Source of the DNA: Streptomyces sp. I6
GTDB lineage: Bacteria > Actinomycetota > Actinomycetes > Streptomycetales > Streptomycetaceae
Assembly (NCBI GenBank): GCA_003725745.1
Contig: RHDP01000001.1
Coordinates: 5,187,501 to 5,251,500, forward strand
Length of the DNA: 64,000 nucleotides
Reading direction: 5' to 3'
Both the position numbers and the translations under genes were made by a program. Below are positions 1 to 64,000 of the stretch, piece after piece. Under the pieces are notes generated by a model. That model was given only the letters and a program-made list of their open reading frames with translations, made no database searches and had not been told where the DNA came from. Position 1 is the stretch's first letter. Every line of letters starts with the position of its first letter.

Positions 1-1648
<1,648 letters not shown>

Positions 1649-1733
1649 TCAGTTGCTCGCGTCCACTGTGTTAGTTCTGAAGTAACGAACATGCTGCTAC
1701 TGTGGTGGTGGGCTGGTTCGATATTTTCATAGA

Positions 1734-1851
1734 GTTTCGGTGGTCATAGCGTTAGGGAAACGCCCGGTTACATTTCGAACCCGGAAGCTAAGCCTTTCAG
1801 CGCCGATGGTACTGCAGGGGGACCCTGTGGGAGAGTAGGACACCGCCGAAC
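1734..1851 (+). rRNA. 5S ribosomal RNA
   Basis: The sequence starts GTTTCGGTGGTCATAGCG and ends with the complementary CACCGCCGAAC. It carries the typical actinobacterial 5S segments CCCGGTTACATTTCGAACC and GGGAGAGTAGGAC. It lies about 85 bases after the 23S gene, as the last rRNA of the operon. The ends are set by pairing of the terminal helix and could shift by one or two bases. Confidence 0.96.
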
Positions 1852-1860
1852 GATTGTTGG

Positions 1861-1900
1861 GCCTCAACCCCCGAGTGAGAACTCGGGGGTTGAGGCTTTT
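1861..1900 (+). terminator. rRNA operon terminator
   Basis: A perfect 16-bp stem (1861-1876 with 1881-1896) has a GAGA loop and is followed directly by TTTT. It lies 10 bases after the 5S gene and reads as the intrinsic terminator of the rRNA operon. Confidence 0.92.
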
Positions 1901-2076
1901 CTGTGTTGTCGAACCACTGCTCCGTACGACTCGGAGAGCCTCATCCGGCCGGCCGCGCGAGGCGGATGTCCGCTGACGTGGACTCAGCGAGCCATTCCCT
2001 GGCTGATTAGGAGCACACGTCAGTTCGGGGTATGCTTCATTCCGTTGCCGAGCGGAGGATCGCGACGAGGCAACAG

Positions 2077-2149
2077 GCCCCTATAGCTCAGTCGGTAGAG
2101 CGTCTCCATGGTAAGGAGAAGGTCAACGGTTCGATTCCGTTTGGGGGCT
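2077..2149 (+). tRNA. tRNA-Thr (anticodon GGT)
   Basis: A full cloverleaf can be folded. The 7-bp acceptor stem is GCCCCTA with TGGGGGC, and the D-arm stem is GCTC/GAGC. The anticodon stem is TCTCC/GGAGA around loop ATGGTAA, giving anticodon GGT. The T-arm is AACGG-TTCGATT-CCGTT and the discriminator base is T. No CCA is encoded, as is common in Streptomyces. It stands alone between the rRNA operon and osaC. Confidence 0.96.
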
Positions 2150-2153
2150 CCGA

Positions 2154-2195
2154 ACGCAACAGGCCCCCCGCCTTTCGGCGGGGGGCCTGTTGCGT
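2154..2195. terminator. Bidirectional terminator between tRNA-Thr and osaC
   Basis: A perfect 19-bp stem (2154-2172 with 2177-2195) closes on a TTTC loop. It lies just after tRNA-Thr and just before the 3' end of the convergent osaC, so it can end transcription from both sides. There is no long T tail, as usual for GC-rich actinobacteria. Confidence 0.85.
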
Positions 2196-2210
2196 GTCCG
2201 TGTGCCCGCG

Positions 2211-4865
2211 TCAGCTTCCGTGCGGTTCCGGGACGCGCATCGCGAGGATCGCCATGTCGTCCGAGGCCGGCTCGGCCGCGAAACGCTCGACCGCGCGGAG
2301 GACACGTGCCGCGACCGCCCCGGCCGTCAGGCCCGTACAGGTCGTCAGGACGTCGGTCAGACCGTCGTCCCCGAGCATGCGGGTGCCCTCACGCCGTTCC
2401 GTGACGCCGTCGGTGACACAGAGAAGCACGTCGCCCGGATCGAGGGTGACGGTCTGCTCGTACAGCTCCAGGTCCTCCATCACCCCCAGCAGCGGCTGCG
2501 GTTCGGCGGCGGGTTCCACGGAGCCGTCCTGGCGCAGCCGCAGAGGCAGCGGATGCCCGGCGCAGACGACCTTCAGGAGCGCCGAGCCGTCCTCCTGGGG
2601 CCAGAGTTCGCCGTACAGCAGAGTGAGGAAGCGGCTGCGGGCACCCTCGTCGAGGATGGCCGCGTTGAGCCGCTCCAGCACCGCAGGACCGCCGAAGCCC
2701 TCCCGCGCGAGCAGACGCAGGGCGTGGCGGGCGAGGCCGGTGACCGCGGCCGCCTCCGGGCCAGTGCCGCAGACATCGCCGATGGCGAAGCCGTACGCCC
2801 CGTCGCGGATCGGGAAGAGGTCGTAGAAGTCCCCGCCGACCTCGTTGCCCTCGCCGGCCGCGCGGTAGATGACCTCCACCTCCACGCCCGGTACCTGCGG
2901 CAGGCCCGGCGGCAGCAGGCTGCGCTGGAGCGACTGGCTGATGGCCGTGCGCTCGGAGTAGAGCCTGGCGTTGTCCAGGGCGAGGGCGGCCCGGCGGGAC
3001 AGGTCCTCGGCCAGTTCCAGGATCTCCTGGCGGAAATGGTCGTCGGACGGCTTGCCCAGTGTCAGCATCCCGATGACGCGGTTGCGGGCGACGAGGGGGA
3101 GGACCACGGTCTCGCCGCCGACCGCGGAGGCCGTGGCCAGAGTTGTGCCGATGCCGGACGACAGATGGGCGGCACCGAGGCCGAGCTCACGCATGGAGGT
3201 GCGCAGAGCGGCCTGGTGCGCCGTGTGGGCCGGAGCGGTCCACACGCGGGCGCCGGGCGTCGGAACCGGGTCCGGCGGTTCGATCTTGGACAGCAGGGCC
3301 TTGAGGCCGTCGATGCGGTCCTCGTCCTCGTGCAGGACGTACGAGAGGTACGGCTCGGAGGACTGGTCGGAGATCGTGTAGACGGCGCACCAGGTGGCGA
3401 GCGTCGGCACCGTCATCTGCGCCATCAGGGCCAGCGTCTGGTCGCGGTCGAGCGTGCCCGCCAGCAGGTCCGAGGCCTCGACGAGGAAGCTGAGGGAGCC
3501 CCGGCGCAGCCGCTCCAGCTCGCCCAGCCTTGCGGATTCGACGGCGAGCGCGATGCGGTCGGCGGCGAACTGCAGGCGCAGCGCCTCCTCGTTGGAATAG
3601 CGGCCCGAGGCCTCGGCGGCGACGCCCAGGGAGCCGGTGAGCCTGCCCTCGACCTTCAGCGGGACGGTGACGACGGAACGCATGCCGGTGCCGCTGAGGA
3701 GGGGGACGGCACCGGGGACCGAGGTGAGGTCCTCGTGGACGGCGGGCATACGGGCCGAGCCGTACCGGCCCGTGCCCGCCTCGACCGGGACCCGGGCGAA
3801 GCGCTGGCGGGCAGAGGGGAGCCCGGTGGTGGCCCGCACCTCGAGTTCCGTCTCGTCGTCGGTGGCGAGGAGAAGGAACGCCGCGTCGCCGTCGAGCATG
3901 TCGCGGGCGCGTTCGACCGTGCGCTGGAGGAGGCCGTCGAGGTCGTCCGGCGCCGGGGAGCCGATGAAGACCTCGAAGGGATCGGTGCTGCGGTGGTCGT
4001 GGCCGGCGCCGTCCGCCGCGGGGGCGCGCGTCGGCGTCTGGAGCACGGCCCGCTCGTAGTCGCGCACCAGCAGGCAGACGGTGGACGCCTCACCCCGGGT
4101 GTCGCGTACGCGGAGGTGGGAGGCGTAGACGGGGACCACCCGGCCGTCCGTACCGCGGATGCCGTAGCTGCCCTCCCAGCGGGAGAGCTGCAGCGCCTCG
4201 GCGAGGCCGGTGCCGATGCCGGGTGTCTGCGGCCAGGCGGCGAGGTCGCCGAGCGGCTTGCCGACCACCTGGTCCGCCGCGTACCCGAAGAGGTGCTCGG
4301 CGTCGTCGTTCCAGGAGCCGACGGCACCGTTGCGGTCGATCTGGACGACGGCGACACGGACGCGCTCGTCGGCGACGGGAAGGAGGTCGACCGGGAGGAC
4401 AGGGCCCGCCGAGCGGGTTCCCACGGTGCGCTGCGGAAGGTCCAGTTGGAACCAGACGTGCTTGCGGGTCGGCGTGTACTCGACGCCCCAGCGGGAGGCG
4501 AGGGCGGCGCAGAGCAGCAGTCCGCGGCCGTTCTCCCGGTCGGGGTGCACGACGGCTCTGCTGCCGCCCTGCATGGGGATCTCGCGTTCCGGATAGCGGT
4601 CGGCGACCTCGACCCGCACGCCATCCCCGGTGCGCAGGCAGAGCACATCCGCGGAGGTACCTGCGTGGATCACCGCGTTGGTGACGAGTTCACTGGTGAG
4701 GACGACGGCGTCGTCGACGACGTCGGAGTGCCCCCAGCCCTGGAGGGTGTCGCGGACGAACGCGCGTGCCGTGGCCACCGACCGCCCGACCGGGTCGAAG
4801 CTGGCAGCCGCCCGTGCGGTGATCTCGGAACTCCTCGTACGCGTCTCGACGCCCGGCTCGGCCAT
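2211..4865 (-). CDS. osaC: OsaC-type multidomain regulator: RsbW-like ATPase, PAS, GAF, SpoIIE phosphatase
   Basis: 884 residues. Residues about 20-145 form an anti-sigma-factor type HATPase fold, with N-box ELVTNAVIHAG and glycine-rich ENGRGLLL. A PAS domain (about 165-285) and one or two GAF domains (about 320-640) follow. A PP2C/SpoIIE phosphatase domain ends the protein, with GGDFYDLF, GDVCGTGPEAA and DDMAILAM. Such proteins control sigma factors of the SigB family by phosphorylating or dephosphorylating anti-sigma or anti-anti-sigma proteins. The divergent neighbour is the osaA hybrid kinase with osaB behind it. This is the arrangement I recall for S. coelicolor osaC-osaA-osaB, where OsaC is needed to return SigB to normal after osmotic stress. 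The ATG start is preceded by a GGGAGGGG site. Function in this strain is inferred from synteny and domains. Confidence 0.9.
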   Translation of the reverse strand: MAEPGVETRTRSSEITARAAASFDPVGRSVATARAFVRDTLQGWGHSDVVDDAVVLTSELVTNAVIHAGTSADVLCLRTGDGVRVEVADRYPEREIPMQGGSRAVVHPDRENGRGLLLCAALASRWGVEYTPTRKHVWFQLDLPQRTVGTRSAGPVLPVDLLPVADERVRVAVVQIDRNGAVGSWNDDAEHLFGYAADQVVGKPLGDLAAWPQTPGIGTGLAEALQLSRWEGSYGIRGTDGRVVPVYASHLRVRDTRGEASTVCLLVRDYERAVLQTPTRAPAADGAGHDHRSTDPFEVFIGSPAPDDLDGLLQRTVERARDMLDGDAAFLLLATDDETELEVRATTGLPSARQRFARVPVEAGTGRYGSARMPAVHEDLTSVPGAVPLLSGTGMRSVVTVPLKVEGRLTGSLGVAAEASGRYSNEEALRLQFAADRIALAVESARLGELERLRRGSLSFLVEASDLLAGTLDRDQTLALMAQMTVPTLATWCAVYTISDQSSEPYLSYVLHEDEDRIDGLKALLSKIEPPDPVPTPGARVWTAPAHTAHQAALRTSMRELGLGAAHLSSGIGTTLATASAVGGETVVLPLVARNRVIGMLTLGKPSDDHFRQEILELAEDLSRRAALALDNARLYSERTAISQSLQRSLLPPGLPQVPGVEVEVIYRAAGEGNEVGGDFYDLFPIRDGAYGFAIGDVCGTGPEAAAVTGLARHALRLLAREGFGGPAVLERLNAAILDEGARSRFLTLLYGELWPQEDGSALLKVVCAGHPLPLRLRQDGSVEPAAEPQPLLGVMEDLELYEQTVTLDPGDVLLCVTDGVTERREGTRMLGDDGLTDVLTTCTGLTAGAVAARVLRAVERFAAEPASDDMAILAMRVPEPHGS

Positions 4866-5137
4866 GGTCGATGTCTGCCCCTCCCGGTGCCCGGTCTGGT
4901 AGTCCTTGCGCCTTGCCGCCCCCCGCCGGGCGACCGGGGCGGTTGGACAGCCGGATGCCAGGTTACTTACCTTCGCTGTCCGAGCGGATGCCGGTCACCG
5001 CCGTTTCCGCCTTACAGGGGTGGGGACGCTATGCGAAGCTGCCGAACTGTTATGGCCTGGTTCGGCCGCGGTGAAACACTGGGCAAGCTTCCTGAGACAG
5101 CCCGAGCAATACGGTCAACCCCTGCGGGAGGGACACG
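4866..5137. promoter_or_regulatory. Divergent promoter region osaC / osaA
   Basis: 272 bases separate the two divergent start codons, so promoters for both genes should lie here. A ribosome site GGAGGG at 5126-5133 precedes the osaA GTG. I looked for a SigB-type pair (GTTT spaced from GGGTAY) and could not assign one with confidence. Confidence 0.5.
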
Positions 5138-10633
<5,496 letters not shown>

Positions 10634-10939
10634 CGATGGTCGCGCACGTGCACATCACATTCTGATTGCGGACCGTACGGATTCCCGGGAATCGCTGACC
10701 GGCCGTGCGCGGAGGCGTGTGGGGAGGCGGGATCCGGGGAACCTTCTCGTCTCCCACCGCGTTTCTGCTACGTGCACAGTGACATCGCGGTGACAGGGTG
10801 TGGCGACGGGCGGGGTGCGGCTACCATGACCGGCACAAGGACGGGCGGCGCAAGGGAGTCGTCCCTCGGGGCGGCGCCCGGTGTCTCCGCCGGCTCATCG
10901 AGCCGGGGAGAACCCAAGCCGGGGCGAGGAGGGCGAGGC

Positions 10940-11620
10940 ATGGTGCAGAAGGCCAAGATCCTCCTGGTCGATGACCGGCCGGAGAATCTGCTGGCGCTGG
11001 AGGCCATCCTCTCCGCGCTCGATCAGACGCTGGTGCGGGCATCGTCAGGAGAGGAAGCGCTCAAAGCGCTGCTGACGGACGACTTCGCGGTCATTCTGCT
11101 GGACGTTCAGATGCCGGGCATGGATGGATTCGAGACCGCAGCGCACATCAAGCGCCGGGAACGGACCAGGGACATCCCGATCATCTTCCTCACCGCGATC
11201 AACCACGGCCCGCACCACACCTTCCGCGGGTACGCCGCAGGCGCGGTGGACTACATCTCCAAGCCGTTCGACCCCTGGGTGCTCCGGGCGAAGGTATCCG
11301 TCTTCGTCGAGCTCTACATGAAGAACTGCCAGCTGCGAGAGCAGGCGGCCCTGCTCCGGCTCCAGTTGGAGGGCGGCGGGCACGGCGCTGGCGAGGCCAA
11401 GGAGCCCGCGGGGCTCCTCGCCGAACTGTCCGCACGGCTCGCGGCGGTGGAGGAGCAGGCCGAGGCGCTCTCCAAGCAACTCGACGACGAGTCCGCGGAC
11501 GCGGCGGCCGTCGCCACGGCGGCGCACCTCGAACGCAAACTCACCGGACTGCGCAGGGCGCTGGACGCACTCGAGCCCGGTGCGGGCGCCGGTTCGCCCA
11601 CGCTTCCGTCGCAGAGCTAG
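10940..11620 (+). CDS. osaB: OsaB-type response regulator with C-terminal coiled coil
   Basis: 226 residues. The receiver domain (residues 1-125) has the acidic pocket DD near residue 11, acceptor Asp55 in ILLDVQMPGMDG, and the conserved Lys in ISKPFDP. The remaining 100 residues are Ala/Glu/Leu-rich and look coiled-coil. There is no DNA-binding domain, so it probably signals by protein contact. In S. coelicolor osaB is the response regulator needed for aerial growth and controlled antibiotic output under osmotic stress; that role is transferred by synteny. The start is the ATG behind an AGGAGGG site. The 306-base gap from osaA suggests its own promoter. Confidence 0.9.
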   Translation: MVQKAKILLVDDRPENLLALEAILSALDQTLVRASSGEEALKALLTDDFAVILLDVQMPGMDGFETAAHIKRRERTRDIPIIFLTAINHGPHHTFRGYAAGAVDYISKPFDPWVLRAKVSVFVELYMKNCQLREQAALLRLQLEGGGHGAGEAKEPAGLLAELSARLAAVEEQAEALSKQLDDESADAAAVATAAHLERKLTGLRRALDALEPGAGAGSPTLPSQS

Positions 11621-12224
11621 GGTCTGCGGGGAAAGTGCTGGTCGCGGCCGTTCGTTCACGACCTGTCCCGCAATCCCGGGCGCACGACGACGGCTAACCG
11701 GCACCTCGCGGCGTTGTGGAATCGCCCGAACACACCCATGAGAACGACCCTCCGCCTGGCGATGCGCCACATCTGACGCCGCGCGCCGATCCACCGGGGA
11801 TCACGGACAGCCCTCAGGTGCAGTGGCCGGAGGAGACGGCAGGGCTTGCCCCCGCACCGCGCGCTGGTGCCCCGCCCCGTCGCCCGGGCGCATCCGGTGG
11901 GAGGGCGATTCCGGCGATGCGTCCTTCCCCCGGCCCCCGGGGGCCGGGGAAGCCCCGTGCCTGGGCTTCGGGGAGGCCCGGGGAGACCCCGTGCTCGGCC
12001 CCGGAGCCCGGACAGAACACCTGGAGCCTGCGACGCCGTGACCCTCCCCGGCAGAGCGTTGAGGTCACCGGGCCGGCGCCGCGGCCTGCCGGAGCCCGCC
12101 GGGAACGGCACGGGTACCCGGCAGCTGAGCGAGTGTCAGCTCGCTGACGCGGCAAGGGCGACACGAACGGGTGAACCACTGGGCACGCGTGTCCCTCGCC
12201 TTCCGCACCGGTAACCTCACCACC
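11621..12224. other. Intergenic region osaB-ftsK with GC-rich palindrome
   Basis: About 600 bases without a convincing gene; the open frames here have no recognisable protein. It holds a near-perfect palindrome of C and G runs at 11925-11951, followed by a second stem-loop candidate (11950-11975). These are plausible terminators for osaB. The ftsK promoter must lie in the right half, but I cannot place its boxes. Confidence 0.5.
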
Positions 12225-14999
12225 ATGGCCTCACGTACGTCCGGCAAGGGTTCCCAAGGCGCGGCGGGTACCGCGCAGCCGCGCGCCGGCCGTACGACCG
12301 GTGCCGCGAAGAAGGCGGCGCCCGCCAAGAAGGGCGCGGCGAAGAAGCCGGCGGCGAAGCGCGCCCCGGCGAAGAAGGCACCCGCCCGCGGGGCGGCGGC
12401 GAAGAAGGCCGCACCCAGGCCCGCGCCGAACCCCACCGGCGGCGTGCTGTGGCTGATCCGCGCCATGTGGCTCGGCGTCGCGCACGCAGTCGGTGCAGTG
12501 CTCCGCGGCATAGGACGCGGCGCCAAGGGGCTCGACCCCGTGCACCGCAAGGACGGGCTCGCCCTGCTGCTGCTCGCCCTCTCGCTGATCGTCGCCGCGG
12601 GCACCTGGTCCGATCTGCACGGCCCGGTCGGCGACCTCGTGGAGATGCTCGTCACCGGTGCTTTCGGCCGGCTCGATCTGCTCGTGCCGATCCTGCTCGC
12701 GGCGATCGCCGTACGGCTGATCCTCTACCCCGAGCGGTCCGACGCCAACGGCCGCATCGTCATCGGGCTCACGGCGCTGGTCGTCGGCGTGCTCGGGCAG
12801 GTCCACATCGCCTGCGGCTCGCCGGGGCGCGGGGACGGCGCGGAGGCGATGCAGGCGGCGGGCGGTCTGATCGGCTGGACCGCCTCCAAGCCGCTGATCT
12901 TCATGATGACGGAGGTCCTCGCCGTACCGCTGCTGGTGCTGCTCACCGTCTTCGGTCTGCTCGTCGTCACCGCCACCCCGGTCAACGCCATCCCGCAGCG
13001 GCTGCGCAGGCTCGGGGTCGGCCTCGGGCTGCTGGAGGGGCCGTACGAGCGCGATGCGGATCACGCCGGGGAGCCGGGGGAGCGCGACGGGGAGTGGCAC
13101 GAGACGAGTTCCCCGCCCCGCCGCACCTCCGTGCGCCGGGGCACCGAGGGATATGACGCCGACAGGGCGGAGGAGGCGGCGCTGTCCCGGCGCCGGCGGC
13201 GCGGGCCCTCCGCGCAGCCCGACGCCGGCCGGCCGATGGACGCCGTCGACGTCGCCGCTGCCGCCGCTGCCGCTCTGGACGGGGCCGTCCTCAACGGGAT
13301 GCCGCCGTCGCCCGTCGTCGCCGGTCTGACCCGCGACCTCACCGCCGACCGGGAGCGCGCCGCCGGGCCGCTGCCCGGCGCGCGGAACGGGCAGCCCGCG
13401 CCCCCGGCGCCCGCGGTGGAGGAAACGCCGGCCCCGACGGGCTCGGTGCCCGATCTGACGAAGCCCGCTCCCGACAAGCCGCAGTCCCTGCCCCCGCGGG
13501 CCGAGCAGCTCCAGCTCTCCGGCGACATCACCTACGGGCTGCCCGCCCTCGACCTGCTGGAACGCGGCGGACCGGGCAAGAGCCGCAGCGCGGCCAACGA
13601 CGCGATCGTCGCCGCGCTGACCAATGTGTTCACGGAGTTCAAGGTCGACGCCGCCGTCACCGGCTTCACCCGCGGCCCGACGGTCACCCGCTACGAGGTC
13701 GAACTCGGCCCCGCCGTGAAGGTCGAGCGCATCACCGCGCTGACCAAGAACATCGCCTACGCCGTGGCGAGCCCCGACGTGCGGATCATCTCGCCGATCC
13801 CCGGCAAGTCCGCCGTCGGCATCGAGATCCCGAACACCGACCGGGAGATGGTCAACCTCGGCGACGTGCTGCGGCTGGCCGACGCGGCCGAGGACGACCA
13901 CCCCATGCTGGTCGCGCTCGGCAAGGACGTCGAGGGGGGCTACGTCATGGCCAACCTGGCGAACATGCCGCACATCCTGGTCGCCGGTGCCACCGGCTCC
14001 GGCAAGTCCTCCTGCGTCAACTGCCTCATCACCTCCGTGATGATGCGGGCCACCCCGGAGGACGTCCGGATGGTCCTCGTCGACCCCAAGCGGGTCGAGC
14101 TGACGGCCTACGAGGGTATCCCGCACCTGATCACGCCGATCATCACCAACCCCAAGCGGGCCGCGGAGGCCCTCCAGTGGGTCGTGCGCGAGATGGACCT
14201 GCGCTACGACGACCTGGCCGCGTACGGCTTCCGGCACATCGACGACTTCAACCGGGCCGTGCGCAGCGGCCGTGCCAAGGCACCCGAGGGCAGCGAGCGG
14301 GAGCTCCAGCCCTACCCGTACCTGCTGGTGATCGTCGACGAGCTGGCGGACCTGATGATGGTCGCCCCGCGCGACGTCGAGGACGCCATCGTCCGGATCA
14401 CCCAGCTGGCCCGTGCCGCCGGCATCCATCTGGTCCTGGCCACCCAGCGGCCGTCGGTCGACGTGGTAACCGGTCTGATCAAGGCGAACGTGCCCTCCCG
14501 GCTCGCCTTCGCCACGTCCTCCCTCGCCGACAGCCGGGTCATCCTGGACCAGCCGGGCGCGGAGAAGCTGATCGGCAAGGGCGACGGCCTGTTCCTGCCC
14601 ATGGGAGCCGGCAAGCCCACCCGTATGCAGGGCGCCTTCGTGACCGAGGAGGAGGTCGCGGCCGTCGTACGGCACTGCAAGGAGCAGATGGCCCCCGTGT
14701 TCCGCGACGACGTGGTGGTCGGGACGAAGCAAAAGAAGGAGGTCGACGAGGACATCGGCGACGACCTCGACCTGCTCTGCCAGGCCGCTGAGCTGGTGGT
14801 CTCCACGCAGTTCGGTTCGACGTCCATGCTTCAGCGCAAGCTCCGGGTCGGCTTCGCCAAGGCGGGCCGCCTCATGGACCTCATGGAGTCCAGGAACATC
14901 GTGGGCCCCAGCGAGGGCTCCAAGGCGCGCGACGTCCTGGTGAAACCCGATGAGCTGGATGGAGTGCTCGCGGTGATCCGTGGGGAGTCTGATTCGTGA
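12225..14999 (+). CDS. ftsK: DNA translocase FtsK
   Basis: 924 residues from the ATG at 12225 (in-frame GTG at 12171 is possible). A Lys/Ala-rich basic N-terminus (residues 1-75) is followed by about four membrane segments (about 85-270) and a Pro/Ala-rich linker. The RecA-like motor has Walker A GATGSGKSS with Lys594, Walker B VIVDELADL with Asp705-Glu706, and the ATQRPSVDVVTG block. The C-terminal gamma winged helix (TSMLQRKLRVGFAKAGRLMDLM) recognises orienting sequences. FtsK pumps chromosomal DNA through closing septa; in Streptomyces it protects chromosomes during sporulation septation. The length is normal for the genus. A remarkable inverted repeat follows the gene. Confidence 0.97.
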   Translation: MASRTSGKGSQGAAGTAQPRAGRTTGAAKKAAPAKKGAAKKPAAKRAPAKKAPARGAAAKKAAPRPAPNPTGGVLWLIRAMWLGVAHAVGAVLRGIGRGAKGLDPVHRKDGLALLLLALSLIVAAGTWSDLHGPVGDLVEMLVTGAFGRLDLLVPILLAAIAVRLILYPERSDANGRIVIGLTALVVGVLGQVHIACGSPGRGDGAEAMQAAGGLIGWTASKPLIFMMTEVLAVPLLVLLTVFGLLVVTATPVNAIPQRLRRLGVGLGLLEGPYERDADHAGEPGERDGEWHETSSPPRRTSVRRGTEGYDADRAEEAALSRRRRRGPSAQPDAGRPMDAVDVAAAAAAALDGAVLNGMPPSPVVAGLTRDLTADRERAAGPLPGARNGQPAPPAPAVEETPAPTGSVPDLTKPAPDKPQSLPPRAEQLQLSGDITYGLPALDLLERGGPGKSRSAANDAIVAALTNVFTEFKVDAAVTGFTRGPTVTRYEVELGPAVKVERITALTKNIAYAVASPDVRIISPIPGKSAVGIEIPNTDREMVNLGDVLRLADAAEDDHPMLVALGKDVEGGYVMANLANMPHILVAGATGSGKSSCVNCLITSVMMRATPEDVRMVLVDPKRVELTAYEGIPHLITPIITNPKRAAEALQWVVREMDLRYDDLAAYGFRHIDDFNRAVRSGRAKAPEGSERELQPYPYLLVIVDELADLMMVAPRDVEDAIVRITQLARAAGIHLVLATQRPSVDVVTGLIKANVPSRLAFATSSLADSRVILDQPGAEKLIGKGDGLFLPMGAGKPTRMQGAFVTEEEVAAVVRHCKEQMAPVFRDDVVVGTKQKKEVDEDIGDDLDLLCQAAELVVSTQFGSTSMLQRKLRVGFAKAGRLMDLMESRNIVGPSEGSKARDVLVKPDELDGVLAVIRGESDS

Positions 15000-15024
15000 G
15001 GAAGGGCGAGGCAACCATTTCCCT

Positions 15025-15092
15025 TGGTCGTACGTCACGTTGGATGGAGGACGGGGCGTTCCCCGTCCTCCATCCAACGTGACGTACGACCA
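15025..15092. repeat. Perfect 32-bp inverted repeat with 4-base loop after ftsK
   Basis: Arms 15025-15056 and 15061-15092 are exact reverse complements, separated only by CGTT. The position, 26 bases after the ftsK stop and 103 bases before the next start, fits a factor-independent terminator. It lacks a T tail, and the arms are about twice as long as those of the other terminators in this window. Confidence 0.8.
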
Positions 15093-15194
15093 TTCCGATG
15101 GCGTACAAACTGCATCCGCCCGGTTGCCCCACCCTTTCGTACCACCCGTAGACTGAACCTCCAGCAGGTGGCTACACGCTCGAAAGGCGCCCCC

Positions 15195-16016
15195 GTGTCC
15201 ATCGGCAACTCCCCCGAAGACGACCGTCCTTCTCCCGAAGACGACGGGCCTTCGATCGGCCGCTCGCTCCGTCAGGCGCGGACCGACGCAGGTCTGACCG
15301 TCGACGAGGTCAGCACCTCCACCCGGGTGCGCGTCCCCATCGTGCAGGCGATCGAGCAGGACGACTTCTCACGCTGTGGCGGCGACGTCTACGCGCGCGG
15401 GCACGTCAGGACGCTCGCGCGCGCCGTGGGGCTGGATCCGGACCCCCTCGTCGCGCGGTACGACGCCGAGCACGGCGGGCGTCCCTCGCCGACGCCGGCG
15501 GCCCCGCTCTTCGAGGCGGAGCGCATCCGCCCCGAGCGCAGGCGCCCCAACTGGACCGCCGCGATGGTCGCGGCGATCGTCGCCGTCATCGGCTTCGTCG
15601 GCTTCACCCTCTTCAGCGGTCCCGACGGAGCCGACAGCACCAAGCAGGTCGCCGAGGGCTCCGCACCCGAGAAGAGCAGCCCCGAGCCGTCTCCGGCCAA
15701 GCCGGCGGCGCCCAAGCCCGAGGCCTCGGAGAGCGCCATCGCCGCCGTCCCGCAGGACAAGGTGACGGTGAAGCTGACGGCGGTCGACGACAAGAGCTGG
15801 ATCTCCGCCAAGTCCGCCAACGGCAAGCTGCTCTTCGACGGACTGCTCCTCGGGGGCGAGTCCAAGACCTTCCAGGACGACGAGCGGCTGGACCTCATCC
15901 TCGGGAACGCGGGCGCCATCGAGCTCTTCGTGAACGGCAAGAAGGTCGAGGACCAGTTCGAGAACGGTCAGGTGGAGCGGCTCTCCTACGCCAAGGGAGA
16001 CCCCGAGGCCGGCTGA
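15195..16016 (+). CDS. RodZ-like membrane protein with N-terminal helix-turn-helix
   Basis: 273 residues, GTG start with GAAAGG seven bases upstream. An HTH of the HTH_25 type (about residues 20-90, SIGRSLRQARTDAGLTVDEV) is followed by a single membrane span (about 115-137, MVAAIVAVIGFVGFTLF). A Pro/Ala/Ser-rich linker and a C-terminal DUF4115-like beta domain (about 180-270) end the protein. This is the RodZ architecture: cytosolic HTH, one span, extracytoplasmic tail. RodZ links MreB to the wall machinery in rods; its job in Streptomyces, which grow at tips, is less clear. The order ftsK-rodZ-like-rimO-pgsA-cinA is common in actinobacteria. Confidence 0.85.
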   Translation: MSIGNSPEDDRPSPEDDGPSIGRSLRQARTDAGLTVDEVSTSTRVRVPIVQAIEQDDFSRCGGDVYARGHVRTLARAVGLDPDPLVARYDAEHGGRPSPTPAAPLFEAERIRPERRRPNWTAAMVAAIVAVIGFVGFTLFSGPDGADSTKQVAEGSAPEKSSPEPSPAKPAAPKPEASESAIAAVPQDKVTVKLTAVDDKSWISAKSANGKLLFDGLLLGGESKTFQDDERLDLILGNAGAIELFVNGKKVEDQFENGQVERLSYAKGDPEAG

Positions 16017-16141
16017 TCCGCATCGACCGGGACCGGCCGCGACCTGCTGGAACCGGCTGGAAGCCGGCCATCCACCGCCCGTAGCGCGGGCGGCAACCCT
16101 GGCGGATCGGGCGTGGGTCGGGACGAAGTAGTCTTGAGCCC

Positions 16142-17623
16142 ATGCCCGAACGCCGCACCGTCGCCCTTGTCACTCTTGGCTGCGCCCGTAACGAGGTGGA
16201 CTCGGAGGAGCTCGCAGGCCGCCTGGCAGCGGACGGCTGGGAGCTCGTCGAGGAAGCCGCCGACGCGGACGTCGCGGTCGTGAACACCTGCGGCTTCGTC
16301 GAGGCCGCAAAGAAGGACTCCGTCGACGCCCTGCTCGAGGCCAACGATCTCAAGGACCACGGGAAGACCCAGGCCGTCGTCGCGGTCGGCTGCATGGCCG
16401 AGCGGTACGGCAAGGAACTCGCCGAGGCCCTGCCCGAGGCCGACGGCGTGCTGGGCTTCGACGACTACGCGGACATCTCGGACCGCCTCCGGACCATCCT
16501 CAGTGGAGGCATCCACGCCTCCCACGCGCCGCGCGACCGCCGCAAGCTGCTGCCGATCAGCCCGGCGGACCGGCAGGGCGTGGACGTGTCCCTCCCGGGG
16601 CACGCCCAGGCCCCGGCCCCGCAGGACGTGCCCGCTGACCTCCCCGAGGGCCTGGCGCCCGCCTCCGGGCCCCGGGCGCCCCTCCGCCGAAGGCTGCACA
16701 GCAGCCCGGTCGCCTCGGTGAAACTGGCCTCCGGCTGCGACCGGCGCTGCTCGTTCTGCGCCATCCCGTCCTTCCGCGGCTCCTTCGTCTCCCGCAGGCC
16801 GAGCGACGTCCTGGGAGAGACCCGCTGGCTCGCCGGGCAGGGCGTGAAGGAGATCATGCTGGTCTCCGAGAACAACACCTCGTACGGCAAGGACCTCGGC
16901 GACATCCGGCTTCTGGAGACGCTGCTGCCCGAGCTCGCCGCCGTCGACGGCATCGAGCGGGTCCGGGTCAGCTATCTGCAGCCCGCCGAGATGCGCCCCG
17001 GACTGATCGACGTCCTCACCTCCACCGAGAAGGTCGCGCCCTACTTCGACCTCTCGTTCCAGCACAGCGCCCCCGGCGTGCTGCGCGCGATGCGGCGCTT
17101 CGGCGACACCGAGCGGTTCCTGGAGCTGCTGGAGACCATCCGCGGCAAGGCCCCGCAGGCCGGTGTGCGCTCCAACTTCATCGTCGGGTTCCCGGGTGAG
17201 GACGAGGCGGACTTCGCCGAGCTCGAGCGGTTCCTCACCGAGGCACGGCTGGACGCGATCGGCGTCTTCGGATACTCCGACGAGGAGGGCACCGAGGCCG
17301 CCGGTTACGAGCGCAAGCTCGACCAGGACGTCGTCGACGCGCGCCTGGCGCGGCTGTCCCGGCTCGCCGAGGAGCTGACCGCCCAGCGGGCCGAGGAACG
17401 CCTGGGGGAGACCCTGCACGTCCTCGTCGAGTCCGTCGACGAGGAGGACGGCGCCGTCGGCCGCGCCGCGCACCAGGCGCCCGAGACGGACGGACAGGTC
17501 GTCTTCACGAGTGCCGCCGGCCTGGTATCCGGACGTATGGTCGAAGCGAAGGTCGTCGGTACGGAGGGCGTCGATCTCATGGCCGACGTGGTTTCGGACT
17601 GTCGTGAGGAGGCGGGCAGATGA
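16142..17623 (+). CDS. rimO: Ribosomal protein S12 methylthiotransferase RimO
   Basis: 493 residues. The N-terminal MTTase domain ([42 protein letters not shown]) supplies three Cys for an auxiliary cluster. The radical SAM domain has the CxxxCxxC motif in [17 protein letters not shown] domain ends the protein. A Pro/Ala-rich insert of about 50 residues sits between the first two domains. The [10 protein letters not shown] signature, rather than GCQMN, separates RimO from MiaB, which is also in this window. RimO methylthiolates the conserved Asp of S12. The stop overlaps the pgsA start (ATGA). Confidence 0.94.
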
Positions 17624-18297
17624 CCGGAGCGCCGGCATCCGCTGCGGGCGGTACCGGGAGGCCGGCGCCCGGCGGGAAGCTGGGCGCTGCGGCCGTCAAC
17701 CAGGCCAGCCTGTGGAACATCGCCAACATCCTCACCATGGTGCGGCTGCTGCTCGTGCCCGGCTTCGTGGTGCTGCTGCTCATGGACGGCGGGCACGATC
17801 CGGTCTGGCGCGCCTGGGCCTGGGCGGCCTTCGCCGTCGCCATGATCACGGACATCTTCGACGGGCATCTGGCGCGTACGTACAACCTGGTCACGGACTT
17901 CGGGAAGATCGCGGACCCGATCGCCGACAAGGCGATCATGGCCGCGGGGCTGATCTGCCTGTCGGCACTCGGTGACCTGCCCTGGTGGGTGACCGGAGTG
18001 ATCCTCTTCCGCGAGCTGGGCATCACCCTGATGCGCTTCTGGGTGATCCGCCACGGGGTGATCCCCGCCAGCCGCGGCGGCAAGCTGAAGACCCTCGCGC
18101 AGGGCACGGCGGTCGGCATGTACGTGCTCGTGCTCACCGGGCCGCTGGCCACCCTGCGCTGGTGGGTGATGGCCGTGGCGGTCGTCCTCACCGTGGCCAC
18201 CGGCCTGGACTACGTGCGGCAGGCGGTGGTCCTGCGGCGCAGGGGGCTCGCGGCCGAACGGTCCGCCGCGCGGGAGCGCGCGGAGTCCCCGCGATGA
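17620..18297 (+). CDS. pgsA: CDP-diacylglycerol--glycerol-3-phosphate 3-phosphatidyltransferase
   Basis: 225 residues. After a flexible start come several membrane helices. The CDP-alcohol phosphatidyltransferase signature is complete: DG-x2-AR-x8-G-x3-D-x3-D in [18 protein letters not shown] and the following ADPIADK. The enzyme makes phosphatidylglycerol phosphate at the inner face of the membrane, the first committed step to phosphatidylglycerol and cardiolipin. It overlaps rimO by four bases upstream and cinA by four bases downstream, so the three are translationally coupled. Other enzymes of this superfamily share the motif; the neighbourhood favours PgsA. Confidence 0.9.
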
Positions 18298-18803
18298 GCA
18301 GCGCCGCCGGGGTGCTGTCCCTCCTCGCGGAACGCGGCGAGAGCCTGGCCGTGGCGGAGTCCCTCACGGGCGGTCTCGTTGCCGCGGAGCTGACCTCCGT
18401 TCCCGGTGCCTCGAGGAGCTTCCTCGGCTCCGTGACCGCGTACGCGTCCGCCCTCAAACGGGATCTCCTGGGGGTCGACGAAGCCCTCCTGGCCGCGCAC
18501 GGGGCGGTGCATCCGGAGGTCGCCGCCCAGATGGCCGTGGGCGTGAGGGCCCGGATGGAGGCCGGCTGGGGCATCGCGACCACCGGCGTCGCGGGGCCCG
18601 ACCCCCAGGACGGACAGCCGGTGGGCACGGTCTTCGTCGCGGTCGCGGGCCCTGGCGGCACCCGTAAAGTGGCCCGGCTGAGGTTGAACGGCGACCGTTC
18701 GGTCATCCGTAGAGAGAGTGTCCGGGGGGTGCTGGAACTGCTCGCCGGCGAACTCTCGGGTAACGGGCGGGCACAGGGTACGGAACAGAACGGGGGGAAC
18801 TGA
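18294..18803 (+). CDS. CinA C-terminal domain protein (nicotinamide-nucleotide amidase family)
   Basis: 169 residues containing only the CinA C-terminal amidase domain, with signature ESLTGGLVAAELTSVPGASRSF-like start and ATTGVAGPDPQDGQPVGTV. Proteins of this family (PncC type) hydrolyse nicotinamide mononucleotide to nicotinate mononucleotide in pyridine nucleotide salvage. The start codon overlaps the pgsA stop (ATGA). The large N-terminal MoCF-like domain of full CinA is absent, which is normal for the short family. Confidence 0.9.
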   Translation: MSSAAGVLSLLAERGESLAVAESLTGGLVAAELTSVPGASRSFLGSVTAYASALKRDLLGVDEALLAAHGAVHPEVAAQMAVGVRARMEAGWGIATTGVAGPDPQDGQPVGTVFVAVAGPGGTRKVARLRLNGDRSVIRRESVRGVLELLAGELSGNGRAQGTEQNGGN

Positions 18804-18912
18804 TGTTTGCAGCCCTGAGTGAACACGACATCGCTCCCCGCACGGCCGCAGCGCGAGGCGGTACGGTGGGGCGTGAAGGATGCGGCTACGCGGTCCGAGG
18901 AGGGAGCCACCG

Positions 18913-19293
18913 ATGATTCTGCTCCGTCGCCTGCTGGGTGACGTGCTGCGTCGGCAGCGCCAGCGCCAGGGCCGTACTCTGCGCGAAGTCTCCTCGTCCG
19001 CCCGAGTCTCTCTCGGCTATCTCTCCGAGGTGGAGCGGGGGCAGAAGGAGGCTTCCTCCGAGCTGCTCTCCGCCATCTGCGACGCGCTTGACGTACGGAT
19101 GTCCGAGCTCATGCGGGAAGTCAGCGACGAGCTGTCGCTCGCCGAGCTGGCCGCGTCGGCGGCGGCGAGCGAGCCGGTGTCCGCGCCGGTGCGTCCGCTG
19201 AATTCCGTGTCCGTGACATCGGTCGCGGGCGTGCCGACGGAACGGGTGACGATCAAGGCGCCGGCGGAAGCGGTGGACGTCGTCGCCGCCTGA
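18913..19293 (+). CDS. clgR: ClgR, XRE-family activator of clp protease genes
   Basis: 126 residues. A single HTH_3 domain lies at residues about 8-65 ([20 protein letters not shown]). The tail is Ala/Ser-rich and ends VDVVAA. ClgR activates clp and lon genes in Streptomyces and relatives, and the two terminal alanines act as a degradation tag for ClpP-dependent turnover; that is family knowledge and fits the end seen here. Its place behind pgsA-cinA matches clgR in mycobacteria and Streptomyces. The ATG start has GGAGGGAGCC upstream. I looked for a ClgR operator in the 109-base leader and could not identify one. Confidence 0.88.
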
Positions 19294-19305
19294 TCCCCAG
19301 GTGTG

Positions 19306-19345
19306 AGCCCCGGTCGGGTGGGTACCCGACCGGGGCTTCTCTCAT
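19306..19345 (+). terminator. Terminator after clgR
   Basis: A 14-bp perfect stem (19306-19319 with 19324-19337) with loop GGGT is followed by a pyrimidine tract TCTCTC. It lies 13 bases after the clgR stop. Confidence 0.85.
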
Positions 19346-19411
19346 CCCCGGATAACCGTTTTATTCCATTTGTGTCATGGTGGAGAACGGTGTCGTCGAA
19401 CGGAGGTCACT

Positions 19412-19882
19412 ATGTCTGCGGTGAAGAGCACGCTGCCCGAGGACGCGCGCAAGGTCACGGGTGAGGCCCTCCAGGGCGCACTGGTGGATCTGATCGATCT
19501 TGCGCTCGTGGCCAAGCAGGTCCACTGGAACGTGGTCGGGCCCCGCTTCCGCTCCGTGCACCTGCAGCTGGACGAGGTCGTGACCACGGCGCGGAAGCAC
19601 TCCGACGTCGTGGCCGAGCGTGCCTCCGCCATCGGGGTCGCCCCTGACGGCCGTGCCACGACCGTCGCCTCCGCGAGCGCCATCGGGACGGTCGCGGACG
19701 GCTGGATTCAGGACTCGGACGTCGTCAGCACCATGGTGACCTCGCTGTCCGCGGTGATCGGGCGGATGCGGGAGCGCATCCGGATCACCGACGAGCCGGA
19801 TCCGGTGAGCCAGGACATCCTCATCGCGCTCACGGCCGATCTCGAGAAGCACGCGTGGATGTTCCAGGCCGAGAGCGTCTAG
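19412..19882 (+). CDS. dpsC: Dps family DNA-protection / ferritin-like protein (DpsC type)
   Basis: 156 residues, ATG start with a strong GGAGGT site. The ferritin-like four-helix fold shows the Dps ferroxidase residues: His in KQVHWNVVGPRFRSVHLQLDE and the Asp/Glu of LQLDEVVTTARKHSDVVAE. Dps proteins assemble into dodecamers that oxidise and store iron and shield DNA. Its position after clgR corresponds to S. coelicolor SCO5756, which I remember as dpsC. The upstream region is unusually AT-rich for this window (TTTTATTCCATTTGTG). Confidence 0.88.
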   Translation: MSAVKSTLPEDARKVTGEALQGALVDLIDLALVAKQVHWNVVGPRFRSVHLQLDEVVTTARKHSDVVAERASAIGVAPDGRATTVASASAIGTVADGWIQDSDVVSTMVTSLSAVIGRMRERIRITDEPDPVSQDILIALTADLEKHAWMFQAESV

Positions 19883-20085
19883 CCGTGGGTATATCCGGAG
19901 CCTCCTCCGGGGCCGCTGCGGCGGCCGGGCGGGACATCGCGCCGGGGCTGCTGCGCGGGCGCACGGTCCGGTGCACGGCCCCCCGGGGCGCTAGGCGTGG
20001 ATGCTGCGGGCGCGCCGGGTGTGCAACCGGTGCGCCCTCCCGCCGCGTGATCGGTCCGGTCTAGCGTCGACCGGAGGAGGCGGCC

Positions 20086-20340
20086 ATGGAGAGGCGATGG
20101 GTCCTGCTGCCGGCGCTCGCACTGGGCGCTACGTGGTGGTGGGCCGTGCTGCGGCTGGCGCTGGTGCCGGAGCATGCGGGGCTCGTCGAGGGGGCAGTGG
20201 CGGCAGGCGGGTGGGGGCTCAGCCTGCTGCCGGTGCACGTAGCGTCGCGGGCCGGGGACGCCGGTGGGGCCGGGGGGACGACCACGGCTGCCAGGACCCC
20301 GCGACGCCCCCGTTCGGCCGGAGGGTCCGGCACGCCGTGA
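20086..20340 (+). CDS. Small membrane protein, unknown function
   Basis: 84 residues. A very good ribosome site (GGAGGAGG) lies about seven bases before the ATG. The first 56 residues hold two hydrophobic stretches (WVLLPALALGATWWWAVLRL and AVAAGGWGLSLLPVHV), followed by a Gly/Arg/Thr-rich cytosolic-looking tail. I recognise no family. Support comes from the ribosome site and the clean hydrophobic pattern. Confidence 0.55.
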   Translation: MERRWVLLPALALGATWWWAVLRLALVPEHAGLVEGAVAAGGWGLSLLPVHVASRAGDAGGAGGTTTAARTPRRPRSAGGSGTP

Positions 20341-20919
20341 ACGACGGCGTGCGGGAGGCGAGGTGCGGTACCGCGTCGAGGGCGCCCGCGGGCTCGCCGA
20401 CCCTGCCGAGCGGTGAGAACCTGGCCATGGCCGCCTCCGCCGCCGCCGTGCGGAGCGCCGCGAGGCCGGTAGCGGCCATGGGGTGGGCGTGTGCCAGCCG
20501 GCCCGGGGGTTCCGATCGCCGCCCTTGTATCGGCGGAGTCCGGTAGGTCCTCCCCGCGGCCGTCCGCGAACTACCGGAAGTGCGAACTCCTCGACGTCCT
20601 CGCCCGGCCCTGTCCGCGCCGGGCGCGGTGGCACCCGCCTCGGCGAGCGGACACGTGGTGGCGGCCGGTGCCCTCGCGGCCCCGGTGACGGACGCCTTGC
20701 GGCCGCAGACGTCCCGAACGCGCGGCGGTCGTGGGGTGGTTGTACCCGGTGACGGCCCGTGCCGAGCGCGGATCCGTAGCTGATGGCCTATCAAATCCCG
20801 TGAGGCGGCGGATGGCCGGAGGCCGGTTCCGGAGCATCCGCAAACCTCCCGGTCGCGCCTGGGAGAACGGCGCGGAGGCAACACGGTGTGCCGGAGCGGG
20901 GCAGCGCGATGACGGAGCG
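20341..20919. other. Intergenic region without supported gene
   Basis: About 580 bases lie between the small membrane protein and the convergent nei gene. Open frames exist on both strands but are Arg/Pro/Gly-rich without domains, typical of high-GC shadow frames. I see no tRNA, strong hairpin or insertion element here. Confidence 0.5.
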
Positions 20920-21753
20920 TCAGGGCGCGGGACCGGGCTGGCATCCCGGGCACCAGTAGGAGACCCGGCCGTCCTGGCCGGCCCTGCGGATCGCGGTGCC
21001 GCAGCGCAGGCACGGGTGGCCCTGCCGCCCGTACACGAAGAGGCGCTGTTCGCCCGGACGCAGGGGGCTCCATCGCTGGCCGCCTCCGCGGCTGCCGGCG
21101 CCTGCACGGGGAGTGGTGCGCCGATCGAAGGTGTCCTTGTTGATCTCCAGCAGTCGCCGGGCCGTTGCGACGAGGCGCTCGGGGACGCCCGGGGGCAGGT
21201 CGCCGACCGGGAGCCAGGGAGTGACCCGGGCCAGGAAGGCCAGCTCCGACTTGTAGACATTGCCGATGCCCGCGAGGTTGCGCTGGTCCAGCAGGGCCGC
21301 GCCGATCGGGCGCCCGGGGTCGGCGAGCAGGTTGCGCACGGCCGAGTCCGGATCCCAGTCCGGCCCCAGCAGATCCGGCCCGAGATGCCCCACCGCCTTG
21401 CTCTCGTCCCGCGTGCGCAGCAGTTCCAGCACGGGCAGGCGGTAGCCCACGGCAGTGCGCTCGGCGTTGCCCAGTACGGCCCGGATCTGGTGGTTCGGGC
21501 CGCCGCGCCAGCGCTCGCCGGCGGGGAAGACCCGCCAGGAGCCGTCCATCCGGAGGTGGGAGTGCAGGGTGAGCCCGCCTTCTATGCGGGTGAGCAGGTG
21601 CTTGCCTCGAGCAGTGACGTCCAGCACTTCGCGTCCGGTGAGATCGGCGGTGGCGAAGCGGGGAACCCTGAGATCGGAGAGGGTCAGCGTCCGTCCCGCC
21701 AGCGCGGTGCGGAGCTTCTGCGCGGTCAGCCAGACGGTATCTCCTTCGGGCAT
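20920..21753 (-). CDS. nei: Fpg/Nei family DNA glycosylase (endonuclease VIII, Nei2-like)
   Basis: 277 residues. The N-terminus MPEGDTVW provides the catalytic Pro2 and Glu3 of the family. A helix-two-turn-helix region (LLDQRNLAGIGNVYKSE) and a C-terminal zinc finger (CLRCGTAI with WCPGC) complete the fold. These enzymes excise oxidised bases and cut the abasic site by beta/delta elimination. The PEGDTV start is typical of actinobacterial Nei2 rather than Fpg (PELPEV). It is followed on the same strand by no close gene. Confidence 0.92.
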   Translation of the reverse strand: MPEGDTVWLTAQKLRTALAGRTLTLSDLRVPRFATADLTGREVLDVTARGKHLLTRIEGGLTLHSHLRMDGSWRVFPAGERWRGGPNHQIRAVLGNAERTAVGYRLPVLELLRTRDESKAVGHLGPDLLGPDWDPDSAVRNLLADPGRPIGAALLDQRNLAGIGNVYKSELAFLARVTPWLPVGDLPPGVPERLVATARRLLEINKDTFDRRTTPRAGAGSRGGGQRWSPLRPGEQRLFVYGRQGHPCLRCGTAIRRAGQDGRVSYWCPGCQPGPAP

Positions 21754-21829
21754 GCCTCCATGATGCGCGTAGCGGGTCCGCGGCGGCGGGGCTGGGAAAC
21801 CGGACGGCCCGGCGGCCGGCGGCGAGGCC

Positions 21830-21866
21830 CGGTCCCCGGGGCGCCGCCCCGACGCCCCGGGGACCG
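21830..21866 (-). terminator. Hairpin between lhr and nei
   Basis: A 14-bp GC-rich perfect stem (21830-21843 with 21853-21866) with a nine-base loop lies between the lhr stop and the nei start. It may terminate lhr transcription, or form in the nei leader. Confidence 0.6.
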
Positions 21867-22109
21867 AACGGGTCGCGGGACGGGGCCCGGCACGGTACAG
21901 GCACCCTCGCCGCGCTTCTCCGGCCCAGTGGGGCAGGCGCGCCGGTCCCGCCCTGCGTGCCCGCTCGCGCCCTCGGCGCCGAGTCCGGACAAGAGGCCGG
22001 GGGCCGCGGCCGGCGGGTGCCTACCACCCGGGGCGGGTGCCCGGGCGCACTGCCTCGGGACACCAACCCGCCGGCGGTCGGGCGGGATCGGCCGGATGTG
22101 CGCCCGTGG

Positions 22110-25100
22110 TCAGGCCCGTATGCGCAGGCCGCGGGGTGTGGCGTGGAAACCGGTCTCCTCCAGCGGGCGGGAGAGCGGAGAGGTCAGAGCCGCCGAACCG
22201 TTGATCCGTTCGACCGTGATCGTGCCGAGCATGCCCGCCCCGCCCGCCTCGGCCAGGGCCTCGGCGGCGGCACGGAGGACCGGGTCGTCCGGCTCGGAGG
22301 CCCAGGACAGCAAGGCCTTGCCGCCCCGCTCCAGGTAGAGCGTCAGCTCCCCGTCGACCAGCACGACCAGTGAGCCCGCCTTGCGGCCCGGTTTGTGGCT
22401 CGCGCCGACCGGCGGCTCGGGCCAGGACAGCGCCGCCCCGTACGCGTTCGCCGGGTCGGCGGCGGCCAGGACCATCGCACGCGGTGCGGTGTGCCCGTCG
22501 GCGCGCTCGCGGGCGCCGGCAGCGGCCCGCAGCCGGTCCACCGCGCCGTCCATCGCGAACTGGGCGGCTCCGAGCCCCTCGACGACATAGCCCCTCCGGG
22601 CCTGCCCGCTGTCCTCGAAGGCGGAGAGGATGCGGTATGTCGCCGAGAAACCGCCCTCGACGCCCTCTGCGGCGACCGCGCCCCTGGTGACGACACCATG
22701 CCGGTCCAGCAATGTACGGGCCAGGGCGTGGGCGCGGTGCGTGGGGTCGGGCTCGTGCGCGGGCAGCAGGGACCAGCGTCCGGAGACGGTCGGTGGACCG
22801 TTGCGGGACGCGGTCCGGGCGGCAGCCGTCAACGAGCCGTACCGCCCACGCGGGACCGTGCGCCGGGCGCGGTGCGCGGTGGAGCCCGCCGTGCGGCCGG
22901 ATCCCAGGAGCGAGCGCAGCGGCGCCAGGGTGTCGTTGGTGAGCCGGCCGGACCAGGCCAGCTCCCACAGTGCGTCGGCAAGCCGGGGGTCGGTGGCCTC
23001 GGGGTGCGTCGTCGCCCGCACCTGGTCCGCGATCTGGCGGAAGAACAGGCCGTAGCCTCCCGAGAGGGCCGAGAGCACCGACTCGTGGAGGGCCGTCAGC
23101 TCCAGCGGATGGGGCCGCGGCAGCAGCAGCGGGGCGGCGTCGGCGTGGTAGAGCGAGACCCAGCCGTCCTTGCCCGGCAGCGCGCCGGCTCCGGCCCACA
23201 CCACCTCGCCGGTCGTGGTCAGCTCGTCCAGCAGGCCCGGCGCGTATCCGGCCACCCGGGACGGGAGGATCAGCTTCTCCAGCGCGGAGGCGGGCACGGG
23301 GGCGCCCTGGAGCTGCTCGACGGCGCGGGCCAGTCCGTCGATCCCGCGCAGGCTGCTGCCGCCCAGATGCTGCCACTGGGGCAGGAAGGCGGCCAGCGCG
23401 GCGGGCGGCACCGGTTCCAGCTCCTCGCGGAGCGCGGCGAGGGAGCGGCGCCGCAGCCGGCGCAGCACGGCGGCGTCGCACCACTCCTGGCCGATGCCCG
23501 ACGGATGGAACTCGCCCTGGACGACCCGCCCGGCCGCGGCGAGCCGCTGCAGTGCCCCGTCCGTCACGGCCGCGCCCAGCCCGAACCGCGCGGCCGCCTG
23601 CGACGAGGTGAACGGCCCGTGTGTGCGGGCGAAACGGGCCAGCAGATCGCCGAGCGGGTCCTTCACCGGCTCCGTGAACGCCTCAGGGACGCCCACCGGC
23701 AGCGCCGTGCCCAGCGCGTCCCTGAGGCGTCCCGCGTCCTCCACCGCCGCCCAGTGTTCCGCACCGGAGATCCGGACCCGGATGGCGCGGCGGGTACCGG
23801 CGAGCTCCTCGGGCCAGCCGGGGTCGGCTCCGCGCTCGGTCAGCTCCCCGGTCGTCAGCGGCCCGAGGACCCGCAGCAGGTCGGCGACCCCCTCCACGTC
23901 CTTGACCCTGCGGTCGTCCGTGAGCCACTGGAGCTCCCGCTCCAGCTCGCCCAGGACGTCCGCGTCGAGCAGTTCGCGCAGTTCCGCCTGGCCGAGGAGT
24001 TCGGCGAGCAGCCGGGAGTCCAGCGAGAGGGCGGCGGCCCGTCGCTCGGCGAGCGGCGAATCCCCTCGTAGAGGAACTGGGCCACATAGCCGAACAGGAG
24101 GGAGCGTGCGAAGGGGGAGGGCTCGGGGGTGGTGACCTCGACGAGCCGCACCCTGCGGGACTCGATGTCGCCCATCAGCTCTTCGAGTCCGGGGACGTCG
24201 AAGACGTCCTGGAGGCACTCGCGTACGGCTTCGAGGACGATCGGGAACGAGCCGAACTCGCTGGCGACCTGGAGCAGCTGGGCCGCGCGCTGACGCTGCT
24301 GCCACAGCGGGGTGCGCTTTCCGGGATTCCGGCGCGGCAGCAGCAGGGCGCGTGCCGCGCACTCGCGGAACCGGGACGCGAACAGCGCGGATCCGCCGAC
24401 CTGGTCGGTGACGATCTGACCGATCTCACCCTTGTCGAACAGGGTGTCGCCGGCGCCGACCGGGGCCTGGTCGCCGTCGTACGAGGTGTCGAGGTGCACC
24501 GGGTCCTGGTCCAGCAGGTCGAGGCCCATCAGGTCGGCGTCGGGTAGCCGCAGCACGATTCCGTCGTCCGCGTGCATGACCTGGGCGTCCATGCCGTACC
24601 GCTCGGAGAGGCGCGCACCCAGTGCGAGTGCCCAGGGGGCGTGGACCTGGGCACCGAACGGCGAGTGCACCACGACCCGCCAGTCGCCCAGTTCGTCACG
24701 GAACCGCTCGACGACGATGGTGCGGTCGTCGGGCACATGCCCGCAGGCCCGGCGCTGCTCGTCGAGGTACGACAGGACGTTACCGGCCGCCCAGCCGTCG
24801 AGGCCGGCCGTCATCAGCCGCAGCCGGGCGTCCTCCTCGGGCAGCGACCCGATCTCGCGGAGGAAGGCGCCCACCGCCCTGCCCAGCTCGAGCGGACGGC
24901 CCAGCTGGTCGCCCTTCCAGAACGGCAGTCGGCCGGGGACCCCGGGAGCGGGCGAGACGAGCACCCGGTCGCGGGTGATGTCCTCGATCCGCCAGGAGGT
25001 GGTGCCCAGGGTGAAGACGTCGCCGACCCGGGACTCGTAGACCATCTCCTCATCGAGCTCGCCGACCCGGCCGCCGCCCTTCTTGGGGTCCGCACCGGCC

Positions 25101-26740
25101 AGGAAGACGCCGAACAGCCCGCGGTCCGGGATCGTGCCGCCCGAGGTGACCGCGAGCCGCTGGGCGCCGGGGCGCCCCGTGACCGTCCCGGCGACCCGGT
25201 CCCACACCACCCGCGGGCGCAGCTCGGCGAAGGCGTCGGACGGGTACCGGCCCGCCAGCATGTCCAGCACGGCCGTGAACGCCGACTCGGGGAGCGAGGC
25301 GAAGGGCGCGGCGCGGCGCACGACCGCCAGCAGGTCGTCGAACTGCCAGGTGTCGAGGGCGACCATGGCGACGAGCTGCTGGGCCAGCACGTCCAGCGGA
25401 TTGGCGGGGATGCGGAGTGATTCGATCGAGCCCGTGCGCATCCGCTCGGTGACGACGGCAGCCTGGACCAGATCCCCCCGGTACTTGGGGAAGACGACAC
25501 CCGTGGACACCGCCCCCACCTGGTGCCCGGCGCGGCCCACGCGCTGCAGGCCGGAGGCGACCGACGGCGGGGACTCGACCTGGACGACCAGGTCCACCGC
25601 GCCCATGTCGATGCCCAGCTCCAGGCTGGATGTCGCGACGACGGCGGGCAGCCTGCCCGCCTTGAGGTCCTCCTCGACGAGAGCGCGCTGCTCCTTGGAG
25701 ACCGAGCCGTGGTGCGCGCGGGCGAGCAACGGGGGCGCGCCCCGCGCCGCACCGGACTGCGCCATGACGTCGGCGGGCGGGGCGCCGTCGGGAAGGGGTT
25801 CTCCCACGGTGCGTTCGTAGGCGATCTCGTTGAGCCGGTTGCAGAGCCGCTCCGCGAGACGGCGGGAGTTCGCGAAGACGATCGTCGAGCGGTGGGCCTG
25901 CACCAGATCGGCGATGCGCTCCTCCACCTGCGGCCAGATCGACGGCTTCTCACCGGGGCCGTCCGGTTCGGACGCCGGAGAGCCGCCGAGCTCGCCCATG
26001 TCCTCGACCGGGACGACGACGGAGAGGTCGAACTCCTTCCCGGACGGCGGCTGGACGATCTCCGCCCGGCGCCCCGGCGACAGGTAGCGCGCCACCTCGT
26101 CCACCGGCCGGACGGTCGCCGAGAGGCCGATCCTCCGGGCCGGCCGGGGCAGCAGCCCGTCCAGCCGCTCGAGGGACAACGCCAGGTGCGCGCCGCGCTT
26201 GGTGCCCGCGACGGCGTGCACCTCGTCCACGATCACCGTCTCGACACCGCTCAGCGCCTCGCGGGCGGACGAGGTGAGCATCAGGAACAGCGACTCGGGA
26301 GTGGTGATCAGGATGTCCGGGGGACGGGTCGCCAGCGCCCGCCGCTCGGCCGCGGGGGTGTCCCCGGACCGGATGCCGACGCGGACCTCGGGCTCGGGCA
26401 GCCCCAGCCGCACGGCCTCCTGCCGGATACCGGTCAGCGGGCTGCGGAGATTGCGCTCCACGTCGACCGCGAGCGCCTTCAGCGGCGACACGTACAGCAC
26501 CCGGCAGCGCTTCCGGACGTCCGCCGGGGGCGGGGCGGACGTCAGGCCGTCGAGGGCGGCCAGGAACGCGGCGAGCGTCTTCCCGGAACCGGTCGGGGCG
26601 ACGACCAGCACGTCGGAGCCGCGGCCGATCGCCCGCCAGGCGCCCTCCTGGGCCGCGGTGGGCGCGCTGAAGGCCCCGGTGAACCAGCCGCGGGTCGCGG
26701 GGGCGAAGGTGTCGAGTGCACTGCCGACCATGACACCCAT
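22110..26740 (-). CDS. lhr: Lhr-type large ATP-dependent helicase, frameshifted in this sequence
   Basis: If restored, the protein is about 1543 residues. The N-terminal part has superfamily 2 helicase motifs: Walker A APTGSGKTLAA, the DEVH box in IVDEVHAV, SATVRP, and the C-terminal helicase block QRVGRAGHQ. The Lhr core follows (winged helix, DEAD/H-associated region). The C-terminal part, from GDSPLAERRAAAL to the end, matches the long actinobacterial C-terminal domain. The two parts lie in different frames. Frame changes at 24062-24065, where one extra G on the coding strand (five instead of four) joins QFLYEG to DSPLAER without a gap. Lhr is a 3'-5' translocase and DNA-repair helicase induced by DNA damage in mycobacteria. 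The missing base is more likely a sequence error than decay, because both halves are intact. Confidence 0.88.
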
Positions 26741-26787
26741 CGTGCACCGCCCCACTGACAAGCGCCCGGACCTGCGAGAATATCGAC

Positions 26788-27621
26788 ATGGCCGAGGGTG
26801 AGTGGGCGCGGTACTGGCAGCACGAGCGGCTTCCGGGGATCGACCTGCTCCGGGCCCGTTACGTGCGGCACACGTTCCCCCGCCACAGTCACGAGGGCTA
26901 CGTCTTCGGGACGATCACGCACGGCCTCGAGGACGTCGGGCTCCCGGGCGGTGTCGTGCACGCCGGGCCGGGCACGGTCGTGATGATCAATCCGGAGGTT
27001 CCGCACACCGCCCGCGCCGGGATCGCGGAGGGCTGGGTGTACTCGACGCTCTATCCGTCGTCCCGGGTGGTGGCCGAGATAGCGGCGGAGACCACGACGA
27101 TCAGGGGAACCGCCGGCTTCGCGGAGACCTCTGTGGCCGATCCGCAGGCGGCCCTGATGATCCGCGAGGTGCACCGCGCGGCCGAGGAGGGCAACGCGCT
27201 CGCCGCCGACAGCGTGTTGCGGATCATGGTGGCGCGGCTGCTGCGCAACCACGGAAGCAGCCTCCCGGCGCGTGAACCGCTCACGGCGGGCGCGCGCGAC
27301 GCGGAGCGCGCCCGGGCGGTGCTGGAGGAGCGGATGGCGGATCCGCCCACCCTCCACGCTCTCGCCGCGGAGCTGGGCACCAGCCCGTTCGCCCTGCTGC
27401 GGGCCTTCCGCGACCGCCACGGGATGCCTCCGCACACCTGGCTCACCGACGCCCGCGTCCGCCGGGCCCGGCGCCTGCTGGACGTGGGCGCGGCCCCGGC
27501 GCAGGCGGCCGCCGCGGTCGGGTTCACCGACCAGCCGCACCTGAACCGGCACTTCACGCGGATCGTGGGAGTGCCCCCCGGGGCCTACCGGCGGGGACGG
27601 GGAGTCGGCGGGCCGCTGTGA
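26788..27621 (+). CDS. AraC family transcriptional regulator
   Basis: 277 residues. The N-terminal cupin-like AraC ligand domain (residues about 1-160) has HSHEGYVFGTITHG. The C-terminal HTH_18 domain (about 180-270) shows the two HTH units, including LAAELGTSPFALLRAFRDRHG and AAVGFTDQPHLNRHFTRIVG. Such regulators respond to small molecules and often activate a neighbouring transporter. AzlC/AzlD lie downstream on the same strand and lhr diverges from the same 47-base gap, so either may be its target. This type is often found beside LysE or AzlCD exporters. Confidence 0.88.
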   Translation: MAEGEWARYWQHERLPGIDLLRARYVRHTFPRHSHEGYVFGTITHGLEDVGLPGGVVHAGPGTVVMINPEVPHTARAGIAEGWVYSTLYPSSRVVAEIAAETTTIRGTAGFAETSVADPQAALMIREVHRAAEEGNALAADSVLRIMVARLLRNHGSSLPAREPLTAGARDAERARAVLEERMADPPTLHALAAELGTSPFALLRAFRDRHGMPPHTWLTDARVRRARRLLDVGAAPAQAAAAVGFTDQPHLNRHFTRIVGVPPGAYRRGRGVGGPL

Positions 27622-27711
27622 GGCCGGTTCTCCGGCAGGGTGGGCGTGACCGGGGAGGGGGGCGAGACGGGTGGGGCCTGCGGCGCACCGGCTCGGTGCG
27701 CAACGGTTCGG

Positions 27712-27765
27712 GGCACGGGCACGGGCACGGGCACAGGCACGGGCACAGGCACAGGCACGGGCACG
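27712..27765 (+). repeat. Hexanucleotide tandem repeat GGCACR (9 units)
   Basis: Nine units of GGCACG or GGCACA run without a break between the AraC gene and azlC. A complementary GTGCCTGTGCC at 27791-27801 can fold back on it. The rest of the 312-base gap (27622-27933) has no gene; it must hold the azlC promoter, whose boxes I cannot place. Confidence 0.85.
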
Positions 27766-27933
27766 GGCGCGATTCGGGGCACGGCAGCGGGTGCCTGTGC
27801 CGTGTGCGGGATGGCGGGCGGAGAGTGGACGGCGGAGGGGAGAGGAAGCGGCGTGCCAGGGCAGGGATGAGACGGCGCGTGCGTGCAAGAACGTACAAGA
27901 CCGCGAAGTATCCGCTCCCGTACCGTCCATGGC

Positions 27934-28728
27934 GTGCCAGAACAGACAGCATCAGCGGAAATACCCGTCGACGTCGAACGGCGCACCCCGGCCGGTGCGG
28001 CGGGGGCGGCCGGGGCGCGTACGACCGCCGGCGTACCGGTGAAAGCCGACTCCGCCGTGGTACGGGACGCCCTCGGGGTGGGCGTCGCCGTCGGCCTGTC
28101 CGGCTTCGCGTTCGGCGTGACCGCCGCGGGCGCCGGGCTCGACGTCCTGCAGACCTGCGCCCTCAGCCTGCTCGTCTTCACCGGTGCGTCGCAGTTCGCG
28201 CTGGTCGGGGCACTGGCCGCGGGCGGCAACCCGTTCACCGCCGCCGCCGGCGCCTTCTTCCTCGGTACCCGCAACGCCTTCTACGGCCTGCGGCTCTCCC
28301 AGCTCCTCGCCGTGCGCCGGGCCGTGCGGCCCCTCGCGGCCCACTGGGTCATCGACGAGACCACCGCGGTGGCCCTGGCCCAGCCCACCCGCAGGGCCGC
28401 CCGCATCGGCTTCACCGTCACCGGGCTCACCCTCTATCTGCTGTGGAACCTCACCACACTGCTCGGCGCGCTCGGCGCCGAGGCCGTCGGCGACACGAAC
28501 GCCTGGGGACTGGACGCGGCCGGGCCGGCCGTCTTCCTGGCACTGCTGGCACCCATGCTGCGCACGACGACCGATCGGGTGGTCGCGGGGATCGCGGTCG
28601 TCCTCGGGCTGGGGCTGCTGCCGGTGCTTCCCGCCGGCGTACCCGTACTGGTCGCCGCACTCGCGGCGCCCGCCGTCCTCTGGTGGCAGGGGCGGACGGC
28701 CGGCAGGCGGAAGGGAGCGGAGCGTTGA
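27934..28728 (+). CDS. azlC: AzlC family branched-chain amino acid permease subunit
   Basis: 264 residues from the GTG at 27934 (an in-frame ATG at 27883 is less likely). After about 40 polar residues come six or seven membrane helices. The AzlC signature is clear: GVGVAVGLSGFAFGVTAAGAG, FTGASQFALVGALAAGG, FFLGTRNAFYGLRLS and AHWVIDETTAVA. AzlC with AzlD exports branched-chain amino acids or analogues. The stop overlaps the azlD start (TTGA), so the two are coupled. Confidence 0.92.
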   Translation: MPEQTASAEIPVDVERRTPAGAAGAAGARTTAGVPVKADSAVVRDALGVGVAVGLSGFAFGVTAAGAGLDVLQTCALSLLVFTGASQFALVGALAAGGNPFTAAAGAFFLGTRNAFYGLRLSQLLAVRRAVRPLAAHWVIDETTAVALAQPTRRAARIGFTVTGLTLYLLWNLTTLLGALGAEAVGDTNAWGLDAAGPAVFLALLAPMLRTTTDRVVAGIAVVLGLGLLPVLPAGVPVLVAALAAPAVLWWQGRTAGRRKGAER

Positions 28729-29033
28729 ACGTCTGGATCGCCATCGGAGCGACCGCCGCCGCCTGCTACCTGGTCAAACTGGCCGGTCTGCTGGTGCCGG
28801 CCGGCGCGCTGGAGCGCCCGCTCGTCCGGCGGCTCGCCGCCCTGCTCCCGGTCGCCCTGCTGGCAGCACTCACCGCCCAGCAGACGTTCAGCACGGGCGA
28901 CGCACTGGTGCTGGACGCCCGCGCCGCCGGGTTGGCCGCCGCGGCGGTGGCGCTGGTCCTGCGGGCGCCGTTCCTCGTCGTGGTCGCCGCCGCCGTGACC
29001 GTCACCGCGACGGCGAGGGCTCTCGGGGCCTGA
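28725..29033 (+). CDS. azlD: AzlD family branched-chain amino acid transport subunit
   Basis: 102 residues with a TTG start that overlaps the azlC stop. Three or four hydrophobic helices are visible (ATAAACYLVKLAGLLV, LAALLPVALLAALTAQQTF, LVLRAPFLVVVAAAVTV). The size and the pairing with azlC identify the family. It is the small partner needed for AzlC-type export. Confidence 0.9.
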   Translation: MNVWIAIGATAAACYLVKLAGLLVPAGALERPLVRRLAALLPVALLAALTAQQTFSTGDALVLDARAAGLAAAAVALVLRAPFLVVVAAAVTVTATARALGA

Positions 29034-29140
29034 GCCGGCCAGCCCGTCCCGCGGAGCCGGGACAAGGGGTCGGAGGCGACCGGGTGCTCGTGCCGTCCCA
29101 AGGCGGCAAGCCGTACGTACGCAGCAGGGCGCGTGCCGCC

Positions 29141-30046
29141 TCAGTGGAGCACGCGTCCGTGCGCCCGCAGTGTGCGCAGCGCCTCGACCGTCACCACCGG
29201 GCGCCACTCCAGGGCGGTGCTCGGCGTCCACCGGCGCCACCGGACCAGCCAGCCACCGTCCTCCTGCTGCTCACGGGCGAGGTGGTCGAGCGACCGGTCC
29301 ATCTCCTCGTCGGTGAACCAGCGCCGTGCCAGCGAGCCGGGCACGCGCGCGTAGTCGTGCGGATAGTGGTACTCGCCCGGGGCGTAGCCCGCGGCGACCG
29401 GGTGGTCGTCCGAACGGTCCGGGTCGAGTACCGCGAGCCGCTGCTCGCGCACCAGCCGGCCGAGCCGGTCCGCGGCCTCCTCGGCACGCGACCTGTCCGG
29501 GACCCCGTCCAGGAACGCGACCGCCGCCTGGATCTCGTACGGGTGCGACTTCCGCAGCCCCTCCACCGCCGCCCAGCAGAAGTCGGTCGCGCGGAACAGC
29601 CACGCGTGCCACACCTGGTTGCGGTGCAGCAGGCCCACCACGGGCCCCGTGGCCAGCAGCTCGCTGGGCGGATCCGTCACGACCGGGATGAACGGCGCCG
29701 TGGGATACCCGCGCTGCGAGGGATGGATCACGGGCAGGGCGCCGTCCCGGGTGGCCACGTGCGTGAGGTAGCGGCAGATCCGCTCCGCACGCAGGCCGCC
29801 GCAGCGCCCGATCGAGTCCAGCACGCGCAGGGCGTGCGCGGTGTGCAGCGGCTGGCTCGCGGGGCCGCGGAGATCGGGCTCCAGGGCGTGTCCGTAGCCG
29901 CCGTCCTCGTTGAGGTACGCGGTCAGCGCGGCTTCGACCGGCTCGGCCGCCGCCCCCAGGAAGTGATACGCGAACCGCCGCTGTTCGAGCACACGGGCCG
30001 TGAGCCAGACGAAATGCTCGGCGCGTGCCAGAGGTGTTCCAGCCAT
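29141..30046 (-). CDS. Conserved protein, terpenoid-cyclase-like alpha/alpha toroid (function unknown)
   Basis: 301 residues. Repeating helical segments with Asp-Gly-Gly turns (NEDGGYGHALEPDL, EQQEDGGWLVRW) resemble prenyltransferase/squalene-cyclase repeats. There is no catalytic DxDD motif, so a real cyclase is unlikely. No signal peptide is visible. Close homologues are common in Streptomyces near recA, from memory. It is convergent with azlD and divergent from the DUF3046 gene. Confidence 0.75.
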   Translation of the reverse strand: MAGTPLARAEHFVWLTARVLEQRRFAYHFLGAAAEPVEAALTAYLNEDGGYGHALEPDLRGPASQPLHTAHALRVLDSIGRCGGLRAERICRYLTHVATRDGALPVIHPSQRGYPTAPFIPVVTDPPSELLATGPVVGLLHRNQVWHAWLFRATDFCWAAVEGLRKSHPYEIQAAVAFLDGVPDRSRAEEAADRLGRLVREQRLAVLDPDRSDDHPVAAGYAPGEYHYPHDYARVPGSLARRWFTDEEMDRSLDHLAREQQEDGGWLVRWRRWTPSTALEWRPVVTVEALRTLRAHGRVLH

Positions 30047-30125
30047 GCTCCGACGGTAGGGGCGAACGGGCTTCGCACAAGGCCGACGGACGGGTCTGCA
30101 CTCTCAGGGGGCGGATACTGGTGTC

Positions 30126-30320
30126 ATGCGGTTGACGATTTTCTGGGAGCGGATGGAAGAGCACTTCGGTGCGGCCTACGCCGACTCCTTCGCACGCGAC
30201 CATGTGATGACGGAACTCGGAGGACGGACGGTCTACGAGGCGCTGGCGGCCGGCTGGGAGACGAAGGACGTCTGGCGCGGAGTGTGCGCGGCGGTCGGCA
30301 TCCCCGCGGACAGGCGCTGA
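30126..30320 (+). CDS. DUF3046 family small protein
   Basis: 64 residues, MRLTIFWERMEEHFG at the start, with the family's VYEALAAGWETKDVWRGVC core. DUF3046 proteins are short actinobacterial proteins found just upstream of recA; their function is not known. The position four kilobases or less before recA agrees. No membrane segment is present. Confidence 0.88.
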   Translation: MRLTIFWERMEEHFGAAYADSFARDHVMTELGGRTVYEALAAGWETKDVWRGVCAAVGIPADRR

Positions 30321-30449
30321 CCCGGAGCCTCTCCGCCGCCTCTGCCCCCGTGCTGCCCGTCCGGCGTCCTCCGCTCGTGACTCCCCGTCCCGCGTCTCCC
30401 CGTCCCGCGTCCCGGGGCCGGTGAGGTCCGCGACGTGACGGTCCGGCCC

Positions 30450-30470
30450 GTGGACAGGGCTTTGTCCACA
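30450..30470. promoter_or_regulatory. DnaA-box-like inverted pair
   Basis: TTGTCCACA at 30462-30470 matches the Streptomyces DnaA-box consensus as I know it. An inverted partial copy GTGGACA lies at 30450-30456. It lies about 40 bases before the AI-2E permease start. Binding is not shown by sequence alone. Confidence 0.45.
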
Positions 30471-30511
30471 GGCCCGTGCCGGGTGTCGCCGCGGTAGGCG
30501 AGACTTGCTCC

Positions 30512-31860
30512 GTGGCAGCGAACGACGGCACCACCCAGGACGAGAACCGCCCGACCTCCCGGTACGCGGAGGCCGGGCGGCCCGACGACGACACCGGGAG
30601 CGTCGCGGCAAGTGCCCCGGGCCGGGTGACCGTCCCCCGCCCGCAGCCGCGTCCGACGGGGACAGCCGGACCGGCGGGAGAGTCGGGACCGTCGGCGCGG
30701 CGGCCCCGCCGAGCCGGATGCCACGCTGGCTGCCCCGCGCGATGGTGCTGGCGCTGGCGCTCTACGGCTGCTTCCAGCTCGGCAGCTGGGCCTTCCACCA
30801 GCTGATCGGTCTGCTGATCAACGTGCTGATCGCGTTCTTCCTGGCGCTCGCGATCGAGCCCGCCGTGGGCCGGATGGCGGCCCGCGGCATCCGCCGCGGC
30901 ATCGCCACGTTCCTCGTCTTCATCGCGGTGCTGGCCGCGGGTGTGGGCTTCGTCGTGGCGCTCGGCTCGATGCTGGCCGGTCAGATCGTCGAGATGGTCG
31001 AGGACTTCCCCGAGTACCTGGACCAGGTGATCAACTGGATCAACAAGACCTTCCACAGCGAACTGTCCAGGGTCGCGATCCAGGACAGCCTGCTGCGTTC
31101 CGACTGGCTGCAGAAGTACGTGCAGAACAGCGCGACCGGTGTGCTCGACGTCTCCGCGACGGTGCTCGGCGGGCTGTTCAAGCTGCTGACGATCTTCCTC
31201 TTCTCCTTCTACTTCGCGGCGGACGGGCCGAGGCTGCGGCGCGCTCTGTGCTCGGTACTGCCGCCGTCGAAGCAGGCCGAGGTGCTGAGGGCCTGGGAGA
31301 TCGCCGTCGACAAGACGGGCGGATATCTTTACTCGCGCGGGCTGATGGCGCTGATCTCGGGGTTCGCCCACTACGTGCTGCTGGCGATGCTGGATGTGCC
31401 GTACGCCCCTGCGCTGGCCATGTGGGTGGGGCTGGTGTCGCAGTTCATCCCGACCATCGGCACCTATCTCGCGGGCGCCCTGCCGATGCTCATCGCCTTC
31501 ACGATCAACCCCTGGTACGCGCTGTGGGTGCTGGGTTTCGTACTGATCTACCAGCAGTTCGAGAACTATGTGCTGCAGCCGAAGCTCACCGCCCGGACCG
31601 TGGACATCCATCCGGCGGTGGCGTTCGGCTCGGTCATCGCCGGTACCGCGCTGCTGGGTACGGTCGGCGCGCTGATCGCGATTCCGGCCGTCGCCACGCT
31701 CCAGGCCTTCCTCGGCGCCTATGTGAAGCGCTACACCGTGACGGAGGACCCGCGGGTCCACGGGCACCGGAGGCACGGCGAGGTGGTGCTGGCCCGGGTC
31801 CAGCGGGCCCTGCGCGGCAAGAAGGAGGGGGCGGCGGCCGACGGGGAGCGCGGCGGCTGA
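30512..31860 (+). CDS. AI-2E family transporter (PerM-like), N-terminus frameshifted
   Basis: About 449 residues if restored. The membrane part is intact from MPRWLPRAMVLALALYG onward. It has seven or eight helices, the large loop with VEDFPEYLDQVINWINK, and family motifs such as VSQFIPTIGTYLAGALP and LVFGFVLIYQQFENY-like sequence near residue 345. A plausible N-terminal tail (VAANDGTTQDENRPTSRYA...) starts at the GTG 30512 in another frame. One extra C in the run 30704-30707 would join the two. The alternative, translation from an in-frame start at 30505 or at the ATG 30718, cannot be excluded. The substrate is unknown; family members export autoinducer-2 or ions. Confidence 0.8.
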
Positions 31861-31996
31861 GGATCTCTCGGGGACCGCGGCCGCCCCCGGCGGCCCGCTC
31901 CGGGGGTGTCGCGGCGGTCGCTCCGGCGGTCGTCGTCACAGGTCGCCGCGGCAGCCGGGCAGGGTGCGGCACACGAGGCATGGTGCCGGGACGCGC

Positions 31997-32026
31997 TTGA
32001 CACCAAAATCGAACATCCATTCTGAT
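31997..32026 (+). promoter_or_regulatory. recA promoter with LexA/SOS box
   Basis: A consensus -35 box TTGACA (31997-32002) and a likely -10 TCTGAT (32021-32026) are spaced 18 bases. Between them GAACATCCATTC (32011-32022) matches the Gram-positive SOS box GAAC-N4-GTTC with one mismatch. I remember the same motif in S. lividans recA. LexA bound here would block the promoter until DNA damage. Confidence 0.8.
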
Positions 32027-32062
32027 GGGAGTCCGGCCCTGGGAGCCCGGGTCCTCACCGGG

Positions 32063-32071
32063 TTGTCCACA
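32063..32071 (+). promoter_or_regulatory. DnaA-box-like TTGTCCACA upstream of recA
   Basis: A second exact TTGTCCACA, again followed by GGC, lies in the recA leader 89 bases before the start codon. It is a match to consensus only. Confidence 0.4.
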
Positions 32072-32159
32072 GGCTGGAGGACGTCGGGGCGCGTTGTCAG
32101 TGGCAGGGGTTAGCGTCTTGGACGTGAAGCGATCGACTCAAGCAAACCGGGTGGAACCC

Positions 32160-33293
32160 ATGGCAGGAACCGACCGCGAGAAGGCGCTCGACGCCGCGCT
32201 CGCGCAGATTGAACGACAGTTCGGCAAGGGCGCCGTGATGCGCATGGGTGAGCGGTCGAAGGAGCCCATCGAGGTCATCCCGACCGGCTCGACGGCGCTC
32301 GACGTCGCGCTGGGCGTCGGTGGCCTGCCGCGAGGCCGTGTCGTGGAGATCTACGGCCCGGAGTCCTCCGGCAAGACGACCCTGACCCTGCACGCCGTCG
32401 CCAACGCGCAGAAGGCGGGCGGCCAGGTCGCCTTCGTCGACGCGGAGCACGCCCTCGACCCCGAGTACGCGAAGAAGCTCGGCGTCGACATCGACAACCT
32501 CATCCTGTCCCAGCCGGACAACGGTGAGCAGGCGCTCGAGATCGTCGACATGCTGGTCCGCTCCGGCGCGCTCGACCTGATCGTCATCGACTCCGTCGCG
32601 GCGCTCGTACCGCGAGCGGAGATCGAGGGCGAGATGGGCGACTCCCACGTGGGTCTGCAGGCCCGGCTCATGAGCCAGGCCCTGCGGAAGATCACCAGCG
32701 CGCTCAACCAGTCCAAGACCACGGCGATCTTCATCAACCAGCTCCGCGAGAAGATCGGCGTGATGTTCGGCTCGCCCGAGACCACCACCGGTGGCCGCGC
32801 CCTGAAGTTCTACGCCTCGGTGCGCATCGACATCCGCCGCATCGAGACCCTGAAGGACGGCACCGAGGCCGTCGGCAACCGCACCCGCTGCAAGGTCGTC
32901 AAGAACAAGGTCGCGCCGCCCTTCAAGCAGGCCGAGTTCGACATCCTCTACGGCCAGGGCATCAGCCGCGAGGGCGGTCTGATCGACATGGGCGTGGAGC
33001 ACGGCTTCGTGCGCAAGGCCGGCGCCTGGTACACGTACGAGGGCGACCAGCTCGGTCAGGGCAAGGAGAACGCGCGCAACTTCCTGAAGGACAACCCCGA
33101 CCTCGCCAATGAGATCGAGAAGAAGATCAAGGAGAAGCTGGGCGTCGGAGTAAGCAGCACCGAGGCCCCGGCGGCCGAGCCCGCTGCGGACACGGCAGGC
33201 ACCGGGCCCGCCGAAGCCCCCGCCAAGTCGGCGCCCGCGCCCGCCGCGAAGACGGCGAAGGCCACCAAGACGGCTGCTGCGGCCAGGGGCTGA
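32160..33293 (+). CDS. recA: RecA recombinase
   Basis: 377 residues from the ATG at 32160. Walker [10 protein letters not shown], the DNA-binding loops ([18 protein letters not shown]) and the Ala/Pro/Lys-rich tail of Streptomyces RecA are all present. RecA coats single-stranded DNA, drives strand exchange and activates LexA self-cleavage. The gene is controlled from the SOS-type promoter upstream and is followed after eight bases by recX. The length is close to that of other Streptomyces RecA proteins. Confidence 0.98.
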
Positions 33294-33301
33294 CCGGCAC
33301 C

Positions 33302-33894
33302 GTGCCCGACCCGAGCACGCGGCATACCGCGAAGAGGCCGGGCGGCAGCTCAGCGTCGTCGAGGGCCGATGAGGAGCTGCCGCCCCAGGACCCGGCGGAG
33401 AGGGCGCGGGCGATCTGCCTGCGTCTGCTCACCGGCACCCCGCGGACCCGGAGACAACTCGCCGAGGCGCTCCGCAAGCGTGACATCCCGGATGAGGTCG
33501 CCGAAGAGGTGCTGTCCCGCTTCGAGGACGTCGGCCTCATCGACGACGCGGCGTTCGCGGGCGCCTGGGTGGAGTCACGGCACCACGGCCGCGGACTCGC
33601 CCGCCGTGCCCTCGCGCGTGAACTGCGCACCAAGGGCGTCGATCCGGCGCTGATCGACGAGGCGGTCGGCCGGCTCGGCACCGACCGGGAGGAGGAGACG
33701 GCACGGGAGCTGGTCGCCAGGAGACTCCGCTCCACCCGGGGCCTCGACCGGGACCGCCGTCTCCGCCGCCTCGCGGGCATGCTCGCCCGCAAGGGATACC
33801 CGGAGGGGATGGCCCTGAGGGTGGTCCGCAGGGCCCTGGAGGAGGAGGGCGAGGACACCGGGGGCTGGACGGGCTGGGGGACGGCCCCTACTGA
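33302..33894 (+). CDS. recX: RecX regulatory protein, 3' end probably frameshifted
   Basis: RecX binds RecA filaments and inhibits them. The three-helix repeats of the family are clear (residues about 35-190), including LAEALRKRDIPDEVAEEVL and FAGAWVESRHHGRGL. As read, the frame continues to 34231, giving 309 residues and a 175-base antisense overlap with the next gene. Adding one G to the run 33860-33864 changes the end to EDTGGLDGLGDGPY and a stop at 33892-33894, giving 197 residues, a normal RecX size. I therefore set the end at 33894. The GTG start lies eight bases after recA. Confidence 0.8.
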
Positions 33895-34056
33895 GGGCAG
33901 CCGGACCACCCGCCCGGGTTCGGACTCGGTCCCGACTCCGGTCCGAGGAGGCGCGTTCGGTCCGAGGAGGTGCGTCCGGTCTGTGGATCGCCGGCCGTGG
34001 GCACGCGCGGTGTGCGTCCGCGCCGGCCGACCGGCTCACGCAGTACGGGCGGCAGG

Positions 34057-35661
34057 TCAGTCCGGCCGGGCGGTGGCGTGCTCGGAACGGGACTCCGAGG
34101 CCGCGGGCGCACCGCCGCGCACCGCGTCGGCCGCCGCGTACAGCTCGGCGGAGCGCACGCCCCCGAAGGCCGCCGCAAGATGTCCGTCCGGCCTCACGAG
34201 TAGGACCGTGTGCGCTGATGCTCCCGGGTAGGACTCGGCGACGAGCAGCTCCGCCGGGGTGGGCAGCTCCGCCACTGTCGAGGCGAGTCGGGGCATGACG
34301 CCCGCCGTCACCCAGTGGCGCCGGTCCCACACCCCCGTGCCGGGGGCGACCAGCACCACCAGCAGCCGGGCCCTGCCCAGCCGGTGCCGCAGCCGGGCCG
34401 TCGTGCCTTCGGGAGTCGTCACGGCGACATCCGCCACCGGAGCGCCCACCGGGGTGGCGACGGCGGTGTGCGCCTCGGTGGGCTGTGGCGTGAGAGGGGA
34501 GTGCGGATAGGAGGGGGGCGCTCCCAGCGCCCCGAGCCCGAGATGTCCGTCCGTCAGCAGGGTGCCGTGGCCCCGGGCGGCGCCCGGTAGATAGGTCCGA
34601 ATGCCCCCGGTGCCGCGCAGTATCGGCAGGGACTGGTCAGCGGCCCGCAGCCGTGCGGCAACGGCCGTGCGCCGTTCGGCCTGGTAGCTGTCGAGCAGGG
34701 TGCCGGAGGCGCCGTGGTGCCAGGCCTGGGCGAGCTTCCACGCCAGGTTGTCGGCGTCGCGCATGCCCTCGTCCACGCCCTGGGTGCCGACCGCGCCGAG
34801 GAGATGGGCGGCGTCTCCGGCGAGGAAGGCGCGGTCCGCCCGCCAGCGCCGGGCCAGTCGATGGTGGAGGGTGTGGACACCGGTGTCGAGGAGGTCGTAC
34901 TGGGGTGGTCCGTCGCACCAGCCGGCCAGCGTGTCCCGGACCCGCGACACCAGCGCGTCGGGCGTCACCAGTTCGCCGCGGGCGGGCAGCAGCCAGTCCA
35001 GCCGCCACACGCCGTCGGCCAGAGGGCGCGCGGTCACCTCGTCGCCGACCGCCCGCCACGGCGGCAGCCGGTGCAGTACGCCCTCGCCGGGCCAGGGGAG
35101 TTCGGTGCGCAGGGCCGCGACGGCGTGGCGCTCCACGGCGGTCCGGCCGGGGAAGCGGATCCCGAGGAGCTTCCTGACCGTCGACCGGGCCCCGTCGCAG
35201 CCGACCAGGAAACTCCCACGCCACCAGGTCGCCTCGGGGCCGCGCGCGTGTGCGGTGATACCGCTCCCGTCCTGCTCCAGGGCGTCGAGCCGGCTGCACG
35301 CGGCGACCCGCACCAGATCGGTGGCCTCCACGGCGTCCCGCAGCCCCCGCGTCAGCGCATGCTGCGGAATGTGCACGGGGGCGGGCAGATCCTGTCCATG
35401 GAACTCCACCCGGCGCAGTTCCTGCTTGCGCCGCAGAGAACGCCAGCCGATCCAGCGGAAGCCCTCGTCACGCATCGTGGAGCAGCCCAGCCGCTCGGCG
35501 AGCGCCGCGGTGTCGGCGCGCAGGACGACCGTGCGCGCGGGGCGTGGTTCGTCCTTGCCCTCGCCCTCGTCGAGGATCACGGAGGGAACGCCCTGTGCGG
35601 CGAGGGCGAGGGAGAGCACGAGCCCGACCGGACCCGCGCCGACCACGATCACCGGATCCAC
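34057..35661 (-). CDS. FAD-dependent monooxygenase (PHBH/aromatic hydroxylase family)
   Basis: 534 residues from the GTG at 35661, with AGGAG upstream. Motifs of group A flavin monooxygenases: GxGxxG in VVGAGPVGLVLSLALAAQG near the N-terminus, DG motif in GCDGARSTVR (about residue 170), and GD motif in FLAGDAAHLLGAVGTQG (about 285). A thioredoxin-like C-terminal domain (about 400-520) is typical of phenol hydroxylase relatives. The substrate is unknown; such enzymes hydroxylate aromatic or polyketide substrates. No biosynthetic cluster surrounds it. Confidence 0.85.
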   Translation of the reverse strand: MDPVIVVGAGPVGLVLSLALAAQGVPSVILDEGEGKDEPRPARTVVLRADTAALAERLGCSTMRDEGFRWIGWRSLRRKQELRRVEFHGQDLPAPVHIPQHALTRGLRDAVEATDLVRVAACSRLDALEQDGSGITAHARGPEATWWRGSFLVGCDGARSTVRKLLGIRFPGRTAVERHAVAALRTELPWPGEGVLHRLPPWRAVGDEVTARPLADGVWRLDWLLPARGELVTPDALVSRVRDTLAGWCDGPPQYDLLDTGVHTLHHRLARRWRADRAFLAGDAAHLLGAVGTQGVDEGMRDADNLAWKLAQAWHHGASGTLLDSYQAERRTAVAARLRAADQSLPILRGTGGIRTYLPGAARGHGTLLTDGHLGLGALGAPPSYPHSPLTPQPTEAHTAVATPVGAPVADVAVTTPEGTTARLRHRLGRARLLVVLVAPGTGVWDRRHWVTAGVMPRLASTVAELPTPAELLVAESYPGASAHTVLLVRPDGHLAAAFGGVRSAELYAAADAVRGGAPAASESRSEHATARPD

Positions 35662-35910
35662 GGCGCTGCTCCTGGGACCTGCCGGGACGGAGGGAACAGA
35701 GGGAAAGGGCAGGTTGGCGCCCGGTGCGCGATCACAGAACGTATGCAACCCACTGCCGCCGCCCCCGTCAAGCGACGTGGTGCCCAACGGCGAGGCGGCA
35801 CCTGCACTTGCGGCCCTCTCGTCCCGGCCGCGAGCGTCCACCCGGCGGGAGGTGCGCCGGCCGTGACAGCCCACCGGCCACGATAACTGCCGGAACACGA
35901 CGGAGGCGGG

Positions 35911-35948
35911 CACACGACGGGCGCCGCAGCAAGTCGGCGCCGTCGTGT
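35911..35948 (-). terminator. Hairpin between bla and the monooxygenase gene
   Basis: A 13-bp stem with one bulged base (left arm ending 35925, right arm 35936-35948) lies in the 433-base gap 35662-36094. It can end transcription of the beta-lactamase-like gene. No gene is visible in the gap. Confidence 0.55.
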
Positions 35949-36094
35949 TCTGAGCCGGCAGCATGCCGGCCGAGCCAAGCGGGGCGGCGGGAGCGTACAC
36001 CCATCACGCCACGTTCCAACGCCACCCCGGCGGAGGGCATCTACACGAGACCGGCCGAGGCGAACGGCGGGCTGCCGATGGCCGCTGCCGTTCG

Positions 36095-37042
36095 CTACCT
36101 CAGCGTGTCGGCGACCACGGAGGCCGCTCCCGCGATCAGCCGGTCGTCGTAGTCGGCGTCCCGACGCAGGCCGTTCGACATGATCGCCATGACGATGGGT
36201 GCGGAGTCAGGGGGCCACACCACGGCGATGTCGTTGCGGACGCCGTAGCCGCTCCCGGCTCCGGCCCGGTGGCCGACCAGCCAGTCCTTGGGCACCCCGG
36301 CCTTGATGAGTTCGGCACCCGTGGCACTGGCACGCAGCCACGCGGTGAGCTGGGCGCGTTCGCCCTTGCCGAGGGCGTCTTCGAGTGCATACGCGCGCAG
36401 GGCACCGGCCAGGGCCCGCGGGGTACTGGTGTCGGACAGGGAGCCCGGGGACCACTCGTTCAGCTGCGTCTCGCGGCGCTCCATCCGGGTGACGTCGTCG
36501 CCGATCTCCTCGAGCGCGGCGTCGAGCCCCCGGGGGCCGCCCATCTGGTCGAGGAGTAGATTGGCGGCCGTGTTGTCGCCGAGGCGGACGGCGGCGTCGC
36601 ACAGTTCGGCCAGGCTCATCCCGGTCCCGACGTGTTTCGCGGTCACCGGGGAGTGGGCGACCATCTCATCAGCTGAGTACCGGATCACCCGGTCCAGCCC
36701 GCTCAGGGAGTACTCGCGCAGCACGGCACCGGCGGCCAGGGCCTTGAACGTGGACGCGTAGGCGAAGCTCTCCTCGTCGTTGTGGACCACTTCCCGCCCG
36801 GTTCCTGTGTCGACGGCGTAGACACCGAGTCTCGCTTCGAACCTGTCCTCGAGTTCCGTGAATTCGCGGACGGCCGACGACACCGCAGCCGGACCTGGTC
36901 CCGGCGTCGTGGCGGCGGGTGACGCCGGTCCGGGGGGAGCCGGTGTGGCGGGTGACCCGTCGCGGCCGCAGGCGGCCAGCGGGACGAGAGCGACCAGGGT
37001 GAGAACGGCGGCGACGACGCGCCGGGCGCGGACATGCTGCAC
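36095..37042 (-). CDS. Class A beta-lactamase-like lipoprotein with altered active-site motifs
   Basis: 315 residues from the GTG at 37042, which has GGAGG eight bases upstream. A lipoprotein signal ends LVPLAAC (Cys25). The class A fold is recognisable. The SxxK motif is Ser97-T-F-Lys100, and the ETQLN segment supplies the general base Glu191 (Glu166 in standard numbering). The SDN motif reads Gly155-Asp-Asn, and KTG reads Arg259-Ala-Gly261 (HRAGAG before [13 protein letters not shown]). The loss of Ser130 and of Thr235 is unusual. It may be a beta-lactamase with altered substrate or inhibitor response, or a penicillin-binding serine hydrolase without strong hydrolysis. Confidence 0.85.
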
Positions 37043-37668
37043 GATGCGAACCTCCGGGCGGCCCCGTACGCAGCGCGCACAGAGGTTGTGACCGACCGCC
37101 CCATCCCGAAGGGCGATCACGGTCGGTCATCATTCCGCTCGGATTCCGAAGCGTTCAAATCAGCTTATAGGGATGTACATGTTGATCTCGCCCAGCCAAG
37201 AACGGTTTCACGACACCGGCTGCGGCGGGTGATGCTCGGCGCTGTCGCGTGCCTGTGCCTGTGCCCGGGCACAGGCACAGGCACAGGCACGCGCAAACGG
37301 GGGCGCGGGGCGCGACGACAGCCGTCGGAGATGTGCACGCGCGACGGGCCGCAAGGGGTTCCGGCCCGGTTCCCTATGAAGGGCTGAAGATCTGACGAAG
37401 CGTGCTCTGTCCGCGGCTGAAGGGCGCCGCGGTGTCGGCCCTGGCCGGCCCCGCCTCCCACCGGGTCTGGACGGCCGCGGGGGAGCGGGCGCACGGGGTG
37501 CGTCAGGCCGGTTCGGGCGCCTTCCTCGCCGGGACCCTCGAGGCGGTGCTCCCGTCCGACGTCGCTGCGCCCGCCCTCTCCGGGGCTACCCGTGGTGCTG
37601 TCCCGGACCGCGACGAGGGGCGGCCGCGAGAACCCGCCGTGAGCCACCGCCCCTCGTCAACCGCGGAC
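37043..37668. other. Intergenic region bla-gluD
   Basis: 626 bases without a supported gene. It holds the bla promoter side (AT-richer stretch near 37130-37200) and the palindrome described separately. Downstream of gluD the sequence is GC-rich, with no clear T-tailed terminator. Confidence 0.5.
37249..37284. repeat. 36-bp perfect palindrome made of GGCACA-type units
   Basis: Positions 37249-37266 and 37267-37284 are exact reverse complements with no spacer. The right side carries three ACAGGC units and the left two complementary units. It uses the same hexamer as the repeat at 27712. It could act as a transcription block between gluD and bla. Confidence 0.8.
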
Positions 37669-38589
37669 CTATGAATCGTCGGCTGTTCTGGGAGCATCGG
37701 TCTTGACGGGGCCGGCTCCGATCGCCTCCAGGTCGCCGTCGGGCCCGGCATGGACCACCGCGCCGGTGCTCCTCTTGCCGCGTCGCAGCTTGCGCTCCAG
37801 CCACCCCGCCGCGGAGGTGAGGGCGAAGTTCAGCGCAACGAAGATGACGGCGACGACGGTGAAGCTGGCGATGGTGTTGGCGCCGTAGTTGGCGCTCATC
37901 GGCCGGACGGAGGACAACAGTTCGTTGAAGGAGAGCATCGCGCCGCCGAGGGCCGTGTCCTTCACGATGACGACCATCTGGCTGACGATGGCCGGCAGCA
38001 TGGCCGTCACCGACTGCGGCAGCAGCACGTGCCGCATCGTCTGGCCCTTGCGCATGCCGATCGCCTTGGCGGCGTCCGTCTGGCCTCGCGGCAGGGACTG
38101 GATACCGGCCCGGACGATCTCCGCCAGGACCGAGGCGTTGTAGAGCACCAGGCCGGTGACTACCGCGTACAGCGGTCGCACATCGCTGCTGATGTCGGTG
38201 AAGTCGGCGTAGGCCGCGTTGGCGAACAGCATCAGGATCAGCACCGGGATGGCGCGGAAGAACTCCACGACCGCGCCGGCGACGGCGCGGACCGACCGGT
38301 GGTCCGACAGCCGCGCGATACCGAAGACCGCACCGAGCGGCAGTGCGATGACCAGCGCGAGGGTCGCGGCGATCAGGGTGTTCTGCAGTCCGGGCCAGAT
38401 GTACGCCGTGTACGGCTGGGAACTCGTGAAGAACGGCTCCCACTTGGCCCAGTCGAGCTGTCCCTTGGAGTTCAGGCCGTCGTACACCCACCACACGACC
38501 AGCGCGAGCACGGACGTGAACAGGACCGTGTAGGCGATGTTGCGCCACTTGGCGCGGGTGCCCGGCGCATCGTAGAGAACGGAACTCAT
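37669..38589 (-). CDS. gluD: Glutamate ABC transporter permease GluD
   Basis: 306 residues from the ATG that overlaps the gluC stop by four bases (ATGA). About five membrane helices are present. The permease coupling loop contains DAAKAIGMRKGQTMRHVLLPQS, the EAA-type motif of HisMQ-like permeases. It pairs with GluC as the membrane channel of the glutamate importer. The tail is charged and cytosolic. Confidence 0.93.
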   Translation of the reverse strand: MSSVLYDAPGTRAKWRNIAYTVLFTSVLALVVWWVYDGLNSKGQLDWAKWEPFFTSSQPYTAYIWPGLQNTLIAATLALVIALPLGAVFGIARLSDHRSVRAVAGAVVEFFRAIPVLILMLFANAAYADFTDISSDVRPLYAVVTGLVLYNASVLAEIVRAGIQSLPRGQTDAAKAIGMRKGQTMRHVLLPQSVTAMLPAIVSQMVVIVKDTALGGAMLSFNELLSSVRPMSANYGANTIASFTVVAVIFVALNFALTSAAGWLERKLRRGKRSTGAVVHAGPDGDLEAIGAGPVKTDAPRTADDS

Positions 38590-39251
38590 CGCTTGACCGC
38601 CACCTTCCTGCTCACCCAGCCGAGTACCAGTCCGGTCGGCAGCGTCAGGCAGATGAAGCCGAACGCGAAGACCGCGACGATGGGGATCAGGGCGGCGTAC
38701 GTCTCGATCCACTCCTTCATCAGGAGGGAGGCCTCCGCGACACCGATCACCGCTGCGACCGTGGTGTTCTTGGTCAGCGCGATCAGCACGTTGGCCAGCG
38801 GGTTGACGACCGACCGGAAGGCCTGCGGAAGGACGATGAGCGTCAATACCTGGGTGAAGCTCAGGCCCAGGGCGCGCGCCGCCTCCGCCTGTCCGACGGG
38901 CACGGTGTTGATGCCGGACCGCAGCGCCTCGCACACGAAGGCCGCGGTGTAGGCGATCAGGCCGAGCACCGCCAGGCGGAAGTTGATCCCCTCGAAGTCG
39001 CCACCGCCCAGCGCGACGCCTAGCGTCGAGTAGAGGCCCAGCGAGGCGAAGAGGATGACGACGGTGAGCGGGATGTTACGCACGACGTTCACGTACGCGG
39101 TGCCGACGGTCCGCATCAGCGGCACCGGGCTGACCCGCATGCCGGCCAGCAGCGTTCCCCATATAAGGGAGCCTATGGCCGAGTAGACGGTGAGTTTCAC
39201 CGTCACCCAGAAGGCGCCCAGCAGGGCGTCCATTTCAAGAAAGTCGAACAC
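38586..39251 (-). CDS. gluC: Glutamate ABC transporter permease GluC
   Basis: 221 residues, GTG start with GGGAG upstream. Five or so helices are visible, and the EAA loop reads EAARALGLSFTQVLTLIVLPQA. It belongs to the HisM/HisQ polar amino acid permease family. It lies between gluB and gluD in the standard order gluA-B-C-D. Confidence 0.94.
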   Translation of the reverse strand: MFDFLEMDALLGAFWVTVKLTVYSAIGSLIWGTLLAGMRVSPVPLMRTVGTAYVNVVRNIPLTVVILFASLGLYSTLGVALGGGDFEGINFRLAVLGLIAYTAAFVCEALRSGINTVPVGQAEAARALGLSFTQVLTLIVLPQAFRSVVNPLANVLIALTKNTTVAAVIGVAEASLLMKEWIETYAALIPIVAVFAFGFICLTLPTGLVLGWVSRKVAVKR

Positions 39252-39338
39252 GATCTCCCGCGCTTCCGCGTCTGCGTGTGGGAAGGACTCGGCGCGCCGC
39301 CGCCGGCAGCGGTGGCGGCGCGCCCGGCCGGCCAGGGG

Positions 39339-40189
39339 TTACTTGACGATGTCGCCGATCTTCGGCGCGGGCTCGTTCTGGTACCCGGCCGGGCCGAAGT
39401 GGGTCTCCACGGCCTTGTCCCAGGACTTGTCCTGGACCATCTTCTCCAGGGCCTTGTTGATCTTCTCCTTGAGCTCGGTGTCGCCCTTCTTGAGGCCGAT
39501 GCCGTAGTTCTCGTTGCTCATCTTGAAGCCGGCGAGCTTGAACTTGCCCTTGAAGGCGTCCTGTGCGGCGTAACCGGCGAGGATCGAGTCGTCCGTGGTG
39601 AGCGCGTCGATGACCTTGTTCTCCAGGCCGGTGAGGCACTCGGAGTAGCCGCCGTACTCCTGGAGCTGCGCCTTCGGGCGAGCTTGTCCTTGACGTTCTG
39701 CGCCGAGGTCGAGCCGACCACCGAGCAGAGCTTCTTGTTGTTCAGGTCCGCAGGGGACTTGATGGAGTCGTCGTCGGCGCGGACCAGGATGTCCTGGTGG
39801 GCCAGCAGGTACGGGCCGGCGAAGTCCACCTTGGCCAGGCGCTTGTCGTTGATCGAGTAGGAGGCGACGATGAACTTGACGTCGCCGCGCTCGATCGCGG
39901 TCTCGCGGTCGGCGCTCTTGGTCTCCTTGAAGACGATGTCGCCCTCGTCGTAGCCGAGCTCCTTGGCCACATACGTGGCCACGTCGACGTCGAAGCCCAC
40001 GAACTTGCCGTCCGGGGTCTTCAGGCCGATGCCCGGCTGGTCGACCTTGATACCGATCGTGATCTTCTCGCCGCCGCCCGCGGAACCGCCGCCCGCGGCG
40101 TCGTCCTTCGTGCCGGAGCCACAGGCGGTGACGGTGAGAGCGAGTGCGACGGCGGCCGCTGCGGCGGCGGAGGCCTTACGGAGCTTCAT
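39339..40189 (-). CDS. gluB: Glutamate-binding lipoprotein GluB, frameshifted in this sequence
   Basis: About 283 residues if restored. The lipoprotein signal ends VTACGSG. The periplasmic-binding type II fold follows, with VDQPGIGLKTPDGKFVGFD and VKFIVASYSINDKRLAKV. After VKDKLA the frame breaks at the run 39676-39678. One extra C on the coding strand gives KLAPKAQLQEYGGYSECL and continues to GYQNEPAPKIGDIVK and the TAA stop. Both parts are well conserved, so a sequence error is likely. If real, about 115 residues are lost and uptake would fail. The protein delivers glutamate to GluC/GluD. Confidence 0.9.
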
Positions 40190-40269
40190 GTGAACTTCCC
40201 TTGATTGGACGTGATGTGTGCGATCAGCAGAACCTGCCCGGGGCCAACAGTGCCCAGGAAAGGACCGGT

Positions 40270-41055
<786 letters not shown>

Positions 41056-41309
41056 CGGCTTCTTGCTCCGTCCTCCTCGGTTGGGAGGACCTTAATGAGG
41101 CGCTGCGACCATCGTCATTACATCTGAGCGGAAATTGAGCATAACGATCCGGCCGCAACCGGACACTCTGCGTCAACGGGGCGGCGCTCGCAGTACCGGG
41201 TGGGTAACGAAAAACCCCAGGTCGCCGGTGTGCCTCTTGACGCATGGTGGGCCTATCGGTCTTTATGCCCTGGTAACAACGCGCGAGTCACCACCGGGAG
41301 GGGGGCCAC
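41056..41309. promoter_or_regulatory. Divergent control region gluA / gluR
   Basis: 254 bases lie between the divergent starts. The stretch 41100-41150 is AT-richer than its surroundings (TGAGCGGAAATTGAGCATAA), fitting promoters for one or both genes. By analogy with S. coelicolor, GluR should bind here, but I cannot point to a repeat that would be its operator. Confidence 0.5.
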
Positions 41310-42011
41310 ATGAGACTGCTGCTCGTCGAGGACGACGACCACGTCGCCGCGGCCCTGTCCGCGGTGCTCGCACGGCACGGCTTCCAGGTCACCCACGCCC
41401 GCAACGGCGAGGAGGCACTCCAGGCCGTGCTCCCGGCGGCCGCCGAGGGCAGGGCGCCCTTCGGGGTCGTGCTGCTCGATCTGGGGCTGCCGGACCAGGA
41501 CGGCTACCAGGTGTGCGGGAAGATCCGGAAGCTCACCAGCACCCCGGTGATCATGGTCACCGCGCGCGCAGACGTGCGCTCCCGCATCCACGGGCTCAAC
41601 CTCGGCGCCGACGACTACGTCGTGAAGCCCTACGACACGGGTGAGCTGCTCGCCCGTATCCACGCCGTCAGCCGCCGCACCGCCTCCGGCGAGGAGGCCG
41701 CGCCGGCCTCCGGCAGCGCGCTCAGGCTCGGTGCGGTCACCATCGAACTGCCCACCCGCCGCGTCAGCGTCGACGGGGCGGACGTGCAGCTGACCCGCAA
41801 GGAGTTCGACCTGCTGGCGCTGCTCGCGCAGCGGCCCGGCGTCGTCTTCCGTCGCGAGCAGATCATCAGCGAGGTGTGGCGCACCAGCTGGGAGGGCACC
41901 GGCCGGACGCTCGAGGTGCACGTGGCGTCGCTGCGCTCCAAGCTCCGCATGCCCGCCCTGATAGAGACCGTGCGCGGCGTGGGCTACCGCCTGGTCTCCC
42001 CCGTCGCGTAG
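41310..42011 (+). CDS. gluR: GluR, OmpR-family response regulator for glutamate uptake
   Basis: 233 residues. The receiver has acceptor Asp57 in VLLDLGLPDQDG and Lys in YVVKPYD. An OmpR/PhoB winged helix follows (about 140-230), with LTRKEFDLLALLAQRPG and VRGVGYRL. The next gene is its kinase. I identify it as GluR from position beside gluABCD; in S. coelicolor GluR-GluK sense glutamate and control gluABCD. Confidence 0.9.
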   Translation: MRLLLVEDDDHVAAALSAVLARHGFQVTHARNGEEALQAVLPAAAEGRAPFGVVLLDLGLPDQDGYQVCGKIRKLTSTPVIMVTARADVRSRIHGLNLGADDYVVKPYDTGELLARIHAVSRRTASGEEAAPASGSALRLGAVTIELPTRRVSVDGADVQLTRKEFDLLALLAQRPGVVFRREQIISEVWRTSWEGTGRTLEVHVASLRSKLRMPALIETVRGVGYRLVSPVA

Positions 42012-42027
42012 AGGGCCCGCGTTCCCC

Positions 42028-43437
42028 TTGCGTACCCGCCTCCTCCCGCTGCTCATCGTCCTCATGGCGGGCGTCCTGCTGGCCCTGGGATTCCCGCTCG
42101 CGGTGAGCCTGGCGGCGGCCGAGCAGCAGCGGGTGGTGGTCGACCGGCTGGACGACACGGCACGGTTCGCCGCCCAGGCCCAGTTCGTCACCGAGGGCGT
42201 CACGGGGCACGCCGAGCGCCGGACCACCCTCGAGGAGGAACTGACCCGCTACAACGACGTGTACGGGATCCACGCCGGCGTCTTCCACCGCAGCGGTGCC
42301 GCCATGGCCCGGGCCCCCTGGCACTGGGAGGTCCCGGAGACGGGGGTGGGCCGCCAGGCGTTCGCCGAGGCCCTCCTCGGCCGCCGCAGCCACGACCCGC
42401 CGCAGGTCTGGCCCTGGCAGTGGGACGGGCGGATCGTGGTCGCCTCGCCGGTCGTGCGCGACGGCGATGTCGTCGCGGTCGTCGTCACCGACTCGCCCAC
42501 GGGGCAGCTGCGCTCCCGCATCCTGCGCGGCTGGCTGCTCATCGCGGCCGGCGAGTCCGCCGCGATGCTGGTCGCCGTCGGAGCCGCGTTCCGGCTCACC
42601 GGGTGGGTGCTGAGGCCCGTGCGCATCCTCGACGCCGCCACCCACGGGATAGCGACCGGCCGGATGAACTCACGGGTCGCCGCGGCCGGCGGCCCGCCGG
42701 AACTCCGTCGGCTGGCCCGCTCGTTCAACGAGATGGCCGACAACGTCGAGCTGGTGCTGGAGCAGCAGCGCGCCTTCGTGGCCGACGCCTCGCACCAGCT
42801 CCGCAACCCCCTCGCCGCGCTGCTGCTGAGGATCGAGCTCCTCGCCCTCGAACTGCCCGAGGGCAACGAGGAGATCGCCTCGGTGCGCACGGAGGGCAAG
42901 CGGCTCGCCCGGGTCCTGGACGACCTGCTGGACCTGGCACTCGCCGAGCACGCCTCCGCCGACATCCGGCTCACCGACATCCGGCTCACCGACGTCGGCG
43001 AGCTGGCCGCCGAGCGGGTCGCCGCCTGGCGGCCGCTCGCGGAGGAGAAGGGGGTGCGGCTCAGGGGCCACGGGCCGGCCGTCACTGCCTGGGCCGACCC
43101 GATCGCGCTCTCCAGCGCACTGGACGCCGTGATCGACAACGCGCTGAAGTTCACTCCCGAGGGGCAAGAGGTCACGGTCACCGCCTCGGCGGACGGCAGG
43201 ACCTCCACGATCGTGGTGGCCGACGGCGGCCCCGGGCTCACCGATGAGGAGCTCACCCGGGTCGGCGACCGCTTCTGGCGCAGCGGCCGCCACCAGAACG
43301 TGAAGGGCTCCGGTCTCGGACTCTCCATCACCCGCGCTCTGCTCTCCGCGGGCGGCGGTTCGATCGCGTACGCGCGCAACGAGCCCCGCGGACTGCGGGT
43401 GACGGTCACGCTTCCGCGCAATCCGCCGACGGCCTGA
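42028..43437 (+). CDS. gluK: GluK, membrane sensor histidine kinase
   Basis: 469 residues from a TTG start 16 bases after gluR. Membrane spans lie at about residues 4-27 and 168-192, bounding an extracytoplasmic sensor region. A HAMP domain precedes HisKA, with His256 in ADASHQLRNPLAALL. The HATPase core has DNALKFTPEG, ADGGPGL and GSGLGLSI. A short duplication (DIRLTDIRLTD, about residue 311) sits in the dimerisation region. It should phosphorylate GluR in response to external glutamate. Confidence 0.9.
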   Translation: MRTRLLPLLIVLMAGVLLALGFPLAVSLAAAEQQRVVVDRLDDTARFAAQAQFVTEGVTGHAERRTTLEEELTRYNDVYGIHAGVFHRSGAAMARAPWHWEVPETGVGRQAFAEALLGRRSHDPPQVWPWQWDGRIVVASPVVRDGDVVAVVVTDSPTGQLRSRILRGWLLIAAGESAAMLVAVGAAFRLTGWVLRPVRILDAATHGIATGRMNSRVAAAGGPPELRRLARSFNEMADNVELVLEQQRAFVADASHQLRNPLAALLLRIELLALELPEGNEEIASVRTEGKRLARVLDDLLDLALAEHASADIRLTDIRLTDVGELAAERVAAWRPLAEEKGVRLRGHGPAVTAWADPIALSSALDAVIDNALKFTPEGQEVTVTASADGRTSTIVVADGGPGLTDEELTRVGDRFWRSGRHQNVKGSGLGLSITRALLSAGGGSIAYARNEPRGLRVTVTLPRNPPTA

Positions 43438-43676
43438 CGACGAGCCGGGCGGCTCGCGGGGGTGCCTGGTCCCGCCGGGGGAGCCGCCGGGAGGCGTGGG
43501 ACCGCTGGAACACGAGGGACCGTGGGACCGCTGTGACGCACGGTGCCGCTGTGGCACCGGGGGTTGCCGGGGCTGCCGGCGCGGGTGCCCTACGGCGGCG
43601 AGGCAGCGGTCCTTGTGCACGCCACGGCCGTCGGCCGGCCCGGAACCCGCGCCCCGGCTACGGCTCTGCGCCCGGG

Positions 43677-44675
43677 CTACGGCTTCGCGGAGCTGTAGTA
43701 CCGCCGGGCGCCCTCGTGGAGCGGCAGCGGGTCCGTGTAGATCGCCGTTCGCAGGTCCACGAGCTGCGCCGGGTGCACCTGGCGGCCGATCCGGTCCCTG
43801 CTTCTGATCACGGTCCGGGTGAGCCGCTCGGTCAGCTCGGGGTCCGCCCTGTCGGTCGTGACGAGCAGATTGGCCACGGCGACGGTCTGCACCGAGGACC
43901 TCGCGCCCATCCTGGGATAGGCGTCGGACGGGATCACCGCCGAGTGGTAGTACCGCGTCGCGTCGCCCGTCGCGTGGACGCGGCCGATGAGTTCGTCGCC
44001 CACCGGGACCAGCCGTACGGGGAAGCGCTCCGAGAGGTCCCGGATCGCGCCGGTCGGCAGTCCGCCCGACCAGAAGAAGGCGTCCAGCTCGCCCCGCTCC
44101 AGCCGGCCGGGCACGGTGTCGATGCCGGCGGACACCGCGTCGATGTCCTGGCGGGCGTCCAGGCCCGCGGCCGTGAGAACCCGGTCCGCTATGAGGCGGA
44201 CGCCTGAGCCGGGATGTCCGACGCCCACGCGCTTGCCGCGCAGATCGGCCGGGGTCTCCACGGCAGAGCCCCGGGGCACGATCAGCTGCACGTAGTCGTC
44301 GTACAGCCGCGCGCAGCCGCGCAGCCGGTCGGCGCCCGGTCTGCCGTCGAGCCGGTACTTCGCCACCGCGTCGGCGGTCGCGACGGTGAAGTCGGCCTCG
44401 CCGCTCACCACCCGCTCGAGGTTCTGCTGCGAGCCCTCGCTGGTACGGAGATCTATCGACACCCTCGGCAGATCGTGTGCCAGGGCGTCCTGGAGCAGGT
44501 CCCCGTACCGCTGGTAGACGCCGCTCTTCACCCCCGTGCTGAACGTGAGCCGGCCGCTCGGGCCGTCCTCGCCCGTCGGCAGCAGCCACCACAGCAGCAG
44601 TCCGCACACGACGGCCAGCGCCGCGGAGCCCTGCAGAGCGCGGCGCCGTCCGGTCCGGGACGAAGCGGGGAGCAT
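43677..44675 (-). CDS. TAXI family TRAP-type solute-binding protein
   Basis: 332 residues. An N-terminal signal anchor ([14 protein letters not shown], about residues 18-32) has no lipobox Cys. The TAXI fold shows [35 protein letters not shown] and [17 protein letters not shown] proteins deliver solutes to TRAP membrane subunits, but no such subunit is in this window. A Thermus TAXI protein binds glutamate or glutamine, which is suggestive beside gluRK. It converges on gluK; the 239-base gap between them holds no gene. Confidence 0.85.
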
Positions 44676-44827
44676 GGCCGCGATCCTGCCAGGTCACCCG
44701 CGGTGCTGGCCAGGCCCCGCCTCCCCGGCCCACCGGGGCCCTCCTCCCCGCCGCGGCCGCTCTCCCGCTTCCCGCCCGGGAACGCGGGGGCGACGGGCGG
44801 TCCTCACCCCGTACCCTGGTGTGCGAG

Positions 44828-46318
44828 ATGAGCGCGAAGACTTACGAGGTGCGCACCTACGGGTGCCAGATGAACGTCCACGACTCCGAGCGGCTGTCCG
44901 GCCTGCTGGAGGACGCGGGCTATGTCCGGGCGCCCGAGGGCACGGGTGAGGGCGAGGCGGATGTCGTCGTCTTCAACACCTGCGCGGTCCGGGAGAACGC
45001 CGACAACAGGCTGTACGGCAACCTCGGGCGGCTCGCCCCGATGAAGGCCCGGCGGCCGGGGATGCAGATCGCCGTCGGCGGCTGCCTGGCCCAGAAGGAC
45101 CGTGACACCATCGTCACGAAGGCGCCGTGGGTCGACGTCGTCTTCGGCACGCACAACATCGGCAAGCTGCCCGTGCTGCTGGAGCGCGCCCGCGTCCAGG
45201 AAGAGGCGCAGGTCGAGATCGCCGAGTCGCTGGAGGCCTTCCCCTCCACGCTGCCGACGCGCCGCGAGAGCGCGTACGCGGCCTGGGTGTCCATCTCCGT
45301 CGGGTGCAACAACACCTGCACCTTCTGCATCGTGCCCGCGCTGCGCGGCAAGGAGAAGGACCGCCGCCCCGGTGACATCCTCGCCGAGGTCGAGGCGCTG
45401 GTCTCCGAGGGCGTATCGGAGATCACCCTGCTCGGCCAGAACGTCAACGCGTACGGTTCCGACATCGGCGACCGCGAGGCGTTCTCCAAGCTGCTCCGTG
45501 CCTGCGGAAGGATCGAGGGCCTGGAGCGCGTCCGCTTCACCTCCCCGCACCCGCGCGACTTCACGGACGACGTGATCGCCGCGATGGCCGAGACCCCCAA
45601 CGTGATGCCGCAGCTGCACATGCCGCTGCAGTCCGGCTCGGACACGGTGCTCAAGGCGATGCGCCGCTCGTACCGGCAGGAGCGCTACCTCGGCATCATC
45701 GAGAAGGTCCGCGCCGCGATCCCGCACGCCGCCATCTCCACCGACATCATCGTGGGCTTCCCCGGCGAGACCGAGGAGGACTTCGAGGAGACCCTGCACG
45801 TCGTCCGCGAGGCCCGCTTCGCCCAGGCCTTCACCTTCCAGTACTCCAAGCGTCCCGGGACTCCGGCCGCCGAGATGGACGGGCAGATCCCGAAGGAGGT
45901 CGTCCAGGCGCGCTACGAGCGGCTGGTGGCGCTCCAGGAGGAGATCTCCTGGGAGGAGAACAAGAAGCAGGTCGGCCGGGTCCTGGAGGTCATGGCGGCC
46001 GAGGGCGAGGGGCGCAAGGACGGCGCCACCCACCGGCTGTCGGGCCGCGCGCCGGACAACCGCCTGGTGCACTTCACCAAGCCCGCCGAAGAGGTGCGAC
46101 CGGGCGACGTCGTGACCGTCGCCGTCACGTACGCGGCCCCGCACCACCTGCTGGCCGAGGGCGACGCGATCTCCGTGCGCCGTACCCGGGCCGGCGACGC
46201 CTGGGAGAAGCGGCACGCAGGCCCGCAGCGGCCCGCGGGCGTGATGCTCGGCCTGCCGGCGGTCGGGGTCCCCGCCCCGCTGCCCGCCCCGGCGGGCGGC
46301 TGCTCGGCGGTGGGCTGA
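44828..46318 (+). CDS. miaB: tRNA-2-methylthio-N6-isopentenyladenosine synthase MiaB
   Basis: 496 residues from the ATG at 44828 (an in-frame GTG at 44819 is possible). MTTase domain: [38 protein letters not shown]. The radical SAM motif lies in [13 protein letters not shown], and a TRAM domain lies near the end. It adds a methylthio group to i6A37 of tRNAs reading UNN codons. The modification it needs is made by MiaA, encoded 3.5 kb downstream. The last 40 residues are Pro/Ala/Gly-rich without homology. Confidence 0.95.
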
Positions 46319-46654
46319 CCCGCCGCGCGGGGCTGCCGCCACGCGGTGCCGGCAGAGCGGGCCCGGTACGGCCTCCGGCCCCGGTGGGCGGGTCCGCCGG
46401 GGCGGCCGGGACCCGCACGACGGCCCCTGAGGCAGGCTGCCGCCGCGCGGTGCAGGGGCCTCTGCACCCGGTGCGGCCGGGACCCGCACGGTTTCCCGCC
46501 GGTCTCCTTCGGCGCGGCCGGGACCCGCGCGGTTTCCTGCCCGGGTGTACGGGCCCATCGCCGGTGCGATGATCCGTACGGCCTCCGGCGCCCCGGTGCG
46601 CGGGTCCGCCGGGGCGGCCGGGACCCGCACGGGACGGCCCCTTAGGCTGCGATC
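46319..46654 (+). repeat. Intergenic repeats of GCGGCCGGGACCCGC
   Basis: The 336-base gap after miaB holds four copies of GCGGCCGGGACCCGC, starting near 46402, 46473, 46514 and 46614. Two longer copies, about 53-55 bases, lie at 46367-46419 and 46577-46631. No gene is seen. Spacing is irregular, so it is not a CRISPR array. Confidence 0.8.
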
Positions 46655-47371
46655 ATGCTTGTCTCCGCCGCGGTCTGCCCCAGCCCCCCGCTCCTGGTGC
46701 CCGATGTGGCCGCCGGCGCCGCACCCGAGCTCGACGCGGCCCGTACCGCCTGTGCCGAGGCGCTGGGCGTGCTGGCCATGTCGCGTCCCGAGGTGCTGCT
46801 CGTGGTGGGGCCCACCCGGCCCGGTGAGCGGCCGGGGCCCCATGCCCAGGGGACACCCGGATCCTTCGAGGGCTTCGGTGTGCCCGTCCGGGTGCGCCTC
46901 GGCGCGCCCGAAGGGCCTCCGCCGGAGGGGAACCTGCCCGCGGCGCTGGCCGTCGGAGCCTGGCTCCTGGAGCGGGCGCGCTGGTCGTCCGCGCCGGTGG
47001 CGGGCCTCGCCGTGGACACCGGTCTGGCGGCCGGGCGCTGCACGGAGACCGGACGCGATCTCGCCGGGCGGGCCCGGCGGGTCGCGCTGCTGGTGATGGG
47101 CGACGGCAGCGCCTGCCGCAGCCGGAAGGCTCCCGGGTACCTGGACGAACGGGCGGCGCCCTTCGACGCGGCGGCCGCCCGGGCGCTCGGCACCGCTGAC
47201 ACCGCGGGTCTCGCCGTCCTCGACGAGGCACTGGCCCGCGAGCTAGGTGCGGCGGGACGCGCACCGTGGCAGGTGCTCGCGGGCGCGGCCGAGGGCGCCC
47301 GCCTGAGCGGACGGCTCCTCTACGAGGACGCTCCGTACGGCGTCGGGTACTTCGTCGCGGCCTGGTCCTGA
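46655..47371 (+). CDS. Class III extradiol dioxygenase-like (LigB-type) protein
   Basis: 238 residues. The start VSAAVCPSPPLLVPDV and the segment ALLVMGDGSACRSRKAPGYLD fit the LigB-like family common in actinobacteria between miaB and miaA. The metal-binding His residues of true LigB enzymes are not evident here, so catalytic function is doubtful. No signal peptide. I assign family only. Confidence 0.75.
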   Translation: MLVSAAVCPSPPLLVPDVAAGAAPELDAARTACAEALGVLAMSRPEVLLVVGPTRPGERPGPHAQGTPGSFEGFGVPVRVRLGAPEGPPPEGNLPAALAVGAWLLERARWSSAPVAGLAVDTGLAAGRCTETGRDLAGRARRVALLVMGDGSACRSRKAPGYLDERAAPFDAAAARALGTADTAGLAVLDEALARELGAAGRAPWQVLAGAAEGARLSGRLLYEDAPYGVGYFVAAWS

Positions 47372-47382
47372 CCCCGAGCCGT

Positions 47383-47441
47383 CCGTGCCCGAGCCGCCGC
47401 TGCCGTAGGCCCGGCCTACGGCAGCGGCGGCTCGGGCACGG
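47383..47441 (+). terminator. 28-bp perfect hairpin after LigB-like gene
   Basis: Arms 47383-47410 and 47414-47441 are exact reverse complements with only CCG between. It starts 12 bases after the stop codon and serves as terminator for the plus-strand gene. Confidence 0.85.
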
Positions 47442-47459
47442 CACCCGGACGTGTCCCGC

Positions 47460-47503
47460 ACGGCCGGCGGCCGCGGAGCCCGCGCTCCACGGCCGCCGGC
47501 CGT
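47460..47503 (-). terminator. Second hairpin, terminator of the minus-strand gene
   Basis: A 14-bp perfect stem (47460-47473 with 47490-47503) lies seven bases from the 3' end of the convergent small gene. With the preceding hairpin it isolates the two convergent units. Confidence 0.7.
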
Positions 47504-47510
47504 CGCACTC

Positions 47511-47768
47511 TCAGGAAGCCGGCGGAGGGGTGCCTCCACCGTCCTTCTGGGGCCCGTCGTCCTTGTGGGCGAGGCGGTCCCAGGCCTCCTTGGCCTTGCC
47601 GGTACCCGACTCGATCTTGTCGCTGTACTTGCCCTTGGTCCGGTGGTCGACCGTCCGTGCGGCCTTGTCCAAACCGTGCTCGATCCTGTGCCCGTGCTGG
47701 TGGGCGAGGTCGGCGAACTTCTCCCTGGCGGGCGCGAGCTTGGCCCTCAGCGTGTCCATGATGCCCAT
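47511..47768 (-). CDS. MT0933-like antitoxin family small protein
   Basis: 85 residues, MGIMDTLRAKLAPAREK at the start, with GAAGGTGA upstream. The middle (HGLDKAARTVDHRTKGKYSD, IESGTGKAKEAWDRL) is the Lys-rich core of the MT0933/Rv0909 antitoxin-like family. No toxin gene lies beside it; in Streptomyces these proteins usually stand alone, so an antitoxin role is doubtful. The next gene on the strand ends 24 bases upstream. Confidence 0.78.
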   Translation of the reverse strand: MGIMDTLRAKLAPAREKFADLAHQHGHRIEHGLDKAARTVDHRTKGKYSDKIESGTGKAKEAWDRLAHKDDGPQKDGGGTPPPAS

Positions 47769-47791
47769 GGGTCACCTTCGCTCATCCGGAT

Positions 47792-48190
47792 CTACTGCCG
47801 GGCGCCTTGCCCGGCTCCGTTGTCCGCGGCCTCGCCGACGGACTGCTGCTTCGGGATCTCGAGCTGCTCCGCCCCGGAGGGCCCGGCGGGGTCCGACGGC
47901 CCGGACCCGCCGGCCGCGGCGGAGGCCGCGGGGGTCTCGCCGGCACCGGACCCGGCGAGGTCCCCGGTGCCGCTGCCGTCTCCGACCTCTTTGTCCCCTC
48001 CGCCGTCGGCGCGGCCGGTGGACTCGTCCGCGGACGTCTTCACCGGCTCCTTCGCCTTTCCAGCGTCCTGGGCGGACACCCCGTCGGTGCCACCCTCGGC
48101 GCCGTCCGTCGCACGACCGGACGCGCGTTCCTCGGTCGACACCTCCACGGTCCCCTTGGCTTTCCGGCGGAACCTTGCAAAAACGCCCAT
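47792..48190 (-). CDS. Acidic low-complexity protein, unknown function
   Basis: 132 residues from the ATG at 48190, chosen because GGAG lies five bases before it. A short basic start (MGVFARFRRKAKG) is followed by a Gly/Ala/Asp/Glu/Ser-rich disordered stretch. A conserved-looking end, LEIPKQQSVGEAADNGAGQ, closes the protein. I recognise the type from the miaA neighbourhood of other streptomycetes but know no function. Probably co-transcribed with the following small gene. Confidence 0.72.
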   Translation of the reverse strand: MGVFARFRRKAKGTVEVSTEERASGRATDGAEGGTDGVSAQDAGKAKEPVKTSADESTGRADGGGDKEVGDGSGTGDLAGSGAGETPAASAAAGGSGPSDPAGPSGAEQLEIPKQQSVGEAADNGAGQGARQ

Positions 48191-48373
48191 ATCCACTCCA
48201 AAGACTAACTCGTGTGGGCGAAGTTCCGCGCCGCCCGGAGCGGCCCGCCGCCTCGCCCCGAAGGCGCCGGTCCTGCGACCGGCGCCGGGAACCTCGCAAC
48301 AGGCAACGACCCCGCCCGGGCCCCGTCACGTAGCTCGTTCGGGGACGGCCGGGTCGTTTGCGAGACTGGGGCG

Positions 48374-49312
48374 GTGAGAAGCGCAGCCCCCGCACCGCGG
48401 GTCATCGCCGTCGTCGGCCCCACCGCGGCCGGCAAGTCCGATCTGGCCGTCCACCTGGCCCGGCAACTCGGCGGCGAGGTCGTCAACGCCGACTCGATGC
48501 AGTTGTACCGCGGGATGGACATCGGCACCGCGAAACTGACCCGGCAGGAGCGCGGCGGGGTTCCGCACCACCTGCTCGACATCTGGGACGTCACCGAGAC
48601 GGCGAGCGTCGCCGAGTACCAGAGGCTGGCGCGTGCGGAGATCGACCGGTTGCTCGCCCAGGACCGCACACCCGTCCTCGTCGGCGGATCGGGGCTCTAC
48701 GTGCGCGGCGCGATCGACGCACTGGAGTTCCCCGGCACCGACCCCGAGGTCCGCTCCCGGCTCGAGGCGGAGCTGGCGGAGCGCGGCTCGGGGGTGCTGC
48801 ACGCCCGTCTGGCAGATGCCGACCCGGACGCCGCCCTCGCGATCCTCCCCAGCAACGGCCGCCGGATCGTCCGGGCCCTGGAGGTGATCGAGATCACCGG
48901 AAGGCCCTTCACCGCGAACCTCCCGGGCCACGACGCCGTGTACGACACCCTGCAGATCGGTGTCGACGTAGCCCGCCCCGAACTCGACGAGCGCATCGCC
49001 CTGCGCGTGGACCGCATGTGGGACGCGGGTCTCGTCGAGGAGGTGCGGACGCTGGAGGCGCGGGGACTGCGCGCAGGGCGCACCGCCTCGCGCGCACTCG
49101 GCTACCAGCAGGTGCTCTCGGCGCTCGCGGGGGAGTGCACCGAGGAGGAGGCGCGCACCGAGACCGTACGCGCCACCAAGCGTTTCGCACGCCGCCAGGA
49201 CTCCTGGTTCCGGCGTGATCCGCGGGTGCACTGGCTGAGCGGCGCCGCCGCCGACCGCGAGGAACTTCCGGGCCGTGCCCTCTCGTTGGTCGAACGACCG
49301 GTTACAGCCTGA
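48374..49312 (+). CDS. miaA: tRNA dimethylallyltransferase MiaA
   Basis: 312 residues from the GTG at 48374. P-loop GPTAAGKSD, DSMQLYRGMDIGTAK, the VGGSGLYVRG motif and the GRTASRALGYQQ segment identify MiaA. It transfers the dimethylallyl group to A37 of tRNAs, making the substrate of MiaB. The longer upstream frame has no homology. In Streptomyces miaA affects translation of developmental genes through bldA tRNA modification; this is family knowledge. Confidence 0.95.
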   Translation: MRSAAPAPRVIAVVGPTAAGKSDLAVHLARQLGGEVVNADSMQLYRGMDIGTAKLTRQERGGVPHHLLDIWDVTETASVAEYQRLARAEIDRLLAQDRTPVLVGGSGLYVRGAIDALEFPGTDPEVRSRLEAELAERGSGVLHARLADADPDAALAILPSNGRRIVRALEVIEITGRPFTANLPGHDAVYDTLQIGVDVARPELDERIALRVDRMWDAGLVEEVRTLEARGLRAGRTASRALGYQQVLSALAGECTEEEARTETVRATKRFARRQDSWFRRDPRVHWLSGAAADREELPGRALSLVERPVTA

Positions 49313-49411
49313 TCACGTGATGGCATCGGGACGCCACGGCCGTCAATCCGGCGCCTCGGGCCGTGCCATCATCGAGCATCGATCGACTAGTGGTCCGAGT
49401 TGGGAGGGCGC

Positions 49412-49876
49412 GTGGCGATGGAGGCCGGCCCTCGCGACAGAGAACAGCAGGCACAGGACGACCTGCCCCGTCTGAGTCCCGACGGCCCGGACGAGACCGC
49501 GGACCTGCTCGCGGACGACTCGGGCGCCGACGGCGCGGTCGAGGTCGAGGTGGAGCTGCGCCCGCCGCGCCGGCTCAGGATCTGGCAGCTCGCGCCCATC
49601 GTGGGGCTCGCCGCCGTCGGCTCGCTGATGTTCGCGTTCCCACTCGCGTTCGGCTCCGGGGACGGCGGCGCGGTGGTCGCCATGCTCGGTCTCCTGATCA
49701 GCTGCTGCGCCGCGGGCTGGGGCATGATGGCCGCCCGCCGTGTCGGCCACACCTGGCCGGGCCTGCCCGAGCGGAGCTCCGGTGACCGCCCGGACTGGCG
49801 TGTGATCGCCCTGTACGTCGTGGTGGCGGCGGTTCTCGTCGCCCTCGCCGTATGGCGCGTGGCCCGGCTTCGCTGA
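49412..49876 (+). CDS. Conserved two- or three-span membrane protein, unknown function
   Basis: 154 residues from the GTG at 49412, with GGGAGG four bases upstream (an ATG six bases later is possible). An acidic N-terminus (about 50 residues) precedes hydrophobic spans IWQLAPIVGLAAVGSLMFAF, AVVAMLGLLISCCAAGWGMM and ALYVVVAAVLVALAVW. It lies between miaA and dapF, as in other streptomycetes. No functional motif. Confidence 0.8.
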   Translation: MAMEAGPRDREQQAQDDLPRLSPDGPDETADLLADDSGADGAVEVEVELRPPRRLRIWQLAPIVGLAAVGSLMFAFPLAFGSGDGGAVVAMLGLLISCCAAGWGMMAARRVGHTWPGLPERSSGDRPDWRVIALYVVVAAVLVALAVWRVARLR

Positions 49877-49905
49877 GCGCCCGGCAGGCCCCGTACGATG
49901 GTCCG

Positions 49906-50799
49906 GTGACCAGCGCCGCGACCCCCGCCACCCGGCCGCTCTCGCCGATCGCCTTCCTCAAGGGCCACGGCACCGAGAACGACTTCGTGATCGTCCCGGA
50001 CCCGGGCAACGAACTCCGGCTGCCCGCGTCCGCGGTCGCCGTGCTCTGCGACCGCCGGGCGGGCATCGGCGGCGACGGGCTGCTGCACGTGGTGCGCTCC
50101 GCAGCGCACCCCGAGGCGCGGTCCATGGCCGGCGAGGCCGAGTGGTTCATGGACTACCGCAACGCGGACGGCTCGATCGCCGAGATGTGCGGCAACGGAG
50201 TGCGGGTGTTCGCCCGCTACCTGCAGCGCGCCGGCCTCGTCGACGCGGGTGATCTCGCGGTGGCCACACGGGGCGGCGTCAAGCGGGTGCACATCGACAA
50301 GGACGGCGACATCACCGTCGCCATGGGCCGGGCGCTGCTCCCCGAGGCCGGTGTCACCGTCACCGTCGACGGCCGCAGCTGGCCCGCCCGCAACGTGAAC
50401 ATGGGCAATCCGCACGCGGTCGCGTTCGTCGAGGACCTCGACCACGCGGGCGACCTGCGCTCCGCCCCGCCCTTCACCCCGGCCTCGGTGTACCCGGACG
50501 GGGTGAACGTCGAGTTCGCCGTCGACCGCGGTGCGCGCCACCTGGCCGTGCGGGTGCACGAGCGGGGCTCCGGCGAGACCCGCTCGTGCGGCACCGGTGC
50601 CTGTGCCGTCGCCGTCGCGGCGGCGCGCAGGGACGGCGCGGACCCGGCCGTGACCGGTTCCCCCGTGACCTACCTGGTGGACCTCCCGGGCGGCCGGCTG
50701 GCCGTCACCGAGCGCCCGGACGGCGAGATCGAGATGACCGGCCCCGCGGTCATCGTCGCCGAAGGCCGTATCGACCCCGCCTGGCTCGCGGCCGTCTGA
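49906..50799 (+). CDS. dapF: Diaminopimelate epimerase DapF
   Basis: 297 residues from the GTG at 49906. Family start FLKGHGTENDFV, the first catalytic Cys in AEMCGNGVRVFARY and the second in RSCGTGACAVAVA are present. It converts LL- to meso-diaminopimelate for lysine; Streptomyces walls use the LL form, so its main role here is lysine supply. The final codons lie inside a small tandem repeat. Confidence 0.95.
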   Translation: MTSAATPATRPLSPIAFLKGHGTENDFVIVPDPGNELRLPASAVAVLCDRRAGIGGDGLLHVVRSAAHPEARSMAGEAEWFMDYRNADGSIAEMCGNGVRVFARYLQRAGLVDAGDLAVATRGGVKRVHIDKDGDITVAMGRALLPEAGVTVTVDGRSWPARNVNMGNPHAVAFVEDLDHAGDLRSAPPFTPASVYPDGVNVEFAVDRGARHLAVRVHERGSGETRSCGTGACAVAVAAARRDGADPAVTGSPVTYLVDLPGGRLAVTERPDGEIEMTGPAVIVAEGRIDPAWLAAV

Positions 50800-50857
50800 C
50801 CGGGCTCGCGCCTGTCTGACCGGGCTCGCGCCTGTCTGACCGGCTCGCGGCCGTCTG
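50781..50857 (+). repeat. Tandem 20-bp repeats across the dapF stop codon
   Basis: The unit TGACCGGGCTCGCGCCTGTC occurs twice exactly (50797 and 50817). Flanking variant copies contain GGCTCGCGGCCGTCTG. The stop codon of dapF falls in the first unit. The remaining gap to rshA has no gene. Confidence 0.8.
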
Positions 50858-51088
50858 CGCCCCCGGTTCCGCTCGCGGCCCGTGGCAGCGCGCCCGTCCG
50901 CGTTCCTCCGCACCCTCGCACACGTCTCCGGGCGCGGCCATCGCCGGATCCGTCGCTCGAATGGGTGATCCGATTCACGCTCGGCGAGAGGTGAACTCGG
51001 CGCCGTGGTGGGCTCGGTAGCATCAAGCACCGGCAGGGAGGGCACGCCTGCTCCACCCACCGCCGGTCCACGCCGCCGGAGGTGCCCC

Positions 51089-53218
51089 ATGAGTGCAGAG
51101 GCCACCAACCCTGGTGCCGCCAGCCGCCGACGCGCCCGCCCCAGGCTCGACCTCCGCCGGCTGGGCAGAGCCGCGCTGCTCGGTCCCGCGGCGAGGGGCC
51201 GGGTCCCCGACGCCATTGGCCATGTCGCCGAGGCGCACCGCGCCCACCACCCCGACGCCGATCTGGCGATCCTGCACAGGGCGTACCTCCTCGCCGAGTC
51301 CTCGCACCGCGGGCAGTTCCGCAAGAGCGGGGAGCCGTACATCACGCATCCGCTCGCCGTGACCCTGATCCTCGCCGAACTCGGCGCGGAGACGACGACC
51401 TTGACCGCCTCGCTCCTCCACGACACCGTCGAGGACACCGATGTGACCCTCGATCAGGTCCGGGAGGAGTTCGGTGCGGAGGTCTGCTACCTCGTCGACG
51501 GAGTGACCAAACTGGAGAAGGTCGACTACGGCGCCGCCGCCGAGCCGGAGACCTTCCGCAAGATGCTCGTCGCCACCGGCAACGACGTCCGGGTCATGTC
51601 CATCAAGCTCGCGGACCGGCTGCACAACATGCGCACTCTCGGCGTGATGCGCCCCGAGAAGCAGGCGCGCATCGCCAGGGTCACCCGCGACGTGCTGATC
51701 CCGCTCGCCGAGCGGCTCGGCGTCCAGGCGCTCAAGACCGAACTGGAGGACCTGGTCTTCGCGATCCTCCACCCGGAGGAGCACGAACGCACCCGCGCGC
51801 TCATCGCGGAGAACACCGACGCCGTCGACGCCCTGGCCGCCGTCGCCGGCAAGGTCAGGGCCGTCCTGCGGGACGCGGGCATCCAGGCCGAAGTCCTGGT
51901 CCGGCCGCGCCACTTCGTCTCCGTGCACCGGGTGAGGCTCAAGCGCGGCGACCTGTCCGGCACGGACTTCGGCCGTCTCCTCGTCCTCGTCGGCGAGGAC
52001 GCCGACTGCTACGCCGTCCTCGGTGAACTGCACACCTGCTTCACGCCGCTGATCTCCGAGTTCAAGGACTTCATCGCCGCCCCCAAGTTCAACCTGTACC
52101 AGTCGCTGCACACGGCGGTCGCGGGCACCGACGGCGCGGTGGCCGAAGTGCTCATCCGCACCCACCAGATGCACCGCGTCGCCGAGGCCGGCGTCGTCGC
52201 CCTCGGCAACCCGTACACGGCGGACACCGCGGAGGGTGCCGGTTCCCCCGGGGCGGCCGAGTCCTCCGCCGGGGCCGAAGGCGAGCGCGCGGACCCCACC
52301 AGGCCGGGCTGGCTCTCCCGGCTTCTGGACTGGCAGGAGTCCGCCCCCGACACCGACACCTTCTGGACCTCCCTCCAGGCGGACCTGGCCGAGGACCGCG
52401 AGATCACCGTCTTCCGCGCGGACGGCGGCACCCTCGGGCTGCCCGCCGGAGCGAGCTGTGTGGACGCCGCCTACGCACAGCACGGCGAAGCGGCACACGC
52501 CTGTGTCGGGGCCCGGGTCAACGGCCGGCTCGCCGCGCTCGCCACCCGGCTGGGCGACGGCGACACGGTCGAGCCGCTGCTCGCCCAGGACGCGGCCGCC
52601 GGACCCTCGCCGGACTGGCTCCAGCACGCCCGTACCCCCGCGGCCCGGATCGCGATCACCGGGTGGCTCGCCGAGCACCCCGAGGCCGCCAAGGCGCAGG
52701 CAGCCGCGCCCCGTGCGGCTGCCTGCGGCTCGGCGGCCTCCGGCGGCGGCCGCCGAGCCGGCGCGAACGCCGTGGCCGAGGCGCCCGGACTCCCCGGCGC
52801 CACCGTCCGCCTCGCGGGGTGCTGCACCCCCGTGCCGCCCGACGCGGTGACGGGGTTCCCGGTCCGCGGTGGCGCGGTCACCGTGCACCGCGGCGAGTGC
52901 CCGGGCGTGTCCCGGATGCGCGCCATGGGGCGTCAGCCCGTCGAAGTGCGCTGGGGCCGGGCGGCGGAGTGCCGAGTGACGCTGGTCGCCGAGGCGTTCG
53001 GCCGGCCCCGCCTCCTCGCCGACCTCACCGAGGCCATCGCGACGGCGGGGGCGGCGGTCGTCTCCGCCACCGTCGAACCGCCGAGCGAACAGCGGGTGCG
53101 CCACACCTACACCCTCCAGCTCCAGGACGCCGCCGGGCTTCCCTCGCTGATGCGGGCGATGCGCGATGTGGCGGGGGTGTACGACGTGAGCCGCGCACGG
53201 CACCCGGCTGCGCCCTGA
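51089..53218 (+). CDS. rshA: RelA/SpoT homologue RshA, synthetase domain degenerate
   Basis: 709 residues from the ATG at 51089, six bases after GGAGG. HD hydrolase domain (about 60-215) with the metal motif His111-Asp-x2-Glu115-Asp. The synthetase region (about 260-370) ends in the normal FKDFIAAPKFNLYQSLHTAV. However, its ATP-binding stretch reads RPRHFVSVHRVRL instead of the usual PKHIYSIYRKM type, and the DLxAVR-like strand is replaced by GTDFGRLLVLV. A TGS domain (about 430-490) and a C-terminal ACT domain (about 630-705) follow. It probably hydrolyses (p)ppGpp with little or no synthesis. It corresponds to S. coelicolor rshA, not relA. Confidence 0.88.
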   Translation: MSAEATNPGAASRRRARPRLDLRRLGRAALLGPAARGRVPDAIGHVAEAHRAHHPDADLAILHRAYLLAESSHRGQFRKSGEPYITHPLAVTLILAELGAETTTLTASLLHDTVEDTDVTLDQVREEFGAEVCYLVDGVTKLEKVDYGAAAEPETFRKMLVATGNDVRVMSIKLADRLHNMRTLGVMRPEKQARIARVTRDVLIPLAERLGVQALKTELEDLVFAILHPEEHERTRALIAENTDAVDALAAVAGKVRAVLRDAGIQAEVLVRPRHFVSVHRVRLKRGDLSGTDFGRLLVLVGEDADCYAVLGELHTCFTPLISEFKDFIAAPKFNLYQSLHTAVAGTDGAVAEVLIRTHQMHRVAEAGVVALGNPYTADTAEGAGSPGAAESSAGAEGERADPTRPGWLSRLLDWQESAPDTDTFWTSLQADLAEDREITVFRADGGTLGLPAGASCVDAAYAQHGEAAHACVGARVNGRLAALATRLGDGDTVEPLLAQDAAAGPSPDWLQHARTPAARIAITGWLAEHPEAAKAQAAAPRAAACGSAASGGGRRAGANAVAEAPGLPGATVRLAGCCTPVPPDAVTGFPVRGGAVTVHRGECPGVSRMRAMGRQPVEVRWGRAAECRVTLVAEAFGRPRLLADLTEAIATAGAAVVSATVEPPSEQRVRHTYTLQLQDAAGLPSLMRAMRDVAGVYDVSRARHPAAP

Positions 53219-53382
53219 GCGCCCCGCCCCGCCCCGGCCCGTCCGCGACCGGGCACGGGCGGCCAGCCCAGGCCCCTCCCGGCCGGGCACGGGCACCCTG
53301 CCCCGGTCCGCCTGACGCCGTTCGGGTGTGCGCGGAGCGAGCCGTCACGCTCCGCGTTCCCCGCGCTGGTAGCGGTGAGGGC

Positions 53383-54870
53383 ATGCGCCTCACCTCACGA
53401 CGCCTGCGGGCCGCGTCGCTCGCCGCCGCCTCGGCCACGCTGGTCGCCGCCGTACTGCCCGGCCCGGAACCACTCGGTATCGGGGACCCACTGTTCCCGT
53501 ACCTGGGCAACCCCGGGTACGACGTCCTCACCTACGACATCGCCTTCACCTACCGGGGAGCCGGCAGCAAGCCACTGGACGCCGTCACGAAGATCGACGC
53601 ACGGGCCACCCAGCACCTGGAGCGGATCAACCTCGACTTCACCAGCGGCACCGTGAGGGCGGTGGAGGTGAACGGCGGCAGCGCCGACTTCACCACCGCC
53701 GGCGAGGACCTGGTGATCACCCCGCGGCAGGCCGTGGACGCCGGCACCCCGCTCACCATCACCGTCACCCACACCAGCGACCCCGCGGGTGGGGAGGCCG
53801 GCGGCTGGGTACGCACCACCGACGGCCTGGCGATGGCCAACCAGGCCGACGCGGCCCACCGGGTCTTCCCCTGCAACGACCACCCCGCCGACAAGGCGCA
53901 TTTCACCTTCCGTATCACCGCTCCCGCGGGGCTGACCGCCGTGGCCAACGGCCTCCCGGTCCCTGCCGCCGGGGACGGCGGTGCCACGTCCGCCACCAGG
54001 ACGTGGGTGTACCGCACCCGGCATCCCATGGCGACCGAGCTGGCCCAGGTCAGCATCGGCACGTCCGCCGTGGTCCACCGCGAGGGCCCCCACGGCCTGC
54101 CGCTGCGGGACGTCGTCCCCGCGGCGCAGGCGGCGCGGCTCGAGCCCTGGCTGAAGAAGACGCCCGCGCACATCACCTGGATGGAGAACAAGGTCGGGCC
54201 CTACCCGTTCGAGACGTACGGCCTGCTCCTGGCACAGGCCGAGACCGGCTTCGCACTGGAGACCCAGACGCTGTCACTCTTCGCGATGTCGATGTTCACC
54301 GGCGACCGGCACCCGAAGTGGTACGTCGAGTCCGTCATGGTGCACGAACTCGCCCACCAGTGGTTCGGGAACAGCGTCTCCCCCCGGACCTGGTCGGACC
54401 TCTGGCTCAACGAGGGACACGCCACCTGGTACGGCTCGCTGTACGCCGAGGAGCACGCCGCGCAGCCGCTGGAGGACCGGATGCGCGAGGCGTATGCGAA
54501 GTCCGACCGCTGGCGCGCCGCCGGCGGACCGCCCGCCGCCCCCAAACCCGCGGAGCCCGGCCGGCAGCTCGGGCTGTTCCGGCCGATCGTGTACGACGGC
54601 AGTGCCCTGGTCCTCTACGCGCTGCGCCAGGAGATCGGCAAGGACGCGTTCGAAACGCTGGAGCGGGCCTGGGTCGCCGAGCACCGGGACGGCACGGCGA
54701 CGACGGCGGACTTCACCGCCCTGGCACAGCGGATCTCCGGCCGCGATCTGACCGCCTTCTTCAAGGGCTGGCTCTACGGAGCGACGACCCCGAAGATGCC
54801 GGGTCACCCGGACTGGCGCAGCGAGCCCCCCTCGGACCGGCGGGACGCCGCCCCGGCAGAGGAGCACTGA
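53383..54870 (+). CDS. Secreted M1 family metallopeptidase (aminopeptidase N type)
   Basis: 495 residues from the ATG at 53383. The signal-like N-terminus is LRAASLAAASATLVAAVLPG. The M1 zinc site is complete: HELAHQW with His321, Glu322, His325, and the third ligand Glu344 in NEGHATWYG. The GAMEN motif is not canonical (FALETQTLS takes its place). The gene lacks the long C-terminal helical domain of cytosolic PepN, as usual for secreted short forms. It should trim peptides outside the membrane. Confidence 0.88.
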   Translation: MRLTSRRLRAASLAAASATLVAAVLPGPEPLGIGDPLFPYLGNPGYDVLTYDIAFTYRGAGSKPLDAVTKIDARATQHLERINLDFTSGTVRAVEVNGGSADFTTAGEDLVITPRQAVDAGTPLTITVTHTSDPAGGEAGGWVRTTDGLAMANQADAAHRVFPCNDHPADKAHFTFRITAPAGLTAVANGLPVPAAGDGGATSATRTWVYRTRHPMATELAQVSIGTSAVVHREGPHGLPLRDVVPAAQAARLEPWLKKTPAHITWMENKVGPYPFETYGLLLAQAETGFALETQTLSLFAMSMFTGDRHPKWYVESVMVHELAHQWFGNSVSPRTWSDLWLNEGHATWYGSLYAEEHAAQPLEDRMREAYAKSDRWRAAGGPPAAPKPAEPGRQLGLFRPIVYDGSALVLYALRQEIGKDAFETLERAWVAEHRDGTATTADFTALAQRISGRDLTAFFKGWLYGATTPKMPGHPDWRSEPPSDRRDAAPAEEH

Positions 54871-55002
54871 CCTCCGCCTGCTCCCGCCCGCCGGGGAGCA
54901 CTGACCTCCGCCTGCTCCCGGCGGGGAGCACCGGCCTCCGGCCCCGGCCCCGGCCCCGGCGGGGAGCACCGGCCTCCGGCCCCGGCCCCGAGCCCGGCGG
55001 GG
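54855..55002 (+). repeat. Four imperfect tandem repeats after the M1 peptidase
   Basis: Four copies of a 30-38-base unit start with GGAGCAC at about 54861, 54895, 54925 and 54963. The first contains the stop codon. Later copies contain CCGGCC runs. The gap 54871-55224 has no gene; the hflX promoter should lie in its right part. Confidence 0.8.
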
Positions 55003-55224
55003 CGGAAACCGGGATGACGGCCGCGGCGCCGCCGTGGGACCATCGACAGGTCGGCGGCGCCGCCGCCGGGCCGGTCCTCCGGGACGGGGACGGGCCCTTG
55101 ACCGGCCCGTCCACCCCGGCGCGGCACACCGGGAATGTTCCGGGATCGTGACGCGTTGTGACTATCGTGGAAGCATGCCGTGCGCATGCGCTCCGCATCG
55201 GCTCTCCATCGACGTAAGGATCCA

Positions 55225-56715
55225 ATGACCTCCTCTTCATCCACTTCCCAGGACGCGCAGAGCTTCGCGGACACCACCCGCACCGAGAGCCTCCGGGCCG
55301 ATGCCCTGATGGAAGAGGACGTCGCCTGGAGCCACGAGATCGACGGAGAGCGGGACGGCGACCAGTTCGACCGCTCCGACCGCGCCGCGCTGCGGCGCGT
55401 GGCGGGCCTCTCCACCGAACTCGAGGACGTCACGGAGGTCGAGTACCGGCAGCTGCGCCTCGAGCGCGTCGTGCTCGTCGGCGTGTGGACCTCCGGGACC
55501 GTCCAGGACGCGGAGAACTCCCTCGCCGAACTCGCGGCCCTCGCCGAAACGGCGGGAGCGCTCGTGCTGGACGGCGTGATCCAGCGCCGCGACAAGCCGG
55601 ACCCGGCCACGTACATCGGCTCAGGCAAGGCGAACGAGCTGAGCGACATCGTGCTCGAGAGCGGAGCCGACACCGTGGTCTGCGACGGTGAGCTCAGCCC
55701 GGGCCAGCTGATCCACCTCGAGGACATCGTCAAGGTCAAGGTGGTCGACCGGACCGCCCTGATCCTGGACATCTTCGCGCAGCACGCGAAGTCCCGGGAG
55801 GGCAAGGCGCAGGTGGCCCTGGCGCAGATGCAGTACATGCTTCCCCGGCTGCGCGGCTGGGGCCAGTCGCTGTCCCGGCAGATGGGCGGCGGCAGCGGCG
55901 GCATGGCCACCCGCGGCCCCGGCGAGACCAAGATCGAGACGGACCGGCGCCGGATCCGCGAGAAGATGGCGAAGATGCGCCGGGAGATCGCGGAGATGAA
56001 GACCGGCCGGGAGATCAAGCGGCAGGAGCGCAGGCGGCACCGGGTCCCTTCGGTGGCGATCGCCGGCTACACCAACGCGGGCAAGTCCTCACTGCTCAAC
56101 CGCCTCACCGGCGCGGGTGTCCTGGTGGAGAACGCGCTGTTCGCCACCCTGGACCCGACCGTCCGGCGGGCCGAGACGCCGAGCGGCAGGCTGTACACGC
56201 TGGCCGACACCGTCGGGTTCGTCCGGCATCTGCCGCACCACCTCGTCGAGGCGTTCCGCTCCACGATGGAGGAGGTCGGCCAGTCCGACCTGATCCTGCA
56301 CGTGGTCGACGGTGCGCACCCCGCACCGGAGGAGCAGCTGGCCGCCGTGCGCGAGGTGATCCGGGACGTCGGCGCGGTGGACGTGCCCGAGATCGTCGTG
56401 GTCAACAAGGCGGACGCGGCCGATCCGCTGGTGCTGCAGCGCCTGCTGCGCATCGAGCGGCGCGCCATCGCCGTCTCGGCGCGTACGGGCTCGGGGATCG
56501 ACGAACTCCTCGGGATCATCGACGCGGAACTGCCCCGCCCGCAGGTCGAGATCGAGGCCCTGCTGCCGTACACGCAGGGAGCGCTCGTCTCGCGGGTCCA
56601 CGCCGACGGTGAGGTGCTGTCGGAGGAGCACACCTCCGAGGGCACCCTGCTCAAGGCGCGGGTGCACGAGGAACTCGCGGCCGCGCTGGGGCCGTACGTC
56701 CCCGCGGCGCGCTGA
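55225..56715 (+). CDS. hflX: GTPase HflX
   Basis: 496 residues from the ATG at 55225, with AAGGA upstream. The N-terminal HflX nucleotide-binding domain (about 85-200) has IGSGKANELSDI. A coiled linker includes RGPGETKIETDRR. The G domain has G1 GYTNAGKSS with Lys287, G3 DTVGFVRHLP and G4 NKAD. HflX binds the 50S subunit and splits stalled or idle ribosomes, mainly in stress. The length is normal. Confidence 0.95.
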   Translation: MTSSSSTSQDAQSFADTTRTESLRADALMEEDVAWSHEIDGERDGDQFDRSDRAALRRVAGLSTELEDVTEVEYRQLRLERVVLVGVWTSGTVQDAENSLAELAALAETAGALVLDGVIQRRDKPDPATYIGSGKANELSDIVLESGADTVVCDGELSPGQLIHLEDIVKVKVVDRTALILDIFAQHAKSREGKAQVALAQMQYMLPRLRGWGQSLSRQMGGGSGGMATRGPGETKIETDRRRIREKMAKMRREIAEMKTGREIKRQERRRHRVPSVAIAGYTNAGKSSLLNRLTGAGVLVENALFATLDPTVRRAETPSGRLYTLADTVGFVRHLPHHLVEAFRSTMEEVGQSDLILHVVDGAHPAPEEQLAAVREVIRDVGAVDVPEIVVVNKADAADPLVLQRLLRIERRAIAVSARTGSGIDELLGIIDAELPRPQVEIEALLPYTQGALVSRVHADGEVLSEEHTSEGTLLKARVHEELAAALGPYVPAAR

Positions 56716-56802
56716 GCCCTCCGCGGTCCGCACACTGCGGATCTCGAAGTCCATCGCACCCCTTGAGCCGGGGTGTTGCGACGACCACTGGAACCTGAGC
56801 AC

Positions 56803-56843
56803 CCCCTGGGCCCTTCCGGCAGCGCGCCGGAAGGGCCCAGGGG
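56803..56843. terminator. Bidirectional terminator hflX / protease
   Basis: An 18-bp perfect stem (56803-56820 with 56826-56843) with loop AGCGC lies between convergent genes and can serve both. Confidence 0.88.
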
Positions 56844-56866
56844 CGTCCGTCCCGGCCCGCGGCGGG

Positions 56867-58084
56867 CTACCGGCCCGCGAACTTGGCGCTGACGGCGTCG
56901 TAGACGTCCTCGGCCTCCGCGCCCAGACGCGGTCCGGCGAGCCAGCCCGCCGTCGCCGGGCCGATCGAGGTGTTGGAGACCAGTGCGGGCCTGCCGTCCC
57001 CGCCGGCAGCGACCCAGCCGCCACCGGACGAACCACCGGTCATGGTGCAGCCGATGCGGTACATCGTCGGCTCCTCCGCCTTCAGCGACAGCCGGCCCGG
57101 CCTGTCCTCGCACTGGAACATCCGCTCGCCGTCGAACGGCGGCGACGCCGGGAAGCCGGTCGCCTTCATGCGGCCGATGTCCGCCACGGCCGGAGCGTCG
57201 AAGTCGACCGGGAGCGCCGAACCGACCGTCTCCTCCAGGGACTTGCCGTCGCCGCCCTTCTCGGGTGTCACATGGATCACGGCGAAGTCGTACGGCGCGC
57301 CCCGGCCGCCCGTCGCCGCCCCCTGCGAGATCCACTCGTCGGAGGTCCCCGCCCAGTCGCCCCACCACACGCCGTAGGGGGCCACCTCCTCCCTGGAGTC
57401 ACCCTCGGTGGAGGTCTTGGCGCCGTTGTTGTAGGACGGCACGAAGGCGATGTTGCGGTACCAGCCGCCCTCCTTGCCCGCGTGGACGCAGTGCCCCGCG
57501 GTCCACACCAGGTTGGACCTTCCGGGGTTCGCCGGGTCCTTCACCACGGTCGCGGAGCAGACCATCGAACCCTTGGGGCCGTCGAAGAAGACCTTCCCGG
57601 CCTCGGGGGCGCTGCCGTGGTAGGGCGCGGCCACCGCCGCGGCCTCGACCGGCCGGGGCGCCGGGTCGGTGACACCCTCGTCACTGGGGATGTCCTCCTC
57701 CGCGACCGGCTTCTCGGGCTCCTCGGCCTCGCGCATCCGGTCCGGGTTCCACAGGTCCTCGATGATGGGGTTGACGAAGTCCTTGGCCTCGCGGAGCCAG
57801 GTGTCCCTGTCCCAGTCCTTCCACTCCCCGTCGCGCCACTTGTCCAGGTCTATCCCGTGCTCCCTGAGCCGGTCCTTGAGATCGTCCGGAATGGTGATCT
57901 TCCCGTCGGCCGTGCCGCCCGCCGCCGCCGAAGCGCTCGGCCCGTCCACCGCACCGTTCCCACCGGAGCCGCAGGCCGTGGCCGTCAGCGCGAGCGCGGC
58001 GGCCAGCGCGGCCGCCGCGAGCACCGGTCTGCGGGCGGCGCTCCCCGCACGGCGTGCCGCGAAGATCGGGCGATTGGGTCGCAT
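56867..58084 (-). CDS. Secreted trypsin-like serine protease lipoprotein
   Basis: 405 residues from the ATG at 58084, GGGGGA upstream. The signal ends TATACGSG (lipid Cys38). A linker region (residues 60-150) rich in Asp/Glu/Pro precedes the chymotrypsin fold. Catalytic triad: His198 in TAGHC, Asp266 in YDFAVI and Ser353 in GGSSGGGW. It is anchored outside the membrane. The target is unknown. Similar lipoproteins lie beside hflX in other streptomycetes. Confidence 0.9.
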   Translation of the reverse strand: MRPNRPIFAARRAGSAARRPVLAAAALAAALALTATACGSGGNGAVDGPSASAAAGGTADGKITIPDDLKDRLREHGIDLDKWRDGEWKDWDRDTWLREAKDFVNPIIEDLWNPDRMREAEEPEKPVAEEDIPSDEGVTDPAPRPVEAAAVAAPYHGSAPEAGKVFFDGPKGSMVCSATVVKDPANPGRSNLVWTAGHCVHAGKEGGWYRNIAFVPSYNNGAKTSTEGDSREEVAPYGVWWGDWAGTSDEWISQGAATGGRGAPYDFAVIHVTPEKGGDGKSLEETVGSALPVDFDAPAVADIGRMKATGFPASPPFDGERMFQCEDRPGRLSLKAEEPTMYRIGCTMTGGSSGGGWVAAGGDGRPALVSNTSIGPATAGWLAGPRLGAEAEDVYDAVSAKFAGR

Positions 58085-58386
58085 GTGGTGATCCCCCTGG
58101 GACTTCATCAGGTGCGTGCATACGGAACGAGACCGACCGCGCACAGCCCGGCGACGCCGCCGGTGCCGCGGTGCGGCCCCCACTATGCCGGTGCCGATGG
58201 GGACGGCGAGCGGCAGGGCCGTGGTTCCCGGGCCCGAGGATCTTCCGGAATGGCCGTGATCCGCCGCTTCCGGAGTCGTTGGTACGGACGGGGGGACGCG
58301 GGTTCCAGCGTTCACCGTCGCGCCGGTGCCGGTCGACCGCCGTACCGAGGCGCGACACAACCGTGACAGTCGGAGGACGAACAACC
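58085..58386. promoter_or_regulatory. Divergent region protease / siderophore operon
   Basis: 302 bases between divergent starts must hold both promoters. I searched by eye for a DmdR1-type iron box (TTAGGTTAGGCTCACCTAA-like) and saw none. Confidence 0.45.
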
Positions 58387-59763
58387 GTGGCCGTGACCGA
58401 ACCCGCTCCGCCGGCACAGCCCGTCGCGCACGAAGGCATCCTGCGCCGCCAGTCGCTCCGCGAGTCGGCGGCGCGGACCTACGCCCGCTCGCTGCCCATC
58501 GTCCCGGTACGCGCCAGGGGGCTGACGATCGAGGGGGCGGACGGACGGCGCTATCTCGACTGCCTCTCGGGCGCCGGGGCCCTCGCCCTCGGCCACAACC
58601 ACCCCGTGGTCCTGGAAGCGATCAAGAAGGTGCTCGCCTCCGGAGCGCCGCTGCACGTCCTCGATCTCGCCACCCCGGTCAAGGACGCCTTCACCACCGA
58701 GCTGTTCGCCACGCTGCCGCGGCCACTCGCCGACGACGCCCGTATCCAGTTCTGCGGGCCGGCCGGCACGGACGCCGTCGAGGCCGCTTTCAAACTGGTC
58801 CGCACCGCGACGGGCCGCACCGGGCTCCTGGCGTTCACCGGCGCCTACCACGGCATGACGGCCGGGGCGCTGGACGCCTCCGGGGGCGCCCCCGACGTCC
58901 GGGTGACGCGGCTGCCCTACCCGCAGAACTACCGCTGCCCCTTCGGGGCCGGCGGTGAACGCGGAGCCGAACTCGCCGCCCGCTGGACCGAGAACCTGCT
59001 GGACGACCCCAAGGGCGGTGTCCCCGCACCCGCCGGAATGATCCTCGAACCGGTGCAGGGCGAGGGCGGTGTCATCCCCGCCCCCGACGGCTGGCTGCGG
59101 CGGATGCGGGAACTCACCGCGGCCCGTTCCATCCCGCTGATCGCCGACGAGGTGCAGACCGGGGTGGGCCGCACCGGAGCCTTCTGGGCGGTCGAGCACA
59201 GCGGGGTCGTCCCCGATGTGATGGTGCTGTCCAAGGCCATCGGCGGTTCCCTTCCCCTGGCCGTGATCGTCTACCGTGCCGACCTGGACGTCTGGCGGCC
59301 CGGCGCCCACGCCGGCACTTTCCGGGGCAACCAGCTCGCCATGGCCGCCGGCGCGGCCACCCTGGCCTTCGTTCGGGAGAACCGGCTCGCGGAGCGGGCC
59401 GCTGCCCTCGGCGCGCGCATGCTGGGGCGGCTCCAGGGCCTCGCCGCGACCCACCGCTGCGTCGGCGACGTACGCGGCCGGGGGCTGATGATCGGCGTCG
59501 AGCTGGTCCAACCCGACATCGGCGTCCCGCATGCCGACGTCCCGCCGGCCGACCCCGTCCTGGCCGCCGCCGTGCAGCGGGAGTGCCTGCGCCGCGGGCT
59601 CATCGTCGAACTCGGCGGGCGCCACTCCGGGGTCGTCCGTCTGCTGCCTCCCCTCACGCTCACCGACGAGCAGGCCGAGGCGGTCCTCGACCGCTTCGCC
59701 GACTCCCTGGAAGCGGCCGTGTGCGCACCGCACCGCCGCAACGACACCGGACCGTCTCTGTGA
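58387..59763 (+). CDS. PLP aminotransferase of the siderophore operon (diaminobutyrate--2-oxoglutarate type)
   Basis: 458 residues from the GTG at 58387, nine bases after GGAGGA. Class III aminotransferase fold: GALALGHNHP, GPAGTDAVEAAFKLVR, LEPVQGEGGV, IADEVQTGVGRTG and the PLP lysine Lys283 in LSKAIGGSLP. It makes the diamine precursor (2,4-diaminobutyrate in the RhbA family). Gene order resembles rhbA followed by rhbC, rhbD and rhbF. Decarboxylase and monooxygenase genes are not in this window. Confidence 0.88.
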   Translation: MAVTEPAPPAQPVAHEGILRRQSLRESAARTYARSLPIVPVRARGLTIEGADGRRYLDCLSGAGALALGHNHPVVLEAIKKVLASGAPLHVLDLATPVKDAFTTELFATLPRPLADDARIQFCGPAGTDAVEAAFKLVRTATGRTGLLAFTGAYHGMTAGALDASGGAPDVRVTRLPYPQNYRCPFGAGGERGAELAARWTENLLDDPKGGVPAPAGMILEPVQGEGGVIPAPDGWLRRMRELTAARSIPLIADEVQTGVGRTGAFWAVEHSGVVPDVMVLSKAIGGSLPLAVIVYRADLDVWRPGAHAGTFRGNQLAMAAGAATLAFVRENRLAERAAALGARMLGRLQGLAATHRCVGDVRGRGLMIGVELVQPDIGVPHADVPPADPVLAAAVQRECLRRGLIVELGGRHSGVVRLLPPLTLTDEQAEAVLDRFADSLEAAVCAPHRRNDTGPSL

Positions 59764-59791
59764 TCCCGGACGACACCACAAGGAAGTCCCC

Positions 59792-61782
59792 GTGAACCGC
59801 ACCCCCGCTGCCGGCACCCCAGAACCCGAGCGCCGTCCCCCCACGGGTCACCACCCCGGGCGGAGCACGACGGACGCCCCCGCCGCCGTCGGGGCGGGGA
59901 CGGTACCGCGGCAGTCGCCCGGGGCACCCGACGACGAAGGCGGCGGTCCCGCGGCCGAGGCGTCCCCGGCCCCGGCAGCGGCCCCCGCCGGGGCTCCGCC
60001 GGACACGGCGGCCGACCCGCTGGACCACCCCGACCCCCTGGTGGCCGCCGACGCCGGCACCGTGGAGAACCTCCTGCGCTGCTGGGTCCGGGAGAACGAC
60101 CTCCCGGAGCCCGGCGGGGACCGCCTGCGCATCCCGCTCCACGCCAGCGGCACCGCCCTGCTGGTGCCGGTCCTCCACTGGTCCCCCGCCGGCTGGCACC
60201 GCTTCGGCCCGCCCGTACTGGAGGGCGCGCCGGCGGACGCGCCCCCCGCCGACGCCGTCACCGTCGCGGTCCTCCTCACCCGTGAGCCGGGTGGTGACGG
60301 TGCCGGTCCCCGCCCCGGCGGCCCGCGGGGAGACGGTGGGGGACGCCGTCCGGAAGCGGTCGACCTCGCCGGACGCGTCGCGGACTCCGTCCTCCGTACC
60401 GCCGCATTCATCGACGACCGGCGGCGGCGCCCCGCCCCCGGCACGGGGCCGACCTGTTCCTGACCGCCGAGCAGTCGCTGATCCTGGGCCATCCGCTGCA
60501 CCCCACCCCCAAGAGCCGCGAAGGGCTCTCCGAGGCCGAGGCCCGGCTCTACTCACCGGAGCTGTACGGCTCCTTCCTCCTCCACTGGCTCGCCGTCGAC
60601 CGGTCCGTACTGGCCGCCGACTCGGCCTGGACGGAAGAAGGCCGCACGGTGCCCGCCGAGCGGATCACCTCCCGGCTGGCGGGTGGCCTCCGCCTCCCTC
60701 CCGGCACCGCCGCCCTGCCGTTGCACCCCTGGCAGGCACGCGAGGTGGGCCACCGGCCCGAAGCCGCCGCGCTGTTCGACGCGGGCCTGCTCCACGACCT
60801 GGGCCCGGCCGGCGAACCCTGGCATCCCACCTCCTCCGTCCGCACCGTGCACCGGTCCGGCGCGCCGGCCATGCTCAAGCTCTCCCTCGGCGTGCGCATC
60901 ACCAACTCCCGCCGTGAGAACCTCCGCAAGGAACTCCACCGGGGCGTGGAGGTGCACCGTCTTCTCCGCAGCGGCCTGGGCACGCAGTGGCGGGCCGCGC
61001 ACCCCCGCTTCGACATCGTCCGCGACCCGGCATGGCTCGCCGTGGACACCCCGGACGGAGCGCCGCTCCCCGGGCTCGACGTCATGATCCGGCACAACCC
61101 GTTCGGCCCGGGGGACGACGCCGTCTGCCTCGCGGGCCTCACCGCCCCCCGGCCCTGGCCGGGCCGGACGGGCATCCACTCGCGCCTCGCCGAGGTCATC
61201 GGCGGCCTCGCCACCCGGACGGGCCGCCCCGCCAGTGCCGTCGCCGCCGAGTGGTTCCTGCGCTACCTCGACCAGGTCGTGCGCCCGGTGCTCTGGCTGG
61301 ACGCCACGGCGGGGGTCGCCCTGGAGGCCCACCAGCAGAACACCCTGGTGATCCTCGATCCCCAGGGCTGGCCCGCCGGCGGCCGCTACCGCGACAACCA
61401 GGGGTACTACTTCCGGGAGTCGCGCCGTGCCGAACTCGACCGCCGGCTTCCGGGCATCGGCGCGCTCAGCGACACCTTCGTCGACGACGCCGTCACGGAC
61501 GAACGCTTCGCCTACTACCTCGGCATCAACAACGTCCTCGGTCTCATCGGCGCCTTCGGGTCGCAGCGGCTCGCCGACGAGCGCATGCTCCTCGCCGGGT
61601 TCCGCCGCTTCCTCGACGCAGCCCGCCACCTCGGCTCACCGCTGCCGGCGCAACTGCTGGACAGCCCGGCCCTGCGCTGCAAGGCGAATCTGCTCACCCG
61701 GCTCCACGGCCTCGACGAGCTGGCCGGCCCGGTCGACAGCCAGTCCGTCTACGTCACCATCGCCAACCCGCTGCACTCCTGA
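59792..61782 (+). CDS. IucA/IucC family siderophore synthetase, frameshifted in this sequence
   Basis: About 663 residues if restored. The GTG at 59792 has AAGGAAG upstream. A Pro/Ala-rich tail of about 80 residues precedes the synthetase. The N-terminal part (ENLLRCWVRENDLPEPGG, LLVPVLHWSPAGWHRF) lies in one frame. The rest lies in another: LGHPLHPTPKSREG (ATP site), LPLHPWQAREV, RTVHRSGAPAMLKLSLGVRITNS-type block, and ALEAHQQNTLV. The switch falls near the G run 60445-60448. One extra G joins PAPGTG to ADLFLTAEQSL. It condenses citrate or a dicarboxylate with an amine or hydroxamate using ATP. Both halves look conserved. Confidence 0.88.
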
Positions 61783-61938
61783 GGGAACCTGCCGCCCCGG
61801 CACCACCCGCCTCCGGAGGACCTTCGACTCCGCAGCCACCCGCCGCAGCCCACCCGCCACCGAGACGACCGGTCACCCGGGATCGGCACCCCGTCCCACG
61901 ACCGGCCCGCCCGAACTGCTGAGAGGAGAGCGCCAGCC

Positions 61939-62735
61939 ATGTCGCCCACCGAAGCGAGCGCCGAGACAGACGGCCCAGACACCCCTCCGGCGGCGGTGGC
62001 GTGGAGGACACCCTCGAGCTGCGGCTGCCCGGCGAACTCCTGGCGCTCTTCGGGCAGGACCGGCACTCCCGCACTCAGGCACCGGCCGGCCGGGAACCGC
62101 AGGGCACCACCCCCCGCGGCGCTTCCGGCGGCGAGAAGCCCCCCGGCCGGCCGTTCCCCGGCGAGGACCTGCTCGACGCCCTCGCCGAGTGGGGTGTGGT
62201 CGCCACCGCCGTCGGCTCGTTCCAGCTGGTGCCCGTCCGGATCGATCGGGATCTGCAACTCATCAGCAGCTGGATGAACGATCCCGCCGTCGCGGCCTTC
62301 TGGGAGCTGGCCGGACCGGAGTCCGTCACCGAGCACCATCTCGGCGGCCAGCTTGCGGGGGACGGCCGCAGCATCCCCTGCCTCGGCGTCCTCGACGGCG
62401 TGCCGAGGGGCTACTTCGAGATCTACCGAGCCGACCTCGACCCACTCGCGCGCCACTACCCCGCCCGGCCCCACGACACCGGCATCCACCTCCTGATCGG
62501 GGGCGTCGCCGACCGCGGCCGCGGTCTCGGCACGACCCTGCTCCGGGCCACGGCCGACCACGTACTCGACCACCGCCCCCACTGCGCGCGCGTCGTCGCC
62601 GAACCCGACCTGCGCAACACCCCCTCCGTCGCCGCCTTCCTCAGCGCCGGCTTCCGCTTCTCCGCGGAAGTCGACCTCCCCGACAAGCGGGCCGCGCTCA
62701 TGGTCCGCGACCGGGCGCTGAGCAAGGTGCTGTGA
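61939..62735 (+). CDS. GNAT acyltransferase of siderophore assembly (IucB/RhbD-like), N-terminus probably frameshifted
   Basis: About 265 residues if restored. The acetyltransferase core (about residues 95-260) matches siderophore N-acyltransferases: ISSWMNDPAVAAFWELAGP, YFEIYRADLDPL, HLLIGGVADRGRGLGTTLL and RVVAEPDLRNTPSVAAF. The core frame has a GTG at 62001 without a ribosome site. An ATG at 61939 behind GAGAGGAGAG is in another frame. One extra C in the run 61982-61985 joins DGPDTP to SGGGGVEDTLELRLP. It should acylate the hydroxylated diamine. The alternative is translation from 62001. Confidence 0.82.
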
Positions 62736-62806
62736 ACGACCGGCCGTCCGCCGCAGACCGCCGGAAAGACCGCCCGAACCGCATCGGTTGCATCCGAGGA
62801 GTCCCC

Positions 62807-64000
62807 GTGCCGAAGTCCCCCGCAGCCCCAGACTCCGGCGAGCCGTCCGTCCTGCTCGCGCCGGCCGAGCTCAACCCGGAGACCTGGCAGCGGGCGTCCT
62901 CCCGGCTGCTCGCCAAGATGCTCGGCGAGTTCGCCTACGAAGAGATCATCGAGCCGGTGCCCCAGGGCCACGGCGACGGCTACACGCTCCGCCTCGACGA
63001 CGGCCAGAACCTCTCCTTCCGGGCCCGGCGCGGTGCGTACGGCGGCTGGCGGGTGGTACCCGGCTCCGTCCGGTGCGACGGGGCCCCCTTCTCCGACCCG
63101 CTGCGGTTCCTGGCCGAGGCCCGCCATCTCCTCGCGCTCGACGGCGCCACGCTCGGCCACCTCGTACGCGAACTGAGCACGACCCTGGCCGCCGACTGCA
63201 GGCTCGACAGCACCGCGCTCCCCGCGGCACGCCTCGCCGACCTGGACTACGCCTCCCTGGAAGGCCACCAGACCGGTCACCCCTGGCTCGTACTCAACAA
63301 GGGACGCCTCGGCTTCTCGGCGCGCGACGCCGCACGCTGGGCCCCTGAAGCACGCACCCCGGCGCGGCTGCCCTGGATCGCCGTCAGTACCGGTCTCGCC
63401 GCCTACCGGGGCGTGCCGGGCCTCGACACCCCCGAGCACCTCTACGCCGCGGAACTCGACACCCCGGTCCGTGACGCCTTCACGGCCGCGCTGCGGGACC
63501 GCGGCCACGACCCCGCCGGGTTCCTCTACCTGCCCGTGCACCCCTGGCAGTGGGACCAGGTGCTGCTGCCCCTCTACGCCCCCTCGATCGCCCGCGGCGA
63601 GATCGTCCCGCTCACCGCGGACGGCGACCTCCGGCTTCCCCAGCAGTCCATCCGCACCTTCCTCAACACCAGCCGCCCCGACCGCCACACCGTCAAGCTC
63701 CCGCTGTCCGTACTCAACACCCTCGTCTGGCGCGGGCTCCCCACCGAACGCACGCTCGCCGCACCCGCCGTCACCTCATGGGTGCACGGGGTGCGCGACG
63801 CCGACCCCTTCCTCCGCGACGAGTGCGGGGTGGTCCTGCTGGGCGAGGTCGCCTCCGTCACCGTCGAGCACCCGCACTACGACCGGCTTCCCGAAGTGCC
63901 CTACCAGTACCGGGAACTGCTCGGCGCCATCTGGCGGGAGCCCCTGCGGCTGCCCGCGGGGGAGCGTGCCCGCACCCTCGCCTCGCTCCTGCACACCGAC
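62807..64000 (+). CDS. IucA/IucC family siderophore synthetase (second), 3' end outside window
   Basis: The first 398 residues are in the window, GTG start six bases after GAGGA, with no stop. Family blocks: the ATP site in GHPWLVLNKGRLGFSARD, YLPVHPWQWDQVL, RTFLNTSRPDRHTVKLPLSV. It corresponds to the RhbF/IucC position in the operon and would perform the second condensation. The frame is intact as far as seen. Confidence 0.9.
   Translation, partial: MPKSPAAPDSGEPSVLLAPAELNPETWQRASSRLLAKMLGEFAYEEIIEPVPQGHGDGYTLRLDDGQNLSFRARRGAYGGWRVVPGSVRCDGAPFSDPLRFLAEARHLLALDGATLGHLVRELSTTLAADCRLDSTALPAARLADLDYASLEGHQTGHPWLVLNKGRLGFSARDAARWAPEARTPARLPWIAVSTGLAAYRGVPGLDTPEHLYAAELDTPVRDAFTAALRDRGHDPAGFLYLPVHPWQWDQVLLPLYAPSIARGEIVPLTADGDLRLPQQSIRTFLNTSRPDRHTVKLPLSVLNTLVWRGLPTERTLAAPAVTSWVHGVRDADPFLRDECGVVLLGEVASVTVEHPHYDRLPEVPYQYRELLGAIWREPLRLPAGERARTLASLLHTD

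What the first reader, a model, noticed from the sequence alone, without database searches (positions are those of the whole stretch)
24062..61985. Six candidate single-base deletions, all at short G/C runs: probable sequence errors, not six pseudogenes
lhr (24062-24065), gluB (39676-39678), the first IucA/IucC gene (60445-60448), the AI-2E permease (30704-30707), recX (33860-33864) and GNAT (61982-61985) each read through if one base is added to a run of 3-5 G or C. Every event has the same sign, a missing base. In the first three, conserved protein continues exactly in the new frame. Independent decay would give mixed substitutions, insertions and stops. This is best explained by homopolymer undercalling. 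The 5S gene also has a G run (five G before ACCC) that may be one short.
Basis: partly seen in the sequence, partly recalled or inferred. Interest (0 to 1): 0.75.

Follow-up and report, generated by a model that had tools for sequence, protein, structure and literature searches.

The report
Sequencing errors mimic six broken genes
Six genes in this Streptomyces stretch look broken only because the genome assembly very probably lost single letters in runs of G or C, so this is an ordinary sequencing artefact and not gene decay.

Summary
All six genes change frame by one missing base relative to Streptomyces wuyuanensis, the nearest named relative found (about 90-91% DNA identity), which reads through at each. 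The AI-2E break is better placed near 30637 than 30704. The 5S gene is one G short: five Gs here, six in the other five copies found in this genome.

The cause is almost certainly undercalled G/C homopolymers across the assembly. In 804 kb of this genome, 39 clean one-base-loss frame breaks stand against 3 one-base gains. Against S. wuyuanensis, G/C runs of 4, 5 and 6 are one short at 9/843, 18/172 and 10/27; in the other direction at 3/855, 0/162 and 3/20.

Real decay is very unlikely. Broken genes have the same dN/dS as intact ones (median 0.174 against 0.177). They include murC, dapB and ligA, found only as pieces in different frames with no second full copy. The two-contig assembly is rated only 87.4% complete.

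This artefact is already documented for Streptomyces. No reads were available, so the platform and the true bases are inferred. Interest is low.

The parts
24062..24065 (-). lhr frame break; C run of 4 on + strand, 5 in S. wuyuanensis
39676..39678 (-). gluB (SBP_bac_3) frame break; G run of 3 on + strand, 4 in S. wuyuanensis, G015 and G004
60433..60448 (+). First IucA/IucC gene: one-base-loss frame break somewhere in this stretch; position ambiguous between neighbouring C and G runs
30633..30720 (+). AI-2E permease: one-base-loss break between the conserved N-terminal segment and the membrane core; best gap at 30637
33860..33864 (+). recX: one-base-loss break in the last ~10 residues, G run of 5
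61982..61985 (+). GNAT acetyltransferase: one-base-loss break in the N-terminal tail, C run of 4
1817..1821 (+). 5S rRNA G run of 5; 6 in the other five 5S copies found in this genome and in S. wuyuanensis, G015, G004, G005 and G006 (no match in G012's stretch)
446..450 (+). 23S rRNA G run of 5; 6 in two other 23S copies of this genome and in G015, G004 and G005

Best explanation
The six frameshifts are consensus errors of the assembly. Where the true DNA has a run of five or more G or C, the sequencing or consensus step often reported one base too few. In coding sequence this shifts the frame and makes an intact gene look like a pseudogene. Shown: loss-type sign, run-length dependence, within-genome disagreement between rRNA copies, no relaxed selection, and normally essential genes hit without a second full copy. 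Inferred: that the DNA itself is intact at these sites, and that the data were long-read only (suggested by 2 contigs and 87.4% completeness).
For: Sign: 39 clean -1 breaks to 3 clean +1 breaks in 804 kb of this genome. Control genomes, nonredundant: G015 0 losses and 1 gain, G005 5 losses and 0 gains. Length: one short against S. wuyuanensis at G/C runs of 3: 11/4285, 4: 9/843, 5: 18/172, 6: 10/27; reverse direction 8/4287, 3/855, 0/162, 3/20. Where G005 and G015 agree: 0/224 at 4, 3/37 at 5, 3/7 at 6, 1/1 at 7; each control 0/33-34 at 5 and 0/3-4 at 6. rRNA copies of this same genome: 5S short in 1 of 6, 23S short in 3 of 5 readable copies. Selection: 15 broken genes median dN/dS 0.174, 115 intact 0.177, p = 0.65. 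murC, dapB and ligA only in pieces in different frames. Completeness 87.42% in 2 contigs. Precedent: S. albus SM254 had 205 indels left after Quiver, nearly all in G or C homopolymers (PMC4832174, passages).
Against: No reads were available. gluB's run is 4 in relatives, a length rarely shortened (9 of 843). AI-2E, recX and GNAT break in weakly conserved tails and IucA/IucC in a weakly conserved stretch, so the exact base lost is uncertain. Single-base indels of both signs occur in the window against S. wuyuanensis: 13 losses and 9 gains with clean flanks; the gains lie mostly near gene ends, three are unassigned. At runs of 5 there were also 3 gains in 172. Length differences at runs of 1-2 are many and less one-sided, and may be natural. 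Scans also gave breaks that were not clean: 6 with G005, 2 with G015 and 4 with S. wuyuanensis proteins. G005 itself shows 5 losses and no gains, so a mild form of the bias is not unique to this genome. The first pieces of dapB and ligA alone pass their family cut-offs. One of the three short 23S copies is a divergent copy, where five Gs could be natural.
Confidence: 0.97

Rival explanations
1. Six genuine pseudogenes: independent decay of unneeded genes in this strain.
For: The reading frames really are interrupted in the deposited sequence.
Against: All six are losses of one base near G/C runs. At lhr and gluB the protein is 93-97% identical to S. wuyuanensis on both sides. dN/dS of broken genes equals that of intact genes. 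The same pattern hits normally essential genes and rRNA copies.
Confidence: 0.01
2. A real mutator lineage that loses bases in G/C runs, for example through a replication or repair defect.
For: Would also give one sign and dependence on run length.
Against: Breaks in murC, dapB and ligA without a second full copy should be lethal (established knowledge of these genes; not tested here, and ATP-dependent DNA ligases were not searched). A loss at 10 of 27 six-base runs is hard to square with selection (inference).
Confidence: 0.01
3. Most sites are errors but one or two of the six (gluB the likeliest, or a tail site such as recX or GNAT) are true differences of this strain.
For: The gluB run is 4 in relatives, and runs of 4 were shortened in only 9 of 843 cases. 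Tail sites tolerate change.
Against: They are one-base losses next to G/C runs like the rest; gluB is 96.5% and 95.5% identical to S. wuyuanensis on its two sides.
Confidence: 0.1

Closest known systems
Residual homopolymer indels in long-read Streptomyces assemblies (PMC6923854, PMC4832174; passages read)
   Same: Single-base errors in G/C homopolymers of high-GC Streptomyces, found with short reads and, in one paper, checked by broken protein matches: 70, 295 and 335 SNP/indels between PacBio-only and corrected versions of three genomes, the vast majority single-base insertions in homopolymers; 205 indels in S. albus SM254.
   Different: There short reads proved it. Here only comparison with relatives and between rRNA copies is available. 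My rough extrapolation, about 600 coding breaks per genome (18 in 185 kb, taking 87% of 7.05 Mb as coding, which is assumed), is higher than those counts.
Gene-fragmenting errors in long-read assemblies, Kastor (PMC12007338; start of abstract in a listing and passages)
   Same: In its main P. syringae example most indels are false deletions, mostly after homopolymers, especially of four to five bases.
   Different: There A/T runs were hit about twice as often as G/C. Here A/T runs of 3 or more are too few to judge (0 losses in 156).

Membership tests
Homopolymer undercalling artefact | Excess of one-base losses over gains | tested here: met
   39 to 3 clean breaks; 85 to 30 clean single-base indels in 404 kb against S. 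wuyuanensis
Homopolymer undercalling artefact | Error rate rises with true run length | tested here: met
   About 0.3%, 1%, 10%, 37% at G/C runs of 3, 4, 5, 6
Homopolymer undercalling artefact | Inconsistent calls of the same sequence in repeated genes | tested here: met
   5S run short in 1 of 6 copies, 23S run short in 3 of 5 readable copies
Homopolymer undercalling artefact | Accurate reads show the longer run | not testable with these tools
   No reads held
Pseudogene | Relaxed selection, dN/dS above that of intact genes | tested here: not met
   0.174 in 15 against 0.177 in 115, p = 0.65; a very recent break would not show
Pseudogene | Mixed kinds of lesion | tested here: not met
   Almost only one-base losses by G/C runs

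The most novel reading that the evidence does not exclude
The missing bases are real in the DNA: a living Streptomyces lineage with one-base losses in G/C runs of hundreds of genes, including murC, dapB and ligA, that still makes the proteins by slippage at the shortened runs.
Probability: 0.005. Interest if true: 0.9.

Novelty: not a real feature. Interest (0 to 1): 0.08.

Why it matters
Anyone counting pseudogenes, missing pathways or gene fusions in this genome would be misled: roughly one gene in ten may look broken (my estimate from 15 broken and 115 intact genes). The useful by-product is a simple check: compare homopolymer lengths between rRNA copies of the same assembly.

Tried and rejected
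The relaxed protein scan of the window found no further convincing coding break, but it also missed IucA/IucC, recX and AI-2E, so it is not proof that there are no others. The +1 at 41301 and the +8 at 15075 lie upstream of the likely true starts (judged by eye). The single-base loss at 48351 lies before the likely start of the downstream gene, which looks like miaA (P-loop read by eye, no database call). Single-base gains at 47504, 58295 and 58330 could not be assigned to a coding frame and stay unresolved.

Three of the 39 loss-type breaks (near genome positions 5066147, 5073921 and 5158415) rest on weak or intergenic alignments and may not be coding. I left them in the count.

The reverse scan, with this genome's own predicted proteins, gave 6 gains and 4 losses in G005, 7 gains and 0 losses in G015, and 11 gains and 0 losses in S. 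wuyuanensis (clean one-base breaks). The 4 losses in G005 go with its own bias.

In the dN/dS test, genes under 70% identity or 80 codons, and unbroken genes covered for less than 85% of their length, were dropped.

Homopolymer-length distribution alone was weak: runs of 5 G/C are about 15% rarer than in G005, G015 and G012 but about equal to G004 and G006.

The first literature search, with 'nanopore', gave nothing relevant. I did not try to identify the record or the platform.

Full report
What the window is. The window is bases 5187501-5251500 of contig 1 of a 7,054,598-base genome in two contigs, rated 87.42% complete. It is a Streptomyces. The nearest named relative among the 80 loci kept by the scan is S. 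wuyuanensis CGMCC 4.7042, at 91.2% over 18.8 kb; the scan may leave out records of this genome or ones very near it. Its contig, called G031:C19 here, runs alongside the window and beyond: 245.6 kb aligned at 90.4% of the 400 kb fetched.

Are the six breaks there? Yes. lhr and gluB change frame by one missing base with proteins of unnamed relatives: 5 of 5 for lhr; for gluB two close ones, while the more distant G005 and G006 copies also show a frame change and G012 had no match there. Both do so against S. wuyuanensis. The GNAT gene does so in a relaxed scan. For the IucA/IucC gene, recX and the AI-2E permease, which the scans missed, the frame translations of window and S. wuyuanensis show the conserved protein leaving one frame and going on in the one that a one-base loss gives. 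S. wuyuanensis reads through at all six. At lhr 46 of 46 spanning named loci carry one more base than the window. At gluB 67 of 73 do; four are net -2 (the same frame) and two net -1, which I did not explain (80 loci given). The IucA/IucC position is ambiguous within 60433-60448.

The 5S guess. The window's 5S gene has five Gs where S. wuyuanensis, G015, G004, G005 and G006 have six. The other five 5S copies found in this same genome all have six. A G run in the 23S gene, at 446-450, has five in the window copy and two other copies, one of them divergent, but six in two copies; the sixth copy gave no reading there, probably because it is partly masked. Copies of one rRNA gene disagreeing in the length of a six-G run is what undercalling predicts.

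Is it genome-wide, and of one sign? I scanned 400 kb upstream, the window and 340 kb downstream with proteins of relatives. Clean one-base-loss breaks: 15 with G005 proteins, 16 with G015, 18 with S. wuyuanensis. Clean one-base-gain breaks: 2, 0 and 1. Other breaks, not clean: 6, 2 and 4. Merged, 39 losses to 3 gains (p = 6e-9), of which 37 and 2 lie outside the window. The same scan of two control genomes gave 0 losses and 1 gain in G015 and 5 losses and no gain in G005, so a mild bias exists in one control as well. In 404 kb at DNA level there were 85 single-base losses and 30 gains with clean flanks.

Does it follow run length? Yes, steeply. Taking S. wuyuanensis runs as reference, this genome is one short at 11 of 4285 G/C runs of 3, 9 of 843 of 4, 18 of 172 of 5 and 10 of 27 of 6; the single run of 7 is two short. 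Gains at runs of 5 were 3 of 172. In the other direction S. wuyuanensis is short at 8 of 4287, 3 of 855, 0 of 162 and 3 of 20. Where G005 and G015 agree with each other, this genome is short at 0 of 224 runs of 4, 3 of 37 of 5, 3 of 7 of 6 and 1 of 1 of 7, while neither control is short at any run of 5 (33 and 34) or 6 (3 and 4). Runs of 5-6 against runs of 2-4: Fisher p = 5e-45. The within-genome rRNA figure, 4 short of 11 readable six-G runs, agrees with 10 of 27.

Could the breaks be real? Broken genes are under the same constraint as intact ones: median dN/dS 0.174 in 15 and 0.177 in 115, p = 0.65. The broken set includes ilvC, an ornithine carbamoyltransferase, dapB and murC by family models run on the relatives' copies. 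Searching the whole genome for murC, dapB and ligA found each at one place, split between different frames, with no second full copy. The first pieces of dapB and ligA still pass their family cut-offs; murC does not. Other hits were weak: five for murC at 85 bits or less against a cut-off of 335, two for ligA at 24 bits or less, none for dapB. That these genes are needed for growth is established knowledge, not tested here; ATP-dependent ligases were not searched.

How it works. Most likely the reads or the consensus step cannot count long G/C runs reliably and report one too few. This genome, at 71% G+C, has about 250 G/C runs of five or more per 100 kb. The platform is not shown; a two-contig assembly of low completeness fits long reads without short-read polishing. 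The same artefact is in print for Streptomyces: 70, 295 and 335 differences, the vast majority single-base insertions in homopolymers, between PacBio-only and corrected versions of three genomes (PMC6923854, passages), and 205 indels nearly all in G or C homopolymers in S. albus SM254 (PMC4832174, passages). Kastor reports mostly false deletions at homopolymers in a long-read P. syringae assembly (PMC12007338, passages). The statement that homopolymer-length errors are the commonest residue of long-read bacterial assemblies is in the Polypolish abstract (PMC8812927, search listing).

Verdict. It is an ordinary artefact, well explained, with low interest. I cannot exclude that one of the six, gluB above all, is a true difference.

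Noticed in passing
446-450: 23S rRNA G run called five in three copies and six in two copies of the same genome: an internal sign of undercalling.
   Followed up: yes
19345 and 58181: C runs one shorter than in S. wuyuanensis, apparently outside genes.
   Followed up: partly
5138-10633: A long ORF of 1831 codons whose stretch 5629-8468 matches its relatives at several regularly shifted registers (about 276 bases apart), so it carries internal repeats.
   Followed up: no
L139-L158 with L031-L034 (unnamed relative G005): Five one-base-loss breaks and no gains against G015 proteins: this relative may have a milder form of the same problem.
   Followed up: no
47504, 58295, 58330: Single-base gains against S. 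wuyuanensis that I could not place in or out of a coding frame.
   Followed up: partly
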